Source: Leeuwenhoekiella parthenopeia
Lineage (GTDB): Bacteria; Bacteroidota; Bacteroidia; Flavobacteriales; Flavobacteriaceae
Assembly: GCF_020782115.1 (NCBI RefSeq)
Contig: NZ_JAJGMW010000001.1
Span: 62,001-126,000, forward strand
DNA length: 64,000 nucleotides
Direction: 5' to 3'
A program made the translations under genes and the position numbers. Position 1 is the first letter of the stretch, and each line of letters starts with the position of its first letter. Shown here piece after piece: positions 1 to 64,000 of the stretch. Under the pieces are notes generated by a model. The model saw only the letters and a list, made by a program, of their open reading frames with translations. It was not told the DNA's origin and did no database searches.

Positions 1-1462
1 CTGCAACCTTGATGGGCACGTTAAGCGTATTTGCCAGCGATTGCATGATAAATTTAGACTTGCGGGCAACGCCACCAATACCTACAACTGTTTTGATCTC
101 GATACCTTCATCTGCAAAGCGATCCATTATTTTCTTGGAGCCAAAGCAAATCGCGTTCACCAAAGCCTTAAAGATATGCGGAGCACGCGTACCCATATTG
201 AGATTGGTAACTGCCGCTTCCAGTTCCTGATTGGCGTCTGGTGTTCTTCTTCCGTTGATCCAGTCTAAAGCAACCGGAATGGCTTCGTGATGCGGAATAG
301 CCTCAGCGGCATCAGATAATTTTCTGATAAAGTCTGATTCTATTTCAGCTTTAAGTTTTTCTTTTTGTTCTGCGGAAAGTATATCTGAAGTCAGAACAAG
401 GTTATCTATAGGCCAGCTCAAAACATCTTTAAACCAGGCCAATAAATCTCCAAAAGCCGACTGACCGGCTTCCAGACCTACAAGGCCGGGAATTACCGAG
501 CCTTCAACCTGCCCGCAAATACCGCGAACGGTCTTATCTGCCGTAACTTCAGGAGCCGAAACGCTGATGTCACAGGTAGACGTTCCCATCACCCGAACCA
601 GCGTATGCTCTTCAACCTTGGCACCTACTGCACCGGCGTGCGCATCAAAAGTACCCACGGCGATAACCGTATCTGTTGTAAGGCCTAATTTCTCAGCCCA
701 GGCTGCGCTTAAGGTACCGGCAATCTCATCTGAGGTATAGGTTTCAGTATATAATCGATCTCGCAATTGCGCCAGATACGGATCTAATTTTCCTAAGAAT
801 TCTTCGGGTGGCAAGCCGCCCCAGCTCTCGTGCCACATCGCCTTATGACCCGCTGCACAACGACTGCGTTTAAAGTCGGCCAACGAAACATTATCAAGCA
901 AGGTAAACGTCATCCAGTCGCAATGCTCCATCCAGGAATAAGCTGCTTTTTTTACAGCTTCGTCTTCACGGGCAACGTGTAGAATTTTCGCCCAAAACCA
1001 TTCAGAAGAATAGATTCCGCCTTCATATTTGGTAAAGTCTTCACCTCCCCAGCTTCGGGCGAGGTCGTTGATTTCATTAGCTTCCTCAATAGCGGTGTGG
1101 TCTTTCCACAAGACCATCATGGCGTTGGGGTTTTCTTCGAACCCGGCAGTTAGCGCCAGCGGAATTCCATCCTGATTAACAGGAATTGGAGACGAACCGG
1201 TGGTATCTATACAAATTCCTTTTACCGCTTCGGCTTCTACCCCACTTCGGGAAACAACTGCTTTTATCGTAGCTTCCAAACCTTCCAAATGATCTAAAGG
1301 ATGTTGACGAAAACGATTTTCTGAAGCGTCACAATACAAACGCTCTTTCCAGCGCTTGTAATAACTAACTTCAGCTTCGATTTCCTGACCGTTAGATGCA
1401 TCAATCAAAACTGCTCTAACCGAATCTGAGCCGTAATCCAGACCTATAACATATTTTTTCAT
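1..1462 (-). CDS. araB: Ribulokinase AraB (partial, C-terminus beyond window)
   Basis: ATP-dependent kinase converting L-ribulose to L-ribulose 5-phosphate in the cytoplasmic arabinose pathway. Translation of the minus strand from the ATG at 1462 gives an open frame of about 487 residues running off the window edge; the family is usually about 560, so roughly 70 C-terminal residues are missing. The N-terminus has the FGGY-kinase phosphate-binding start MKKYVIGLDYGSDSVRAV, followed by a conserved CIDTTGSSPIPV segment; VGTFDAHAGAVG and VRVMGTSTCDI match bacterial ribulokinases. It lies 85 bases downstream of the GH127 gene on the same strand. That gap holds a TAGATTTG -7 element (1485-1492, minus) and an inverted repeat at 1508-1526, so it probably has its own regulated promoter. 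The assignment is strong from motifs and context. Confidence 0.93.
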   Translation of the reverse strand, partial: MKKYVIGLDYGSDSVRAVLIDASNGQEIEAEVSYYKRWKERLYCDASENRFRQHPLDHLEGLEATIKAVVSRSGVEAEAVKGICIDTTGSSPIPVNQDGIPLALTAGFEENPNAMMVLWKDHTAIEEANEINDLARSWGGEDFTKYEGGIYSSEWFWAKILHVAREDEAVKKAAYSWMEHCDWMTFTLLDNVSLADFKRSRCAAGHKAMWHESWGGLPPEEFLGKLDPYLAQLRDRLYTETYTSDEIAGTLSAAWAEKLGLTTDTVIAVGTFDAHAGAVGAKVEEHTLVRVMGTSTCDISVSAPEVTADKTVRGICGQVEGSVIPGLVGLEAGQSAFGDLLAWFKDVLSWPIDNLVLTSDILSAEQKEKLKAEIESDFIRKLSDAAEAIPHHEAIPVALDWINGRRTPDANQELEAAVTNLNMGTRAPHIFKALVNAICFGSKKIMDRFADEGIEIKTVVGIGGVARKSKFIMQSLANTLNVPIKVA

Positions 1463-1484
1463 AAACTAAACTGCTGTTATCTGA

Positions 1485-1492
1485 CAAATCTA
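1485..1492 (-). promoter_or_regulatory. Candidate -7 promoter element of araB
   Basis: On the minus strand the sequence reads TAGATTTG, an exact match to the Bacteroidota -7 consensus TAnnTTTG, 22 bases before the araB ATG. No good -33 TTG is present at 17-23 bases upstream; that place is occupied by one arm of the 1508-1526 inverted repeat. The arrangement fits a promoter whose -33 contact is controlled by, or replaced by, a regulator. This is inference from consensus matching only. Confidence 0.45.
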
Positions 1493-1507
1493 CTATTTTC
1501 AAATTAA

Positions 1508-1526
1508 AAATGTAAAAGATACATTT
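1508..1526. promoter_or_regulatory. Candidate AraR operator, site 1 (araB)
   Basis: AAATGTAAAAGATACATTT, an inverted repeat with arms AAATGT/ACATTT (extending one pair inward to AAATGTA/TACATTT). It lies in the 85-base gap between the GH127 and araB genes, 45 bases before the araB start. The same AAnTGT-N7-ACATTT pattern recurs at 7515-7533, 7613-7631 and 58262-58280, always upstream of sugar-utilisation genes or the regulator gene. That the Nudix-type regulator at 7665 binds it is an inference. Confidence 0.5.
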
Positions 1527-1547
1527 AAAATAATTTTAACTATTTTC

Positions 1548-3905
1548 TTAAAAGTCTGCATTTAACAAACGCACACCATAAATTCCTGAGGTCCTGGAGT
1601 TGGGAGCCGCCTCAAAACGCACATTTAAAATTTCGCTTTTTGCAACAAGGTCGTCGGGTAAATCATAATCTACTTCGAAGAACGAATTGCCCTGCGTCCC
1701 ATCAAATTGAGGAGATGCGATCACCTGCCCGTTTACCAAAATATCGAACTTCCTTCCCGCATCTTTACCGTAATAGGTAATGCGCAAGGTTTTAGCCAAA
1801 GCATCTTTGTTTCTCAAATCATAACTGAACCAACCCGTCGCATCGCGCCAGTGGCGGTTTTGATGCACACCGCTGTTAGAATCTTTAGAATCAAAACCAT
1901 GATCAGACTCGGGTTGCTGCTCGCCCGGAGCCACATAATCAAGCGTGATTGATCTCAGATAGGCTTCGGCCTTTTGCTGCTCCTCGAGTTTGCGCTGCAT
2001 TTCGGCAAGACTTTCAGGAGTTTCGGTTTTAAAATAAATGGTGTAGCGCTTTTCGTGAATGTTGTAAAATGGCTGAAGCACCAAATCCTTATATGCATCA
2101 GGATACAACAATTGCGAAGCGGTAAATTGTAAAGTTTTACCGGCAATGGGCTTGATCTGGTCAAGCATTGATTCGCCGGCTTTTGAAACAAATGTGGGCG
2201 ATTCAGTCAAAGGCAAAAACGGGCCGTTAGCAATATGACCGCCACGACTATCGTCAGCAAACATTCCCTTCTGATCTTCATCTCCGGTCACAGCCGCCAA
2301 AACCAGCGGGCCATACTTTACCGAAACATAGCCTGATTCATCCGGGATTTGCTCGAGACTGAGATGCATAGGCATTTCCATCCTGATGCGATCGCCGTTT
2401 TTCCATTTGCGTTCTAAAGCAATATAGCTTCCGGGCTTGGCTTCAAGCTCCTGAAGCTTTCCGTTTACATAAACTTTTAAAGCCCCTGCTGCCACCCATT
2501 CCGGATAGCGCAACATCAGCGTTCCTTTGGTTTTCTTTCGGCTTTGCCAAATCAATTCTGTAAAATCAGCTTCCGGGAACCGGGTTTCCTGTTTTAAGGA
2601 AGCCTGTTTTTCTTCCCATTTCACTTCAGAAGGAATAAACAGGTTTACATAAAGCTTGTCTTCCGCTTTTGCGTAAATGAGTTCGTTGTACTTGGTATGA
2701 TTTTCCATCCCTGAGCCTACGCAGCACCAGAAACTGGTTTCAGGCTGCGAGTACACGCGGTAATGCCCGGGGCGCATGGGGGTAAAATACACAAAACCAC
2801 CCTCGGGATTCTGAGTGGATAAAATGTGATTGTATAGAGCTCGCTCGTAAAAATCGATATAATTTTCCTCTGCCGTGTCTTCAAATAAGAGCTTGCTGAG
2901 TTTAAGCATATTGTAGGTATTGCAACTCTCAGGCCCCTGCTCGCTGCTCATCACCGAAGAAAAATCATCAACAGGATTAAAATGTTCCCGAACGCTGTTT
3001 CCGCCGATGCTCAGACTGCGTTTTTCAGTCACGTTATCATAAAAATTGGACGCGGCATCGTGGTATTCTTTATCTGCTTCCAATTGATTGATGCGCTCAA
3101 AACCGATGAATTTCGGGATTTGAGTGTTGGCGTGCATTCCGGTTAGGATGTCTTCATCAGCTGCTAGTGGCTCCAACAATGCCAGTTGGGAAAAGTCTTT
3201 AGCGAGTTTCAAGTACTTTTTATCGCCGGTAATCGCATAGACTTCAGCAAAAACTTCGTTTAGGCCGCCGTGTTCGGAGCGCAGCATATTCTGAATTTGT
3301 TCCTGAGAAAGATTTTCAGTGATGCCCATAAACCAATCAGTCAAATCGATCAACATGTCTTTTGCAATTGGAATTTCGGCGTGCAGCCACGCGTCTTTGA
3401 GTCCGTTGAAGGTCTTGTGAATATTGTACAAAGGCACCCATTTGTTATTCAATCCAAAGCTTGATGCATTGATTTTTCCGGCTTTAATTTCATCCCATAG
3501 CTGCTTACTTCCGGGAATTCCGCCCACGTAACCATTACCGTTTGCCTGTTGTGCTTTTTGTAATTCGGTAAGCGCATAGTCTAGCAACTCTTTAGCTTCA
3601 AGATCGCCGGTAGACGCGTAATACATAGACAAGGCAGACAGGTAATGTCCTGCAGTATGCCCGTCAAGACCGGTATTTTCCCAGTTGGTATAAGATTCGG
3701 CTTTAGGCTCGAGACCGGCTTCGCGTAAAAAAGGTGCAAGCAGGCGATCTGCCTCTAAATCTTTGATGTATTCAAAATCGGTTAAAGCGGCTTCTTTAAA
3801 AACGCCTGAAGTAACCTCAACCTGATTGAGCGGGAATAAATCAACGCTTTGCTGCGCCGAAAGACCCCAACTCCATATTCCTAATACTGCAAGTATTTTT
3901 TTCAT
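1548..3905 (-). CDS. GH127 beta-L-arabinofuranosidase (secreted)
   Basis: Glycoside hydrolase of family 127 (formerly DUF1680), expected to release beta-L-arabinofuranose from arabinan- or extensin-type glycans. The 785-residue protein starts with a Sec signal peptide (about 1-17, ending GLSA). The cysteine-glutamate zinc site of the family is visible: E326 and C328 in GPESCNTYN, and C394-C395 in SFWCCVGSG, where the first of the pair corresponds to the nucleophilic cysteine of HypBA1. E307 in NSVREHF matches the general acid/base position. The C-terminal part (about 675-785) is an extra beta-sandwich-like module (GWFSYDLRN...ITYYGKDAG), often seen on Bacteroidota members. It is one base from the upstream GH43 gene, so it is in the same operon as the GH43, GH43 and GH51 genes. 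Substrate specificity within GH127 is inferred from neighbours. Confidence 0.92.
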   Translation of the reverse strand: MKKILAVLGIWSWGLSAQQSVDLFPLNQVEVTSGVFKEAALTDFEYIKDLEADRLLAPFLREAGLEPKAESYTNWENTGLDGHTAGHYLSALSMYYASTGDLEAKELLDYALTELQKAQQANGNGYVGGIPGSKQLWDEIKAGKINASSFGLNNKWVPLYNIHKTFNGLKDAWLHAEIPIAKDMLIDLTDWFMGITENLSQEQIQNMLRSEHGGLNEVFAEVYAITGDKKYLKLAKDFSQLALLEPLAADEDILTGMHANTQIPKFIGFERINQLEADKEYHDAASNFYDNVTEKRSLSIGGNSVREHFNPVDDFSSVMSSEQGPESCNTYNMLKLSKLLFEDTAEENYIDFYERALYNHILSTQNPEGGFVYFTPMRPGHYRVYSQPETSFWCCVGSGMENHTKYNELIYAKAEDKLYVNLFIPSEVKWEEKQASLKQETRFPEADFTELIWQSRKKTKGTLMLRYPEWVAAGALKVYVNGKLQELEAKPGSYIALERKWKNGDRIRMEMPMHLSLEQIPDESGYVSVKYGPLVLAAVTGDEDQKGMFADDSRGGHIANGPFLPLTESPTFVSKAGESMLDQIKPIAGKTLQFTASQLLYPDAYKDLVLQPFYNIHEKRYTIYFKTETPESLAEMQRKLEEQQKAEAYLRSITLDYVAPGEQQPESDHGFDSKDSNSGVHQNRHWRDATGWFSYDLRNKDALAKTLRITYYGKDAGRKFDILVNGQVIASPQFDGTQGNSFFEVDYDLPDDLVAKSEILNVRFEAAPNSRTSGIYGVRLLNADF

Positions 3906-3906
3906 A

Positions 3907-4887
3907 TTAATCTACTATTTTAATATTTAAACCCGGCCAGCCTGTATCGTCCCAAGAGAGCTGAGCGATTTGCAGTTTTGGCTTCGCATTATCCTGCGCA
4001 TCGTATGCGTGGAAAATGATATAATCTTTGTCATCAAAGGTATAGGCAGCGTTGTGCCCAGCTCCATACCAGTTCGCATTGCCTTCAAGGATAAGGGTTC
4101 CACCACCTGCGTTAAGGCTTTTGCCTTCCCGGTCAACATAGGGACCGGTTGCCTTTTTAGAACGGCCCACGACAACTTTATAGGTGCTGTTTTCTCCCCG
4201 GCAACACAAATCCCAGGATAGAAACAGGTAATACCAACCGTTCTTTTTAAAGATAAACGGAGCCTCAAGAGCCGCATCACCCGGGTTATCGTCTGCCAAC
4301 TCAAAAGAGCGTTCTCTTCGTGCAATCGTGTACCATTCCTGAGGTTTTGCGATTGATTTTAAGTCGTCAGCAAGTTTGACCATTTTGAGGCCTTCCCAAA
4401 AACTTCCAAAAGCCAGCCAGGGCGTTCCTTTTTCATCAATGATCAAATTGGGATCAATGGCATTCCACAAATCCCGGTTGGGAATCGACTGAATTACTAT
4501 TCCCTGATCTTCCCACTTATAGGCAGGATCGTTTGCATCTAATGTTGAATTTATTGTCAGGCCTATAGCTGATGTATTTTTCGCGAATGCGGAAACCGAA
4601 TAATACAAATAGTATTTCCCGTTATGAAAACTGATGTCTGGAGCCCAGATATGATTGTTAAAATCCTGAGCAACCTCATCTGCCCAAACCGGCTCTTCCT
4701 GAAAAACCTGAGGCTGGCGTTCCCAGTTCTTCAAATCTGATGAACTGAAAACCGATATTCCCCTACCGGTACTAAACAGGTAAAACGTATTTCCCTCTTT
4801 AATCATTACCGGATCATGCACCCGTATGTCCTGAGCAAAAAAGCTTCCGTTGATTAGGAATACTAAAAGTGCAAGGTGCTTTTTCAT
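3907..4887 (-). CDS. GH43 endo-arabinanase-like hydrolase (secreted)
   Basis: Five-bladed beta-propeller glycoside hydrolase, family 43, most like arabinan endo-1,5-alpha-L-arabinosidases. The signal peptide spans about 1-18 (ends SFFA). The three family carboxylates are visible: D25 in RVHDPV (general base), D145 in WNAIDPNL (pKa modulator) and E208 in ALEAPFIF (general acid). Motifs HIWAPDISFHNGKYYLYYS and SWDLCCRG are characteristic of the arabinanase subfamily, and the late GAGHNAAYTF holds the metal-coordinating histidine region. Length 326 is normal for a single-domain enzyme. It lies 5 bases from the second GH43 gene and 1 base from GH127 in one operon. Endo- rather than exo-activity is inferred from similarity of motifs. 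Confidence 0.88.
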   Translation of the reverse strand: MKKHLALLVFLINGSFFAQDIRVHDPVMIKEGNTFYLFSTGRGISVFSSSDLKNWERQPQVFQEEPVWADEVAQDFNNHIWAPDISFHNGKYYLYYSVSAFAKNTSAIGLTINSTLDANDPAYKWEDQGIVIQSIPNRDLWNAIDPNLIIDEKGTPWLAFGSFWEGLKMVKLADDLKSIAKPQEWYTIARRERSFELADDNPGDAALEAPFIFKKNGWYYLFLSWDLCCRGENSTYKVVVGRSKKATGPYVDREGKSLNAGGGTLILEGNANWYGAGHNAAYTFDDKDYIIFHAYDAQDNAKPKLQIAQLSWDDTGWPGLNIKIVD

Positions 4888-4892
4888 TTATA

Positions 4893-5891
4893 TTACGGTT
4901 GAATTCCCTCTGAGGTCATCACAATACGTTTGATGCTTCCGTCTTCATTGTAATACAGGCGATCTACACATACCGAACGATGATAACTACTTCCGTGAAT
5001 AGGAATGCTCCCGTTATGATAAATAAAATACCAGTTGCCTTCAAACTCAATAATAGACTGGTGATTGGTATTGCTATTGCCGGCCACTTCATTTAAAATC
5101 CCTTTAAACTCCCAGGGACCGGTAACGGATTTAGACATCGCATAAGCTATTTTCTCAGGAAAGTCATACGCGTAAGACAGGTAATACCAATCGCCGCGTT
5201 TGTGGATGTAAGGAGCTTCGGTAAACTTGGGAAGATCAACGGTATGGATAGGACCGTCCATTTCAATCATAGTGTCTTTCAGCTTAATATATTTACAAAC
5301 CCGATTACCCCAATATAGATACGGCGTGCCATCATCATCGATGAAAACGGTAGGATCGATATCGTCCCATCTTATATCAGTTTGCGTCGTCATATCATTT
5401 GTGATGAGCGCTTTACCAATGGCATCTTTCCAGGGTCCTTCCGGGCTGTCTGCCACGGCTACTCCTATAGCCTTTCCGGGTTTTGAATCATTATGCTCTG
5501 CGGTCACAAACCAGTAGAACTTACCATCCTTTTCAACAACCTCAGAAGCCCAGGCTGAATGAATAGCCCAATCAAAATCACTTGGTTTTAATGGAACGGG
5601 ATGCTCCTTCCAGTTGACCATGTCGTCTGAAGAATACAGCAGCCACTCATCCATAATATAGCGCTCTTCATTTTCCGGCGCCTGATCGTGCCCGACATAC
5701 AGATAGACCCGGCCGTTATGAACAAAAGCTGCGGGATCAGCCGTGTATTTATTGGTAATGATGGGATTGTTAAACGAACTTTCAAGTTCTTTAAAAAGTT
5801 CTTCCCCCCGCTCAGGATCCTGAGCTAAAGCGTTGTCAGACAACACAAAACACAGATATGAAAAAAATGCTATTCTAAGACTTTTGATCAT
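4893..5891 (-). CDS. GH43 alpha-L-arabinofuranosidase/beta-xylosidase-like hydrolase (secreted)
   Basis: A second family 43 beta-propeller enzyme of 332 residues with a Sec signal peptide (about 1-23, ending NALA). Catalytic triad positions: D52 in KYTADPAAF, D179 in WDDIDPTVFID and E225 in FTEAPYIHKRGDWYYLSY. The NPIIT.KYTADPA opening and the WLLYSSDDMVNW segment distinguish it from the arabinanase next door and resemble exo-acting arabinofuranosidase or xylosidase subfamilies. It sits between GH51 (29-base gap) and the arabinanase-like GH43 (5-base gap), all minus strand. A plausible role is debranching or trimming arabino-oligosaccharides after endo-cleavage. Which of arabinofuranosidase or xylosidase activity it has cannot be decided from the sequence alone. 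Confidence 0.85.
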   Translation of the reverse strand: MIKSLRIAFFSYLCFVLSDNALAQDPERGEELFKELESSFNNPIITNKYTADPAAFVHNGRVYLYVGHDQAPENEERYIMDEWLLYSSDDMVNWKEHPVPLKPSDFDWAIHSAWASEVVEKDGKFYWFVTAEHNDSKPGKAIGVAVADSPEGPWKDAIGKALITNDMTTQTDIRWDDIDPTVFIDDDGTPYLYWGNRVCKYIKLKDTMIEMDGPIHTVDLPKFTEAPYIHKRGDWYYLSYAYDFPEKIAYAMSKSVTGPWEFKGILNEVAGNSNTNHQSIIEFEGNWYFIYHNGSIPIHGSSYHRSVCVDRLYYNEDGSIKRIVMTSEGIQP

Positions 5892-5920
5892 AAGTCTCTA
5901 TTTGATTTGTTGCTACGCTT

Positions 5921-7465
5921 TTAGTTTGCTTCAAGAACCACTACCGAAAACGGTGGTAACTCTACTTCAAGAGTTCCGTTTTTAAGCTTGAATTTTTTGA
6001 ATTGTTCAGGCTGAATTTTTTCCGGCGACTCAAATGTGTTGTGATCTTCAAGTGTTTTTGAAGTTAGAATTGTTGCGCTGATATCTTTCAGTTTTAAAGC
6101 ACCTACGGCTACGCTAACAGTATTTGATTTTTTAGAATCGATATTCACCAAAGAGATGTGAACCTTTCCTGCTGCATCTTTTGAAGCCGAAGCATTTACT
6201 GCCGGAAGCTTTTCACCATTAAACTCAAAGTCTGGCGTATTCAATTCGATAGGAATAAGCTGCGCATCCTGATGCACGTTGTACATTTTCATCACATGAT
6301 AGGTAGGAGTCAGGATCATTTTCTCACCTTCGGTAAGAATAACCGCCTGAAGCACATTTACAACCTGAGCCAGATTGGCCATTTTCACACGTCTTGCATG
6401 ATTGTGAAAGATGTTTAAAGTCATACCTGCAATCATCGCATCACGCATCGTATTCTGCTGAAATAAGAAGCCGGGATTGGTATCTTCCATAACATCATAC
6501 CAGCCGCCCCACTCATCAACGATTAAGTCTACCTTGCCTTTAGGATCGTACTTATCCATGATTTCAACATGCTTGGTAATGAGTTCTTCCATTAACCAGG
6601 CCTGCTCCATAGTTTTAAAATACTGGTCTTCCGAAAAGCCTACAGAAGGTCCTTTTGCATTCCAGTCTATCACAGAATAATGGTGTAAAGCAACACCTTG
6701 CAGCAGGTTATGCGGAATGTCGCGCATCAAAACTTCCGTCCAGTGATAATCGTCGTTGCTGGCACCTGAAGCTATTTTATACAAACCGCCTTCTAGACCG
6801 GCATCAGACATAAAAGTGGCATATTTACGGTAGATATCAGCATAATATTCTACTCGCATATTTCCACCACAACCCCAGGCTTCGTTTCCTACACCCCAGT
6901 ATTTTACACCCCAGGGCTTTTCACGGCCGTTTTCCTTTCGCCAATCGGACATTGGGCTGATTCCGTCAAAATTCACGTACTGCACCCAGTCAGCCAGTTC
7001 CTGTACTTCACCACTCCCCACGTTTCCGGCCAGGTAAGGTTCTGCTCCAAGCTCTTCGCAGAGATTTAAAAAGTTATGCGTACCAAAGCTGTTATCTTCG
7101 GTCACATTACCCCACCAGGTATTTACGATTGTAGGCCGCTCGCTTTGTGGCCCTACCCCGTCCTTCCAGTGATAGGTATCTGCAAAACAACCGCCCGGCC
7201 ATCTCAGGTTGGGAATCTTCAAATCTTTTAAAGCATTGATAATGTCATTACGAACACCCTCTGTATTGGGAATATTACTTTTTTCGCCCACATAGAGACC
7301 GTCGTAAATACACCGTCCCAGATGCTCTGCAAAATGACCGTAAATATTTTTGTCAATTACGGGAGCTTCGTCTGATGGATTGAGTGATACTGTAGCCTGA
7401 GCCAAAGTGATCAGCGGAGTCAAAAAAAGAAGAAAAACCGGAAGAATACGGGTAGTACGTAACAT
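5921..7465 (-). CDS. GH51 alpha-L-arabinofuranosidase (secreted)
   Basis: Retaining exo-alpha-L-arabinofuranosidase, family 51, clan GH-A. The 514-residue protein has a signal peptide (about 1-22, ending ITLA) followed by the typical opening VIDKNIYGHFAEHLGRCIYDG. The acid/base is E195 in GVGNEAWGCGG and the nucleophile is E318 in LIVDEWGGWYD. NLRWPGGCFADTYHW and the GTHNFLNLCEELG segment are family signatures; a C-terminal beta-sandwich closes the protein. It is the first gene of the arabinan operon (GH51-GH43-GH43-GH127) and is divergent from the araR-type regulator across a 199-base region that carries two copies of the candidate operator. The signal peptide implies periplasmic or surface action on imported or extracellular arabino-oligosaccharides. 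Confidence 0.94.
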   Translation of the reverse strand: MLRTTRILPVFLLFLTPLITLAQATVSLNPSDEAPVIDKNIYGHFAEHLGRCIYDGLYVGEKSNIPNTEGVRNDIINALKDLKIPNLRWPGGCFADTYHWKDGVGPQSERPTIVNTWWGNVTEDNSFGTHNFLNLCEELGAEPYLAGNVGSGEVQELADWVQYVNFDGISPMSDWRKENGREKPWGVKYWGVGNEAWGCGGNMRVEYYADIYRKYATFMSDAGLEGGLYKIASGASNDDYHWTEVLMRDIPHNLLQGVALHHYSVIDWNAKGPSVGFSEDQYFKTMEQAWLMEELITKHVEIMDKYDPKGKVDLIVDEWGGWYDVMEDTNPGFLFQQNTMRDAMIAGMTLNIFHNHARRVKMANLAQVVNVLQAVILTEGEKMILTPTYHVMKMYNVHQDAQLIPIELNTPDFEFNGEKLPAVNASASKDAAGKVHISLVNIDSKKSNTVSVAVGALKLKDISATILTSKTLEDHNTFESPEKIQPEQFKKFKLKNGTLEVELPPFSVVVLEAN

Positions 7466-7514
7466 AGAGTTTATTTTTTTAAATAAAACGTTTGCGCTAT
7501 TGAAGCTTTGTTTT

Positions 7515-7533
7515 AAGTGTTAATTTCACATTT
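7515..7533. promoter_or_regulatory. Candidate AraR operator, site 2 (GH51 operon)
   Basis: AAGTGTTAATTTCACATTT matches AAnTGT-N7-ACATTT with one mismatch in the inverted-repeat arm. It starts 49 bases before the GH51 start codon, almost the same offset as site 1 has to araB (45 bases). It overlaps a further palindrome, TTAATTT-N10-AAATTAA, at 7520-7543. A role as the regulator site for the GH51-GH43-GH43-GH127 operon is inferred. Confidence 0.45.
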
Positions 7534-7612
7534 AACAAATTAAGGTAAAATTTTCTTAAAATCAAACCTACTTTTGAATATTTATGAAAACACAAAAGCC
7601 AGTAAGGGCCTA

Positions 7613-7631
7613 AACTGTGTAATCCACATTT
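7613..7631. promoter_or_regulatory. Candidate AraR operator, site 3 (araR autoregulation)
   Basis: AACTGTGTAATCCACATTT matches AAnTGT-N7-ACATTT with one arm mismatch, 33 bases before the regulator ATG. It ends 12 bases ahead of a TATATTTG -7 element (7644-7651), so it would cover the -33 position of the regulator promoter. This spacing to the -7 element is close to that of site 1 (15 bases). Autoregulation is an inference. Confidence 0.45.
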
Positions 7632-7643
7632 GTTAATTAATTT

Positions 7644-7651
7644 TATATTTG
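7644..7651 (+). promoter_or_regulatory. Candidate -7 promoter element of araR
   Basis: TATATTTG is an exact match to TAnnTTTG, 13 bases before the ATG at 7665, which implies a very short 5' leader. No TTG lies at 17-23 bases upstream; site 3 is there instead. Consensus match only. Confidence 0.4.
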
Positions 7652-7664
7652 TTAAAAAATTAAA

Positions 7665-8354
7665 ATGTTAAGCAGCTATTCAACCGCAGATAAAGTGCTT
7701 CTGGCTCTGGACTGCATCATCTTTGGATTTGACCAGCATCAACTTAAAATCCTGCTTATTCAAAGAGACTTTGAACCTGAAAAAGGAAAATGGTCACTTA
7801 TAGGAGGCTTTCTAAAACGCACCGAAACTCTGGATGATGCTGCAAAACGCATTCTCAATCACCTCTCCGGTCTTGATGACATCTATTTGGAACAGCTGTA
7901 TACCTTTAGCGAAGTAGATCGCGATCCCGGCGAGCGCACACTTTCTACCGCATATTATGCCCTGATTAATAGTGAGGATCACAAACTTCTGGAAGACGGC
8001 GACTATACTGCAAAATGGTTTGACATTAAAGAGGCTCCCAACCTGATTTTTGACCACAATGAGATGGTACAAAAAGCAATCCTGAGATTACGCCGCAGGG
8101 CGGTGAGTAAACCTATTGGTTTTGAATTACTGCCTGAGAAATTCACGATGCTGCAATTGCAGAAACTTTATGAAGCCATTCTGGACGTCGAATTGGACAA
8201 ACGCAACTTTATCAATAAAGTAAATGCGCTTGATATTCTGGTTAAACTCGATGAGAAGGATATGACTTCCTCCAGAAAAGGCTCTTACCTCTATCAGTTT
8301 GATAAAGAGAAGTACGACCAAAAGATCGAGGAAGGTTTTACCTTTAAAATCTAG
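7665..8354 (+). CDS. araR: Nudix-fold transcriptional regulator, AraR type
   Basis: Member of the NrtR/AraR group: an N-terminal Nudix domain (about 10-150) that acts as an effector sensor, joined to a C-terminal winged helix (about 150-229, MLQLQKLYEAILDVELDKRNF). BtAraR of Bacteroides thetaiotaomicron, the known example, senses L-arabinose and controls arabinose genes. Here the Nudix box keeps G48 and E54 (GFLKRTE) and R62, but the three glutamates of REUxEExGU are replaced by I63, H66 and L67. Hydrolase activity is therefore unlikely, as expected for a sensor. It is divergent from the GH51 operon across a 199-base region with two candidate operators. Length 229 is typical. The family call is strong; the ligand is inferred from neighbours. 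Confidence 0.87.
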   Translation: MLSSYSTADKVLLALDCIIFGFDQHQLKILLIQRDFEPEKGKWSLIGGFLKRTETLDDAAKRILNHLSGLDDIYLEQLYTFSEVDRDPGERTLSTAYYALINSEDHKLLEDGDYTAKWFDIKEAPNLIFDHNEMVQKAILRLRRRAVSKPIGFELLPEKFTMLQLQKLYEAILDVELDKRNFINKVNALDILVKLDEKDMTSSRKGSYLYQFDKEKYDQKIEEGFTFKI

Positions 8355-8490
8355 TGTAATTGAGGCGTTAAGACTCCTCTTCCATTAGGTATTCATTAAC
8401 AATCTGTGCGTTATAGCCCCGGTTATCTTAATTAAATCCCAATTTTAATCCTTTTGTATAAGAATTTCCTCATTCTTTTAAACAAAGAAT

Positions 8491-8498
8491 TAAATTTG
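8491..8498 (+). promoter_or_regulatory. Candidate -7 element upstream of the carotenoid locus
   Basis: TAAATTTG matches TAnnTTTG exactly, 25 bases before the ATG of the MerR-type regulator at 8524. A TTG at the usual 17-23 base spacing is absent; the nearest TTTG (8453-8456) is too far away. It may be a regulated promoter, perhaps recognised by an alternative sigma factor or controlled by the regulator itself. Consensus match only. Confidence 0.35.
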
Positions 8499-8523
8499 AG
8501 AGTTGATCGGCTTATAACCACAT

Positions 8524-9429
8524 ATGGATGCAGTAAAATCTACTTTCAGTATAAAAGATCTGGAATGCTTTGGAGGTGTGAAAGCGCACACCATACGTAT
8601 GTGGGAGCGCAGGTATAATCTTTTGGAACCCAAGCGTACCGACACCAATATTCGATATTACGATCTGGCCGATCTGCAAAAACTACTCAATGTCACGTTT
8701 CTGCTTCAGCACGACTATAAAATTTCTAAAGTAGCAGAACATTCAACCGAAGAGATTGCTCATCTGGTTCAGGAATTCCTTAAGAAAAACCGGCTTGGCT
8801 CTAATTATCACGCTATTAGTTCGTTTAAAATAGCGATGATGAATTTTGATCACCATTTGTTTACCAAAACGTTTAATACGCTTTCGGAGAAAATGGAGTT
8901 TAGAAAGATATTTTTTCAGGTATTCATCCCGCTTCTTGAGGAGATTGGCCTGCTTTGGCAATCCAACGCCATAAACCCGGCACACGAGCATTTTATTTCC
9001 AATCTTATACGTCAAAAAATGCAGGTAAAGATTGAAAGTTATAGTGCCAACAACAAGAGTACGAGTTCTAAAACCTTTGTTTTATTTCTTCCTGAAAATG
9101 AAATCCACGATCTGGGACTTATATTCCTCAATTACGAAGTAGCCGCAAAAGGCTTCAAATACATTTATCTAGGTCAAAGTATTCAGACCGAAAGTTTAAA
9201 ATATCTGGTAAGCGCACTGCCCGATGCTCATTTTGTGAGTTATATGACCATAAATAGCAACGGGATTAGTATTGCTGAATTTGCCCGGCAATTCAACCGG
9301 GATGTAGAAAGCGATAAAGTACCTCTATATTTGTTAGGTCGCCTCATTCACGAAGAAAATCAGGCAGATATGCCTTCAAATGTAAAACTCATTAAAACCA
9401 TTGAAGCGTTTCAGACGCTTTTAAATTAA
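8524..9429 (+). CDS. MerR-family regulator with cobalamin-binding domain (CarH/LitR-like photoreceptor)
   Basis: Transcription factor with an N-terminal MerR helix-turn-helix (about 6-75; HTIRMWERRYNLLEPKRT), a four-helix B12-binding cap and a C-terminal Rossmann-type B12 domain. The CarH photoreceptor signature is present: W145-x9-E155-H156 in the cap (LWQSNAINPAHEHF) and E193-x-H195-x2-G198 (EIHDLG), whose histidine would be the lower axial cobalt ligand. In CarH these residues bind adenosylcobalamin, and light releases repression of carotenoid genes. The crtI start lies 8 bases after this stop and crtB and crtZ follow, so the target is probably its own operon. Regulation by light is inferred from the motifs. 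An alternative is a B12-binding or B12-independent regulator that has kept the fold. Confidence 0.86.
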   Translation: MDAVKSTFSIKDLECFGGVKAHTIRMWERRYNLLEPKRTDTNIRYYDLADLQKLLNVTFLLQHDYKISKVAEHSTEEIAHLVQEFLKKNRLGSNYHAISSFKIAMMNFDHHLFTKTFNTLSEKMEFRKIFFQVFIPLLEEIGLLWQSNAINPAHEHFISNLIRQKMQVKIESYSANNKSTSSKTFVLFLPENEIHDLGLIFLNYEVAAKGFKYIYLGQSIQTESLKYLVSALPDAHFVSYMTINSNGISIAEFARQFNRDVESDKVPLYLLGRLIHEENQADMPSNVKLIKTIEAFQTLLN

Positions 9430-9437
9430 TACAAATC

Positions 9438-10901
9438 ATGCCAAAAAAGATTGCTGTTTTAGGATCAGGATTTTCAGCTCTGGCTGCCTCTGCTTATCTG
9501 GCTAAAGCCGGTCACGATGTTCATATTTACGAGAAAAACAGTTCTGCCGGAGGGCGCGCGAGACAATTAAAAAGGGAAGGCTTTACTTTTGACATGGGCC
9601 CTTCCTGGTACTGGATGCCTGATGTCTTTGAACGCTTTTTTCAGGATTTTGGCAAGTCGGCCTCAGATTATTACAGTCTGGAGAAACTGGGCCCTGCCTA
9701 TAGGGTATATTTTGGCCCCGGTGACTACATCAGTATTCCCGACACCCTGGAGAAAATAAAATTGATTTTCGAACAGGAAGAACCCGGAAGCGGTGCAAAA
9801 CTGCAGCGCTTTATAGACGAAGCCGGCAAAAACTACGATGTGGCCATAAAAGATTTGGTATACAGACCGGGAGTTTCCCCTCTTGAGCTGGTTACACCGG
9901 CAACCATAAAAAAAATAGGAAGCTTTTTTAGCACCATAAGTAAAGACGTACGCAAATCATTTAAAAACCCAAAGCTTGTACAAATTTTGGAGTTTCCGGT
10001 ATTGTTTCTGGGTGCTAAACCACAGGATACCCCGTCTTTTTACAGCTTTATGAATTACGCTGATTTTGGGATCGGAACCTTTCATCCTAAAACCGGTATG
10101 CACGCCGTTGTAGACGCTATGACCAGTCTGGCGACAGAACTGGGAGTTACCTTCCATTTTAATAGTGAAGTGAGTCGCATTCGTACCCAGGGCAATAAGG
10201 CTATAGGTATTGAAGTCAACAATAAATCAGTTGAAGCAGATGTTGTTTTAAGCGGGGCAGACTACCATCATACGGAGACCCTTCTGCCTCAAAAACTGAG
10301 ACAGTATTCTGAAAAATACTGGGAAAGCCGGGTATTTGCCCCTTCTTCTCTCCTGTTTTATGTAGGTTTTGATAAGAAAGTTGAAAACGTTGATCACCAT
10401 ACCTTATTTTTTGATGTGGACTTTGAGCAACACGCACGGGATATTTACGATAATCCCGAGTGGCCAGACGAACCCTTATTTTACGCAAACTTCCCTTCAA
10501 AAACAGACGCTACTATGGCTCCGGAAGGAAAAGAAGCCGGCTTTTTTCTGATTCCGCTTGCTCCGGGTCTGTATGATTCACAGGAATTACGTGATACCTA
10601 TTTTGATATCATCCTAACCAGACTTGAGAAGATCACCAATCAAAAGCTCAAAAAAAATATTATATTTAAAGAGTCTTTTTGTGTAAATGACTTTGTAGAA
10701 GTATATCATTCCTATAAAGGTAACGCCTACGGGATGGCCAATACGCTGCTTCAAACTGCATTCTTAAGACCTAAGTTAAAGAGTAAAAAAGTTGCTAATT
10801 TATATTTCACCGGTCAATTAACAGTTCCGGGACCCGGAGTACCTCCTGCTTTGATTTCGGGAAAACTTACAGCAGGTTTAATTACCAAAAAGAACAATTG
10901 A
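9438..10901 (+). CDS. crtI: Phytoene desaturase CrtI
   Basis: FAD-dependent desaturase that converts phytoene to lycopene in carotenoid synthesis. The N-terminal dinucleotide fold has the G9-S-G11-F-S-A motif followed by the EKN...GGRAR segment; DMGPSWYWMPDVFERFF is typical of bacterial CrtI. The C-terminal FAD motif YFTGQLTVPGPGVPPALISG is complete. Length 487 is normal. It starts 8 bases after the CarH-like regulator and is followed after 6 bases by crtB, so regulator and enzymes probably share a transcript. A related 3,4-desaturase or ketolase function is possible in principle, but adjacency to crtB favours phytoene desaturase. Confidence 0.95.
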   Translation: MPKKIAVLGSGFSALAASAYLAKAGHDVHIYEKNSSAGGRARQLKREGFTFDMGPSWYWMPDVFERFFQDFGKSASDYYSLEKLGPAYRVYFGPGDYISIPDTLEKIKLIFEQEEPGSGAKLQRFIDEAGKNYDVAIKDLVYRPGVSPLELVTPATIKKIGSFFSTISKDVRKSFKNPKLVQILEFPVLFLGAKPQDTPSFYSFMNYADFGIGTFHPKTGMHAVVDAMTSLATELGVTFHFNSEVSRIRTQGNKAIGIEVNNKSVEADVVLSGADYHHTETLLPQKLRQYSEKYWESRVFAPSSLLFYVGFDKKVENVDHHTLFFDVDFEQHARDIYDNPEWPDEPLFYANFPSKTDATMAPEGKEAGFFLIPLAPGLYDSQELRDTYFDIILTRLEKITNQKLKKNIIFKESFCVNDFVEVYHSYKGNAYGMANTLLQTAFLRPKLKSKKVANLYFTGQLTVPGPGVPPALISGKLTAGLITKKNN

Positions 10902-10907
10902 AAAAGA

Positions 10908-11747
10908 ATGAAACAAATTTTTGACAACGTATCCCTTTCCTGTTCAGAAACCGTAACGCGCTCCTACAGCACTTCGTTTTCTACGGCTACTCGCATGCTC
11001 TCGCCGGGCATACGTCAGGACATTCACAACATTTACGGTTTTGTACGCTTTGCTGATGAAATCGTCGATACCTTTCACGATTACGATAAAGAAACTCTTT
11101 TTAAGCGTTTTGAAATCGATCTCGAAAACGCCCTTACCGATCGCATAAGCCTAAACCCGATTCTCAATTCTTTTCAGAATACCTATCACAAATATGGAAT
11201 TGAAAAACATCTGGTAGATGCGTTTATGAACAGTATGCGTCTTGATCTAAGTAAAAACAAATACCTTACCGAAGAAGAATACAAAAATTACATTTACGGT
11301 TCTGCAGATGTGGTAGGCCTTATGTGCCTTACCGTTTTTGTAAAGGGTGATCGCCAGAAGTATGAAGAACTCAAAGATTGCGCGATGAGTCTGGGTTCTG
11401 CTTTTCAAAAAGTAAACTTCTTACGCGATCTCAAGGCAGACCACGAAGAATTAAGTCGCACCTACTTTCCCAACACCAACCTTAACGAACTTGACGAAGC
11501 TTCAAAACAACGTATCATAACAGAAATTGAGGCCGATTTTGCTAAAGGACTCGCGGGGATTTGTAAATTGCCGGTAGAAGCAAAATTTGGGGTTTACACC
11601 GCTTACCGCTATTACAAAAAGCTGTTGAGTAAACTTAAAAACACCCCTTCGCTGGAAATTAAAAACGCACGTATACGAGTTCCTAACTATGTAAAAGCAT
11701 CATTGCTGGCGCGCAGTTATGTGAAATACAGATTAAATCTTATATAA
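10908..11747 (+). CDS. crtB: Phytoene synthase CrtB
   Basis: Condenses two geranylgeranyl diphosphates to phytoene, the first committed step of C40 carotenoid synthesis. Both aspartate-rich substrate/Mg motifs are visible: D50-E-I-V-D54 and D174-L-K-A-D178 (NFLRDLKAD). The SYSTSFSTATRML segment near the N-terminus is the usual flap region. Length 279 is in the usual range. It sits between crtI (6-base gap) and crtZ (1-base gap), which supports the squalene/phytoene synthase call being CrtB rather than a squalene enzyme. Confidence 0.95.
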   Translation: MKQIFDNVSLSCSETVTRSYSTSFSTATRMLSPGIRQDIHNIYGFVRFADEIVDTFHDYDKETLFKRFEIDLENALTDRISLNPILNSFQNTYHKYGIEKHLVDAFMNSMRLDLSKNKYLTEEEYKNYIYGSADVVGLMCLTVFVKGDRQKYEELKDCAMSLGSAFQKVNFLRDLKADHEELSRTYFPNTNLNELDEASKQRIITEIEADFAKGLAGICKLPVEAKFGVYTAYRYYKKLLSKLKNTPSLEIKNARIRVPNYVKASLLARSYVKYRLNLI

Positions 11748-11748
11748 A

Positions 11749-12198
11749 ATGCAGGCATTACTTTGGATTGCTGTTTTTGTACTTACCTTTTTTATCATGG
11801 AGTTTATGGCGTGGTTTACCCATAAATACGTAATGCACGGGTTTCTCTGGGTATTACACCGAGACCATCATCATAAAGACCATGGTTCCTGGTGGGAACG
11901 CAACGACTTCTTCTTTATTTTCTATGCCCTTATAAGCATAGGTTGTTTTTTGCTTTGGCAATATGAAAATGTATGGATTGGACTGCCCATCGGACTGGGT
12001 ATTTTTGCCTACGGGGTAACCTACTTTATGGTTCACGATATCTTTATACACCAGCGTTTTAAACTTTTTAGAAACGCAAACAACTGGTACGCAAAAGGCA
12101 TCAGACGGGCGCACAAAATTCACCACAAACACCTGGGCAAGGGAGATGGTGAATGTTTCGGGATGCTCATTCCTCCGCTTAAATACTTTAAAAGGTAG
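11749..12198 (+). CDS. crtZ: Beta-carotene hydroxylase CrtZ
   Basis: Membrane di-iron hydroxylase that adds hydroxyl groups to beta-ionone rings, giving zeaxanthin from beta-carotene. The histidine clusters of the fatty-acid-hydroxylase superfamily are all present: H25-x4-H30, H37-x2-H40-H41, H96-x4-H101 and H122-x2-H125-H126. Hydrophobic helices flank them (about 3-20, 55-70, 77-95). Length 149 is normal for short CrtZ. A lycopene cyclase gene is not in the window, so the pathway to zeaxanthin needs a cyclase encoded elsewhere. It is immediately followed by the DUF2071 gene with no gap. Confidence 0.93.
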   Translation: MQALLWIAVFVLTFFIMEFMAWFTHKYVMHGFLWVLHRDHHHKDHGSWWERNDFFFIFYALISIGCFLLWQYENVWIGLPIGLGIFAYGVTYFMVHDIFIHQRFKLFRNANNWYAKGIRRAHKIHHKHLGKGDGECFGMLIPPLKYFKR

Positions 12199-12912
12199 AT
12201 GAGTTTTCTCACCGCGCACTGGAAATACCTGTGCTTTGCAAACTATGCAATCGATCCCGCGATCTTAGAGCCTTATCTTCCTCCTCATACCGAACTCGAT
12301 TTTTTTGAGGGGAAGTGTTACGTAAGCCTGGTGGGATTCTTATTTGATGATGTTAAGCTTAAAGGAATTCCCATCCCGTTTCACCGCAGTTTTGAAGAGA
12401 TCAACTTACGCTTTTATGTACGGTATAAGGATGGAAACATCTGGAAGCGCGGTACGGTATTTATCTCTGAAATTGTGAACAAACCGGCCATTGCCTGGGT
12501 TGCAAACACTTTGTATAACGAAAAATACAGTGTTTATAAAATGCATTACAAACATGATCTTACCAAAGAAGAAAACTTTTTTAGCTACGGCATACATCTG
12601 GAAGATCACTGGAATTTAATGCAGGTCGCCACATCCCCTGAAGCTAAAAGCTACGATCCTAAAGGGATTACAGCCTTTATCACAGAGCATTTTTGGGGTT
12701 ACAGCAAAAAATCAGATACCCAAACCTGGGAATATGAGGTCAAACACCCGCTGTGGAAAAGCTATGACATACTCGATTACGAGATTGTTTTTGATTTCGA
12801 AAGGTTTTACGGTGAAGCGTTTAGCGATCTCTCTACCCGGGAACCCGATAGCATTCAATGTATGGACGGCTCTGCTATTAGCATCGAAGGCAAAAAGCTT
12901 ATCAAAAACTAA
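12199..12912 (+). CDS. DUF2071 (YqjF-like) protein
   Basis: Cytoplasmic protein of 237 residues of the DUF2071 family, with no signal peptide or membrane segment. Typical features are an opening tryptophan-rich segment (HWKYLCFANYAIDPAILEPYLPPH), the EINLRFYVRY core strand and a late VKHPLWKSYD segment. The biochemical function of the family is unknown. Its ATG follows the crtZ stop codon directly, which suggests translational coupling and a possible connection to the carotenoid operon, although flavobacterial genomes often carry this family near crt genes without demonstrated function. Its last 11 bases overlap the convergent bshC gene. Confidence 0.82.
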   Translation: MSFLTAHWKYLCFANYAIDPAILEPYLPPHTELDFFEGKCYVSLVGFLFDDVKLKGIPIPFHRSFEEINLRFYVRYKDGNIWKRGTVFISEIVNKPAIAWVANTLYNEKYSVYKMHYKHDLTKEENFFSYGIHLEDHWNLMQVATSPEAKSYDPKGITAFITEHFWGYSKKSDTQTWEYEVKHPLWKSYDILDYEIVFDFERFYGEAFSDLSTREPDSIQCMDGSAISIEGKKLIKN

Positions 12913-14506
12913 TTACCGTAAATCGGTAATCAAGCGGGTCGAGAGCTTCAAACAACTGCGGAAGCAAATCTGCTCCGTATTCTGCATAAAACTCCGAGAA
13001 ATTGAACACCCGCTCCTGTAAATTCTGAGCCGGAAAGAGTTCGTTTTGAATCAGTGTAAAGCGTTGTACGTGATCGCTTAACTTTCGCTTTTGAGCTTTC
13101 AGCAGGCGTTTCTCCAGATTATCTAGCCCTTTTAATTGTTTTACTTCCTGAGCTTTTACAGCTCCTAAAAAGGATTTATCGGTTTGCTCTGCGAGTTCGT
13201 ATAAAGCTTCAAACTGCTTTACCAAATGTTGTTTTTGAGGCGAAAAATCAATGTCGATATTCGAAATTTTACGAATTTTTCGATTGACCAGGTCATTTTG
13301 ACTCAGGAACAATTCGTTTAGACTTATATCCAGTTTTTCGAGTTTTTCCTTCTGCTTTTCTGTAATTAACAAGGCTGAATTACGCAACATCAGCATTGGG
13401 AAAGTCACCCCTACAGCATCAAAATAAGTTTTGAGCTCCAGCCAGTATGCGATTTCTCCTCCACCGCCTATGTATGCCAGATTCGGCAAAATCACTTCCT
13501 GATAAAGCGGACGCATAATCACGTTAGGACTGAAAGCTTCCGGTGTGGATTGCAATTTTTCTAAAAGCTCAGCTTCCGAAAACTGAAGCTCGGTATCGTT
13601 TACAAAATAGCTTCCGTCCTGCTTAATGATACGTTCGCGAAGACCTTCCGCCAGGTAAAATAAATTGATTTCCCGGGCATTCACCTGTACCGAATACCCA
13701 TTTTCCTCTAATTTTTCAGCCTGAGTAGATACCAGGTCAAAGGCTTTCTGCTCCAGCAATTCCTGCTTCATATAAGGCGCAAAAACTGCTTTTAAATCGT
13801 GATCGTTTCCATCTACAATCACCAGACCGTATTCGCCAAAAAGCCGGTGCGCTAAAAATCGCGTAGCATCAGCCAGATTATCTGTTTTTAAATAAGCCGT
13901 TTCAAAAAGCTGAGCCAGTTCCTGAGCAATGCGTGTAGTTCCCAATTCTGCCTGCAAACGCTCGTAAACAGCGTCAAGGCCGTCGTTGTTTAGCGCACCA
14001 ACGGCACCTTTGTCATTATCTGTGATATCTTCCCGGTTCCATTGTATTTTCTTACCGTGAAGTCTGAAGTAATTGATTTCGTCAAAATCGTGGTCTTCTG
14101 TCGCCATCCAATACACCGGCACAAAATTCGAATCAGGGTAAGTTTCTTTTAGCTTTCGCGAAAGCGTAATGGTGCTGATAATTTTATACATAAAATAAAG
14201 CGGTCCGGTAAACAGATTGAGCTGATGCCCGGTCGTGACAGTATAGGTATTGGGCAAGGCCAAAAGATCAAGCGCCTCCTGAGTTTCAGCCATCTGCTCA
14301 AAACCTGCATATTGATTTCGCAAAGCGGAAACCAAAACCTTACGATTTTCATTAGAAAATTTCTTTTGTTCAATCTGAGCTTTAAAATTTTCCAGCGTAG
14401 GGAACTGCCCATAAAACCCCGAAAGATTCTCATCCTGATTCAAATAATCACAAATAAGCTTTGAAAAATAACCGGTGTCTGAATAGGGAATTTTATGCGT
14501 GGACAT
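12902..14506 (-). CDS. bshC: Bacillithiol biosynthesis cysteine-adding enzyme BshC
   Basis: Catalyses the last step of bacillithiol synthesis, ligating cysteine to glucosamine-malate in the cytoplasm. The 534-residue length and the motifs TVTTGHQLNLFTGPLYFMYKI (the family TGxQxGxxTGP box), FVPVYWMATEDHDFDEI and GGGGEIAYWLELK match BshC. A C-terminal coiled-coil region is visible at about 385-480 (KQKEKLEKLDISLNELF onward). It is convergent with the DUF2071 gene, overlapping by 11 bases, and divergent from the M14 peptidase. A TAAATTTG -7 element lies at 14556-14563 on the minus strand. bshA and bshB are not in the window. Confidence 0.93.
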   Translation of the reverse strand: MSTHKIPYSDTGYFSKLICDYLNQDENLSGFYGQFPTLENFKAQIEQKKFSNENRKVLVSALRNQYAGFEQMAETQEALDLLALPNTYTVTTGHQLNLFTGPLYFMYKIISTITLSRKLKETYPDSNFVPVYWMATEDHDFDEINYFRLHGKKIQWNREDITDNDKGAVGALNNDGLDAVYERLQAELGTTRIAQELAQLFETAYLKTDNLADATRFLAHRLFGEYGLVIVDGNDHDLKAVFAPYMKQELLEQKAFDLVSTQAEKLEENGYSVQVNAREINLFYLAEGLRERIIKQDGSYFVNDTELQFSEAELLEKLQSTPEAFSPNVIMRPLYQEVILPNLAYIGGGGEIAYWLELKTYFDAVGVTFPMLMLRNSALLITEKQKEKLEKLDISLNELFLSQNDLVNRKIRKISNIDIDFSPQKQHLVKQFEALYELAEQTDKSFLGAVKAQEVKQLKGLDNLEKRLLKAQKRKLSDHVQRFTLIQNELFPAQNLQERVFNFSEFYAEYGADLLPQLFEALDPLDYRFTVISF

Positions 14507-14555
14507 GTACTGTTTTTTACAGGGTAAAATAATACGAATAGGGTGTTAACAGCCC

Positions 14556-14563
14556 CAAATTTA
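14556..14563 (-). promoter_or_regulatory. Candidate -7 element of bshC
   Basis: TAAATTTG on the minus strand, an exact TAnnTTTG match, 49 bases ahead of the bshC ATG in the 117-base divergent gap to the M14 peptidase gene. No clear -33 TTG was found at standard spacing. Confidence 0.35.
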
Positions 14564-14623
14564 CGTTAATTCGCACAGATGACTTCGCTCTAATTTTAGT
14601 AGTTTTAAAGCTTCTAAAATACA

Positions 14624-17110
14624 ATGCAGATGATTCGATCCTTTTTCCTCCTGTTCACCTTTACGTGCACGATTCTTTCGGCACAAAACCTTCAAAGTCC
14701 GTCTGATTTTTTAGGCTATGAGATTGGCACCGAATTTACCCGGCACGCCAATGTTGTTTCCTATTTTAAGCACGTAGCAGAGCAGTCTGACTGGGTTACT
14801 TATCAGGAATATGGAAAAACAAACGAACGCAGACCCCTTACCTATGCCGTGATTTCAACACCTGAAAATTTGGCCAATCTGGAGACCATTCGCACCAATC
14901 AGTTAAAAAATGCCGGTGTAGAAAATGGTACAGCCACTCCTGACAAGGCCATAGTTTGGCTTAGTTATAATGTACACGGTAATGAGGCCAGCAGCACCGA
15001 GGCTTCGATGCTTACCCTTTACGACCTGATCACCACAAAAAAAGAATGGCTAAAAAACACCGTAGTAATCATAGATCCCTGTGTAAATCCCGATGGAAGA
15101 GATCGTTATGCTAACTGGTACAATCAAGTTAAATCCAGCCCTTACGACACCAACCCTGATGCGATTGAGCACAATGAGCCCTGGCCTGGTGGTCGTCCCA
15201 ATCATTATCTTTTTGACCTAAACCGCGACTGGGCCTGGGCGACACAGATTGAAACCCAACAGCGTCTCAAAGTATATAATCAGTGGATGCCGCATATTCA
15301 CGTAGATTTTCACGAACAGGGCATTAACGAACCCTATTATTTTGCGCCTGCTGCAGAACCTTTTCACGATATCATAACTCCGTTTCAACGGGATTTTCAA
15401 ACTCAAATAGGTGCCAACCACGCCAAATACTTTAACAAAAACGGTTGGTTGTTTTTTACCCGGGAGCGTTTTGACCTGCTGTATCCCAGCTATGGCGATA
15501 CCTACCCTACCTACACGGGTGCGATTGGAATGACTTACGAGCAGGCCGGTAATGGCGGTGCGGGTCTGGGTATTAAAACATCAGATGGCGAAGTACTCAC
15601 CCTGGTAGATCGTGTGCAGCATCATTTTACTACCGGAATTTCAACTGTGGAAATTGCCTCTCAAAATGCCAAAAAACTGAATACGGAATTCAAAAAATAC
15701 TTCAGTTCTCCTGATGTGGCGTACAAAAGCTTTACCCTTAGCGGCGAGGCCGATCATTTGCAGGCGTTGGCCGATTTGTTTGACATTCACGGAATCAGCT
15801 ATCAATTTACCGGAAAAGGTAAAACCAGCGGTTACAACTATACCTCCCAGAAAGACGAAAGCCTTTCTTACGACCGGGCGCTTGTTGTAAGTACCGACCA
15901 GCCTAAAGGAAAACTGGTTCACGTCTTGCTTGAACCTGAAGCCGCACTTTCGACTCCCTTAACCTATGATATTACTGCCTGGAGCTTGCCTTACGCTTAT
16001 GGACTTAATGCGGTTGCAAGTAGTTCTGCCGGCTCATCTACTGCAGATTCAGCAGTAAATGCAGTTTCCAATACGGCAAATACTAATTCTGCCGGATATA
16101 TAAGCAAATGGAACAGTATGCAGGATGCACGTTTCTTGGCCGCCATGCTGAAAGAAAACATAAAAGTACGTTTTAGCGAAAAAGCATTTCGTCTTGAGAA
16201 TAAAGACTACCCGGCAGGAAGCCTGGTGATTACGCGAAGCGACAATATGAATCATTCAGCATTTGATCAGAAACTGGTTGAGATCGCTAATGAATTCGAA
16301 CGAAGATTAACGCCATCTTCAACGAGTTTTGCCAGCGCGGGGCCGGACTTTGGTTCGCCAGACGTCAAACTCATCAATAAAGCTAAAATCGCGATGCTCA
16401 CTGGCGAGCAGACGAGTTCGTTAAGCTACGGTGCCACCTGGCATTTCTTTGAGCAACAATTAGACTACCCGGTGACTTCAATTCGCGCAGACGAATTTAG
16501 CCGCGTCAATCTTAATGATTACGATGTGCTGGTGATGCCTGACGGAAGGTATTCGCTTTCAGACGAAGCCTTAGACCAAATAAGAAGCTGGGTTCGCTCC
16601 GGTGGAAATGTGGTTGCCATACGCGGGGCACTTAGAGCTTTTGCAGACCAGGACGGTTTCAGTCTTAAAAAAGCTGAGGATTCTGAAGAACATGCGGAAG
16701 ATTCAATCGCTGCAAAGCTAATTCCCTATAAAGACCGCGAAATGCAAAGCTCAAAAGATCTTATAAGCGGAAGCATTTTTGAAACTCAGGTAGACAACTC
16801 GCATCCATTGGCTTTTGGCTATGACGACACCTATTACAGTTTAAAAATTGGAGATCAGGCTTATCAATTACTCGATGCCGGTTATAATGTGGCCTATCTG
16901 GGCGAAAACCCTAAAAATGTTTCGGGCTTTGCGGGTGCCGATGCCCTTACCGGTTTAAAAAACTCCCTGATTTTTGGTCAGGAACCTATGGGACGCGGTA
17001 GTCTGATATATCTGGCCGATGATCCGTTATTTCGCGCCTTTTGGGAAAATGGAAAGCTCTTTTTTGTAAACGCTCTGTTTATCGCTAATCCTTCATCGTA
17101 TAGAAATTAA
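14624..17110 (+). CDS. M14-family zinc carboxypeptidase, secreted, with GATase-like C-terminal domain
   Basis: Secreted metallopeptidase of 828 residues. The signal peptide covers about 1-20 (ends ILSA); translation could also begin at Met3. The M14 domain (about 30-330) has zinc ligands H118 and E121 in NVHGNEASS and H230 in VDFHEQG, with DLNRDWAWA as the arginine substrate-binding segment and the glutamate in GMTYEQAG as the likely catalytic base. After a low-complexity serine/alanine stretch (about 465-490) the region about 585-680 looks like a class I glutamine amidotransferase-type fold (VLVMPDGRYSL, GGNVVAIRG). This layout occurs in a group of Bacteroidota peptidases. It is followed after 6 bases by a small MscS gene, then an M16 peptidase. 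The substrate is unknown. Confidence 0.88.
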   Translation: MQMIRSFFLLFTFTCTILSAQNLQSPSDFLGYEIGTEFTRHANVVSYFKHVAEQSDWVTYQEYGKTNERRPLTYAVISTPENLANLETIRTNQLKNAGVENGTATPDKAIVWLSYNVHGNEASSTEASMLTLYDLITTKKEWLKNTVVIIDPCVNPDGRDRYANWYNQVKSSPYDTNPDAIEHNEPWPGGRPNHYLFDLNRDWAWATQIETQQRLKVYNQWMPHIHVDFHEQGINEPYYFAPAAEPFHDIITPFQRDFQTQIGANHAKYFNKNGWLFFTRERFDLLYPSYGDTYPTYTGAIGMTYEQAGNGGAGLGIKTSDGEVLTLVDRVQHHFTTGISTVEIASQNAKKLNTEFKKYFSSPDVAYKSFTLSGEADHLQALADLFDIHGISYQFTGKGKTSGYNYTSQKDESLSYDRALVVSTDQPKGKLVHVLLEPEAALSTPLTYDITAWSLPYAYGLNAVASSSAGSSTADSAVNAVSNTANTNSAGYISKWNSMQDARFLAAMLKENIKVRFSEKAFRLENKDYPAGSLVITRSDNMNHSAFDQKLVEIANEFERRLTPSSTSFASAGPDFGSPDVKLINKAKIAMLTGEQTSSLSYGATWHFFEQQLDYPVTSIRADEFSRVNLNDYDVLVMPDGRYSLSDEALDQIRSWVRSGGNVVAIRGALRAFADQDGFSLKKAEDSEEHAEDSIAAKLIPYKDREMQSSKDLISGSIFETQVDNSHPLAFGYDDTYYSLKIGDQAYQLLDAGYNVAYLGENPKNVSGFAGADALTGLKNSLIFGQEPMGRGSLIYLADDPLFRAFWENGKLFFVNALFIANPSSYRN

Positions 17111-17116
17111 TTTGCC

Positions 17117-17683
17117 GTGAATTTTATAGAACTCAAAATACTTGAAAGTATCATTTTTTTGGCCGTGTTGCTGCTTATTCGCTACATGGTTTCCAAACTT
17201 ATTATAAGACGCTATCTGCGTGCGAATTTTGATATTACCCGAAAGCAGATTACCATAAAAGTACTTAACATCCTATTTTTTGTGGTCCTGGGTTTTTCTC
17301 TGGCAATGATCTGGGGACTTAAAGGAGCAGATGTTATTGCAGGTATTGGCTCTATTTTGACCATTTTAGGAGTTGCTTTTTTTGCACAATGGTCGTTACT
17401 GAGCAACATCACTTCGGGACTTATTCTCTTTTTCAATCATCCGCTAAAAATTGGGGATTATGTCGAAATTGTAGATAAGGATTTCCCGATGGCCGGTCGC
17501 GTAGAAAACATTACACTATTCTTTTTGCACCTGCGGAATAAGGACAATCACGTCTATACGCTTGCCAATACCATAGTTACTCAAAAAACCATGCGCATTA
17601 TGAAGCCCGAAGAGTTTTTTGAAGAAAACCCAATAGAAAAAGAGGACGACGGCGAAGCAAACCGTTCTCAAATAGAAGATTAA
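17117..17683 (+). CDS. Small MscS-family mechanosensitive channel protein
   Basis: Integral membrane protein of 188 residues starting at GTG (17117), 6 bases after the M14 peptidase stop. Hydrophobic helices occur at about 5-25, 48-68 and 78-100; the last is the glycine/alanine-containing pore-lining type, followed by WSLLSNITSGLILFFNHPLKIGDYVEI, the MscS beta-domain start. The C-terminus is truncated relative to full MscS (about 280 residues), lacking most of the alpha/beta vestibule, and ends in an acidic tail (EDDGEANRSQIED). It may still form a channel or be a modulatory subunit; a second, longer MscS gene is at 43032. Confidence 0.82.
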   Translation: MNFIELKILESIIFLAVLLLIRYMVSKLIIRRYLRANFDITRKQITIKVLNILFFVVLGFSLAMIWGLKGADVIAGIGSILTILGVAFFAQWSLLSNITSGLILFFNHPLKIGDYVEIVDKDFPMAGRVENITLFFLHLRNKDNHVYTLANTIVTQKTMRIMKPEEFFEENPIEKEDDGEANRSQIED

Positions 17684-17701
17684 CCTGTTTACGCCTTTAA
17701 A

Positions 17702-20560
17702 ATGATCCAAAAAATCACTGTCCTGTTACTCGTTGCCTGTGCTTTTACAGCCTGCAAAACCGAAACAAAAACCGAAACAAAAACCGAAGAATTCCAATCA
17801 GACTTTGAAGTAAGTTATGAAGCATACACCTTAGATAACGGGCTCACGGTAATTCTGCATCAGGACACCTCAGATCCTGTGGCAGCGGTTGCACTTACCG
17901 CGCACGTGGGCTCTGCCCGTGAGAAAGAAGGACGTACCGGTTTTGCTCATCTCTTTGAGCACCTCCTGTTTTTAGAATCTGAAAACCTGGGTAAAGGCGG
18001 TCTTGATAAACTAAGCGCCCGTGTAGGTGGCAGCGGAGCTAATGGATCGACCAACCGGGATCGTACCAATTACTTTCAGACCGTACCCAGCGACGCGCTG
18101 GAGAAGATGATTTGGGCCGAAGCGGATAAGCTGGGCTATTTCATCAATACGGTAACTGAACCGGTTTTGGCCAAAGAAAAGCAGGTGGTTAAGAACGAAA
18201 AGCGTCAGAGCTACGATAACCGTCCGTACGGGCACGAGCGCTATGTGATTCATAAAAATCTATATCCTACAGATCATCCGTACAACTGGCAGGTGATTGG
18301 TTCGCTTGAAGATTTGCAAAACGCGACCCTGGCTGATGTTAAAGAATTCTACAACCGCTGGTATGTGCCCAATAATGTGACGCTGAGCATTGCAGGAGAC
18401 TTTGACCCGGCTCAGGTAAAGGAATGGGTTCAAAAGTATTTTGGTGAAATCCCTCGTGGCGAAGAAGTTACTCCGCTTGAAAAACGTATTCCAACTTTAG
18501 AGACTACCAAAAGTCTTTTTTACGAAGACAATTTCGCTCGCCTGCCACAGCTTACGATGACCTGGCCGGCTCCTGCTGAATATACGGCTGATTCGTACGC
18601 GCTAAGCGTACTTACAACCTATCTCTCTGAAGGAAAGAAAGCACCGCTCAACAGCATCCTTGTTGATACGCTTCAGCTTGCAACCAACCCGTCTATGCGT
18701 TACTTCGGTTCTGAACTGGCCGGGGAAGTGAGTCTTAGCGTACGTGCCAATGCAGGGGTCGATCTCGATTCGGTACAAACCGGGATTGAGCAGGCTTTTG
18801 CGCTTTTTGAGGCAAACGGAATCAGCGAACGGGATCTCGAGCGCATCAAAGCCACACAGGAAACCCGCTTTTTCAATAGCCTGAGCAGTGTTCTAGGCAA
18901 AGGTTTTCAACTGGCGCAATATCAGATTTTTGCCGGAAGCCCGGGTTACATCAATCAGGATATTAAAGAAATACAGGCGGTTACTGCCGCTGACGTAAAG
19001 GCAGCCTACGATACTTACATCAAAGGCAAAAATTATGTAGTAACCAGTTTTGTCCCCAAAGGCGAAGCTGTTCTGGCTCTCGAAGGAGCAGAACCGGCTG
19101 AAGTTGTGGAAGAGCAAATCGTAAACGGTGCCGAAGAAAGCTTTGATCCATCACTAACTGCTGAATACGAGCGTACACCTTCCTCATTTGACCGCAGCAT
19201 TGAACCACCTTACGGCAAATCACCTGAGATTAAAGTTCCGGAAGTCTGGTCGCAACAAGTAGAAAACGGACTTCAGGTTTATGGCATCCTCAGTGATGAA
19301 GTGCCTCTGGTAAATTTTGAATTCAAAATGCAAGGCGGTTTGCTCCTGGAGCCCGAAAATAAAAACGGGGTTGCCAATCTTACCGCAGGATTAATGACCA
19401 AAGGTACCGCAACCAAAAACACAGCCGAGCTTGAAGAAGCTTTAGATTTGCTGGGTGCTTCGGTTTACGTATATGCCGGCTCTGAAAGCATCACGTTACG
19501 CGGAACAACTCTGGCCCGCAATTTTGATCAGACGATGGTTTTAGTCTCTGAAATACTTTTACAACCACGCTGGGATGCTTCAGAATTTGAACTTCAGAAA
19601 AAAGAAGTGCTCACCCGCATTCAACAGCAAAAAGCAGATCCGGGTAGTATTGCCGATCTCGCTTTCGCGAAAGCCATATACGGAAAGGACCATGTGCTGG
19701 CCAAAAACATTCTGGGCACCACGCAATCTGTTGAAGCCCTTCAGCTTGAAGATTTAAAGAACTATTACGAAAATCTGGTTCCCAATCTCACCGATGTGCA
19801 ACTCGTAGGGGCATTAAATGAAGCTACAGCCCTTTCGGCATTAGAACCACTCGTGACAAATTGGACGCGCAAGGAAGTGAGCATTCCCGCTCCAAAATTT
19901 GATAAAACGCCTGAAAAACCGGTTGTTTATTTTCTGGACGTGCCTGATGCCAAACAGTCTCAGTTGCGGTTTGGTTATGTAGCCCTTGCCGCTTCAAACC
20001 CTGATTATTTACCGGCAACGATGATGAATTACCGTTTGGGTGGTGGTGGTTTTGCCAGTGAACTTACCCAAATGCTGCGCGAAACCAAAGGCTATACCTA
20101 TGGCATTCGTTCCCGTTTTGAGGGTTCTGCCCTGCCCGGTCCCTTCCTGGTGACCAGCGGAGTCCGCAGCAATGTAACTGCAGAAAGTACGCAGCTTGTA
20201 CGTGATATTATGAGCAGCTATGCGACTGATTTTGATGAAGAAGATCTCGAACTTACCAAAGGCTATTTCTTAAAAAGTGAAGCCCGCAATTTTGAAACTC
20301 CGGGCGCCAAATTGAGTTATCTGGGCGAAATTGCTACGTTCAACTATAAGCCAGACTATATCCTGAAGCAACAGGAAACGATGAAAACCATCACACTCGA
20401 TAAGATTAAGTCACTTGCAAATACCTATGCAAATCCTGACAGGATGATCTATATAATTGTAGGCGATGCTAAAACCCAATTACAAAAAGTGAAAGATTTG
20501 GGTCTTGAAGTTCAGATCGTTACTGAAAATCTGGAGCCACAGCCAGCTTTAAAAAAATAA
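17702..20560 (+). CDS. M16-family zinc peptidase (insulinase/pitrilysin-like) lipoprotein
   Basis: 952-residue two-module inverzincin. An SPII lipobox (FTAC, Cys18) places it on the outer or inner membrane facing the periplasm. The inverted zinc motif H83-L-F-E86-H87 (AHLFEH) is in the first half, with the downstream glutamate in the EKQVVKNEKRQ helix. The second half (about 510-930) repeats the fold without the zinc motif and contains the R/Y substrate-binding segment ETKGYTYGIRSRFEG. A short ETKTETKTE repeat follows the lipobox as a linker. It is followed by a strong intrinsic terminator (20583-20626). Its natural substrate is unknown; periplasmic peptide turnover is likely. Confidence 0.92.
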   Translation: MIQKITVLLLVACAFTACKTETKTETKTEEFQSDFEVSYEAYTLDNGLTVILHQDTSDPVAAVALTAHVGSAREKEGRTGFAHLFEHLLFLESENLGKGGLDKLSARVGGSGANGSTNRDRTNYFQTVPSDALEKMIWAEADKLGYFINTVTEPVLAKEKQVVKNEKRQSYDNRPYGHERYVIHKNLYPTDHPYNWQVIGSLEDLQNATLADVKEFYNRWYVPNNVTLSIAGDFDPAQVKEWVQKYFGEIPRGEEVTPLEKRIPTLETTKSLFYEDNFARLPQLTMTWPAPAEYTADSYALSVLTTYLSEGKKAPLNSILVDTLQLATNPSMRYFGSELAGEVSLSVRANAGVDLDSVQTGIEQAFALFEANGISERDLERIKATQETRFFNSLSSVLGKGFQLAQYQIFAGSPGYINQDIKEIQAVTAADVKAAYDTYIKGKNYVVTSFVPKGEAVLALEGAEPAEVVEEQIVNGAEESFDPSLTAEYERTPSSFDRSIEPPYGKSPEIKVPEVWSQQVENGLQVYGILSDEVPLVNFEFKMQGGLLLEPENKNGVANLTAGLMTKGTATKNTAELEEALDLLGASVYVYAGSESITLRGTTLARNFDQTMVLVSEILLQPRWDASEFELQKKEVLTRIQQQKADPGSIADLAFAKAIYGKDHVLAKNILGTTQSVEALQLEDLKNYYENLVPNLTDVQLVGALNEATALSALEPLVTNWTRKEVSIPAPKFDKTPEKPVVYFLDVPDAKQSQLRFGYVALAASNPDYLPATMMNYRLGGGGFASELTQMLRETKGYTYGIRSRFEGSALPGPFLVTSGVRSNVTAESTQLVRDIMSSYATDFDEEDLELTKGYFLKSEARNFETPGAKLSYLGEIATFNYKPDYILKQQETMKTITLDKIKSLANTYANPDRMIYIIVGDAKTQLQKVKDLGLEVQIVTENLEPQPALKK

Positions 20561-20582
20561 AGTTCAGAAATTTCGTTATTTG

Positions 20583-20626
20583 AAAACTATTAGTGTAGTT
20601 TTATAACTATACTAATAGTTTTTCTT
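20583..20626 (+). terminator. Intrinsic terminator with long stem after the M16 gene
   Basis: An 18-base-pair stem (20583-20600 with 20605-20622, one G-U wobble) and a four-base TTAT loop, followed by a T-rich run. It closes the M14-MscS-M16 transcription unit. The next gene starts at 20630, so any promoter for it must lie within or upstream of this hairpin, or readthrough supplies it. Confidence 0.8.
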
Positions 20627-20629
20627 TTC

Positions 20630-21634
20630 ATGAGGTATTTGATACGTGTATTGGGGCTGTGTCTTTCGCTTTCGGGCTTTGCACAGGATAGACTTTCGGG
20701 TTACGTTTATAGTGCTCAGGATTCTACCGCACTGGCAGATGTTTCCATTTATTTTGACGGAACGACTTTAGGTACAATTACCAATAAGGACGGCCATTAC
20801 TCGATTGCTATACAGCCGGGAGTAAAGAGTGCTTTGGTGATTAGTATGCTGGGTTATAATCCCGTATACATTAATAATTATCAAAACATAAGCGAACTTC
20901 CTGTTGTTTACTTAACGGAAAGCACCGAGCAACTGGGTGAAGTCTTTCTGGAAACCGACCCCTGGTCTCGGGAGCATAAAATGCGGGAATTTAAACGGGA
21001 GTTTTTAGGCGGAACTGAGGTGTCTAAAAACGTGAAAATCCTCAATGAAGAAGTTATAAAACTGCATTACAGCGCTTCAAAAAAAAGGCTGGTTGCCTGG
21101 GCCACTAAACCCATTCAAATCGAAAACAAGTATCTGGGCTACGTAATAGACTATGAGTTGCAGGACTTTTACATCGATTATGAAAAGAGCCTAAAATCTG
21201 ACCTGAATCTGGTATATATGGTTTACTACGCGGGGACCAGCTTTTTCAGAGAACTTAAACCTAAAGTACCCCGGCGTTTCAAAAAGCACCGCGATGAAGC
21301 CTTTGAAGGTTCGACCCTTCATTTTATGAGGTCACTCGCAAATCAAAAACTTGGGGAGCACGGTTTCCGTATTTTTCACAAAAGTTTTGAAGTAGCCCCC
21401 TATCAGTTTTTTAAGTTGCAACAGGGTGAAGAAAACATACACGTAGAGCAAACGGCAGAACAACTTTCTATTCTTTTTGATAATGACCAGCAGTCTTCTA
21501 TTACGGCTAAAGTACCATTTCAAATTGATAAATTTGGCAATCATTTTCCACCTTCGGGGATTATAATTGGAGGTGCCATGGGGAGAAGACGTCTCGCTAT
21601 GATGCTTCCGCAAAATTATAAGCTTCAGCCCTAG
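20630..21634 (+). CDS. Exported CarboxypepD_reg-like domain protein
   Basis: 334-residue exported protein with a signal peptide (about 1-18, ending SGFA). Residues about 20-95 form a carboxypeptidase regulatory-like beta-sandwich (LSGYVYSAQDSTALADVSIYF... TNKDGHYSIAI), the same module that precedes TonB-dependent SusC receptors. The remaining C-terminal part is conserved in Bacteroidota but of unknown function, rich in aromatic and basic residues. It starts 3 bases beyond the end of a strong terminator. It converges with, and overlaps by 38 bases, the gene at 21597-22040. Confidence 0.8.
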   Translation: MRYLIRVLGLCLSLSGFAQDRLSGYVYSAQDSTALADVSIYFDGTTLGTITNKDGHYSIAIQPGVKSALVISMLGYNPVYINNYQNISELPVVYLTESTEQLGEVFLETDPWSREHKMREFKREFLGGTEVSKNVKILNEEVIKLHYSASKKRLVAWATKPIQIENKYLGYVIDYELQDFYIDYEKSLKSDLNLVYMVYYAGTSFFRELKPKVPRRFKKHRDEAFEGSTLHFMRSLANQKLGEHGFRIFHKSFEVAPYQFFKLQQGEENIHVEQTAEQLSILFDNDQQSSITAKVPFQIDKFGNHFPPSGIIIGGAMGRRRLAMMLPQNYKLQP

Positions 21635-22040
21635 ACGAGTTCTCCTGAACAAATTCTTTATTAAAGAATGCCAGATCTTCTTCCTTGAAATAATCGAGAT
21701 CCATCATTTCGCCAGAACCGAGGCCTGCGTTGATCGTCAGGCTTTTATCGGTAAGTTTAATTGATTTGATTGCTTTCCTGTCAAACACAATCGGCTTTTG
21801 CTCCGGAGCCTTTAGAATCAGCTTTTTAGAATCCCACTTAATCACAGAGAATAATCGCTTATTGTAGAGTTGGTAGGCTAGAACGGTCAGCATAACTACA
21901 CCAAATATCAGATACGACCAATTTAAGACAGAGCCGGAATCTAGAGCATATTCTATACCGCCCACAATCAAATACAAAAAACCAAAAATCAATAAATAGT
22001 TGCGTTGCTTTTTATGCAGTTTAGAGGTAATTGTAGTCAT
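21597..22040 (-). CDS. Conserved hypothetical membrane protein
   Basis: 147 residues with two predicted membrane helices near the N-terminus (about 16-33 and 40-58), followed by a soluble domain of alternating strands (FSVIKWDSKKLILKAPEQKPIVF, KSIKLTDKSLTINAG) reminiscent of bacterial PH-like domains. The function is not recognised. It overlaps the convergent CarboxypepD_reg gene by 38 bases at the 3' ends and lies 31 bases downstream of rimO on the same strand, so it may be the second gene of the rimO transcript. Confidence 0.68.
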   Translation of the reverse strand: MTTITSKLHKKQRNYLLIFGFLYLIVGGIEYALDSGSVLNWSYLIFGVVMLTVLAYQLYNKRLFSVIKWDSKKLILKAPEQKPIVFDRKAIKSIKLTDKSLTINAGLGSGEMMDLDYFKEEDLAFFNKEFVQENSSRAEAYNFAEAS

Positions 22041-22071
22041 CAGAGTTTATTTTACTCCTAAAACTAAACAT

Positions 22072-23379
22072 TTAATTTGTAACCGGCTCGGCGTATAAGT
22101 CAAAATCTTCGGCTTCGGTGATTTTAACCCGGGTATACTCTCCGGTTTTCAAATAATGTTTCGTGGCGTCTATCAAAACTTCGTTATCCACATCCGGTGA
22201 ATCAAATTCGGTTCTGCCCACGAAATAGTTCCCTTCTTTACGGTCAATCACGATACGGAACTCCTTCCCTATTTTTTCCTGATTCAATTCCCAGCTGATC
22301 TGCGACTGCAAGGCCATAATCTCGTTGGCACGCTCCATCTTTACGTCTTCCGGAACATCATCTTCCAGATTATACGCGTGGGTATTTTCTTCGTGCGAGT
22401 AGGTAAAACAACCCAAACGCTCAAAACGCATTTCTTTTACCCAATCGCGTAGCAACTCAAAATCTTCCTGAGTTTCGCCCGGATAACCCACAATCAAGGT
22501 TGTACGTATCGCCATTTGCGGTACTTTCTCCCGGAAGGTCTTCAATAACGCATTGGTTTTTTCGTAGGTAGTACCACGACGCATCGACTTCAGCAATTTG
22601 GTTGAAATATGCTGTAACGGAATGTCGATATAATTACACACCTTTGGTTCTTCGAGCATCACATCCAGCACATCCATTGGGAAACCGGTAGGAAACGCGT
22701 AATGCAGACGAATCCATTCTATGCCTTCCACCTTTACCAGCTCGCGCAAAAGCTTGGCAAGTGCCCGCTCCTTGTATAAATCAAGCCCATAATAGGTAAG
22801 ATCCTGAGCGATTAGAATAAGTTCCTTAATTCCGTTTGCGGCTAGTTTTTCGGCTTCGATAACCAGGTTTTCAATCGGCGTACTTTTATGTCCACCACGC
22901 ATCAATGGGATTGCACAAAACGAGCAGGGACGGTCACAACCTTCGGCTATTTTTAAATACGCATAATTTTTTGGCGTAGTCGTTAAGCGCTCACCGATGA
23001 GTTCGTGCTTGTAATCTGCACCTAAAGCCTTCAGTAATAACGGAAGTTCGGTAGTACCAAAATACTGATCTACATTAGGAATTTCCTTCTGCAAATCGGG
23101 TTTATAACGTTCGGAAAGGCAACCCGTAACAAAAACCTTATCAACCAGGCCGTCTTCCTTCTTTTGTACGTATTCAAGAATGGTATTCACCGATTCTTCT
23201 TTCGCGTTAGCGATAAAACCACAGGTATTAATCACCACGACATTCCCTTCCTCCTCGTGCGCAACCTCTTTATTGTTGGCACGCAACTGGCCCATCAACA
23301 CTTCACTGTCATAAACGTTCTTCGAGCAACCCAGAGTTACCACGTTTATTTTGTTCTTCTTAAGGGTTTTAGTACGCAT
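22072..23379 (-). CDS. rimO: Ribosomal protein S12 methylthiotransferase RimO
   Basis: Radical SAM enzyme that methylthiolates the conserved aspartate of ribosomal protein S12. The N-terminal MTTase domain opens with VVTLGCSKNVYDSEVLMGQL; the radical-SAM cluster motif is CDRPCSFC, and a TRAM domain closes the protein (about 370-435). An in-frame ATG exists at 23403, but the start at 23379 is preferred: it matches the usual N-terminus (MRTKTLKKNKINVV), and a TATCTTTG -7 element (23401-23408) overlaps the upstream ATG. With this start the protein is 435 residues, normal for the family. Confidence 0.93.
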   Translation of the reverse strand: MRTKTLKKNKINVVTLGCSKNVYDSEVLMGQLRANNKEVAHEEEGNVVVINTCGFIANAKEESVNTILEYVQKKEDGLVDKVFVTGCLSERYKPDLQKEIPNVDQYFGTTELPLLLKALGADYKHELIGERLTTTPKNYAYLKIAEGCDRPCSFCAIPLMRGGHKSTPIENLVIEAEKLAANGIKELILIAQDLTYYGLDLYKERALAKLLRELVKVEGIEWIRLHYAFPTGFPMDVLDVMLEEPKVCNYIDIPLQHISTKLLKSMRRGTTYEKTNALLKTFREKVPQMAIRTTLIVGYPGETQEDFELLRDWVKEMRFERLGCFTYSHEENTHAYNLEDDVPEDVKMERANEIMALQSQISWELNQEKIGKEFRIVIDRKEGNYFVGRTEFDSPDVDNEVLIDATKHYLKTGEYTRVKITEAEDFDLYAEPVTN

Positions 23380-23400
23380 AAGGCTCTTTATTTCGGGGCG

Positions 23401-23408
23401 CAAAGATA
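23401..23408 (-). promoter_or_regulatory. Candidate -7 element of rimO
   Basis: TATCTTTG on the minus strand (exact TAnnTTTG), about 21 bases before the ATG at 23379. It overlaps the alternative ATG at 23403, and so helps to decide the start. No standard-spaced -33 TTG is seen. Confidence 0.4.
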
Positions 23409-23550
23409 CGGTAAATTCGTCAATCTATAAGCTCCTAACCAAGGTATCTGCATACCCGGAATAAGCCGATTTTTTGTTCCATTTTAAAAAGTGACCATTC
23501 TGATTAAACCATTTTATGTGTAATTTGGTCAAAGCCGTAAATCCCTGTTT

Positions 23551-24624
23551 ATGAAGACGCTTTTATATCTTTTTGCTGCGCTTTTGGTTTGCTCCTGCTC
23601 TTCGGGCTCTGATGATGCTGAAGGTCCCGCGCCTGATGAAAACCTGTACTTTCCACCATTGACCGGTTCAACCTGGGAGACGGTAAGCCCCACCGAATTG
23701 GGATGGAATACTGCAGCATTGAATAATCTGGATACTTTTCTTACAGACACCAATACCGAAGCCTTCATCATTTTAGAAAACGGAAAAATAGCTTTTGAAG
23801 CCTATTATGACGGAAAAACTGCAGCAGATTTCTTTGCCTGGAATTCTGCCGGAAAAACCCTGACGGCTTTTACGGTAGGGCTCGCTGAACAAAAGGGATT
23901 GTTAGAGCTTGATGACAAAACCACCGATTATCTGGGCAGAGGCTGGACCTCTATGACCCCGGTTCAGGAAGATGCGATTACCATAAAAAACCAACTTACA
24001 ATGACTTCCGGTGGTGACTTCACAAGGGGCGACATTCATTGCTATGACCCGGAATGCCTGTACTATCGCAAAGCTCCGGGAACCGAATGGTACTATTACA
24101 ATGCGTATTACACCCTGCTTCAGCCGGTACTTGATGCCGCAGCTCCAAATGGTTTTGATGCTTTTTTTAAAGCAGAGCTGAAAGACCGAATAGGAATGGA
24201 CGGTCGCTGGGTAAGTCTGGGCTACAACAATGTGTATTTTAGTACAGCCCGCGGGATGGCACGCTTTGGACTTCTCAATTTAAATAAAGGAAGCTGGGGC
24301 GAAAACAAGCTGCTGAATACCGACTACTGGGATGCAATGGCCAATACGTCACAGTCCCTTAACCCGGCTTACGGATACCTCTGGTGGCTAAATGGAAAAA
24401 GCAGCTTCAAACTTCCCAGCCTTACAGAAAGCTTTACCGGAAAATTAATTCCCAATGCCCCGGATGATCTCATTGCCGGTCTGGGGGCCAACGATAAAAA
24501 GCTCTACGTAATTCCCAGTCAAAACCGCGTTATTGTACGCCTGGGTCCCGCTGCTGACGCCGACGACCTGGGACCTACGAGTTTTGATAATGAGTTGTGG
24601 GGAAAGTTGAAGGAGGTTTTTTAG
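23551..24624 (+). CDS. Beta-lactamase-fold serine hydrolase, lipoprotein
   Basis: Class C beta-lactamase/penicillin-binding-protein-like hydrolase of 357 residues. The SPII lipobox (LVCSC, Cys16) and following serine/aspartate-rich linker predict membrane anchoring. The nucleophile motif SxxK is S99-A-G-K102 in WNSAGKTL, and the YxN-type motif is Y181-Y-N183. Bacterial homologues include esterases, D-aminopeptidases and amidases; the real substrate cannot be deduced. It is a single gene, divergent from rimO and convergent with the AT-rich lipoprotein gene. Confidence 0.87.
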   Translation: MKTLLYLFAALLVCSCSSGSDDAEGPAPDENLYFPPLTGSTWETVSPTELGWNTAALNNLDTFLTDTNTEAFIILENGKIAFEAYYDGKTAADFFAWNSAGKTLTAFTVGLAEQKGLLELDDKTTDYLGRGWTSMTPVQEDAITIKNQLTMTSGGDFTRGDIHCYDPECLYYRKAPGTEWYYYNAYYTLLQPVLDAAAPNGFDAFFKAELKDRIGMDGRWVSLGYNNVYFSTARGMARFGLLNLNKGSWGENKLLNTDYWDAMANTSQSLNPAYGYLWWLNGKSSFKLPSLTESFTGKLIPNAPDDLIAGLGANDKKLYVIPSQNRVIVRLGPAADADDLGPTSFDNELWGKLKEVF

Positions 24625-24635
24625 CAAATTAAAAT

Positions 24636-25604
24636 TTATGGACTAAAATAGTAAACTACTCCACTATTTAAATGCATAGTACCGCTTATGCTATTTTGGA
24701 AAATCTCAAAATTATTCATATCAAAAAATCCTTGCGCTTTAATTCCGTCACCTAATGCAATAAATTCTAAACGTTTATCTACTGGATCATAAAAAATAGG
24801 ACGACTAATTATCCTTAGAAAATAATTAAAATCTTTATCATAAGTACTTAGTATATCTCCTTCTGAATTGAGTAAATAAACATACGGAATATGTCCTCTT
24901 TCAATTGAACTTAATATATAATATCCATCTGGTACTACTAGAAATTTGAATATTTTACCTGGATATGCCACATCTTTTGAATTAAAATCCCATGTATTAA
25001 TATTTATTTTTTTGAGAATTTGATTATAACTTAGATTTTCTTCAAGGAGGACTAATTCTGAAGTTTCTTTTAAAAAAATATAGCTCGAATAATCCTTTAG
25101 ATCATAGATAGCAAATGACTTACTTAAATTTTTGGTTTCTATAAGTGTATTATTAGAATATTTCAAAAACTCAACATCATATTCATTATTTACAATAAAA
25201 AAGAAATTTGTAGCATCTAAAATTTCTAAATAGAAGCTAGAACTTGGTAAATCTGTTATAACTAAATTCTCTTCAAATTCGAATTCTAAATCTTCGCTAT
25301 TGTAAATCTGATTCAAATCAACCTTAAAAGAATATAATTTTCCACGATCATTATCAGTTCTATAAAATAAAACTTCATCATTTTCTGGAGATTTATACGA
25401 AGCAATAAAATTATTTTTAATCCTAAATTCCTTAAAAACCTTCGATTTATTATCCCCAATAAAATATCCGCTTCCATTTCGCTGAATCATAACCTTGTAA
25501 TAGGTATCAAAATCTGTTTTAGCATCATCACTTCTGGAGCAGCTTACAAAATTTAAAAAAATTATGAATATTGCTAAATTAAACTTTAAATTATTCAAAA
25601 TCAT
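24636..25604 (-). CDS. AT-rich hypothetical lipoprotein
   Basis: 322 residues, starting with an SPII signal peptide (about 1-22, lipobox FVSC with Cys23). The remainder is rich in Asn, Ile, Lys, Phe and Tyr and shows repeated short beta-strand segments (YYILSSIERGHIPYVYLLNSEGDIL), possibly a beta-propeller like 6-bladed NHL/YVTN or DUF-type sensors, but no family motif is recognised. The DNA is visibly more AT-rich than both neighbours, with codon use dominated by A/T-ending codons, which suggests recent acquisition or relaxed constraint. It is 6 bases downstream of the amidase gene stop on the same strand and convergent with the serine hydrolase. Confidence 0.72.
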   Translation of the reverse strand: MILNNLKFNLAIFIIFLNFVSCSRSDDAKTDFDTYYKVMIQRNGSGYFIGDNKSKVFKEFRIKNNFIASYKSPENDEVLFYRTDNDRGKLYSFKVDLNQIYNSEDLEFEFEENLVITDLPSSSFYLEILDATNFFFIVNNEYDVEFLKYSNNTLIETKNLSKSFAIYDLKDYSSYIFLKETSELVLLEENLSYNQILKKININTWDFNSKDVAYPGKIFKFLVVPDGYYILSSIERGHIPYVYLLNSEGDILSTYDKDFNYFLRIISRPIFYDPVDKRLEFIALGDGIKAQGFFDMNNFEIFQNSISGTMHLNSGVVYYFSP

Positions 25605-25610
25605 ATTTTA

Positions 25611-27257
25611 TTAATTATCAAAATCTATCGGAGTTTTACGCTTTTGCGAAATGCTCTCGTAAGCATACGCCAACTGAAGCAAGAGTTCTTCTGATAAGGT
25701 TGGTGCGATAAACGTAAGTCCCATCGGCTGATTGGTTTCAGAATAGCCCATAGGCACCGTAATTGCAGGATATTTGGCTACTGCCGCGTAACCTGCCATA
25801 TAATTATTGATAGACAATACTGCATCCAGGTCATTCGCTTTCATAGGTTCATCAAAAAACTGCCTTCCGTTGCGTTCTAAGGTGTCTTTAATCGCTGTAA
25901 ATTCTTCAGCAGAAGCCGAATCGGCAAGCACTCCATACAACAAACCCTGGCCGTAAGGCATACGAACTAAGGAATCCTTCTTATTGTAAGCCGTGATGTC
26001 GTTTAGATCTTTCACTGCAAGATCTTTGGCTCCATACGCAGCTATATAAGCCGGTAGATCTTTTTGCATATCGAGATTGAGTACGCGTAAAAATTGCGGA
26101 AGATCAATCTCAGGACGCTCCAGTTCTACCAACGTAGCACCGGCATCCCGTAATGCCGCAACCGCCTGAATGTACAACGTATCCTCGTAACTTTTATAAT
26201 AGCCCAGGCGTTTGCCTTTCAGGAATTTTTTAGCATCCAAATCTTTTAAAGGCTTTACATAATCGGTTTGTGTTGCTGCCAGCTTAACCGCCTTCTCATC
26301 TTCGGGATCAAGCCCAGTCATCGCCTGCAACAGAATCGCATTGTCAATTACCGAGCGCGTCATTGGGCCCGGTGTGTCGAGCGTACTCGAGATAGGAACA
26401 ATACCGCCGCGTGACAACAAACCAATGGTGGGTTTAAGCCCAACAACCGAATTGGCACTGGATGGTGACAAAATAGATCCGCTGGTTTCTGATCCTACCG
26501 CAGCAACAGCAAAGTTGGCTGCCATAGACACCCCGCTCCCCGAACTGGAACCGCCGGTATCGTGAATCTTACGGCCGTAGGGGTTTAAGGTTTGTCCGCC
26601 AACAGCCGAATAGCCGCTGGGGCAATCATTACAAAAGAAATAGGCCCACTCGCTTAGATTGGCTTTTCCCAGGATCAAAGCGCCCTGTTCTTTTAGTTTT
26701 TGGGTGATAAATGCATCATCTGCATTGTTGTTCTCAAAAACCACGGCACCTGCTGTAGTTGGCATACCCGCCGCATTGATGTTATCCTTTAGCAAAACCG
26801 GCATCCCATGAATGGAATACCTATCTATCAACAGCTTTTCCTGCAAATCAAGTTTTCGCGCTTCTTCAAGCACCTTAGGATTTAAAGCAATAACAGAGTT
26901 AAGCGACAGCTCATTATTTCGATCGTATTTTTTAATTCGGCTTAAATAAAAAAGAACCAGTTCTTCGTAGGTAAGTTTACCATTTGCTTTAGCCTCCTGA
27001 ATTTCAGGAATGGTTTTTTCGAAAGCAAGTGCTTTTACTTTTTCATAATCAGCTTCTGAAAATTTTTCCAATGCATCTTGAAATGGTGACCAGAGCGCTT
27101 CGGTATTTAAAACTTTAGAATCGAGCACGGCATACTCGCGTTCTTTGACGGTAGTGTCTTTTACAGTTTCTGTTGACTCTACAACTGTTGATGCCGATTG
27201 ATTTTCTTTACACGAAAGGACAGCAAGAGCTGTGAAAAGCAGTAGTAGGTTTTTCAT
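25611..27257 (-). CDS. Amidase-signature family lipoprotein
   Basis: Amidase of the signature (AS) family, which hydrolyses amide bonds through a Ser-cisSer-Lys triad. The lysine lies in MPVLLKDNIN and the serines in the glycine/serine-rich GGSSSGSGVSMAAN segment. An ATG at 27302 extends the frame, but the ATG at 27257 gives a classic lipoprotein signal (MKNLLLLFTALAVLSC), and the extension would run across the ftsY terminator hairpin; the shorter start (548 residues) is preferred. A periplasmic location and roles such as peptide or acyl-amide cleavage are inferred. It is transcribed in the same direction as ftsY but separated from it by that terminator. Confidence 0.87.
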   Translation of the reverse strand: MKNLLLLFTALAVLSCKENQSASTVVESTETVKDTTVKEREYAVLDSKVLNTEALWSPFQDALEKFSEADYEKVKALAFEKTIPEIQEAKANGKLTYEELVLFYLSRIKKYDRNNELSLNSVIALNPKVLEEARKLDLQEKLLIDRYSIHGMPVLLKDNINAAGMPTTAGAVVFENNNADDAFITQKLKEQGALILGKANLSEWAYFFCNDCPSGYSAVGGQTLNPYGRKIHDTGGSSSGSGVSMAANFAVAAVGSETSGSILSPSSANSVVGLKPTIGLLSRGGIVPISSTLDTPGPMTRSVIDNAILLQAMTGLDPEDEKAVKLAATQTDYVKPLKDLDAKKFLKGKRLGYYKSYEDTLYIQAVAALRDAGATLVELERPEIDLPQFLRVLNLDMQKDLPAYIAAYGAKDLAVKDLNDITAYNKKDSLVRMPYGQGLLYGVLADSASAEEFTAIKDTLERNGRQFFDEPMKANDLDAVLSINNYMAGYAAVAKYPAITVPMGYSETNQPMGLTFIAPTLSEELLLQLAYAYESISQKRKTPIDFDN

Positions 27258-27289
27258 AGTCTGAGGTAGATTTTCCTCTAAAAATACAA

Positions 27290-27318
27290 AAAGGCATCTC
27301 ACGAATGTGGATGCCTTT
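27290..27318 (-). terminator. Intrinsic terminator downstream of ftsY
   Basis: A 9-base-pair stem (AAAGGCATC / GATGCCTTT) with an 11-base loop, followed on the minus strand by TTTTTGTATTTTT. It lies 24 bases after the ftsY stop. Confidence 0.78.
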
Positions 27319-27342
27319 CTATTTTGATGTATTTGCTAATTT

Positions 27343-28296
27343 TTAGACTCTAAAAAACGAATCTACAAATTCAATCTTATTAAATACCTGTAAATCTTCA
27401 ATACCCTCACCTACTCCTATATACTTTACGGGAATTTGAAACTGATCGCTGATGCCGATAACCACGCCACCTTTGGCAGTACCGTCAAGCTTGGTAACAG
27501 CAAGCGAAGTAACTTCGGTAGCCGCAGTAAACTGTTTGGCCTGTTCAAAGGCATTTTGCCCGGTAGAGCCATCTAAAACAAGTAGAACTTCGTCAGGAGC
27601 GTCGGCAATCACCTTTTGCATTACCCGTTTTACTTTACTCAGCTCATTCATCAGGTTTACTTTGTTGTGCAAACGTCCGGCGGTATCTATGATCACCACA
27701 TCGGCATCCATTTTTACTGCACTTTGCACCGTATCGTAAGCCACTGAAGCAGGATCACTGCCCATTTGCTGCTTGATGATAGGTACATCTACCCGATCTG
27801 CCCAAATCTGCAACTGATCTATAGCCGCGGCTCTAAAGGTGTCGCCAGCTCCGAGAACTACCTTCAGGCCTTTTTGTTTAAACTGGTAGGCAAGCTTCCC
27901 TATGGTAGTGGTCTTACCCACACCATTAACGCCCACAACCATAATAACGTAAGGCTTTTTAGCAGGAACCGAAAAGTCGGTCGCATTGCCTGCATTGGTT
28001 TCGCTAAGTAAACCTGCGATTTCTTCGCGTAAAATAGAATTGAGTTCTTCGGTTCCCAGGTATTTATCCTTAGCAACACGTGCTTCAATACGGTCTATGA
28101 TTTTGATGGTTGTTGTCACCCCGACATCGCTGGACACCAGTACTTCTTCCAGATCATCAAGCACTTCATCATCTACCTTGCTCTTACCTGCAACGGCTTT
28201 ACCCAGTTTGCTTAAAAAGTTGGTATTGGTTTTCTCCAGACCTTTGTCTAAAGTTTCCTTCTTTTCTTTGGAAAATATATTTTTAAAAAAACTCAT
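27343..28296 (-). CDS. ftsY: Signal recognition particle receptor FtsY
   Basis: GTPase receptor for the signal recognition particle at the inner membrane. The 317-residue protein contains a short N-terminal acidic/basic region without the long A domain, an NG domain with P-loop GVNGVGKTTTIGKLA, DTFRAAAIDQL (G2 region), DTAGR (G3) and TKLDGTAKGG (G4 region). The length is typical of Bacteroidota FtsY. It is downstream of the DUF4295-rpmG-rpmB block but separated from it by the terminator at 28472-28500, and is followed by its own terminator at 27290-27318. Confidence 0.97.
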   Translation of the reverse strand: MSFFKNIFSKEKKETLDKGLEKTNTNFLSKLGKAVAGKSKVDDEVLDDLEEVLVSSDVGVTTTIKIIDRIEARVAKDKYLGTEELNSILREEIAGLLSETNAGNATDFSVPAKKPYVIMVVGVNGVGKTTTIGKLAYQFKQKGLKVVLGAGDTFRAAAIDQLQIWADRVDVPIIKQQMGSDPASVAYDTVQSAVKMDADVVIIDTAGRLHNKVNLMNELSKVKRVMQKVIADAPDEVLLVLDGSTGQNAFEQAKQFTAATEVTSLAVTKLDGTAKGGVVIGISDQFQIPVKYIGVGEGIEDLQVFNKIEFVDSFFRV

Positions 28297-28471
28297 CGTA
28301 TTCAGGATGCATTGGTTAGCTGGGCAAAGGTATTGCCTTTATAAGGATTTTGAAATCACTAAAAGTAAATAAGGTTGGAGCAAGTCTAAATTACACCTGG
28401 CACCAACATATTTCCAATTTAAAAAAAGCCTTGACAACCTTTAGCCTTTGGCGGCGCCAATTAGGAAATAC

Positions 28472-28500
28472 AAAAAGCCGTCACACTATGTGCAACGGCT
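28472..28500 (-). terminator. Intrinsic terminator after the rpmB-rpmG-DUF4295 operon
   Basis: Minus-strand stem AGCCGT / ACGGCT continued by inner pairs CACA/TGTG, then TTTTTG. It is located 23 bases after the DUF4295 stop. The rest of the 226-base gap to ftsY shows nothing recognisable. Confidence 0.75.
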
Positions 28501-28522
28501 CCAGATAAACATTTAAAATGTT

Positions 28523-28675
28523 TTATTTTTTATCTAAGAACTCTCCTACAAGTTCTGGTGTCATTACTGCCTCTACGAAAGTATATGCACCTGTCTTAGG
28601 AGATTTAACCATTTTAATGGCTTTGGTCAAACGTTTTGAACCGGTCTGTAATGTTGCTACTGATTTCTTTGCCAT
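28523..28675 (-). CDS. DUF4295 small protein
   Basis: 50-residue basic protein read from the ATG at 28675: it begins MAKKSVATLQTGSKRLTKA and ends EFLDKK. DUF4295 is a Bacteroidota-specific small family that is always near rpmB/rpmG and is thought to associate with the ribosome or translation, with no demonstrated activity. It lies 3 bases after rpmG on the same strand and precedes an intrinsic terminator. The coding call rests on strong family match and operon context. Confidence 0.9.
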   Translation of the reverse strand: MAKKSVATLQTGSKRLTKAIKMVKSPKTGAYTFVEAVMTPELVGEFLDKK

Positions 28676-28678
28676 GTC

Positions 28679-28861
28679 TTATTTTATTTCTTTGTGAACA
28701 GTCATTTTATTCAAGATTGGGTTGAATTTCTTCAACTCCATTCTATCTGGGGTGTTCTTTTTATTCTTAGTGGTAATATAACGAGAAGTTCCCGGTTTTC
28801 CGGAAGCTTTATGCTCTGTGCACTCTAAAATTACCTGTACTCTATTGCCTTTCTTTGCCAT
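28679..28861 (-). CDS. rpmG: 50S ribosomal protein L33
   Basis: 60-residue L33, a large-subunit protein near the E site. The motif [19 protein letters not shown] is diagnostic. Only one cysteine of the Zn-binding CxxC pairs is present, so this is a C-minus (zinc-independent) form. It lies between rpmB (23-base gap) and DUF4295 (3-base gap) in a ribosomal operon. Confidence 0.97.
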
Positions 28862-28884
28862 AATTCCTAATCGTTATACCGTTA

Positions 28885-29124
28885 TTACTTAGTAAGAAAG
28901 CCTTTAGCGCGAGCCTCTTTAAGCACAGCGGTAATACCTTTCTTATTTATATTTTTAAGAGCGGCTGTAGAAATTTTAAGTGTTACCCACTTATCTTCCT
29001 CAGGGATGTAAAAACGTTTTTTGATTAGATTGGCATCAAATTTACGCTTGGTTTTATTCATCGCGTGAGAAACATTGTTTCCTACCATTGCTTTTTTGCC
29101 CGTAAGCTCACAAACTCTTGACAT
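28885..29124 (-). CDS. rpmB: 50S ribosomal protein L28
   Basis: 79-residue L28, first gene of the rpmB-rpmG-DUF4295 operon. The N-terminal MSRVCELTGKKAMVGNNVSH and the KTKRKFDANLIKKRF segment are diagnostic. A good Bacteroidota promoter (TTG-N20-TAAATTTG) is found 40-70 bases upstream at 29164-29194. Confidence 0.97.
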   Translation of the reverse strand: MSRVCELTGKKAMVGNNVSHAMNKTKRKFDANLIKKRFYIPEEDKWVTLKISTAALKNINKKGITAVLKEARAKGFLTK

Positions 29125-29163
29125 GATTCTTAACTTTATAATGTGTTACTGAAAAACAGGGTG

Positions 29164-29194
29164 CAAATTTACAGAACTAAAACAAGTTGACCAA
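29164..29194 (-). promoter_or_regulatory. Promoter of the rpmB-rpmG-DUF4295 operon
   Basis: On the minus strand a TTG (29192-29194) is followed after 20 bases by TAAATTTG (29164-29171), which fits the Bacteroidota/Flavobacterium consensus TTG-N17-23-TAnnTTTG. The rpmB start lies 39 bases downstream. This is the cleanest housekeeping promoter in the window. Confidence 0.6.
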
Positions 29195-29203
29195 CACAAA
29201 AGC

Positions 29204-30451
29204 CTAGTTTTTTAAAATTTCTTTTTGAAGCAGTTCAAAAGCCTTGTTTACACTTTTTGAAATGACCCGCTCCCGCTGACTTCCCATCTTAAATTCCTGC
29301 GAATAAACACCATTGGGAGTGGCGATCCCAATAAAAACTGTGCCCACATCGGCATCAGAATCTCCTTTTGAAGGTCCTGCATTACCGGTTGTAGAGACTG
29401 CAAAGTCTGACTTGTACCAGTTTTGAACCGCTAAGGCCATTGCTTCGGCTACCGGAGCACTTATAACCGAATGCGTGTCTATTAATTTCTGATCTATTTT
29501 AAGCAGCTCTACCTTGCTGTGTGTGGCATAGGTAACCATTCCGCCCTTAAAATAGCCTGAAGCGCCCGGATTAGCCGTTATAGCCGCAGCAATTTGACCT
29601 CCCGTACAGCTTTCGGCGACAGCGAGCGTTTTATTTTTCTGTTTGAAGAGATTCCCTACTACGACTTCGATCAATTCGCCATCATCATAACCTACGATGA
29701 TATCGCCTATCAATTCCTGTAGTTTTGCAATCTGTTCGTCCAGATTTCGTTCTAAAACATCGCGATCGGGACCTTTAGTAGAAAGCCTTAAGCGCACCTT
29801 CCCCAAAGCAGGCAGATAAGCCAACTTTATAGCTGAAGGCAGGTTGTTCTCGAAATCTTCAATCGTGTCTGCAATCTCACTCTCTCCACGTCCGTAGGTC
29901 TGTAAGGTTTTATGAAGAATATAAGGCCTGCTAAACTCTTTCTGAAGCCGGGGAATCACCTCATCGGTCATTAAGGCTTTCATCTCAAAAGGCACACCGG
30001 GCATGGAGATGAATACGGTATCATCCCTTTTCATCCACATTCCCGGAGCGGTACCGTTTTTATTCATCAGCACCGTGCACTTGCTGGGAACCAAAGCCTG
30101 AGATCGGTTTGCGGGCAGCATTGGCCTGCCCACATGATGCTTGAATATCCTTTCAATATTTGCCAGAACACCGGGGTCTTCAACCAGCTCATCTTTAAAA
30201 AATTCACAAAAAGTATGTTTGGTAACATCATCTTTAGTGGGACCAAGACCGCCTGTGATCAAAACCACCTGACAGCGCTGCCGGGCGGCATTTAAGGTAT
30301 CTACAATGTGTTGTTTAGAATCTGAAATCGATGATATCTCGGCAACTTCAATGCCTATTTTATCGAGTTCTTTGGCAATAAAAGCCGAATTGGTGTCTAC
30401 AATCTGGCCTATGAGAATCTCATCACCAATTGTAATAATGTGTGCCTGCAT
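29204..30451 (-). CDS. cinA: CinA: competence/damage-inducible protein with nicotinamide-nucleotide amidase domain
   Basis: 415-residue two-domain protein. The N-terminal MoaB/MogA-like domain (about 1-170) has the opening ITIGDEILIGQIVDTNSAFIA and TGGLGPTKDDVT, associated with ADP-ribose pyrophosphatase activity in other CinA proteins. The C-terminal PncC domain (about 250-410) has VAESCTGGQIAAAITANPGAS and STTGNAGP, the nicotinamide mononucleotide deamidase signature. Together they salvage NAD-derived nucleotides. Its start overlaps the stop of the upstream Hpt gene by one base, so they are translationally coupled. Confidence 0.95.
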   Translation of the reverse strand: MQAHIITIGDEILIGQIVDTNSAFIAKELDKIGIEVAEISSISDSKQHIVDTLNAARQRCQVVLITGGLGPTKDDVTKHTFCEFFKDELVEDPGVLANIERIFKHHVGRPMLPANRSQALVPSKCTVLMNKNGTAPGMWMKRDDTVFISMPGVPFEMKALMTDEVIPRLQKEFSRPYILHKTLQTYGRGESEIADTIEDFENNLPSAIKLAYLPALGKVRLRLSTKGPDRDVLERNLDEQIAKLQELIGDIIVGYDDGELIEVVVGNLFKQKNKTLAVAESCTGGQIAAAITANPGASGYFKGGMVTYATHSKVELLKIDQKLIDTHSVISAPVAEAMALAVQNWYKSDFAVSTTGNAGPSKGDSDADVGTVFIGIATPNGVYSQEFKMGSQRERVISKSVNKAFELLQKEILKN

Positions 30452-30792
30452 TACATTTTCCAGTCTTTACGCATTTCTTCAATGGCATCAGAAACCATTT
30501 TGTTAATTGTGTCGAGTTGCGGGCGTATGACCGAAGTAGGTTTACTGGTGTCTGCCCAGCGCTCCATTGCTGAAATTTCCCGTATAAGATCTATACCGAA
30601 CATTTCCAGATTGGGTTTCATTTTATGAGCAAACTGGTAGGCCATCCTGTGGTTGTCGTTATCGATTGCCATGTTCATACTTTGAAGATCCGGAGGAATT
30701 TCGGTTAAAAAAGTCTCTACAACAGTTTGCATAAATTCTTTGTCACCGCCAGACATATCTTCTAGCTGGTACAGGTCATAATGTTTGGGCAT
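30451..30792 (-). CDS. Hpt domain phosphotransfer protein
   Basis: 113-residue helical histidine-phosphotransfer domain protein. The phosphorylatable histidine is H56 in QFAHKMKPNLEMFG, matching the HxxKP core of Hpt domains. It has no other domain, so it would act as a stand-alone relay between a hybrid histidine kinase and a response regulator, neither of which is in the window. It overlaps cinA by one base and follows the FAH hydrolase gene by 17 bases; functional linkage with cinA is not obvious. Confidence 0.87.
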   Translation of the reverse strand: MPKHYDLYQLEDMSGGDKEFMQTVVETFLTEIPPDLQSMNMAIDNDNHRMAYQFAHKMKPNLEMFGIDLIREISAMERWADTSKPTSVIRPQLDTINKMVSDAIEEMRKDWKM

Positions 30793-30809
30793 AATCGTGT
30801 AAATTTGGG

Positions 30810-31421
30810 TTATTTTATGTTGACGCTAAAAAGCTCCTTGTCTTCCAGATATCCACTCAGCTTATCACCAATACTTACCGGTCCTACTCCCGAGGGGGTT
30901 CCCGTAAAAAGGACATCTCCTATTTTGAGAGTCATAAACTTCGAAACGTGAGCGATAAGGGTTGGAATATCAAAAATCATATTTTTTGTATTTCCTAGTT
31001 GTACAATTTCATCATTTTTTTTCAAATGAAAATTAATTGCATTTAAATCTTTAAAACTTTCTTTAGGTAACCATTCACCTATTACCGCCGAGCCGTCAAA
31101 GGCCTTTGCCTTTTCCCAGGGATGGCCTTTTTCCTTACACTCGCGCTGTAAATCCCGAGCAGTAAAATCTATTCCCAGACCAATCTGATCAAAATATTTA
31201 TGTGCAAATTTAGGCTGAATATATTTACCCAAACGGTTAATACGTATCAATACCTCAACCTCGTAATGCACTTCCTGAGTAAACTCGGGTATTACAAAAG
31301 GATGTTTGTTTAGTAAAACAGCCGAGTCAGGCTTTAAGAAAAAAAGCGGTTCGCCTGAAGCTTTGCTGTTAAGCTCTTTTATATGCTCAGCGTAGTTCTG
31401 ACCAATGCAAATGATTTTCAT
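30810..31421 (-). CDS. Fumarylacetoacetate hydrolase-family (acylpyruvase-like) protein
   Basis: 203-residue compact FAH-fold enzyme, related to YcgM/FAHD1 acylpyruvases and oxaloacetate decarboxylases. Visible signatures are ICIGQNYAEHIKEL at the N-terminus, HYEVEVLIRI (metal-binding glutamates) and DVLFTGTPSGVGPV. A cytoplasmic role in breakdown of acylpyruvates or tautomer repair is plausible. It abuts the DnaQ-like exonuclease gene with no gap (stop of the latter starts at 31422). Confidence 0.88.
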   Translation of the reverse strand: MKIICIGQNYAEHIKELNSKASGEPLFFLKPDSAVLLNKHPFVIPEFTQEVHYEVEVLIRINRLGKYIQPKFAHKYFDQIGLGIDFTARDLQRECKEKGHPWEKAKAFDGSAVIGEWLPKESFKDLNAINFHLKKNDEIVQLGNTKNMIFDIPTLIAHVSKFMTLKIGDVLFTGTPSGVGPVSIGDKLSGYLEDKELFSVNIK

Positions 31422-32198
31422 CTAAGACAACTTTGTATTCAATTTTCGCAACTTGATTCCGGTAAGCACTTTTTTAGTATACAATGGGAAATCGGCGTTT
31501 TGAATCCACCCAAAATAACCGGGTTCGTTTTCAAGCACGTCTTCCACCTTTTTCCCTTTATGCTTACCAAAGCTAAAAACCTCTTCTCCTTCTTTATTGT
31601 AGGCTATAAAGCCTGCAAAATCTGCAAACTTTTTACGAGCGCTAAATTCCGCAAGGGTTTTCATATTGTTTTCAAGCTCATCATAGCGATCAAGCTGTGC
31701 TTTTAAAACTTCATAGGTCGCAATGGTATCTGCCTCGGCACTATGCGCGTCATCGAGATTTTGATCGCAGTAAAATTTATAGGCCGCGCTTAGTGTGCGT
31801 TGTTCCATTTTGTGGAAAATGGTCTGAACATCAATAGCGTTGCGGTTTTTCATATCAAAATCTACCTCAGCGCGAAGCATTTCTTCAGCTAAAAGCGGAA
31901 TATCAAATCGATTTGAATTAAATCCTGCCAGATCAGAATCTTTAATGAGATTATTGATCTCTGTGGCCAGTTCTTTAAAAGTAGGTTTATCGGCAACATC
32001 TTCATCTTTTATACCGTGAACCGCAGTAGTTTCAGGCGGAATAGGTATGGTAGGATTTACCAGCCAGGTATGCTTCTCTTCCTTTCCGTTAGGGAAAACT
32101 TTAAGTACCGAAATTTCTACAATACGATCATTAGCCACATTTACTCCCGTAGTTTCCAGGTCAAAAAAGCAAATGGGTCTGGTAAGATTTAAATTCAT
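31422..32198 (-). CDS. DnaQ-like 3'-5' exonuclease
   Basis: 258-residue DEDDh exonuclease. Motif ExoI has D13 and E15 in FFDLETTGVN, ExoII is NSNRFDIPLL and ExoIII is HSAEAD (histidine and aspartate four residues apart), as in the DNA polymerase III epsilon subunit. A C-terminal extension (about 185-258: FAGFIAYNKEGEEVFSFGKHKG...) is a small domain found in Bacteroidota homologues. Roles in proofreading or nucleic-acid processing are inferred. It heads the exonuclease-FAH-Hpt-cinA run, with a TACTTTTG -7 element at 32216-32223. Confidence 0.92.
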   Translation of the reverse strand: MNLNLTRPICFFDLETTGVNVANDRIVEISVLKVFPNGKEEKHTWLVNPTIPIPPETTAVHGIKDEDVADKPTFKELATEINNLIKDSDLAGFNSNRFDIPLLAEEMLRAEVDFDMKNRNAIDVQTIFHKMEQRTLSAAYKFYCDQNLDDAHSAEADTIATYEVLKAQLDRYDELENNMKTLAEFSARKKFADFAGFIAYNKEGEEVFSFGKHKGKKVEDVLENEPGYFGWIQNADFPLYTKKVLTGIKLRKLNTKLS

Positions 32199-32215
32199 AG
32201 GTTGTCGTTTAAATG

Positions 32216-32223
32216 CAAAAGTA
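32216..32223 (-). promoter_or_regulatory. Candidate -7 element of the exonuclease-FAH-Hpt-cinA run
   Basis: TACTTTTG on the minus strand (exact TAnnTTTG), 17 bases before the exonuclease ATG. No -33 TTG at standard spacing was seen. Confidence 0.4.
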
Positions 32224-32332
32224 CAATTACCAAATTCAAATCATCTGCTTTTTGAGATTCTTGATTTTGTTTTTTGATGGTGAAAGGGTCTTAAACCCTA
32301 TTTCAAAGGGCAATTCTCTGTTCCAAAATACT

Positions 32333-32364
32333 AAAAAATCCCTGTGGATAAACCGGAGGGATTT
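32333..32364 (-). terminator. Intrinsic terminator downstream of the E2 gene
   Basis: An 8-base-pair stem AAATCCCT / AGGGATTT (32336-32343 with 32357-32364), followed on the minus strand by a T run. It lies 33 bases after the E2 stop. The rest of the 199-base gap holds only the exonuclease promoter. Confidence 0.75.
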
Positions 32365-32397
32365 GATTCATTTTCTATAAGTATAAGGTTTACCGAG

Positions 32398-33753
32398 CTA
32401 TACCTGACGGTCACTATCCCAGTCTTCGAGATATTGTGCCACGCGCTGAACGAATTGTCCACCCAGAGCTCCATTAACCACACGGTGATCGTAACTGTGC
32501 GATAAAAACATTTTTTGGCGAATGCCTATAAAATCCCCTTCCGGAGTTTCAATAACCGCAGGAACTTTACGTATGGCCCCTAAGGCCAGTATTCCTACCT
32601 GAGGCTGATTAATGATGGGTGTTCCCATCACACTGCCAAATGTCCCCACGTTGGTAACCGTATAGGTTCCTCCCTGAGTATCATCGGGCTTAAGTTTACC
32701 ATTGCGCGCACGGTTTGCCAGGTCATTTACTGCTTTGGCCATTCCGACCAGGTTGAGCTGGTCTGCGTTGCGTATTACCGGAACAATCAAATTTCCATCG
32801 GGCAATGCCGCAGCCATACCCAGGTTTATATTTTTGCGTTTTACGATACGATCTCCATCAACAGAAATATTAATCATAGGGAAATCACGAATCGCTTTTG
32901 CCACAGCTTCCATAAAAATAGGCGTGTAGGTAAGCTTCTCTCCTTCCCGCTTCTGGAAATCATTTTTAACACGCTCCCTCCAGTTTACAATAGCCGTAAC
33001 GTCTACTTCAATAAAAGACTGTACGTGGGCAGAAGTCTGTACCGAAGCAACCATATGCTTGGCGATCATTTTACCCATTCGGCTCATCTCGATAATCTCA
33101 TCGCCACCGTTTACACTTACGGGGGTTGCCTGAGGCTGAGCTGCAGGTTTAGATTCAGTCTTGGGCTGTTCAGCTTGTTTTGTTTCCGGTTTTTTTCCGG
33201 ACTTACGTTCTTCTAAGTAAGTCAGAATATCGTCTTTTGTAACCCGACCTTCTAGGCCTGTGCCGTTAACGGTATCCAGTTCTTCCTGAGAAATCCCTTC
33301 CTGCTGGGCTATATTTTTTACCAAAGGAGAATAAAAACGCTCTCCTGTATTGGAAATTGCGGCTGCCGAAGTAGTCTCTTTTGCCTGATCGAGCATAGCC
33401 GCTGCATCTTCTGCTTCTGCTGATGCTGTTTCTTCCTCTTCCGGCTGATCAACATCTGCAACAGGTTCTTGAGACTCAGGCTCAGAACTGCTTTCAGCGC
33501 GTGCATCATCACCGGCAATCTCAATGATTGCCAAAGTTTCCCCCACTTTTACTACATCATCAGCCTCATAGAACTTTTCTACCAAAGTACCCGAAACTTC
33601 ACTCGGCACCTCGCTGTCTACCTTATCTGTGGCAATCTCTACGACGGGTTCATCAAGTTCAATGGTATCGCCTACCTCTTTGAGCCAGTTGGTCACGGTA
33701 GCTTCGGCGACACTTTCTCCCATCTTTGGTAACTTAAGTTCGAATTTTGCCAT
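32398..33753 (-). CDS. 2-oxo acid dehydrogenase E2 (dihydrolipoamide acyltransferase)
   Basis: 451-residue acyltransferase core of a 2-oxo acid dehydrogenase complex. Domains in order: one lipoyl domain (1-80, lipoylated K44 in EIATDKVDSEVPS), an acidic Ala/Glu-rich linker, an E3/E1-binding domain (about 138-180), a second low-complexity linker and a catalytic domain (about 220-451). The active-site signature is SYDHRVVNG: the histidine (about 423) is present, but the usual aspartate of HxxxDG is Asn (about 427). The frame is open upstream to 33876, but the ATG at 33753 gives the canonical MAKFELKLPKMGESV start. Branched-chain or pyruvate specificity cannot be decided here; E1 and E3 genes are not adjacent. 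Confidence 0.93.
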   Translation of the reverse strand: MAKFELKLPKMGESVAEATVTNWLKEVGDTIELDEPVVEIATDKVDSEVPSEVSGTLVEKFYEADDVVKVGETLAIIEIAGDDARAESSSEPESQEPVADVDQPEEEETASAEAEDAAAMLDQAKETTSAAAISNTGERFYSPLVKNIAQQEGISQEELDTVNGTGLEGRVTKDDILTYLEERKSGKKPETKQAEQPKTESKPAAQPQATPVSVNGGDEIIEMSRMGKMIAKHMVASVQTSAHVQSFIEVDVTAIVNWRERVKNDFQKREGEKLTYTPIFMEAVAKAIRDFPMINISVDGDRIVKRKNINLGMAAALPDGNLIVPVIRNADQLNLVGMAKAVNDLANRARNGKLKPDDTQGGTYTVTNVGTFGSVMGTPIINQPQVGILALGAIRKVPAVIETPEGDFIGIRQKMFLSHSYDHRVVNGALGGQFVQRVAQYLEDWDSDRQV

Positions 33754-33841
33754 ATTATTAATAGAAAAGTTATTGGTTGAATTATTTTGCGAATTTAATA
33801 AAAATAAGTTGATATGACTTCTAAATAAATAATCATACGGC

Positions 33842-34948
33842 TTAAAGCACCTGCCCCCGATGATGAGCCGAATCACTCCCGCAGCTAAAATTACAATTTG
33901 AAGGGCGTATGCGAAATGTATTTTGGCGGTTTTTTAACTGCTGCATAGCAGTAATAACGTCTGCAGTTCTACTGCCTTCCAGGTCAAAGATAAAACGGGA
34001 ATGCTGCGGTTTTTCGGAGTAAGCCGCTCTGAGTCCGTCCCAGTTAAGCCTAAGTATGTCATCTGGCTGATCGTTTAAATTAGGCGTATCACTTACCCAA
34101 TAACGCCGCTCAAAACCCAGATTTATGGGCTTTTTGATTTCCTGCGCTGCATAGGTCTGACTGATGAGCTTAATCGCAAAACCCAGCAAACGATCAAAAA
34201 GATTGCTTTTGTGAAAATGCTTGCGGGCAAAAAGACGCATAGCTCCATAAAAACGAAGGGCATACTGCCTGTCTTTTACCGTGCTCTCTCCCTTAAAATG
34301 CAATACTGTTACTTTTCCCAGATAATAATTACTGTAACCCTTTTGGGTTATGACATAGCTCAGGTCAATGTCTTCTCCATACATAAAAAAACGCTCATCA
34401 AAACCGCCTACCTCCTGATAAAGCTGTCGTTTTAAAAACATAAAAGCTCCAACGAGAATAGCCACCTTTCCGGTTTCTGTTTCATCCAGATTTGTAGCAT
34501 AATAGGAGTTACCATTGCTCAACAACTTTTGGATGCTCACCTTAGGCGTAGTCAGATTGCGCTTACTCTCGGGAAGGAAATTGCCGGTACCATCAATCAA
34601 CCTAACCCCAACAGCTCCCAGATCGTCTTTTTTTTCGGCGAATGCCAAAACATCCTGAAAACAGGTTTCGGGGACCATCGTATCCGGGTTTAGAATGCAC
34701 AGGTATTTGCCCTTTGCAACTGCCACACCCTGATTATTGGCTTTAGAAAAACCCTTATTTTCTGAGTTTACGAGCAATTTAACCTGTGGAAAAGCAGTTT
34801 TTACAAGTGGGATTGTCGCATCTTCAGAGGCGTTGTCGACTACAATAATTTCAGAATCTATATTTTTCAGGGAACGGGTAAGGCTTTCGAGACAAAGCTG
34901 CAGATACTGCGGTACCTTATAGCTCACAATAATCACCGAAAGCAGCAT
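33842..34948 (-). CDS. Family 2 glycosyltransferase
   Basis: 368-residue GT-A glycosyltransferase resembling rhamnosyltransferases of the WbbL type. The N-terminal nucleotide-sugar site is SVIIVSYKVPQYLQLCLESL and VVDNASEDAT; the metal-binding region is LNPDTMVPE, and the acceptor-side motif is FFMYGEDIDLSYVI. No signal or membrane helix is apparent, so it would act at the cytoplasmic face of the membrane. It is 3 bases from recR and close to the dTDP-rhamnose genes, which suggests it transfers rhamnose or another sugar in surface polysaccharide assembly. Confidence 0.88.
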   Translation of the reverse strand: MLLSVIIVSYKVPQYLQLCLESLTRSLKNIDSEIIVVDNASEDATIPLVKTAFPQVKLLVNSENKGFSKANNQGVAVAKGKYLCILNPDTMVPETCFQDVLAFAEKKDDLGAVGVRLIDGTGNFLPESKRNLTTPKVSIQKLLSNGNSYYATNLDETETGKVAILVGAFMFLKRQLYQEVGGFDERFFMYGEDIDLSYVITQKGYSNYYLGKVTVLHFKGESTVKDRQYALRFYGAMRLFARKHFHKSNLFDRLLGFAIKLISQTYAAQEIKKPINLGFERRYWVSDTPNLNDQPDDILRLNWDGLRAAYSEKPQHSRFIFDLEGSRTADVITAMQQLKNRQNTFRIRPSNCNFSCGSDSAHHRGQVL

Positions 34949-34951
34949 AAT

Positions 34952-35569
34952 TTAGTTTTTAAGCGAATTTTCAAAAGGAATGCGGTGCAAAATGCTTCGG
35001 CCCAGAGTCACCTCATCTGCATATTCCAACTCATCACCTACCGCAATACCGCGCGCGATGGTTGAAGTTTTAATACCAAATTCTTCAAGCTGCCGGTAAA
35101 TATAAAAATTGGTCGTATCACCTTCCATGGTGGAGCTCAGCGCAAAAATCACTTCTTCCACACCGCCCGACTTTACTTTTTCTTTAAGAGACTGAATCGT
35201 CAAATCCTGAGGCCCTATCCCATCTAATGGCGATATTTTTCCGCCCAAAACGTGATAATGACCGCGATACTGACTGGTGTTTTCTATCGCCATAACATCG
35301 CGCACATCCTCAACCACACAAACTATTGAAGCATCGCGATTGGGATTTGCACAAATCTCGCAAAGGGCTACATCTGAAATATTATGGCAGTTTTTACAAA
35401 ATTTAATGTCGGTGCGTAGCCTGGTGAGTGCTTCGGCAAGTTGAAGCGTTTGATTCTCATTTTGACGCAGTAAATGCAATACCAGTCTTAAGGCGGTACG
35501 TTTACCTATACCCGGGAGTTGAGACATCTCGTAAACAGCCTGCTCCAATAATTTTGATGAAAAATCCAT
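34952..35569 (-). CDS. recR: Recombination protein RecR
   Basis: 205-residue RecR, a clamp-like DNA-binding partner of RecO/RecF in recombinational repair. It has the N-terminal HhH ([17 protein letters not shown]), a C4 zinc finger ([16 protein letters not shown]) and a Toprim domain ([21 protein letters not shown]). It lies between the glycosyltransferase and rfbD genes, an unusual DNA-repair gene inside a polysaccharide run, although this order occurs in flavobacteria. Confidence 0.97.
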
Positions 35570-35621
35570 GCTTCAAAGGTACTAAAGATTTTAAGCTCTT
35601 AAACCTTACCCGGAAACAAGC

Positions 35622-36473
35622 TTAGCCGGGCAAAGCTGTGCTCCAGTCCCTGATTGAATAGTTAAAGGTTTTCTGGAGTTTTGAATTGTCGAGAACACTA
35701 AATTTTGGGCGACGGGCTAATGTAGGATACTGTGCGCTGCTCACTGCGATCACCTTTGTTTTGAGTCCGTTTTGGGCAACAATCGCCTGTGCAAAATCAA
35801 ACCAGCTGGCCTGACCCGAATTCACAAAATGATATATCCCCGAATTTTGCGGATTAAGCTGTGGTATATGTTTCAGTATAAAATGAGCCAGGTCCAATGC
35901 ATGTGTGGGCACTCCCGTCTGATCATTTACCACGCTTAATTCATCCCGGGATTGTGCCAGATTGAGTATGATTTTATAAAAATTCTTGCCGTAAATACTA
36001 TACAACCAGGCGGTGCGAATAATCCAAAAGGCCGGGATGGCTGCCTCCAAAATCGCCAGTTCTCCTGCGCGTTTTGATTTCCCGTAAGTCGTCTGAGGTG
36101 CTGTAGCATCGCTTTCCAGATAGGGTCTGGAAGACGCTCCATCAAAAACATAATCTGTAGAGATATGAATGAGTTTCACCCGGTTTTCCGAACAATATGC
36201 TGCCAGATTTGCGACTCCCCGTTCGTTAACGGCGAAAGCGGCGTCTGTTTCGGTCTCTGCGAGATCAACCTGTGTATAAGCTGCCGCGTTGATGATCACG
36301 TGGGGTTTAAGGGCATCAAGGACTGTCTTAACCGAATTGGCATCGGTTATATCAAGCGCTTTTCGGTCTTTATAATAAAAAAGGTGATTAAAATTGGCAT
36401 CGAGATGTTTTATACACTGCGCCAATTGCCCACCGGCACCTGTTACCACCACACGCAGTTGTTTGCTAACCAT
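35622..36473 (-). CDS. rfbD: dTDP-4-dehydrorhamnose reductase RfbD
   Basis: 283-residue SDR that reduces dTDP-4-keto-L-rhamnose to dTDP-L-rhamnose, the last step of the rhamnose donor pathway. The Rossmann motif GAGGQLAQ is at the N-terminus, and the catalytic YxxxK is in TTYGKSKRAGE; ISTDYVFDG is diagnostic for RfbD/RmlD. Its start overlaps the rfbC stop by 8 bases, consistent with translational coupling. Confidence 0.95.
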   Translation of the reverse strand: MVSKQLRVVVTGAGGQLAQCIKHLDANFNHLFYYKDRKALDITDANSVKTVLDALKPHVIINAAAYTQVDLAETETDAAFAVNERGVANLAAYCSENRVKLIHISTDYVFDGASSRPYLESDATAPQTTYGKSKRAGELAILEAAIPAFWIIRTAWLYSIYGKNFYKIILNLAQSRDELSVVNDQTGVPTHALDLAHFILKHIPQLNPQNSGIYHFVNSGQASWFDFAQAIVAQNGLKTKVIAVSSAQYPTLARRPKFSVLDNSKLQKTFNYSIRDWSTALPG

Positions 36474-37020
36474 ACATTTTTTTTAACACCTTATCCAAAT
36501 CAAGACCTGCCTGATCTTTTACCGAAAGTTTTAAATCGTTCTGTGTTGGCCAGTCGATTAAGATTTCAGGGTCATCATAGCGCAGGGTAAGTTCTGCTTT
36601 GGGATTGTAATAATTATCGCAACTGTAGGTAAAAAGGGTATCTTCTTCAAGCACCAGAAAACCGTGAGCCATACCTCTGGGCACATAAAGCTGTCGCTGA
36701 TTTTCGCCACTTAATTCTATGCTGTAGTAAGATTTAAAAGTAGACTCGTTTTGACGTAAATCTACCACAACATCAAGAACCTTACCCTGAAGAATGTGCA
36801 CCAGCTTTGCCTGTGCTGCATCACCGGTTTGCAGATGCATACCACGCAACACATTGCCCGTTGATTTGGATTGATTTTGCTGAACAAAAACAGCATCTAT
36901 ACCTGTAGCTTTTTTAAAATCACGGGCATTAAAAGCTTCAAAAAAGTATCCTCGCCCATCCTGAAATATATCGGGTTCTATAAGCCATAAATCCTTAAAA
37001 CCGGTTTCAATAAATTGCAT
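36466..37020 (-). CDS. rfbC: dTDP-4-dehydrorhamnose 3,5-epimerase RfbC
   Basis: 184-residue cupin-fold epimerase, third step of dTDP-L-rhamnose synthesis. Signatures are DGRGYFFEAFNARDF, QNQSKSTGNVLRGMHLQ (catalytic histidine in RGMH) and YVPRGMAHGFLVL. It overlaps rfbA by one base and rfbD by 8 bases. Confidence 0.96.
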   Translation of the reverse strand: MQFIETGFKDLWLIEPDIFQDGRGYFFEAFNARDFKKATGIDAVFVQQNQSKSTGNVLRGMHLQTGDAAQAKLVHILQGKVLDVVVDLRQNESTFKSYYSIELSGENQRQLYVPRGMAHGFLVLEEDTLFTYSCDNYYNPKAELTLRYDDPEILIDWPTQNDLKLSVKDQAGLDLDKVLKKMYG

Positions 37021-37877
37021 TAAAGTAATGTTTTGAGATAGCTCCCGTATGGGGATTTTCCATAATTATTAGCCAGAACTTGAAGCTGGTTTGAACTGAT
37101 AAATCCCATCAGGAATGCCACTTCTTCGATACAGCCTATTTTATACTGCTGGCGATGCTCAATGGCCCGTACAAAATCGGTTGCCTCATTGAGCGAGTCA
37201 ATAGTACCGGTGTCAAACCAGGTCATTCCTCTGCTCATAACCGCAACCTGCAGTTCTTCCAATTCTAAATATCTGTTTTGGATGCTGGTAATTTCCTTTT
37301 CGCCTCTGGCGGAAGGTTTAACGTCTTTTGCAAAATCAACGGCCCGGTTATCAAAAAAGTACAAACCGGGTATGGCGTATTTTGATTTTGGGTTCTGAGG
37401 CTTTTCTTCAATTGAAAGAACCTTTCCGCTTTCATCAAATTCAACCACTCCGTAACGATTGGGATCTTTTACAGGATATGCAAAAATAGATCCGCCTTTT
37501 AAATCGGTTTGCTGTTGAAGCATTTTACTCAGGCCGTTTCCATAAAAGATGTTGTCCCCCAAAATCAGGGCTACAGTATCCTTACCAATAAAATCTGCTC
37601 CGATAATAAATGCTTCTGCCAGACCATTAGGCTCGGGCTGTACCTCGTAGGTAAAAGAGCAACCCAGGGCCTTACCATCACCCAAAAGATTTTTAAATGA
37701 GTTCTGATCCTGAGGAGTGGTAATTATTAAAATTTCCCGTATTCCGGCCAGCATCAAGGTCGAGAGCGGGTAGTAAATCATAGGTTTATCATAAACCGGA
37801 AGCAATTGCTTACTTACCGCAACGGTGAGGGGATACAAACGGCTTCCCGAACCTCCTGCCAAGATAATACCTTTCAT
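37020..37877 (-). CDS. rfbA: Glucose-1-phosphate thymidylyltransferase RfbA
   Basis: 285-residue nucleotidyltransferase that makes dTDP-glucose, the first step of the rhamnose pathway. The N-terminal signature is GIILAGGSGSRLYPLT with KQLLPVYDKPMIYYPLSTLM; the metal aspartate lies in LILGDNIFYG. Length is normal. It is 10 bases downstream of rfbB and overlaps rfbC by one base. Confidence 0.97.
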   Translation of the reverse strand: MKGIILAGGSGSRLYPLTVAVSKQLLPVYDKPMIYYPLSTLMLAGIREILIITTPQDQNSFKNLLGDGKALGCSFTYEVQPEPNGLAEAFIIGADFIGKDTVALILGDNIFYGNGLSKMLQQQTDLKGGSIFAYPVKDPNRYGVVEFDESGKVLSIEEKPQNPKSKYAIPGLYFFDNRAVDFAKDVKPSARGEKEITSIQNRYLELEELQVAVMSRGMTWFDTGTIDSLNEATDFVRAIEHRQQYKIGCIEEVAFLMGFISSNQLQVLANNYGKSPYGSYLKTLL

Positions 37878-37887
37878 AAAACTTTAA

Positions 37888-38934
37888 TTATTGTGTGTAA
37901 TGATCGTTATAATAATCCTGATACATTCCTGTTGTTACCCTTTTAAGCCATTGCTTATTTGCAAGATACCAATCTACAGTCAAACGCAAGCCTTCTGCAA
38001 AGGTAACCGAAGGTTTCCAACCCAAATCCTGATTTATTTTTGAAGCATCAATGGCATAGCGCTTATCGTGACCGGGGCGGTCTTTTACATAGGTGATTAG
38101 CTTGGCTGAAGAACCTTGGGGTCTGTTGAGCTTTTCATCCATAATCCCACAAAGCAATTTCACCAAGTCGATATTCTTCCACTCGTTAAAACCGCCAATG
38201 TTATAGGTCTCTCCTGTTTTACCGGATTCAAAAAGCAGTTCTATCGCAAGGGCATGATCAAGCACATACAACCAGTCTCTGGTGTAATTACCATCGCCGT
38301 ATACCGGAAGCTCTTTATTCTCGATACAATTGTTTATAAAAAGAGGAATGAGTTTTTCAGGAAACTGATTAGGCCCGTAGTTGTTACTGCAATTGCTTAT
38401 GATGTATGGAATACGGTAGGTTTCGCCGTAGGCTCTAACAAAGTGATCTGAACTTGCCTTGGATGCCGAATACGGAGAATTGGGATCATAAGCCGTGGTT
38501 TCGGTAAACAATCCGCTTTCGCCCAAAGAACCATAAACCTCATCGGTACTGATGTGATAAAACAGATTGTCGCTGTATGGAGTTTCCCAATACTTTAAGC
38601 AGGCATTTAAAAGATTTACAGTCCCCAGAACATTGGTCTTTACAAAAGCCAAGGGGTCTTTAATAGAGCGATCTACGTGCGATTCAGCAGCCAGATGAAT
38701 AACCCGCTCAAATTTATATTCTCTAAAAAGTGCATCCAGGGTTTCTGCCTGGGTAATGTCAGCCTTTAAAAATTGATAATTAGGCGCATTCTCGAGGTCT
38801 TTAAGATTTTCGAGATTACCAGCATAGGTCAAAGCGTCCAAATTAAAAATACGATCTTCAGGCCGGTTATTCACAAACAAACGCACCACGTGAGATCCTA
38901 TAAAACCGGCTCCTCCAGTGATTAAAATATTCAT
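37888..38934 (-). CDS. rfbB: dTDP-glucose 4,6-dehydratase RfbB
   Basis: 348-residue extended SDR that converts dTDP-glucose to dTDP-4-keto-6-deoxyglucose. It has the GGAGFIGSH nucleotide site, the STDEVYGSLG catalytic region (Thr-Asp-Glu) and YSASKASSDHFVRAY (YxxxK). Its start overlaps wecB by 4 bases, which indicates that both belong to one transcript running from tviC to rfbD. Confidence 0.97.
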   Translation of the reverse strand: MNILITGGAGFIGSHVVRLFVNNRPEDRIFNLDALTYAGNLENLKDLENAPNYQFLKADITQAETLDALFREYKFERVIHLAAESHVDRSIKDPLAFVKTNVLGTVNLLNACLKYWETPYSDNLFYHISTDEVYGSLGESGLFTETTAYDPNSPYSASKASSDHFVRAYGETYRIPYIISNCSNNYGPNQFPEKLIPLFINNCIENKELPVYGDGNYTRDWLYVLDHALAIELLFESGKTGETYNIGGFNEWKNIDLVKLLCGIMDEKLNRPQGSSAKLITYVKDRPGHDKRYAIDASKINQDLGWKPSVTFAEGLRLTVDWYLANKQWLKRVTTGMYQDYYNDHYTQ

Positions 38935-40058
38935 AAATTATCTTTTAAAACCTGTACAATACGCTGCGAGGCCTTACCGTCACCGTAGGGGTTGTGAGCC
39001 TTGCTCATCGTTTCGTAGTGTTGTTTATCATCAAGCAAAGTTAGGATACCCTGTCTCAATTTCTCAGGATTTGTACCAATTAAAGATACTGTACCTGCAT
39101 CTACTGCTTCGGGACGCTCTGTTGTGTCTCGGGTCACCAGAACAGGTTTACCCAGTGCGGGAGCCTCTTCCTGAACTCCACCGCTATCAGTTACGATAAG
39201 ATAGGAACGGTTCATTAACCAGACAAAATCAGGATACTGTAAGGGGTCTATCAACGAGCAATTACGCACGTTCCCCAAAATGTCAAAAACCGTGTTTTTA
39301 ACATTCGGATTTAAATGCACCGGATAAACGAGATGTACATCGGGTCGCGCAAGGGCCAAATCTCTTAAGGCTTCACAAACACGCTGCATACCATCGCCAA
39401 AATTCTCCCTGCGATGGCCGGTGATTAAAATGATTTTCTTATTCTGAAATGGAATACCCCTAGCAAAATTCGGTTGTAGGGCCGCTACCTTATTAACGGT
39501 GAGTTGCAGGGCGTCTATTACGGTATTACCGGTTACAAAAATATGTTCCCCGGCTATTCCTTCGGCCTTAAGGTTAGCTGAAGCAGTAGCCGTTGGTGCA
39601 AAATGAAAATCTGCTATACGACCCGTGATCTGACGGTTTAATTCTTCAGGAAACGGGGATTGTTTATTAAATGTGCGTAAGCCGGCCTCAATATGTGCTA
39701 CTTTACAGCCCGCATAAAAAGCAGCCAGACTTGCGGCCATTGTTGTTGTAGTATCCCCGTGCACACAGACCAGATCGGGTTTAAACTCTGCAAGGGGTTG
39801 TTTTAAAGCAGTTAAAATGCGGGCAGTCAAATCAAACAAATCCTGATTTTTACGCATCAGATCTAAATCGTACCAGGCTTCAATCTTAAAAAAATCAAGA
39901 ACCTGATCGAGCATTTCGCGATGTTGGGCGGTGAGGCAAACTTTTACATCAAAGAATGCATCATTTTGAAGTGCTTTTATGACCGGAGCGAGTTTTATGG
40001 CTTCGGGACGCGTACCAAAGACAAAAAGTATTCTTTTCCGCTCCTTATAATCTGCCAT
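38931..40058 (-). CDS. wecB: UDP-N-acetylglucosamine 2-epimerase (non-hydrolysing)
   Basis: 375-residue GT-B-fold epimerase that interconverts UDP-GlcNAc and UDP-ManNAc. Diagnostic segments are [40 protein letters not shown] and [18 protein letters not shown]. It overlaps the upstream dehydrogenase gene by 14 bases and rfbB by 4 bases. With the neighbouring dehydrogenase it could supply UDP-ManNAc(A) for a surface glycan. Confidence 0.95.
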
Positions 40059-41316
40059 CTACTCCTTCTTTATAAAAGCCCTTTACATCGTAAACAACTG
40101 CATTTTCGGCTTTTAAATCGTCAAGATTTAAATCTGCAAATTCTGTATGACTCACTGCGAGCACAATGGCCGAAAACTTGTTACCTGATAACTGGGGTAA
40201 CAAGGTATAACCATATTCTTCCTGGACGAGCCTCGCATCTGCCTGCGGATCGTAGACCGAAACCTGCGCACCATATTCTTCCAAATCCCGTATTATATCT
40301 ATAACCCGCGTATTTCGCACGTCTGGACAATTTTCTTTAAAAGTGATTCCCAATACCAGAATCTTGCTATCCTTGAGCCTGATATCCCGCTGTGCCATCA
40401 ACTTTACAACCTGAGCGGCGATATAAGTGCCCATACTGTCATTGAGGCGTCTTCCGGCAAGTATGATCTCGGGGTGATATCCTACCTGTTTTGCTTTCTG
40501 TGCCAAATAATAGGGGTCTACCCCTATGCAATGCCCACCGACTAAACCTGGCTTAAAGGGTAGAAAATTCCATTTTGTACCCGCGGCTTCAAGCACCTGC
40601 TGTGTATCTATTTCTAAAAGATTGAAAATTTTCGCCAATTCGTTTACAAAAGCAATATTAATATCGCGTTGTGAATTTTCAATCACCTTTGCAGCTTCGG
40701 CTACCTTGATCGAGGCGGCTTTAAAGGTACCCGCGCTGATTACCGAAGCGTAAAGTTCATCTACTCTTACTGCAATCTCAGGCGTGGAGCCGGCGGTTAC
40801 TTTGCGTATTTTATCTACGGTATGGGTTTTATCGCCGGGATTGATACGTTCGGGTGAATAACCTGCAAAAAAGTCAATATTAAATTCTAAGCCTGAATCC
40901 CTTTCAAGAATGGGAACACAGATTTCTTCGGTAACACCGGGATAAACCGTAGACTCATAAATCACCAGATCTCCCCGTTTTAAATATTGAGCTACAAGTT
41001 CACTGGCTTTGATCAACGGAGTTAAATCTGGGTTGTTATTCTTATCTATCGGGGTAGGAACCGTGACAATAAATACGCTTACCTCTTTGAGTTCTGAAGG
41101 TTCGGCAGTGCAGTAGAGTCCGTTAGACGTGCTATTGGCAGATTTTAAAACTTCCTGAAGCTGCGGGGTCTCTACCTCTCCGGTATGATCTATGCCCTTC
41201 TGCAGTTCTGAAACACGCTGTTTCTTCAGGTCAAAGCCCACCACATCATAACGTGTTGCAAAGAGACGCGCCAGCGGAAGACCTACATATCCCAGGCCAA
41301 TTACCCCAATTTTCAT
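40045..41316 (-). CDS. tviB: UDP-N-acetylhexosamine 6-dehydrogenase (TviB/WbpO-like)
   Basis: 423-residue NAD-dependent nucleotide-sugar dehydrogenase that oxidises C6 of a UDP-HexNAc to the uronic acid. The N-terminal Rossmann site is [16 protein letters not shown]; the catalytic cysteine lies in [13 protein letters not shown], and [16 protein letters not shown] is typical of TviB/WbpO enzymes. The C-terminal UDP-binding domain contains [15 protein letters not shown]. It could equally use UDP-ManNAc from WecB (WecC role); the TviB assignment rests on similarity and on the adjacent TviC-like epimerase. Confidence 0.9.
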
Positions 41317-41326
41317 GAATTGTCTT

Positions 41327-42325
41327 TTAGTTCAAATTCTTAAAGTACCACTCCACAGTTTCTGTAAGCCCCGCTTTAAGGTCATAGGCGGGTTCATAGC
41401 CTAAAAGATTGCGCGCTTTGGTTATCGATGCGAGCGAATGCGGTACATCACCTTTTCGCTGAGGACCAAAAACAGGATCGACATCTTTAACGTTTTGGTC
41501 GTAATTAAGCAATCGTTCTTTAATTTCCCGCACCAATTCTACAAGAGTGGTTTGCTCACCGTAAGCAATGTTGTAAATCTCATTTAAAACATGACTTTCG
41601 GTGGCGGTCAAAGCTAATAAATTAGCCTGAACCACATTCTCTATATAGGTATAATCTCGGGAAAAAGAACCGTCACCATTTATTACAGGAGACTCGCCAT
41701 TCATTAAACTCGCAATGAATTTTGGTATAACTGCCGCATAGGCACCTTCGGGATCCTGTCTGGGACCGAAAACATTAAAGTATCGCAAACCAATACTGCT
41801 GAATGTATAATTTTTGAAGTATACACGGGCATAAATCTCATTAAAGAGCTTTGTCGCAGCGTAAGGCGAAAGCGGCTCTCCAATCTCACTTTCTATTTTG
41901 GGAAGGGCTTTGGCATCTCCATATGTAGCCGAACTCGCAGCGTAAACAAAGTGAGTAATGCCTTCTAATCGACTAGCCTCAAGCATGTTTAAAAAGCCCG
42001 AAACATTAACGGCATTTGAGCTAACAGGATCTGCTAAACTTCTAGGCACAGATCCCAAAGCAGCCTGATGCGATACGGCATTACAACCCAAAACAGCCTT
42101 TTTACAAACATCAAAATCGCGGATATCACCCTCCAAAAACTCAAAATTCCTGTGCTCCCTGAATGGGAGAAGGTTTTGAGGCTTTCCGGTTGAAAAGTTA
42201 TCGAGGCACCTCACAAAAGCCCCGAGATCAAGAAACTTGTGTATCAAATGCGAACCGATAAAACCGGCTCCACCGGTAACTAAAATACGTGTACCGGCAA
42301 CACTAGGGAGAGTTGACGTATGCAT
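41327..42325 (-). CDS. tviC: UDP-N-acetylglucosamine 4-epimerase (TviC/WbpP-like SDR)
   Basis: 332-residue extended short-chain dehydrogenase. The N-terminus has [11 protein letters not shown], the catalytic tyrosine/lysine are in [14 protein letters not shown] and the segment [15 protein letters not shown] is typical of the TviC/WbpP group, which epimerises UDP-GlcNAc or UDP-GlcNAcA to galacto forms. It is the first gene of the polysaccharide-precursor run, 10 bases upstream of the tviB-like gene, and divergent from dps across a 190-base gap. Confidence 0.9.
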
Positions 42326-42515
42326 AGGGGTTTGTATTTTTAATCTAATTTAAATCAAGATTATTGAATTAAATTAATATTTCGTTAACAAATTTGATTT
42401 AAACTTGGGAAAATATCATTTTCACAAGTTAAACTTATACTAAACGCCCGTATAATCTGCCAATAGGAGGAAAACATTAGTAATTTTAAGAAAAAAGATA
42501 AAGAAATTACACACT

Positions 42516-43004
42516 ATGAATTACCTCAATTTAGATCGTGACAAAACACAAAATACAGTCACTCAATTAAACATCTTACTGGCAGATTATCATATTTACT
42601 ATCAAAAACTCCGCAATTTTCACTGGAATATAGTAGGTGAAAACTTTTTTGACCTGCACGCGAAGTTTGAAGAAATGTATAATGACGCACTCATCAAAAT
42701 AGATGAACTAGCCGAACGCATACTTACCCTGCGTCATCAACCAGAAAGCCATCTTACCCGATATCTGGAACTTTCAAATATTAAAGAATCACCTAGTGAT
42801 ACCAACGACATCGATATGGTTAATATCCTGCTCGATGATCACGGTAAAATCCTAATTCAAATGCGCAAAGTGGTTGACGAGGCAGATAAAGGCAACGATG
42901 AAGGTACCATTGATCTTTTGGGAGCCTATATCAGAGAGCTCGAAAAAACGAGTTGGATGCTGGATACCTGGCGGATGAACAAGACCGAAAATCGCCAGAA
43001 ATAA
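42516..43004 (+). CDS. dps: Dps-family ferritin-like DNA-protecting protein
   Basis: 162-residue four-helix-bundle protein that oxidises and stores iron in a 12-mer cage and can bind DNA under stress. The intersubunit ferroxidase residues are visible: H36 in LRNFHWNIVGENFF, H48 in DLHAKFEEMY and D63/E67 in KIDELAER. Length and motif order fit Dps. It is followed after 27 bases by an MscS gene on the same strand; both may belong to a general stress unit closed by the terminator at 44020-44057. The 190-base upstream gap shows no clear promoter consensus. Confidence 0.94.
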   Translation: MNYLNLDRDKTQNTVTQLNILLADYHIYYQKLRNFHWNIVGENFFDLHAKFEEMYNDALIKIDELAERILTLRHQPESHLTRYLELSNIKESPSDTNDIDMVNILLDDHGKILIQMRKVVDEADKGNDEGTIDLLGAYIRELEKTSWMLDTWRMNKTENRQK

Positions 43005-43031
43005 TAAAACACTAACCAACCCTAAACTTTT

Positions 43032-43976
43032 ATGTTATCAACTTTACAGACTGAAGCTCAGGAAAATTCAGATTGGAACTTTTTTGACTTTGATAAGCTA
43101 ATCGAAAAATTACACGGCTGGGGCGAAAGTCTAATCCTCAAACTCCCCAATTTTGTTATAGCCATTCTGGTATTCGCCATTTTTTGGTTTCTGGCAAAAT
43201 ACGTATCCAAATTTGTGCGTCAAATCCTTATGCGTGGCGTAAAACAGGATTCCATTCGTGTGATGGCAGGCAAAACGGCCTTTGCCATTACCGTACTGAT
43301 CGGATTTTTTGTTGCCTTAGGCATTATGGATTTAGACAAAGTATTGACCTCGGTACTTGCGGGAGCCGGTGTGGTAGGTTTGGCCATTGGTCTGGCTTTA
43401 CAGGGAACTCTTAACAATACCTTTAGCGGGGTAATCCTGAGCTTTATGCCCAGATTACAACTTGGAGACTGGGTAGAGACCAATGACTATTCAGGATTTG
43501 TTGAAGATATTACGTTGCGTAACGTCACACTCAGACAATCTGATAATAACTATGTGATTGTGCCCAACTCGAGTATTGTAGATTCTCCTTTCAAAAACTG
43601 GTCACAAACAGCACGAAGCCGTGTTTTTGTCAATTGCGGTGTAGGCTATGAAAGCGATCTGGAAGCCGTAAAAAAACTCACCATAGAAACCCTGAGTGCT
43701 AAATTTGAACAACAGGGATCTGAAGAAATTGAATTTTTCTACGAAAGTTTTGGGGACAGTTCAATCAATTTTGTTGCGCGTTTCTGGGCTCCCGTTACCA
43801 AACGGAAAGATATGCTTGCCGCTCAGGATTTAGCAATTATCGCGATCAAGAAAGCTTTTGATGCAAATGACATCAACATTCCGTTCCCAATACGCACACT
43901 TGATTTTGGTAAAAATAAATTCCGTTCTGAGACCATTACCATTGCCAACTCAGGTGGCGGTGAGGCTGTATCTTAA
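43032..43976 (+). CDS. MscS-family mechanosensitive channel
   Basis: 314-residue small-conductance mechanosensitive channel. Three membrane helices (about 38-58, 78-98 and the pore helix 103-130) end in the glycine/alanine-rich pore motif LAGAGVVGLAIGLALQGTL and NNTFSGVIL; the beta-domain (LGDWVETNDYSGFVEDITLRNV) and C-terminal alpha/beta vestibule are intact. It releases solutes at hypo-osmotic shock. It sits 27 bases after dps and before a strong terminator. Confidence 0.95.
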   Translation: MLSTLQTEAQENSDWNFFDFDKLIEKLHGWGESLILKLPNFVIAILVFAIFWFLAKYVSKFVRQILMRGVKQDSIRVMAGKTAFAITVLIGFFVALGIMDLDKVLTSVLAGAGVVGLAIGLALQGTLNNTFSGVILSFMPRLQLGDWVETNDYSGFVEDITLRNVTLRQSDNNYVIVPNSSIVDSPFKNWSQTARSRVFVNCGVGYESDLEAVKKLTIETLSAKFEQQGSEEIEFFYESFGDSSINFVARFWAPVTKRKDMLAAQDLAIIAIKKAFDANDINIPFPIRTLDFGKNKFRSETITIANSGGGEAVS

Positions 43977-44019
43977 ACAGCTATACGGATATGTAAATAG
44001 AATTTAATTTTAAATAAGC

Positions 44020-44057
44020 AACGCCCGAAGTATCACAATTACTTCGGGCGTTGTTGT
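44020..44057 (+). terminator. Intrinsic terminator after dps-mscS
   Basis: Perfect 13-base-pair stem AACGCCCGAAGTA / TACTTCGGGCGTT (44020-44032 with 44040-44052) with a 7-base loop, followed by GTTGTTTT. It closes the dps-mscS unit and isolates it from the pentapeptide-repeat gene. Confidence 0.85.
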
Positions 44058-44168
44058 TTTATGCGTATCTCATTTACTTAAGCGAACATACTCCCGATTA
44101 ATTTTCAGTTTTTATAACAAGACGGCTTGAATTTCGTTTTACTACATTTACACAACTAGTAAAATTTT

Positions 44169-45308
44169 ATGAGTCCCGAAGAATTTGCACGCCTGCAGGC
44201 CGAAAATCAAAAACTAAAAGCCAAACTCGATAAGCAACAGCAATCTAAACAGAAACGCCGTAAACTGGGTTGGACCTTTTTAAAGCAATCTTCCGGCTTT
44301 ATTCTGGGAGCAAAGCTTAAAAAAAGCATCGAACGCTTTCTTGAAGAACTTTCAGAACAGCAGCGCGTTTCGAGAGAAACCCTTTCTGATTTACTCAGTG
44401 CTATAATTATTCGCCTTACACGCGTAGGCTTTTTGCTGGTGATTACAGCCATTCTGCCTTCAATCCTGCTTATTTTTCAAACTTATTACCTTTCGCAGCA
44501 AAACAAACTGATTACGGGGCAAAGCGAAATGTTTAAACAGCAAAACAATCGCCTCGATCAGCAAACCTATTTACAGGAAGCCGAACGTCGCGGACAAACG
44601 CTTTTGCTCATGGATAATATGCTGAAAGAAATAAGTGATGATGTACGTGTAAATCCACAAAACACCATAAATGATGCGACTGCGGGTCGTCTTATTTCCC
44701 TAAGTAAAATGCTGAAGCCTTACAAATATCTGGAAAACGACAGCCTCATCGTGCAGGTAATAAGTCCTGAGCGCGGTTATCTGCTGGTTTCGCTTCTGGA
44801 AACCGGGATAAACCTCAATGCAACCTCCCGCAGCCGAACTAATGGTAAACTGATGAACCGTCTCGATTTTACGTATGCCGAGTTGCGCGATCTTACGCTT
44901 AAAGGCGCAGATTTGCTCGAAATCAATTTATCGTACGCAGACCTCAGAAATTCCAACTTCACCGGAACCGATTTTAAAAAAGCCGATTTAAGCAACGCGC
45001 GCCTGCAACAAACAAACCTGAGCTATACAGGCCTGGGCGAGGCAGATTTGGAAAACGCAAAACTTCAAAACGCCATTTTAGACCGGGCTGATCTAAGCAA
45101 AACCAATCTTACCGGAGCTGATTTGCGCAACACCAGTCTGGTAAAGACTAAAATCAAAGAAGCTGTTTTAAAAAACGCCCGTGTTCAAAAAGCCTTTGAA
45201 CAGGACGCTTCTTTACAACTCAACAAAGATCAGAGTGCCTGGTTATTTCAAACCTATGAAGTGGTTGAAATTGACGAAGACCACTATCAGCTGCTGCCTA
45301 AATCCTGA
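44169..45308 (+). CDS. Membrane-anchored pentapeptide-repeat protein
   Basis: 379-residue protein. An N-terminal charged, coiled-coil-prone segment (about 1-60) is followed by one membrane helix (about 82-105: VGFLLVITAILPSILLIF), a second coiled-coil region (about 110-190) and then a right-handed beta-helix of pentapeptide repeats of the A(D/N)LxX type (about 240-345: KGADLLEINLSYADLRNSNF, then about twenty repeats). No other domain is recognised. It converges with the GNAT-nitrilase gene with no spacing. Pentapeptide proteins can mimic DNA or act as scaffolds; here the membrane anchor suggests scaffold or sensor use. Confidence 0.83.
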   Translation: MSPEEFARLQAENQKLKAKLDKQQQSKQKRRKLGWTFLKQSSGFILGAKLKKSIERFLEELSEQQRVSRETLSDLLSAIIIRLTRVGFLLVITAILPSILLIFQTYYLSQQNKLITGQSEMFKQQNNRLDQQTYLQEAERRGQTLLLMDNMLKEISDDVRVNPQNTINDATAGRLISLSKMLKPYKYLENDSLIVQVISPERGYLLVSLLETGINLNATSRSRTNGKLMNRLDFTYAELRDLTLKGADLLEINLSYADLRNSNFTGTDFKKADLSNARLQQTNLSYTGLGEADLENAKLQNAILDRADLSKTNLTGADLRNTSLVKTKIKEAVLKNARVQKAFEQDASLQLNKDQSAWLFQTYEVVEIDEDHYQLLPKS

Positions 45309-46874
45309 TTAGTTTTTACGCTTCCACTTAAGCTGAAATAAATCTTTTCTTCGATCTATAAGGTTGTGTACGCTACCAAACTGATTAAGCTCTTTAAGCA
45401 GGTCGATATCCACGTCTGCAACCAGAATCATTTCGGCATTCGGTGTAGCTTCCGCCTTAACCCCATTGGTAGGGAATTGGAAGTCACAGGGTGTAAGCAC
45501 CATACTTTGTGCAAACTGCATATCCATATTATGCACTTTTGGGATATTACCCACGCTTCCCGCTATGGCGACATAACATTCGTTTTCAATTGCACGGGCC
45601 TGAGCACAATGCCTTACGCGGCTATAGCCGTTTTGGGTATCGGTAAGGAAAGGAACAAAGAGGATATCCATACCTTCATCGGCCAGCAACCTGCTTAATT
45701 CCGGAAACTCGACATCATAGCATATAAGAATACCTATTTTACCACAATCGGTATTAAAGGTTTTGAGTTTTTCGCCACCGCTCATCCCCCATGCCTTGGC
45801 TTCATCAGGGGTTACGTGAAGCTTGTAAAACTTTTCGATAGTACCGTCGCGTTTACATAAGAACCCTACGTTGTAGAGCTTTCCATCTTCTATATACGGC
45901 ATACTACCCGTGATGATGTTGATGTTGTAGCTCACCGAAAGTTCTGAAAACCGGTCGCGTATGCGTTCGGTATATTTGGCAAGTTCGCGTATCGCATCAG
46001 GCTCAGAAAGATGGTTGTACGCCGCCATCAAAGGCGCATTAAAAAACTCGGGAAACAAGGCAAAATCAGAGCGGTATCCCGAAATGGTATCTATAAAGTA
46101 TTCGGCCTGCTCAATGAGTTCTTCAAAGTTTTTATAGGTACGCATTTGCCATTGTACCAGACCAAGACGCACAACAGTTTTAACGCTGTTAGGCTTCTTC
46201 TCGGGCTTTTGATAATAGATGTTGTCCCATTCCAGGAGCGCAGCGTATTCCTTAGACTGCTTATCCCCTTCCAGATAATTGGTAATAATTCTTTTTACGT
46301 GAAAATCGTTGCTCAACTGAAAATCAAGGACCGGATCGTTAATTTCACGAGTCCGCACTTTCTCAATGTATTGTTTCGGCGTTAATTCTTTTGCATACTG
46401 ATGGTAATTTGGCAAACGACCACCAAAAACGATACGTTCTAAATTCAGGTTTTCACAAAGCTCCTTACGGTAATCGTAAAGTCTGCGACCTATACGCATA
46501 CCGCGGTATTTATGCGAGATAAAAATATCTATTCCGTACAGGACATTACCTTTGGGCGTGTGGGTGCTGAAACTTTCATTACCCGTTATTTGCATATAGG
46601 TATGCTTATCTGAAAACTTATCGTAGTCTACAATAATAGACAATGCACAACCGGCAATCTCTCCGTTTACCTTAACAACAACCTGTCCTTCGGGGAAAAC
46701 CGTCATCAGTTTTTTAAGGTGCTTTTTCTCCCAATACGGGTCTGGGATCGCGGGATAAACGGCTATCATGATTTCTTTGAGTTCCTCAAAATCCTTGATA
46801 TCTAAATACTCCAGATTAATGGTATCTACGCGCTCGCGTTTATCAATATTATCTACGTTTTCTACGTCTTTCAT
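45309..46874 (-). CDS. GNAT acetyltransferase - carbon-nitrogen hydrolase fusion
   Basis: 521-residue two-domain protein. The N-terminal GNAT fold spans about 20-190 (IDIFISHKYRGMRIGRRLYDYR is the acetyl-CoA-binding helix region). The C-terminal nitrilase-type domain (about 220-505) has the Glu-Lys-Cys triad in FALFPEFFNAP, KFYKLHVTP and ILICYDVEFPE. This fusion is widespread in Bacteroidota; its substrate is unknown, but an amide-hydrolysing detoxification or salvage role has been proposed for the family. No signal peptide, so cytoplasmic. It converges with the pentapeptide gene with no gap and is 16 bases downstream of the metallophosphatase-BamA gene. Confidence 0.93.
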   Translation of the reverse strand: MKDVENVDNIDKRERVDTINLEYLDIKDFEELKEIMIAVYPAIPDPYWEKKHLKKLMTVFPEGQVVVKVNGEIAGCALSIIVDYDKFSDKHTYMQITGNESFSTHTPKGNVLYGIDIFISHKYRGMRIGRRLYDYRKELCENLNLERIVFGGRLPNYHQYAKELTPKQYIEKVRTREINDPVLDFQLSNDFHVKRIITNYLEGDKQSKEYAALLEWDNIYYQKPEKKPNSVKTVVRLGLVQWQMRTYKNFEELIEQAEYFIDTISGYRSDFALFPEFFNAPLMAAYNHLSEPDAIRELAKYTERIRDRFSELSVSYNINIITGSMPYIEDGKLYNVGFLCKRDGTIEKFYKLHVTPDEAKAWGMSGGEKLKTFNTDCGKIGILICYDVEFPELSRLLADEGMDILFVPFLTDTQNGYSRVRHCAQARAIENECYVAIAGSVGNIPKVHNMDMQFAQSMVLTPCDFQFPTNGVKAEATPNAEMILVADVDIDLLKELNQFGSVHNLIDRRKDLFQLKWKRKN

Positions 46875-46889
46875 AAAATGTTTAAAAAT

Positions 46890-49800
46890 TTAAAAATTAA
46901 AGCCGAAGCCAAAAGAAACCCGGTAACCTTCAGACCCTTTAAAAAGATTGAAGGTTCCGCTTAAAGCATCAGCACTATTTACCCAAAAGCCCAGGCCGTA
47001 CGAATCATGCCATTTTTCTGAATTAGTGTCACCATCAAACCAGACGCGACCTACATCATAGCCTGCAAATATACCTATTTGCAAGGGCAGCAAACCGGTT
47101 TTAAAGGTATCAAAACCATAACGCAAATCTGCCGATGTGGAAAATGCCTCATCTCCGATAAAGCGGTCAAAACGGTATCCGCGTAAGCCGTTATCTTCGC
47201 CCAGTCGCGCTCCCTGATAAAACTCGTAATTGTCTCCAAACCTGAATTGCGCACGGGCCGTGGTTTTCAACACCAATTTACGGTTTGCACTTAATGCATT
47301 GTAAAAACCCAGACTGGGATTGAGGTAAAAAAACCGTCTTCCTGTATTGCTCAGGTTGTTTGTAAAACCACCGTTTAAAACAAAATCCATACCTCTGCTA
47401 GGTACGAGGGTATTGTCTTTACTGTGGTACTCATAGGTTGCATCTAAGGTTGCAAAAAACTGAGCTTCGTCGAGCTCGGTAATGGAGGCGCGCTCAATAA
47501 AGCGCAGGGCATTTTCCTGCAATTTAATGCTTTGCAATAGAGCATTTGCCGAAAAGGTACTACCATAGTCTGAATTACGCAATAAACCTCCAGAAACCTC
47601 TGTTATACTCATTCGCACGCGGTTAAAGTCATAACCCTGCCGGTCGTCGGGATTTATACTTTCATTTCCGAAGCCAAAGAAGTTCTGAGTAAAATTAGGC
47701 GTTGTAAATCTTCCTTTTAAAACCAGATTCCAGTCATTTAATATCCCCGCGAATTCCCCTTCATAACTGAAGTCAAAGCCGTGGGTGGCAAAGAAATAAT
47801 TGGCTTTAAAGCGGTGCTGTTGACTAAAAGGATTTTGTTTAAAACCGTTTACGGTATAAACATCACTCAACCCCAAAGTAAGGCCGTTATCCGGATTATA
47901 ACCTATAGCCGGAGTTATGGTGTTGTAACGCAGAATGTCTTTTTGATAATCATAGGTATTGTAATCGTAAACATCGGTAAGTCTAAAATTAGCTCCTCCT
48001 CTGGCCTCAATCGTATTTGGGAGACTTTCGTGGTCGTAAATCTTGATTTCCCGACCGTTATAGACCCGGTAAATATCATTGTTTTGCCCTCCGATAATCC
48101 GAATAAAAATGGGGTTATCACCTGTTCCGTTTACTTCAAATACATCATCGTCGTCCAGACCGTAAATCCATAATTGATTGGTCTCATCTGAGTAATAGGT
48201 ACGGTTGATTAAAACATCGGCTTTTTTACCGTCTTTAATACGCCAGGCTTTAACTGTAGTCTCATTATCGCTTCGTGTAATTTCAAAGTAGTCATCTTTA
48301 TCAGTCCCGGTTACCATTTGCAACTCTGCCAGGTACTCATAGTACGTCTGTGCTATTTCTAAAATATTGTCCCGACGCCCTTTGAGATTCTCTTTTATGT
48401 TTGCTATAGACCTGCCAACTCGCACCTCCGGAGGTAATTGATTAAAGGCCTGTTCTATAATCGAATCGGTTATTTGTTCCTGAATATGACGTGCCTCATT
48501 CAGCCAAACTTCACGTCCCGAACGCTGTGCCAGTGCTCGGTCTAATTTTATTCCTTCTTTGTTAAACCATTTAATGTCCTTAAGGTTTTTATCATAAGCC
48601 TGAAATTGTCTTGCTGCACCAAAAAGGGTCTGAGCAATATTTAAAATGGTTCCGTCAAAGTTGGTAAAAACCTGATCCCGATCCCGGGGTATGGGTACAA
48701 ATACATCCTTACCGTTCTGATTTTTGTACTCTGCCCAGCGCCATTGATCATTGTCACGATCCCAGTCTCCAACCAGCATATCAAACATTCGGGCGCGGAT
48801 GTAAGCGGTTTCATCGACACTATTTTCTTCATCACTGCGCAATTTATTCAGTATATCATCGGTGCTCTCTATATCATCTGGATAATTGAATAACGCTCCA
48901 TCATATTCTTTAGCCGGCCGCTCGACGATCATGTAGAGTTCATCCCCGTAATTTTCATTATAAATACCTAAAGCAGGCTGTCTGGGCACATAGAACAATT
49001 GGGGATGTGTGCTTAAAACACCTGCGGCTTCACTCAAGGTAGGAATTGCGAACGCACCATAAGGATGTGCCGATGTATAAAAATCCTGAATGAGGCTTTG
49101 CGGAAGACTGTTTTCAAGATCTTCCTCCATGTCTTCGTTTTGCTTGAGAACCGTATTCTGTAAAAACTGCACACCGCTTTTTCGCAAGGACCTTAGATTG
49201 TATTCTTTTCCGTCTTTATCTTCAAGTCTGAGGGACTTGGTTTGGTTACCTCCACCGGGTCTAATCACCTTAAGCCCTCCGTATAGCGTATCTAAAATAG
49301 CCACCGGAACGGTTACTTTTTTGCCATAAACATCGCGGTACTGCTCTCCCCAAACATTCTCAAAAAGATCTGAACGCTGTGTTTCTTCAACAGTATACAC
49401 CGAAGCCTGAACGGTAGGCTGATAATCAAGATTGAGATTTGAATAGTCTACTAATTTATCTGGGGAATAAACCTGCTTTTGAAAAAAGAGCTCCGGTTCT
49501 CCGGTCTCCTGATTGGTGCCGTAATACCTAACCCAGGAAGAACCGTCTGTAAAAATATCAAGCCGGGCAAAGCCTTCATAGTCGCTGCTAAACAATCCGT
49601 CATTACCTAAAAAGGCATACGAAGATTTAGAGCCGGAGCCTGAAACAATTTGCCTTACCTCCTCATGTTCTATGTACTGTAAACCGTGCTCGTGACCCGA
49701 AACGAATATCGATTTTTTTACGTCCTTCGCCAGAATACGCAGTCGCTTCATCAATTCATTATACTTTTCGTTGAATCGATCCTGTTTTGAAACTCCACCC

Positions 49801-50600
49801 TGAGTACGCACCTGCGTGACTAAAGAGGCCAGTATGGGTAAGGGTAGCTTTTGCTGGGAAGGATACAGGTGCTTATCTAAAGCAAATTTACCTCCGTGTA
49901 CACCATTAGTGTACATAGGATGATGCATCGCTATTATCACCGTTTTCTGCTGATTCTTTTTGAGTTCATTTTGAAACTCGATAAAAAACTTCTCCCGATC
50001 TTTAATGTTATCGCACTTATCGTTGATTTTGGGGTTTTTGTTCCAGTCTTCAAGATACCATTGCGTGTCTAGCAAAATCAGGTGAACCTCGTCATTCACG
50101 TCATAGCTCACCAGTGGACAACCGTCACGCGGTAAAAAAATATCATCTTCCCCGGTAATTTTTTTGATGTACTCTTCTTCCCGGTTGAGTCCGTTGAGTC
50201 CGTCATTATACCAGTCATGATTACCGGGTATGATTATAGGGGTACCTTTGTATTCTTTAATTGCTGCTATCTGGGCGTCTATGCGATGCTCTGCCAGAGC
50301 GCGTTCCGGTGTGTTTTCGGGAGGCATTCCCACCGGGTAGATATTATCCCCTAAAAAAATTGCAAACGAATTAGGATCATTATTCTGATCAAGAAGTTTT
50401 TTGAAAAGCAACAAACCTTCTGTACTTCCACCCATTGGAGCATTCCCGGCATCTCCTATAAGATAGAAGCTGCGTTCAATCTCCTTATCTTCGGGATAGT
50501 CACCCTGCTCAACCCCATTGCGATAGCGGTTAGTGTAGGTGGCGCAAGCCGTTAAAAGCAAGAGGCTGCCAAGTGTTAGAAGTATGTTATTTTTTGTCAT
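46890..50600 (-). CDS. Metallophosphoesterase - BamA-type outer-membrane barrel fusion lipoprotein
   Basis: 1236-residue exported protein starting with an SPII signal (LLLLTAC, Cys19). The N-terminal calcineurin-like phosphoesterase (about 45-330) shows the metal ligand motifs LIGDAGNAP, GDNIYP, GNHDWYNDG, MHHPMY and GHEHG. A middle region (about 400-850) of unknown fold follows, then a C-terminal surface-antigen/BamA-type beta-barrel (about 850-1236) that ends in phenylalanine, as outer-membrane proteins do. It would place a phosphoesterase on or under the outer membrane. The substrate is unknown. It is divergent from the HD-PycTM gene across 59 bases and precedes the GNAT-nitrilase gene. 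Confidence 0.9.
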   Translation of the reverse strand: MTKNNILLTLGSLLLLTACATYTNRYRNGVEQGDYPEDKEIERSFYLIGDAGNAPMGGSTEGLLLFKKLLDQNNDPNSFAIFLGDNIYPVGMPPENTPERALAEHRIDAQIAAIKEYKGTPIIIPGNHDWYNDGLNGLNREEEYIKKITGEDDIFLPRDGCPLVSYDVNDEVHLILLDTQWYLEDWNKNPKINDKCDNIKDREKFFIEFQNELKKNQQKTVIIAMHHPMYTNGVHGGKFALDKHLYPSQQKLPLPILASLVTQVRTQGGVSKQDRFNEKYNELMKRLRILAKDVKKSIFVSGHEHGLQYIEHEEVRQIVSGSGSKSSYAFLGNDGLFSSDYEGFARLDIFTDGSSWVRYYGTNQETGEPELFFQKQVYSPDKLVDYSNLNLDYQPTVQASVYTVEETQRSDLFENVWGEQYRDVYGKKVTVPVAILDTLYGGLKVIRPGGGNQTKSLRLEDKDGKEYNLRSLRKSGVQFLQNTVLKQNEDMEEDLENSLPQSLIQDFYTSAHPYGAFAIPTLSEAAGVLSTHPQLFYVPRQPALGIYNENYGDELYMIVERPAKEYDGALFNYPDDIESTDDILNKLRSDEENSVDETAYIRARMFDMLVGDWDRDNDQWRWAEYKNQNGKDVFVPIPRDRDQVFTNFDGTILNIAQTLFGAARQFQAYDKNLKDIKWFNKEGIKLDRALAQRSGREVWLNEARHIQEQITDSIIEQAFNQLPPEVRVGRSIANIKENLKGRRDNILEIAQTYYEYLAELQMVTGTDKDDYFEITRSDNETTVKAWRIKDGKKADVLINRTYYSDETNQLWIYGLDDDDVFEVNGTGDNPIFIRIIGGQNNDIYRVYNGREIKIYDHESLPNTIEARGGANFRLTDVYDYNTYDYQKDILRYNTITPAIGYNPDNGLTLGLSDVYTVNGFKQNPFSQQHRFKANYFFATHGFDFSYEGEFAGILNDWNLVLKGRFTTPNFTQNFFGFGNESINPDDRQGYDFNRVRMSITEVSGGLLRNSDYGSTFSANALLQSIKLQENALRFIERASITELDEAQFFATLDATYEYHSKDNTLVPSRGMDFVLNGGFTNNLSNTGRRFFYLNPSLGFYNALSANRKLVLKTTARAQFRFGDNYEFYQGARLGEDNGLRGYRFDRFIGDEAFSTSADLRYGFDTFKTGLLPLQIGIFAGYDVGRVWFDGDTNSEKWHDSYGLGFWVNSADALSGTFNLFKGSEGYRVSFGFGFNF

Positions 50601-50659
50601 GAAAATTCTATTCGAAATTCTTTTTTGTACTTTTCGTAACTTGTTAAATCAATATTCAC

Positions 50660-51865
50660 ATGGCTGAAACTGCAGAAAAAGAATCAAACTCTATCTCGAA
50701 AGCAGATCAATTTGTACTCGAACTTTTTAAGGAAAAACTTCCAAATAGTTATCTGTATCATAACTATGATCATACGGTCAGAGTGGTTAAAAGTACTAAA
50801 GAAATCGCCGATAACTCTGAAATTAATGTTAAACAGAAAGAGGCGCTGGTGCTGGCCGCATGGATGCATGACACGGGTTATACAGTTACCAGAGAGGCTC
50901 ATGAAGATGCCAGTATAAAGATTGCTAAAGACTATATGAAACAAGAAGGAACCGATCCTGAAATTCAGCAAATGGTCATCGATCTTATCGCTTCTACCAA
51001 AATGGGAGTTGAACCTAAAAATGAAATGGAGCGCATTCTTAAAGATGCAGACAATTCGCATTTTGCCAAAGACTACTACAAGCAAACCAGTGAGTTTTTA
51101 CGTCAGGAATTACTGCTTACCGGAAGTGCAGACTTCTCTCCTACTCAATGGAGGGAAGAAAACATCGATATGTTTACCAATAAACATCGATTCTATACCG
51201 ATTATGCCGCCCGTAACTGGAAATCTCAAAAAGATGAAAATCTGATTTCCCTGCTGAAAAAAGAAAAAAAGAAAAAGAAAAAATACAAGAAAGAAGAGAT
51301 CAAAGCCAAACTAAAGGCTAAATACAAAGATGAAAGTCCGGATCGCGGTGTTCAAACCCTGTACCGTACCACATTGCGAAACCATATCAAACTGAGCGAT
51401 ATCGCAGATACCAAAGCAAACATCCTGCTTTCAGTAAATGCGATCATTATCTCTCTGGCTTTGTCTAATATGATCCCCAAGCTAGATGCGCCCAGTAACC
51501 GTCACCTGCTTGTACCCACCCTGATTTTGGTGCTTTTTAGCGTAGCCTCTATAATTATGTCTATACTTTCTACGCGGCCCAATGTCACCTCCGGCGAATT
51601 TACCCGTGAGCAGGTCAAGAAGAAGCAGGTAAATATTTTGTTTTTTGGAAACTTCCACAAAATGAAATACGACCAGTATCAATGGGCAATCAATGAGATT
51701 ATCTACGATAAAGACTACATCTATGAAGCGCTTACCAAAGATTTATATCTGCTGGGTGTGGTTCTAAATAAAAAGTATATGCTGCTAAGGCGCACCTATA
51801 CCGTATTTATGGTCGGTATTATCGTTTCGGTAATCAGCTTTATTACTGCCTTCTCGATAATGTAA
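50660..51865 (+). CDS. HD-domain protein fused to a PycTM (Pycsar effector, DUF5706) membrane module
   Basis: 401-residue protein. The N-terminal HD phosphohydrolase domain (about 15-195) has H38 (NYDHTVRVV), H70-D71 (AAWMHDTGY) and aspartates D129/D131 (KDADNS). A lysine-rich linker follows (about 200-222). The C-terminal part matches the PycTM family: KLSDIADTKANILLSVNAIII, then membrane helices at about 257-275, 285-303 and 381-400. In defence systems PycTM binds a cyclic pyrimidine nucleotide and damages the membrane. No adjacent nucleotide cyclase is present, and the fused HD domain could hydrolyse such a signal. It is convergent with the GAF gene (7-base gap) and divergent from the metallophosphatase-BamA gene. 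The domain identities are strong; the function is inferred. Confidence 0.86.
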   Translation: MAETAEKESNSISKADQFVLELFKEKLPNSYLYHNYDHTVRVVKSTKEIADNSEINVKQKEALVLAAWMHDTGYTVTREAHEDASIKIAKDYMKQEGTDPEIQQMVIDLIASTKMGVEPKNEMERILKDADNSHFAKDYYKQTSEFLRQELLLTGSADFSPTQWREENIDMFTNKHRFYTDYAARNWKSQKDENLISLLKKEKKKKKKYKKEEIKAKLKAKYKDESPDRGVQTLYRTTLRNHIKLSDIADTKANILLSVNAIIISLALSNMIPKLDAPSNRHLLVPTLILVLFSVASIIMSILSTRPNVTSGEFTREQVKKKQVNILFFGNFHKMKYDQYQWAINEIIYDKDYIYEALTKDLYLLGVVLNKKYMLLRRTYTVFMVGIIVSVISFITAFSIM

Positions 51866-51872
51866 GATCCCT

Positions 51873-54254
51873 TTAAGAGTCTAAAACTTCCATCAGATCA
51901 TCATACGTGATGGTCTGATTTTCTTTAGACCGGGGTAGTTTTGAAGTATACAGTACATTTACCCGAATGGCTTTTAACCCCACAACACCCTGTACATCTT
52001 CAAGCTCTACGTATTCCACTTCCTGACCCAGGTATTTTTTGCGCTGTAAATAGTGAATATAACGGGTGTACTCTTCAGCATCAGTATCCTGCGAATAAAT
52101 TATAGCGATCTTCCCTTTTTGAGTCACACGCTCGTCACTACCCTTAATACAGGCTTTATCAATGCGCTTTTTGATAATCTCATACCGCGCGTTGTACGTT
52201 CCGTCTACATCAAATTTTTTCTCATCCATTCGGTAACGGATAGATAAGGTGGTGCTAAAAACCAAAATAAGCGACGCGGCATCAAGCTGCAATTGCGCTC
52301 CCTCCTGTTTGTGATAAAAATGATTTTCCATCTCACACATCGTAGAAAGCTGCCACAATCTTAAATTGTACAGGTAAACCTCGTTAAAAGCACTGGTGGG
52401 CGTCATCGATGCGCCTATGTAAATGTTGTGATCAACACCGTCGGTCTTGTAACGCTCAAAATAGTGCGGAAAAATTTCCTGTGCCTCCTGTTGCTTACGG
52501 TCTATGAAGGTTGCCAGATTTTGATTGATAAGCTGAACGGTCTCATCATAATGCTTGCGGTTCTCATAAATGAGCCCTGTATCTTTATTAATGGCCGTTT
52601 TGTAGTTATCGATAGCTTTTTTCAGCTCAGGAATTTTAGTGTTCAGGTGGTTGAGTAAGGGGTTTACTTCTTCTTTAAGCAAGGCGAAAACCTCACTCTC
52701 GCTACTGGCATTAAGCTGATCATTGATTTGATTTGTAAATTCTTCAATACGGAATTTTACCTGCTCATAAATAGGCATTGGTTGGGCCTTAAGAGCTAAC
52801 TCGAGAATGGTATCTACCATTTTAAGCTGAATGAGAATATCCTTTTGAATGGCGCTATTACGCTCATCTGAAGAACCTACGATGTCAATTTGACCGTAAA
52901 GCGGGTACACATCTTCAAAGGCGATATCCTTAAAGGCAGCAAACTTGCCGGCATCCTGATTTTTAATAAAGCGTTTGGCTTCCTCCTCAAAAATCCACAA
53001 AACGCTGGGATGTATGCTGGTACATTCGCTTTGGATGACCGCTTTTATTCGGTTTTCAAGATCATTGCGTTTGCGCTCTACCGTAGAAACGATAAAAGGC
53101 ATCACATCATCAAGCTTGGTAGCGTTAAGACTGTGCAGTTTATTACGCGTTTCAGAAACCAGTTCGAGTACTGCAAGGAGCTCATTTCCTTTTGCAATGG
53201 GCGCCAGAATACAGCTTTTTACTCTCTGAGTAAGTAAATTTTCAGCCAGAATATTGTGTCCGCTTTTACGCGCATACTCCTCAACATCTGGTATTATAAA
53301 ATAGTTTTTATCTTTTACCAGTGAGTTATAGGCATTGTCGCACATGCTCTTACGACAATCGTTTCGCGCATCTTTATTTAAGATAAAACTGGTAAGCATT
53401 TTCTCGTCAGACATCTGGGCGAAATGATCATTTCCCCCATCAAACTCGGTAAAACCTACCCGTAAATCGGGAATGTTGAAAATAGCGCTAAAAATTTCCT
53501 TAAACTGCTGCGAGGTATTTTCGTTCAGGGTTTTCTTGGAAAGTAAAGTGCTTTTTAAATCTGAAATCGAATCGTCAACCGTGACATCGGTAAGATTTAA
53601 AATGGTAATTCCTTTTAAAATCCAGCTCTGAGGAGGAAAATACTCTTTCCAAAGTTTATAATCGTAACCGTTTGCAATGAGTTTATCTGCGATATCAGAC
53701 GTGATTTCAATCGCCTCATCGGTAGGCTCGCAATAGGTAAAATCTGCATTGATCGTGGCCCGGTAACTGCGAATGATTCCGTTTTTATCTGGAATCTCGT
53801 AATACAGCGGTCGGCTGATGTCAACCTCATACCCGTAATACGTGTTTAAGATAATCACACAACCTAAAATATAATAGAACTCGGTATCCAGGTCCCGTAT
53901 TTTTAGTTTAAAGTCGGGCCCTGCTTCTTCGAGTATCGTAGCAAATCTGCGTGTAGGGTTAAATATTCGGTTTTGAAAGGGAATTGTAGCCGCTTTAATC
54001 TCATTTTTAGTGAGCGCTGCAGGGAAAAGATTATCGAGTAAAGTGCTTAACGGCTCTTCGTATTTGTGGATGTTTTCAAAATCCTTGATACCTTCAGCCA
54101 GCTCAGGATATCCTTCCGCATAGTCTAGAATAGACTTCATATACTCGCGCGTAATCGGGTTTTGAGATTGCTTCATACGTTTCCTTAGCATCTCAAAAAC
54201 CTTGGTGAGACTAAGCTCAACCTGTAAGGGAAAATCCTTTAACTCTTCCATCAA
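51873..54254 (-). CDS. Large GAF-domain protein
   Basis: 793-residue protein without signal peptide or membrane helix, so cytoplasmic. A GAF-like sensor domain lies about 255-400 (FIIPDVEEYARKSGHNILAE, CILAPIAKGNELLAVLELVSE), flanked by long helical regions with coiled-coil character. The C-terminal part (about 600-793) has a conserved unknown domain (DGVDHNIYIGASMTPTSAF and KIAIIYSQDTDAEEY). It has no recognised kinase, cyclase or HTH output. The partner or ligand is unknown. It is convergent with the HD-PycTM gene at 7 bases, and divergent from the TlpA-like gene. It may be a sensor that works with one of its neighbours, but nothing in the sequence proves that. Confidence 0.75.
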   Translation of the reverse strand: MMEELKDFPLQVELSLTKVFEMLRKRMKQSQNPITREYMKSILDYAEGYPELAEGIKDFENIHKYEEPLSTLLDNLFPAALTKNEIKAATIPFQNRIFNPTRRFATILEEAGPDFKLKIRDLDTEFYYILGCVIILNTYYGYEVDISRPLYYEIPDKNGIIRSYRATINADFTYCEPTDEAIEITSDIADKLIANGYDYKLWKEYFPPQSWILKGITILNLTDVTVDDSISDLKSTLLSKKTLNENTSQQFKEIFSAIFNIPDLRVGFTEFDGGNDHFAQMSDEKMLTSFILNKDARNDCRKSMCDNAYNSLVKDKNYFIIPDVEEYARKSGHNILAENLLTQRVKSCILAPIAKGNELLAVLELVSETRNKLHSLNATKLDDVMPFIVSTVERKRNDLENRIKAVIQSECTSIHPSVLWIFEEEAKRFIKNQDAGKFAAFKDIAFEDVYPLYGQIDIVGSSDERNSAIQKDILIQLKMVDTILELALKAQPMPIYEQVKFRIEEFTNQINDQLNASSESEVFALLKEEVNPLLNHLNTKIPELKKAIDNYKTAINKDTGLIYENRKHYDETVQLINQNLATFIDRKQQEAQEIFPHYFERYKTDGVDHNIYIGASMTPTSAFNEVYLYNLRLWQLSTMCEMENHFYHKQEGAQLQLDAASLILVFSTTLSIRYRMDEKKFDVDGTYNARYEIIKKRIDKACIKGSDERVTQKGKIAIIYSQDTDAEEYTRYIHYLQRKKYLGQEVEYVELEDVQGVVGLKAIRVNVLYTSKLPRSKENQTITYDDLMEVLDS

Positions 54255-54471
54255 ACTAAATTTAAATAGAATTTAGTCAAAATTGACTACAAATAATAAC
54301 AGAGGCTTAGTCTTTAACATAGGTTTAAACTTACGTTTACCCGAAATATATTAAACAAAGATGCGGTATGTCACATGCGTTAATCAGCCTGCAAGAGGTC
54401 TTTGAATAATACCTTTGTCTGTTCCTAAAAGCTATAAATCCCGTATATTGCAGCATTATATCTTAAATTTT

Positions 54472-55614
54472 ATGAAACGAATACTTTTAGCAGGTCTTAC
54501 TCTGGCGCTCGCGATCTCCTGTGCCGAAGAAGCAGACTTTAGAATTTCGGGAACTACACCCGATATTGATAATGATACCAAGGTTTACCTTCAAAAAATA
54601 GACGAAAATAACCGTCTCGTAGGCGTAGATACTACGGTTATTAAAGAAGGAGAATTTAGTTTTGATCCTACTGAAGTTAAAAATCCGGAAATGATGGTTT
54701 TGGGCTTTGAAGCTGCCCAGGGAACCGTGATTCTTATTGCTGAAAATCAAAACATAAGCGTACGTGCCTATAAAGACAGTCTCTACACTTCAAAAGTGAA
54801 CGGTGGCAAGGAGAATGACTTTTTTAAGTTGTATTACAATGATGTTGTTGAATCGAACAAGAAGAAAAATAAACTTCAGGAACAGGCGATGAACTTTCAG
54901 CGTAACGGTGATACCGCCGGGATAACCGCACTGCGAGCTGAGTTTGAACAAATAAACACAGATGATACCGAGCGACGCATTGAGTTAATTGAAGAAAACA
55001 CCGATAAGTATGTTAGCATCATCGTATTATCTGATCTGGTAGGTACGCGAGCTATTGATGCCAATCGCGCTGAGGCTTTATTTGATAAGCTTGACCAAAA
55101 CCTTCAGGAAATGGAGAAAGGTGTTAAACTAAAAGAAATGATCGCTCAGGCCAAAGAACGTGAAGCTGCTGCCTCGCTTGCCGAAGTGGGCAATAAAGCC
55201 CCAGAGTTTACTGCTCCTACCCCAAATGGCGAACAGTTATCACTGCAAGAAGCCATGGGATCAAAATACACCATCATAGACTTCTGGGCCAGCTGGTGCA
55301 AGCCCTGCCGGGAAGAAAATCCCAATGTGGTTAATGTTTACAATCAATACCACGATAAGGGACTAAACATCATCAGCGTTTCTCTGGATCGCGAGTCTGC
55401 ACGTGATAAATGGCTGGCCGCTATTGAAAACGACAAGATGACCTGGTATCACGTATCAAACCTAATGGAATGGCAGGATCCCATCGCTCGTAAATATGGT
55501 ATTACCGCAATACCGGCAACGTACCTTTTAGATTCGGAAGGTGTTATTATCGAAAAAAATCTGCGTGGAGAAGCTTTAGTTTCTAAAATGCAGGAACTTT
55601 TAGGAGAAGGTTAA
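54472..55614 (+). CDS. TlpA-like thioredoxin-family lipoprotein with DUF4369 domain
   Basis: 380-residue periplasmic lipoprotein. The start at 54472 gives an SPII signal (MKRILLAGLTLALAISC, lipobox cysteine 17); an open frame extends upstream to a TTG at 54415 but lacks signal character, so the shorter start is chosen. The N-terminal DUF4369 domain (about 20-120) precedes a helical region and a C-terminal thioredoxin fold with the redox motif WCKPC in DFWASWCKPCREENP. It is likely to reduce or isomerise disulfides or handle cytochrome c maturation/oxidative stress in the periplasm. It is followed by a bidirectional terminator at 55635-55673. Confidence 0.9.
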   Translation: MKRILLAGLTLALAISCAEEADFRISGTTPDIDNDTKVYLQKIDENNRLVGVDTTVIKEGEFSFDPTEVKNPEMMVLGFEAAQGTVILIAENQNISVRAYKDSLYTSKVNGGKENDFFKLYYNDVVESNKKKNKLQEQAMNFQRNGDTAGITALRAEFEQINTDDTERRIELIEENTDKYVSIIVLSDLVGTRAIDANRAEALFDKLDQNLQEMEKGVKLKEMIAQAKEREAAASLAEVGNKAPEFTAPTPNGEQLSLQEAMGSKYTIIDFWASWCKPCREENPNVVNVYNQYHDKGLNIISVSLDRESARDKWLAAIENDKMTWYHVSNLMEWQDPIARKYGITAIPATYLLDSEGVIIEKNLRGEALVSKMQELLGEG

Positions 55615-55634
55615 ATTTCCTTCTTAAACCCATT

Positions 55635-55673
55635 AAAAAAGCCCTTTGAAATTTACTTTCAAAGGGCTCTTTT
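55635..55673. terminator. Bidirectional intrinsic terminator
   Basis: Perfect 11-base-pair stem GCCCTTTGAAA / TTTCAAAGGGC with a 5-base loop (55641-55667), with an A run on the left and a T run on the right, so it can end transcription from both the TlpA-like gene (plus) and the GH31 gene (minus). Confidence 0.85.
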
Positions 55674-55693
55674 AATTTTCGGATAGACTGTTT

Positions 55694-58147
55694 CTAAAAC
55701 GTTACTTCAATTGCAGCTCCTGAATAAGCTACAGTCTGTGCATCTGAAACCGCGCCATCCTTTCCGATTTTCACAACAGTGAATTTACGATCCTGAAGCA
55801 TTCCGTCAAACTCCCCTTTTCGGTCTGCGATCTTAAGAGTTTTTACTGCGTCATCCCACGTAAAGCTTATAGTAGAATATGCTCCATTTTCATAATTGTA
55901 ATTGTCAAATTCGTCCTCATAAAGGCTAAAGCTACCGTTTGCTCCCTCATAAACCCGTATCTCCAGATTATCCCACGACTTTTCTTCAGCATATTGAACG
56001 TCAGGCCCCTTAGACAAAATGCTTCCGGCTTTTACGTATAAGGGTATCGTATTAATTGTAGTTTCTTTGGTAATTTCCTGCCCGCCTTCAAAGCTTTCAT
56101 TTGTCCAGAAATCATACCAGCTGCTTCCTTCCGGAAGGTAAACAGGTGTCGATTTAGTTTCCGTAAAATCTACTACAGGCCATCCTTCTTCACCACGTTC
56201 TTTTCCTTTATTCCAACCGGTTTCTTCATCTACTTTCATCACTTTTTCAGGCGTGTATTGGGCTTCAAGTACCGGCGCAACCAGAATTGCATCGCCAAAC
56301 ATATACTCGTCATTCAGATCCCAGGTTTTTTTATCCTGGGGGAAATCCATCACCAGTGCGCGCATAAAACTGCCCTGATTGTGAGTAACTTCTGAAGAAA
56401 TGCTATAGATATACGGCAATAAGCTGTATCGTAATTCGATAGCATTTTGAATCGCATCGTAAATAGCTTCGCCCTTTTCACCAAAATAATAGATCTCACG
56501 CTTCAAATCAGTACCGTGTGACCGCATCATTGGGGTAAAGGCCCCATATTGCAACCAGCGTACATACAACTCCTGAAACAAAGGATTTTTAGAAGCCGTC
56601 CCGTCACTCCAGGATTTATTATAGGCTCCTGCGAAAAAGCCTCCGATATCAGTATTAAAATTGGGGTTTCCGGTAAGTGTAAAATTAAGACCGGCAGGAA
56701 TCTGGTTGCGTAAAGATTCCCAGGAAGAACCTAAATCGCCTGACCACACATTAGCGCCATAACGCTGCTGCCCGGCAAAGCCCGAACGCGTAAGAATAAA
56801 CACGCGTTTATCTGAAGATTCCTCGCGCTGGTGCTTATAAACACCACCTACAGTCTCCAGTGGATATGCATTACGCACTTTTCTAAAAGAACCTAAATAG
56901 GTCTCATTGTTGTAATCTTTATCCTGAATTTCTAAATGATCGGGCTCTGTAGAATCCATCCACCAGCCGTCAATCCCTAATGAAAACAGGTTTTTACTCA
57001 GGTAATTCCAATAGATATCACGTGCTTCCGGATCATAAGCATCGTAAACCTGTACTCCCGAAGGAAAATTCATATCCGGTGGCCAGGTTTCCTTTCCTGA
57101 CTGGGGCCAGGTCTGAAAGTCCATCAACATATTTTTTTCTTTCAGCTCTTTAAACTGAGGCGTTTCGGGTCCAAAAGAAGACCAAATAGAAATAATCAAA
57201 TGCGCGTTGAGATCGTGAACGTCATTTACGAATTTCTGAGGCTCGGGAAATGCCGGATTTCCAAAATCCATTGCATTCCAGTGGTAATTATCTCCCCAAT
57301 ATTGCCAGTCCTGAATAATTCCGTCAAGTGGAACGCCCAGTTCGCGGTGCTTTTGAACTACACCTACGGTTTCTTCCTGACTCTTATAACGCTCGCGGCT
57401 TTGCCAAAACCCATACGTCCATAGCGGAAACATAGGCACCTGCCCGGTAAGATCACGCATTTCAGCAATGACTTCATCTGCATTTTCGCCCGCCATCACA
57501 TAATAATCAATCCCATCGCCTACCTGAGAGGTGAACGAGGTTTCATTGTTAGCATCATTAAAGGTTGTAGGCGAGTAATTGTCCCAGAAAACACCATAAC
57601 CTTTAGGAGATTGAAAAAAGGTCGAAAAATCCCAGGTGTTATTCTGTACCATTTCAACCCTCTGATTGCGTTGCGACATTTTACCATTCTGTAAAATTCC
57701 CAGACCGTAAATGGGTTCATCTGCCTCTAAATTCCAGCTTTGACCTACAGTAAAAGTGTCTTCTCCATTATCAACAAAAGGCTTAAATGAAGCGGTACTC
57801 TCGCGTAATAAAAGACTGCCGTCCGGTTTAAAAAAGCTGATCGCTTTTGCGATGGTATCAAACTCCAATCGTAACCCGGCCGTTTTCAAAGCAACTCCAT
57901 TTTCGAGATCTTCAACTTCTACTGATACCTTTTCGGCTTCTTTTATTACCGAAAGACTATTCTTTTCAAAGGAACGATCCTTTGGATACTTTTTGATGCG
58001 TACAATGGAAGGCGAGATAAATTCGATCTGTATAGCTAATGAATCGGTTTGCGTTTTGATGCCGGAATCATAAACTTCATAAGATTTACTGGCACAACCC
58101 CCACAAATTAGTAAAGAGCAGATTGCCCAAAGGAAAATGGATTTCAT
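55694..58147 (-). CDS. GH31 alpha-xylosidase/alpha-glucosidase, lipoprotein
   Basis: 817-residue family 31 glycoside hydrolase. The SPII signal ends LLICGGC (Cys18), so it is a membrane-anchored exoenzyme. The nucleophile is D398 in IDGWWMDSTEPD and the acid/base is D471 in WSGDLGSSW. The VPLDGIIQDWQYWGDNYHW segment favours alpha-xylosidase-type members over maltases. C-terminal beta-sandwich domains complete it. It is the last gene of the minus-strand run and has its own 185-base upstream region with a candidate operator (58262-58280) shared with the arabinan locus. Acting with the GH3 upstream it could trim xyloglucan or related oligosaccharides; the exact activity is inferred. Confidence 0.9.
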   Translation of the reverse strand: MKSIFLWAICSLLICGGCASKSYEVYDSGIKTQTDSLAIQIEFISPSIVRIKKYPKDRSFEKNSLSVIKEAEKVSVEVEDLENGVALKTAGLRLEFDTIAKAISFFKPDGSLLLRESTASFKPFVDNGEDTFTVGQSWNLEADEPIYGLGILQNGKMSQRNQRVEMVQNNTWDFSTFFQSPKGYGVFWDNYSPTTFNDANNETSFTSQVGDGIDYYVMAGENADEVIAEMRDLTGQVPMFPLWTYGFWQSRERYKSQEETVGVVQKHRELGVPLDGIIQDWQYWGDNYHWNAMDFGNPAFPEPQKFVNDVHDLNAHLIISIWSSFGPETPQFKELKEKNMLMDFQTWPQSGKETWPPDMNFPSGVQVYDAYDPEARDIYWNYLSKNLFSLGIDGWWMDSTEPDHLEIQDKDYNNETYLGSFRKVRNAYPLETVGGVYKHQREESSDKRVFILTRSGFAGQQRYGANVWSGDLGSSWESLRNQIPAGLNFTLTGNPNFNTDIGGFFAGAYNKSWSDGTASKNPLFQELYVRWLQYGAFTPMMRSHGTDLKREIYYFGEKGEAIYDAIQNAIELRYSLLPYIYSISSEVTHNQGSFMRALVMDFPQDKKTWDLNDEYMFGDAILVAPVLEAQYTPEKVMKVDEETGWNKGKERGEEGWPVVDFTETKSTPVYLPEGSSWYDFWTNESFEGGQEITKETTINTIPLYVKAGSILSKGPDVQYAEEKSWDNLEIRVYEGANGSFSLYEDEFDNYNYENGAYSTISFTWDDAVKTLKIADRKGEFDGMLQDRKFTVVKIGKDGAVSDAQTVAYSGAAIEVTF

Positions 58148-58261
58148 GGTTTAAGTAGTTAAATTGGTTTTAAGTGAAAACTAAATGCAGGAAACGCACT
58201 CCTTAGAAATCACAATTTGACTATACAAAAGATTCCGAGTAACGAAATCGATTTATTTCAT

Positions 58262-58280
58262 AAATGTAAATTACACATTT
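58262..58280. promoter_or_regulatory. Candidate AraR operator, site 4 (GH31)
   Basis: AAATGTAAATTACACATTT, an inverted repeat with arms AAATGT/ACATTT and a 7-base spacer, 16 of 19 positions identical to the araB site at 1508-1526. It lies 114 bases before the GH31 start in the 185-base gap between the GH31 and CRTAC1 genes. The flanking T and A extend the arms to TAAATGT/ACATTTA. No convincing -7 element was seen between it and the gene. Confidence 0.5.
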
Positions 58281-58332
58281 ATAAAATAAAAATACGTATA
58301 AACCGTGAAAGTATCCAAATAATTCTATCTGA

Positions 58333-61300
58333 TTAGGCTTTGATCCTGAAGACTGTAAGCGGTCTGTCGTTGTTCGCAATAACCAAATACGTGTCATTTC
58401 CTACAACCACCTGCTTCATCTGTTTCGCGTTAAGATCGTTGTAAAAACTGATGTCTTTAAACGGTTTCATCGCGCCTTTTGAATCGCCTAGCAAAACATA
58501 ACCCACGTTAGAGTCGTATTTTACAGTTTCTACTTCCGCTTCGTGAATCGCACCTATACCAATTACGTCCAGATGGCCATCCTTATTTACATCAGCAAAC
58601 GTAAACGACATCGTTGGGCCCAGCTGAGCAAGAACAGGCAGGTGTTTGATTTTAAAGTTTCCGTTACCCAGATTTTCAAGATAAACCGATTCAAATTCAT
58701 TGGCTTGTTTGTGGTAGGAATTAGCAATCTGCTCGCTGCCATAAATATCGGTTAGTGTAGATATAGCGAACTCCTTATAGGTTTTGATTTTTTCACTTAC
58801 AAACGAATTTTGCATCGTAGAGCACTCTTTACCCCGTACAGGCACTAAACTGCCTTTATACACCTTACTCAAAATCATATCGTAATTGCCGTCGCTGTCG
58901 AAGTTGTTCCCATAGATATGCAAGGGTTTTTCTACGGAAGGATGAAATTTATTATTTGCGCCCAGGTTTCCTACGAAATAATCCAGGTCGCCATCCTGGT
59001 CAAAATCAATTTCAGCAAGGGTATTCCACCAGCCGGAGGTTTCTTTCAAAACTTCAATTTCTGAAGGCTGAAAGCTTCCGTTTTCATTTTTGAAAACTGT
59101 AATAGGCATCCACTCCCCTGCTACCAACAAATCGCGATCGCCGTCGCCGTCGTAGTCTGACAGGATCAGATCATTAATCAAGCCTGCTTCTGCAAAGGCA
59201 GGTGCGACTTTTTCAGTTACATCGCTAAATGTTCCACCCTCATTTTCTAAAACATAGGAACGTGGCGACAAGGGATATTTACCGGGAACTATTCTCCCTC
59301 CCACAATTAAATCCAGATCACCGTCCTGATCGTAATCTAGGGAAACAACCGCTTTGGACCCTGTTAGCATTTTTGGCAAAGCCGAAGAAGTGCTAAAATT
59401 CCCCTTACCGTCATTCAGATAGAGGCGGTCTTGCAGTTTGCTGTCATTTTCCTGCAACTCATAGCCGCTGCTGGCAACGTATAAATCTAAATCACCATCT
59501 CCGTCAGCGTCAAAAAAGTGCGCTCCGTTATCTTCAAAGGCTTTATCAGCCGCAAATGCAGGCTGAGTTGTTTGTGTAAACGTCCCTCCGGCTTGTTGCA
59601 GATACAACTGTGCCGCCTGGCCGGGACCTCCACCCAAAAATACGTCTTCGAGGCCGTCGTTATTTACATCTGCAGTTTCAAATGCGGGGCCTTGCTGCGA
59701 TTGCTTTTGAGGCAGTAATACCTGTCTTGAAAAATCATTAAAATCATTTTCTTCGTGCGCATAGGTCAGCCCAAGTTCCCGCGGATCTACGCGTTCAAAA
59801 TGTTCAGGACGCTCGTAAGGTGTTTCAACAGCATTACCAGCTTCAGCCTCATTTAAGGTCAGAAATTGATTAGCCTTGACATTTTCTAAAATTGAAACCT
59901 TTCCGGTATTCCAAACCACTTCTATTTTGGAGATTTGCTGCTCTTCACCTACCCCAAAATTTAAAACCGGGGAAACCGAAGATTGATATCCACGGGATAA
60001 ATACAGCTCCTGATATTGTTGCGTACTGTCTGTATACACTTTCACCTTAGAGCCTATTGCAAGCGGGTTTTTAGCATCGCCTTTCAACTTAAGGCTGATG
60101 AAATTTGCGGTGGAATTGTTGCGGTAAATACCGGCCTCATCCTCCAGATTGTTTACTACCAGATCCAGATCACCATCATTATCCAGATCCCCGTAAGCCA
60201 CTCCGTTTGAATTCACGGCCTGGGTAAAGCCCCAGTCTTCAATCACTTTTTTGAAAGACAAATCTCCATTATTCTTAAAGGCATAATTCTGAAGCTTATC
60301 TGAAGGCATTTCTTTGAGAATACTGTCGATAGGCATTTGTTCCAAAGAACCTTCGTTGGCATCGAGAAACCTTCCAAAGTCCTGATTGGCGATTTCGCGT
60401 TTGATCCCGTTTGTAATAAAAATATCCTTGTAGCCATCACCGTCAAAATCGGCTATAAGTGGCGCCCAACTCCAATCTGTCTTCGATACTCCCGAAACCT
60501 GTGCGATATCTGTAAAATAACCGTTACCGTTGTTTAGGTTAAGCACATTAGACATATACGGAAAATGAAAACCGGCTTCAACAATCCACCAGAATCCTTC
60601 GGTGTTCATACTGGCCATATTTTGTTTTCCGCGCTGATGATCTTCCGCAGACATATCTAAAACCAGTAAATCGGGTAAAAAGTCGTTGTTGATATCCGCA
60701 AAATCAGATCCCATACTGCTGTAGGAGATGTGTTTCATTTTGGTATTGATATCGTTGGCAAACGTGCCATTCTTGTTGTTGATGTAAAGCTTATCGGGCG
60801 TGATGAAGTCGTTAGCCACAAAAATATCGGGCCAGCCGTCGTTGTTAAAGTCTCCAATGGAAGCACTAAGACTGAATTCCTTATTAATCAAACCGCTACC
60901 CGCAGTAACATCGGTAAAAGCAGAGCCGTCATTGCGGTACAGGTGATCTGAAGTTTGCGGGTAAAACTGGTCGTCATTAACGATTGCATTAAGGTCAACC
61001 GAATTTAAAAAGTCATCCCGGTGATTGATCAAATACATATCGAGATCGCCATCCCGGTCGAAATCTAAAAAATACGCCTGAATGGAATAACCGTCGTCTG
61101 CAATTCCCCATTTGGCAGCTTCTTCGGTAAATGTGCCGTTCTTTTGATTAACAAACAGCTTGTTTTTACGTTCAAGGCTATTGCCCATAGAAGCCGATTT
61201 GCAAACGTAAATATCCAGATAGCCGTCGTTATTAATATCTATCATCGTGACGCCGGTCGTCCAACCTTCGGCATCTGCCACACCTGCTACATCGGTAATA

Positions 61301-61626
61301 TCTTCAAATTTAAAATCTCCTTTATTCAGGTATAGCTTGTTAGCATTTTGATTTGAAGTGAAATAGACATCCTCGAGTCCGTCGTTATTAACGTCGCCTA
61401 TAGCCACCCCACCCCCGTTATAGGTGTAATAATAATTTAGAACATTAAATTGATCTTTCTCTAGGATTGAATTTTTAAAATGAACACCCGTATCCTCATT
61501 TGATATTTGGGTAAAAAGAGTTTCTGACATACTCGTTTTTCTCTGAAAACCCGAGTCTTTACATGAGTAAAGTGCTCCTGCAGCCGCAAAAGCAACAAAA
61601 AATCGTTTCAAGCGAATCATATTCAA
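58333..61626 (-). CDS. CRTAC1-like FG-GAP/VCBS repeat lipoprotein with ASPIC/UnbV domain
   Basis: 1097-residue surface or periplasmic lipoprotein (SPII lipobox ALYSC, Cys22; Met3 is an alternative start). It has many FG-GAP/VCBS repeats with calcium-binding DxNxDGxxD loops (e.g. DINNDGYLDIYV), which form beta-propellers, and an ASPIC/UnbV region at about 500-590 (LRGYQSSVSPVLNFGVG). Such proteins are common in SusC/SusD-linked polysaccharide loci and are thought to bind or present glycans; catalytic residues are not recognised. It lies between the GH31 and esterase genes, so it probably takes part in the same substrate locus. Confidence 0.9.
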   Translation of the reverse strand: MNMIRLKRFFVAFAAAGALYSCKDSGFQRKTSMSETLFTQISNEDTGVHFKNSILEKDQFNVLNYYYTYNGGGVAIGDVNNDGLEDVYFTSNQNANKLYLNKGDFKFEDITDVAGVADAEGWTTGVTMIDINNDGYLDIYVCKSASMGNSLERKNKLFVNQKNGTFTEEAAKWGIADDGYSIQAYFLDFDRDGDLDMYLINHRDDFLNSVDLNAIVNDDQFYPQTSDHLYRNDGSAFTDVTAGSGLINKEFSLSASIGDFNNDGWPDIFVANDFITPDKLYINNKNGTFANDINTKMKHISYSSMGSDFADINNDFLPDLLVLDMSAEDHQRGKQNMASMNTEGFWWIVEAGFHFPYMSNVLNLNNGNGYFTDIAQVSGVSKTDWSWAPLIADFDGDGYKDIFITNGIKREIANQDFGRFLDANEGSLEQMPIDSILKEMPSDKLQNYAFKNNGDLSFKKVIEDWGFTQAVNSNGVAYGDLDNDGDLDLVVNNLEDEAGIYRNNSTANFISLKLKGDAKNPLAIGSKVKVYTDSTQQYQELYLSRGYQSSVSPVLNFGVGEEQQISKIEVVWNTGKVSILENVKANQFLTLNEAEAGNAVETPYERPEHFERVDPRELGLTYAHEENDFNDFSRQVLLPQKQSQQGPAFETADVNNDGLEDVFLGGGPGQAAQLYLQQAGGTFTQTTQPAFAADKAFEDNGAHFFDADGDGDLDLYVASSGYELQENDSKLQDRLYLNDGKGNFSTSSALPKMLTGSKAVVSLDYDQDGDLDLIVGGRIVPGKYPLSPRSYVLENEGGTFSDVTEKVAPAFAEAGLINDLILSDYDGDGDRDLLVAGEWMPITVFKNENGSFQPSEIEVLKETSGWWNTLAEIDFDQDGDLDYFVGNLGANNKFHPSVEKPLHIYGNNFDSDGNYDMILSKVYKGSLVPVRGKECSTMQNSFVSEKIKTYKEFAISTLTDIYGSEQIANSYHKQANEFESVYLENLGNGNFKIKHLPVLAQLGPTMSFTFADVNKDGHLDVIGIGAIHEAEVETVKYDSNVGYVLLGDSKGAMKPFKDISFYNDLNAKQMKQVVVGNDTYLVIANNDRPLTVFRIKA

Positions 61627-61653
61627 CTAATCAATTAAAATTCTCTAAGTAGA

Positions 61654-63612
61654 TTATAACTCAGTTCTAAAAGGCGACGCCGGAAGCCCTTCTTTATTGT
61701 ATAAATTGGGATTGTCCGGGTTATCTGCCCAGGCATAGCGCAAATACTTTGGCTCTGCCACCTCATCACTCCAGACAATCACACGATCCCCTTCAATTTT
61801 GGCGTTTGCCCAAACAAATTTACCGTCTTCACCTGCAAGCGCAAATTCGCTCAGGGGTTCGCCATCATTGCTCATCAGGCCATTGCCTGTATGCTTAAAT
61901 TTCAAAATTACTTTTCCGGCTTCAACGGTGTGACTTTCGTAAACAGGTCCCGAATACACCAGATTTTCACCGTAGGCCAACTTCAATCCTGCAAGCGCCA
62001 TACGCTCTCCCACGTCTTTTTTATTGTCCGGGTGAATATCATTCCACTCCCCCAAATCAATATTTACGGTCATAGCGGTGTTGGAATTCTTCAGCGCTTT
62101 TAGCTGGGCTTCACGCAACTCGGCCCAATTGCTTTCGGAAGGCAGATAAGACACATCCATAAAATTAGGTAATTGCGCATAAATAAATGGTGTTTCAGGC
62201 TGGCCTAAAACACTGCGCAAACCCGAAATCAAAGCTGCCATATAGCCTTCGTAAGCCTTTGGATTACCGGTATTGCTTTCGCCCTGATACCACAAGATAC
62301 CTTTAACCGGAAGTTGCTTATAAGGTGCGATCATCCCATTGTATAATGCGGTTGGTTCGTTTTGCGGATTGATACGGCGCACGCGCGCTCCGGAATCTCT
62401 GTCCACAAAAGCGGAGCGATCAAATGGCTTAAAAACTTCGCCCACTTTATATTGCCAATAGCCTTTTAAATCTACCGTATCCTGCTCGGTAAAAATATAA
62501 TAGGGTTTGTCTGGTACAAAACCTCCTTTACCGTTGTAATTGGTGACTTTAATTGTAAAATTATTTTTTCCGGCTTTGAGTAAGGTATCGGGTACCTCAT
62601 AGCGGCGTTGCGGATATTGATAGGTTTTGTTCCCCACGAGAACACCATTGATATACACCTCATCGGCATCAACGATGCGGCCCATAAAAAGGCGGGCTTT
62701 TTTGCCTATCATAGATTCGGGAATCTCAACTTCCCTGCGGTACCAGACTGTGCCATTAAGGTCTCGTACACCCTGGTCTTCCCAATACCCGGGAATGTTG
62801 ATACGGCGCCAGTTTTTAGGCGTAAAATCATTACTATACCACGGCGTACCCATAAGTCCTTTGTCGGTTTCCTCTTCTGCAGATTCTTCCGGTTGAGGAC
62901 GGTTTTGACGTTGCGCATTTACAAAAGCCGTGTCTTTATTTTCTTCGATGATTTTTAAGATTTCCGGGTAATCGGTATAGCCTTCCCGCGGAATCCAGGC
63001 CTCAATGGGCGTACCACCCACACTGGCATTGATTAAGCCAATGGGAATCTGGTATTTTTCGTAGATTTTTTTGGCAAAGAAATACGCAACAGCCGAAAAT
63101 GGGCGAATTTCCTCCCCCACTGCTTTTTGCCACTCACCCCCCTCAAGATCTTCCTGAGGTCCTGAGATAGCAGGAGTTGTAGGCACTTTAAAATGTCGGA
63201 TTGCAGGATTATCTGCATTCGCTATTTCTTCCGCGTAGCGCACATCGTGAATATCCAGCTGATGTACCATGTTAGACTGACCGGTGCACAACCAAACATC
63301 ACCAATCAAAATATCATCGATTTCAACACTATTCTTACCAGAAATCACCATTTTGAAGGGTCCGCCGGCTTTCATTTTAGGGAGTTCAATACTCCATCTT
63401 CCGTCTTTAGCGGTGGTGGTTTTATAGGTTTTTCTTTTAAAGGAAAGCATAATTTGTTCGCCGGGATCTGCCCAGCCCCAAACCGGCACTTTAGCATCCC
63501 GTTGCAGCACCATCCCGTCACTTATTAAAACAGGTAATTTAACTTCGGCCTGTACAGAAAAATTCAGGCTGAACATGAAAAGGATGAGTGCGTTTATTCT
63601 TTTGAAAATCAT
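61654..63612 (-). CDS. Sialate O-acetylesterase-like SGNH esterase with inserted beta-galactosidase-type jelly-roll domain
   Basis: 652-residue secreted esterase (signal peptide about 1-21, ending VQA). The SGNH catalytic serine is S113 in CTGQSNMVHQLD, and the later block is WYQGESNTGN; the catalytic histidine lies in EWNDIHPDNKKD. Between these, residues about 250-375 form a GH2-like jelly roll (NIPGYWEDQGVRDLNGTVWYRR, DEVYINGVLVGN), a typical insertion for this family in Bacteroidota. Members remove acetyl groups from plant or algal polysaccharides or sialic acids; the neighbours favour a plant cell-wall glycan. It is 7 bases from the GH3 gene end and 27 bases from the CRTAC1 gene. Confidence 0.92.
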   Translation of the reverse strand: MIFKRINALILFMFSLNFSVQAEVKLPVLISDGMVLQRDAKVPVWGWADPGEQIMLSFKRKTYKTTTAKDGRWSIELPKMKAGGPFKMVISGKNSVEIDDILIGDVWLCTGQSNMVHQLDIHDVRYAEEIANADNPAIRHFKVPTTPAISGPQEDLEGGEWQKAVGEEIRPFSAVAYFFAKKIYEKYQIPIGLINASVGGTPIEAWIPREGYTDYPEILKIIEENKDTAFVNAQRQNRPQPEESAEEETDKGLMGTPWYSNDFTPKNWRRINIPGYWEDQGVRDLNGTVWYRREVEIPESMIGKKARLFMGRIVDADEVYINGVLVGNKTYQYPQRRYEVPDTLLKAGKNNFTIKVTNYNGKGGFVPDKPYYIFTEQDTVDLKGYWQYKVGEVFKPFDRSAFVDRDSGARVRRINPQNEPTALYNGMIAPYKQLPVKGILWYQGESNTGNPKAYEGYMAALISGLRSVLGQPETPFIYAQLPNFMDVSYLPSESNWAELREAQLKALKNSNTAMTVNIDLGEWNDIHPDNKKDVGERMALAGLKLAYGENLVYSGPVYESHTVEAGKVILKFKHTGNGLMSNDGEPLSEFALAGEDGKFVWANAKIEGDRVIVWSDEVAEPKYLRYAWADNPDNPNLYNKEGLPASPFRTEL

Positions 63613-63619
63613 GTTGCTT

Positions 63620-64000
63620 TTAGTTTACTGCAAATTCTATTTCGACCATTTTAGGAGCTCCTAATGCCAAGCTGCGTTTCATAGGGCTTGCACCTCCCAC
63701 ATAAAGCCTAAATGAACCGGGCTCAATAGTTTTAGAACCATCTTCAAGCACAAGCTGAAAGTTTTCGGGCTTGATCTCAAATGTGATTTTTTCGGAGGCT
63801 CCGGGTTCTAATGTAACGCGCTTAGTATTTATAAATTGAAAATTAGGCACGCGCACCGAAGCTTCCAAATCAGAAATATACACCTGTACCACTTCGTCTG
63901 ACTTCACCTTACCGGTGTTAGTCACGGTCACTTCAAGACTCAGACTTTCCTCCTTTGTAACCTCAGTTTTATTTACAACAGCATCACTGTATTCGAACTG
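63620..64000 (-). CDS. GH3 glycosidase (partial: C-terminal fibronectin III-like domain only)
   Basis: An open frame runs in from the window end and encodes about 126 C-terminal residues. It shows the FnIII-like domain of family 3 enzymes: FEYSD, SLEVTVTNTGKVKSDEVVQVYI, NTKRVTLEPGASEKITFEI and a closing PGSFRLYVGGAS. The catalytic TIM barrel and alpha/beta domains lie beyond the window, so the nucleophile cannot be checked. It is upstream of the esterase on the same strand, and a beta-glucosidase or beta-xylosidase of this family would fit the GH31/esterase locus. Confidence 0.9.
   Translation of the reverse strand, partial: QFEYSDAVVNKTEVTKEESLSLEVTVTNTGKVKSDEVVQVYISDLEASVRVPNFQFINTKRVTLEPGASEKITFEIKPENFQLVLEDGSKTIEPGSFRLYVGGASPMKRSLALGAPKMVEIEFAVN

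Follow-up and report, generated by a model that had tools for sequence, protein, structure and literature searches.

A conserved palindrome upstream of arabinan and arabinose genes in Leeuwenhoekiella is the probable operator of an AraR-type NrtR-family regulator

Introduction

BtAraR (BT0354) is the NrtR-family L-arabinose repressor of Bacteroides thetaiotaomicron, and it has been characterized structurally (PDB 5bs6, 5dd4, 5ddg, 5deq). According to PMC4666351, gel shifts and crystal structures indicate that the apo-dimer represses and that L-arabinose releases it from DNA. The same study defines the residues that contact L-arabinose and those that line a hydrophobic pocket, and reports six base-contacting residues as conserved among the orthologs studied. 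The operator oligonucleotides published there contain GTGT-N7-ACAC, in sites that we located by eye. Among the open-licence papers listed by our searches, none has a title or abstract opening that describes an AraR or a galactose regulator of the NrtR type from Flavobacteriaceae. Here we analyse a 64,000-nucleotide stretch of Leeuwenhoekiella parthenopeia DNA (the window), in which a gene for an AraR-type protein lies next to arabinan genes and a palindromic motif recurs upstream of sugar-utilization genes.

Results

In the left part of the window, arabinan and arabinose genes form a minus-strand cluster of a GH51-type gene, two GH43 genes, a GH127 gene and araB (Table 1). GH51 is the family name that we take to apply to the arabinofuranosidase with the C-terminal Alpha-L-AF_C domain. 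The araR gene is divergent from this GH51 gene, and beyond the window araB is followed by araD, an SSF transporter gene, araA and an aldose epimerase gene (SSF and Aldose_epim domain matches). Directly after araR (window 8524-10901) we observed a gene for a MerR-type regulator with a B12-binding-type domain, then an ORF with an Amino_oxidase-family match that by eye resembles phytoene desaturase; the MerR-type gene perhaps encodes a light-responsive carotenoid regulator.

Table 1. Location of the candidate operators, promoter-like elements and genes discussed in the text
Feature	Location	Strand	Basis or remark
araB (FGGY kinase), truncated at the window start	2..1462	-	FGGY_N/C
TAGATTTG, fits TAnnTTTG, before araB	1485..1492	-	pattern match
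Candidate AraR operator before araB, AAATGTAAAAGATACATTT	1508..1526	.	site also before araB in 5/5 congeners
GH127	1548..3905	-	domain match
GH43	3907..4887	-	domain match
GH43	4893..5891	-	domain match
Alpha-L-arabinofuranosidase	5921..7465	-	Alpha-L-AF_C domain
Candidate AraR operator, divergent GH51/araR gap, AAGTGTTAATTTCACATTT	7515..7533	.	both arms kept in 8 aligned relatives
Weak copy close to araR, possibly a second operator, AACTGTGTAATCCACATTT	7613..7631	.	not conserved in 8 relatives
TATATTTG, -7-like element before araR	7644..7651	+	starts 31 bases from first base of 7613 site
araR, Nudix-like domain and NrtR/AraR winged HTH, 229 aa	7665..8354	+	NUDIX, NrtR_WHD, AraR_C over cut-off
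GH31	55694..58147	-	domain match
Candidate AraR operator before GH31, AAATGTAAATTACACATTT	58262..58280	.	site at 5/5 near orthologs, spacers varying
C2 paralog	L062:9391-10116 (G000:C2:31393-32067); L283; L286		NrtR-family
XylR-type paralog C9	L063:9554-10273 (G000:C9)		by FGGY kinase and xylose-isomerase-like gene

The first-pass annotation had placed the inverted repeat AAnTGT-N7-ACATTT at four positions of the window, and its description proved accurate: the coordinates are exact, the two copies with perfect arms share 16 of their 19 positions, and each of the others carries one mismatch in the left arm. All four copies lie between ORFs of at least 90 aa, upstream of araB, the GH51 gene, the araR-type gene and the GH31 gene, at distances of 34-132 bp from the start codons. 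The 1508 site is found 46 bp from araB and also 22 bp beyond the 3' end of the GH127 gene; the 7515 site lies 50 bp from the GH51 gene and 132 bp from araR, the 7613 site 34 bp from araR, and the 58262 site 115 bp from the GH31 gene, about 50 kb from the arabinose cluster. The best NCBIfam model for this GH31 gene is alpha-xylosidase, with a score below the cut-off (232.9 versus 606). The four places amount to six strand matches, where 0.09 are expected from shuffles of the window, and none of 100 shuffles gave six or more. There is no excess in the window when up to two mismatches from AAATGT-N7-ACATTT are allowed (10 versus 7.88 expected), and the motif is thus meaningful here at near-perfect copies only.

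A genome-wide scan had been proposed as a check, and it indicates that the motif is not randomly spread. Searching with a degenerate pattern in place of a weight matrix, we found AARTGT-N7-ACAYTT at 11 places in the genome, compared with 2 for a reversed-pattern control. With 7613 added, all 12 places are intergenic on a coding map of ORFs of at least 90 aa, a map that overstates coding (5.3% of the window is non-coding by that measure). We followed near-exact sites only, since the pattern with up to one mismatch gave no excess over the genome (74 versus 94 for the reversed control). Eleven of the 12 places precede genes, mostly for arabinose, pectin or glycan use, that are also preceded by a site in one or more of five congeners; for 7613 this recurrence rests on a 7515-type site before the same genes. 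The twelfth, C57:61607, lies between genes for a mechanosensitive channel and a starch/glycogen synthase and has no recurrent target. The predicted target set would extend past the window and past arabinose: outside the window, sites precede a GH97 gene whose divergent neighbour encodes a hybrid two-component regulator, a GH43 gene, the gene for a BNR_4 protein, a GH39 gene, a transaldolase/F6P-aldolase-family gene and the gene for a large protein with a glycosyl-hydrolase core, the recurrence of the last two coming from G004, a near relative, alone. A further target is kduI, which heads an operon with an SDR gene, uxaC and a gene for a PfkB-type sugar kinase. This kinase scores below the cut-off of the KDG-kinase NCBIfam model, and we withhold the names kduD and kdgK because the operon shows an SDR and a PfkB-type kinase only. 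The AraR-type palindrome of the uronate operon headed by kduI (L072:6393-7226) is perfect, which suggests a coupling between the use of arabinan side chains and that of the pectin backbone.

We compared the sites with those of related genomes and found that 1508, 7515 and 58262 are conserved and that 7613 is not. A site precedes araB in all five congeners examined (G003, G004, G005, G010 and G011). When nine sequences of the GH51/araR gap are aligned, both arms of 7515 prove to be kept and 7613 to be lost; the latter, the weakest copy, is absent from eight relatives that keep 7515, and its role as an operator is doubtful. Near orthologs of the GH31 gene occur in 5 of 13 genus genomes, our own included, and all five carry the site. 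In the GH51/araR gap and at the GH31 and araR loci, the arms are kept while the spacers vary. The kduI gene is present in 12 of 13 genus genomes, nine of which, again counting our own, have a site matching at least 11 of 12 positions; the site is missing in G006, which lacks araR, and in G007 and G012, which have araR. We examined 74 sites from seven genus genomes (G008 included; 13 of 14 sites in the case of G004), 7 of which fall inside ORFs. Among the 67 intergenic sites, 56 precede a gene that has a site no more than 350 bp upstream in at least one other of six araR-bearing genomes (our own, G003, G004, G005, G010 and G011), and 11 have no recurrent target.

The regions upstream of araR genes in other species carry the motif as well. 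Among the best 80 of 332 relatives, 45 loci have an exact copy of the motif in the 400 bp before araR (resampling mean 0.08) and 74 have one that matches at 11 or more of 12 positions (resampling mean 1.9), the control being 40 Markov resamplings of base transitions and not exact shuffling. By title these 80 loci are nearly all from flavobacteria, one being a Bacteroidetes bin, and they do not represent independent cases because many of the species are close kin. In six of the loci (L089, L117, L118, L133, L135 and L141) we observed paired AraR-type sites upstream of araR whose starts are separated by 63-66 bp, or some six turns of the helix; in the window, the separation of 7515 and 7613 is 98 bp. 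Such pairs could reflect cooperative binding or one operator for each divergent promoter.

Within the genus, the motif follows the presence of araR. An araR gene at least 75% identical to that of the window is present in 11 of 13 genus genomes, including our own, and absent from G006 and G008. The 11 genomes together hold 113 motif sites, compared with 37 for the control, and the two genomes without araR show no excess (5 versus 8 for the control), the only site of G008 lying inside an ORF. Two araR-bearing genomes do not fit well, G007 with 5 versus 4 and G009 with 12 versus 8 control sites. Beyond the genus the link is loose. Two genomes are in line with it, namely G038 (with a 53% relative; 18 versus 5) and G053 (60%; 8 versus 2), and two are not, G023 having 0 versus 1 with a 53% relative and G017 having 8 versus 3 with no protein match. 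G037 and G052, with relatives of about 40% only, have 12 versus 2 and 15 versus 7 motif sites. The sequence AAATGTACACCGTACATTT, on either strand, has two copies in G020 and one in G036, and G036 also has two copies of AAATGTCCAGTGGACATTT; that the spacers are identical suggests that other regulators, or repeats, share these arms.

The protein encoded at 7665 aligns to BtAraR (PDB 5bs6) without gaps over 215 residues (E 3.3e-65, 223.3 bits), and its closest matches from named sources, among those listed, are from a Leeuwenhoekiella isolate bin (90%) and L. nanhaiensis (89%). Measured against the contacts defined in the excerpts of PMC4666351, the sugar-bonding residues R34, R86 and H131 are all kept, as are six of seven hydrophobic pocket residues (Y5, F36, G47, G48, F49 and F129), Val-92 being replaced by threonine. 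The Nudix box is impaired, three of its glutamates being replaced by I63, H66 and L67. Three of the six base-contacting residues are kept (K179, R180 and N181) and three are changed (K184N, K204R and R205K; positions again from the excerpted source), with R183I as a further change. BtAraR scores higher against the C2 paralog (256.9 bits) than against the 7665 protein, and in our tree BtAraR, the flavobacterial AraR clade and a galactose-linked clade meet in one unresolved fork, which together argue against simple orthology of the 7665 protein with BtAraR. We favour the view that it is the functional AraR, as its predicted operator, its pocket and its gene neighbourhood suggest.

The consensus of the Bacteroidetes -7 element is TAnnTTTG. 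In all six genomes examined, the distance between the start of the araB site and that of this element is 34-36 bases; before kduI, in four genomes, it is 33-36 bases. Only araB (6 pairs) and kduI (4 pairs) contribute to a pile-up at 33-36 bases, since a fifth kduI pair, from G011, fell beyond the distance limit; these cases are orthologs and hence not independent. Near 60 site-gene pairs, TAnnTTTG occurs 16 times between offsets 0 and 60 on the gene side, with 13 occurrences on the far side and two further out, such that it is not specific to the gene side; in reverse orientation it is found 8 times over the whole stretch.

The genome encodes three NrtR proteins, namely the 7665 protein, C2 and C9. 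C2 is 52% identical to the 7665 protein, and just before its own gene we found an exact AARCGT-N7-ACGYTT in our genome and in 7 of 10 relatives; genus-wide this pattern gives 42 matches versus 17 for the control. In G006 the C2-related NrtR gene itself lies within a gal cluster. The C2 clade is well defined (support 100/97), and galK and/or galT are present in the fetched flank of five of its eight distinct members. The pocket positions of the clade read V36 and S48 in 7 of 8 members, and C92 and L129 in 6 of 8. These gal neighbours, the operator loci and the pocket residues suggest a galactose regulator, and C2 is possibly a galactose-responsive member of the NrtR family; an AraR-clade locus from Flavobacterium (L104) also has galK and galT matches within 20 kb. 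C9 is XylR-type by its neighbours, although its xylose-isomerase-like neighbour has a Pfam match below the cut-off. A block CTTATRGT-N7-ACTACAAG precedes the XylR gene in our genome, where it reads CTTATAGT-N7-ACTACAAG, and in 8 of 10 relatives; in G012 an AraR-type site is found upstream of the XylR gene in place of this block.

Discussion

Our analysis makes it very probable that AARTGT-N7-ACAYTT serves as operator for the 7665 protein, an AraR-type repressor of the NrtR family, whose sugar-free dimer would keep the arabinan/arabinose genes off until L-arabinose releases it from the DNA. By analogy with BtAraR, the dimer would bind one half-site with each winged-helix domain, over or beside the promoter, and hold these genes off; L-arabinose would then fill the Nudix-like pocket and rotate the DNA-binding domains, and the DNA would be released. 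Before araB and kduI, the spacing of the promoter-like elements would put the operator over the expected -33 region, which fits a repressor. The first-pass annotation had named the motif as the candidate target of the Nudix-fold regulator at 7665. This proposal stands for the set of sites, on account of the AraR-type protein, the operator geometry in the published excerpts, the near-exact sites at 74 of the best 80 of 332 araR loci and the lack of excess in genus genomes without araR; for 7613, which is not conserved, it is doubtful.

It is unlikely that the sites are read, wholly or in part, by another NrtR paralog, the galactose-linked C2 or XylR, instead of or besides AraR. The C2 operator differs from the AraR motif by one base per half-site, and the galactose-type genes of G014 and G187 (L032 and L314; two protein matches, none over 49%, in the former and one match in the latter) have AAATGT-N7-ACATTT upstream, as the XylR gene of G012 has an AraR-type site. 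G008 and G006, however, possess a galactose-type gene and no window-type araR, and they hold 1 and 4 sites versus 6 and 2 for the controls, while XylR has its own conserved upstream block. The genus counts and this block disfavour XylR or C2 as the sole reader. A Crp-like catabolite site is a much weaker candidate still and seems very improbable. A Crp-like palindrome, TATGTTnTAnAACATA, is associated with the araM and xylR operons in Bacteroides in the excerpts of PMC3878776, but as given there its TGT and ACA are six bases apart and flanked by TA, where our motif has AA. When exact arms were combined with spacings of 0-19 in the araR regions of the best 80 of 332 relatives, spacing 7 occurred in 45 regions, spacing 6 in 2 and no other spacing in any, and we reject the Crp-like site on these grounds.

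That the motif copies are chance palindromes in AT-rich gaps is scarcely credible for the set as a whole, given the excess in the window and in the genome and the araR loci: 0.09 strand matches would be expected in the window, and the arms are kept while the spacers change. The two genomic matches of the reversed pattern, the missing recurrent target of C57:61607 and the loss of 7613 in relatives do speak for chance, which is possible for C57:61607 and 7613. AraR as the reader of the remaining sites is in our view the better account.

The motif finding is real, well supported and mostly expected from known biology. New are the extension to flavobacteria, the less strict half-site, the operators of the paralogs, and kduI and a transaldolase-family gene as targets; the galactose-linked paralog with its one-base-different half-site is the more interesting side result. 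A wider reading would have three NrtR-family sugar switches in one genome with a common N7 geometry and the half-sites AARTGT (arabinose), AARCGT (galactose-linked) and CTTATAGT (xylose), such that one base pair in each half-site would separate the AraR type from the galactose type, and the reach of AraR would extend to pectin-derived uronate catabolism (the kduI-headed operon with uxaC) and to a transaldolase-family gene. Galactose specificity in this family does not feature in any of the papers that our searches listed. We regard this reading as tentative, not quite reaching an even chance, because only 5 of 10 fetched AARCGT loci lie in a cluster with galactokinase and/or galactose-1-phosphate uridylyltransferase genes and the other five do not. 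The motif finding extends an arabinose switch solved structurally in gut Bacteroides, together with a predicted target set, to flavobacterial degraders of plant and algal glycans. Since three paralogs with distinct, closely related operators coexist, the genus lends itself to studying how cross-talk between paralogous repressors is avoided.

Compared with BtAraR as described in the excerpted source, the 7665 protein has the same domain make-up, aligns without gaps, and shares the arabinose-contact residues and the TGT-N7-ACA geometry; the two systems also have araB, GH51 and GH43 targets in common, with aldose epimerase and transporter genes nearby. The araR gene here is divergent from a GH51-GH43-GH43-GH127 run, whereas the BtAraR gene lies inside araMPRDAB. 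Half-site position 3 is G in 5 of the 24 half-sites that make up the 12 genome sites here, the search patterns themselves limiting this position on at least one arm, and in all 6 half-sites of three BtAraR oligonucleotide sites located by eye. The two proteins differ by K184N, K204R, R205K and R183I, and transaldolase-family and kduI genes are among the targets here, unlike in BtAraR. C9 belongs to the same family as the xylose regulator XylR of the BT0791 type and lies beside FGGY kinase and xylose-isomerase-like genes; it is a gene separate from araR, with CTTATAGT-N7-ACTACAAG and not AARTGT upstream. The ADP-ribose-responsive NAD regulator NrtR shares the Nudix-like domain and the NrtR winged HTH with the 7665 protein, which differs from it by its sugar-gene neighbours and does not match the corresponding NCBIfam equivalog model (128.7 versus a cut-off of 400).
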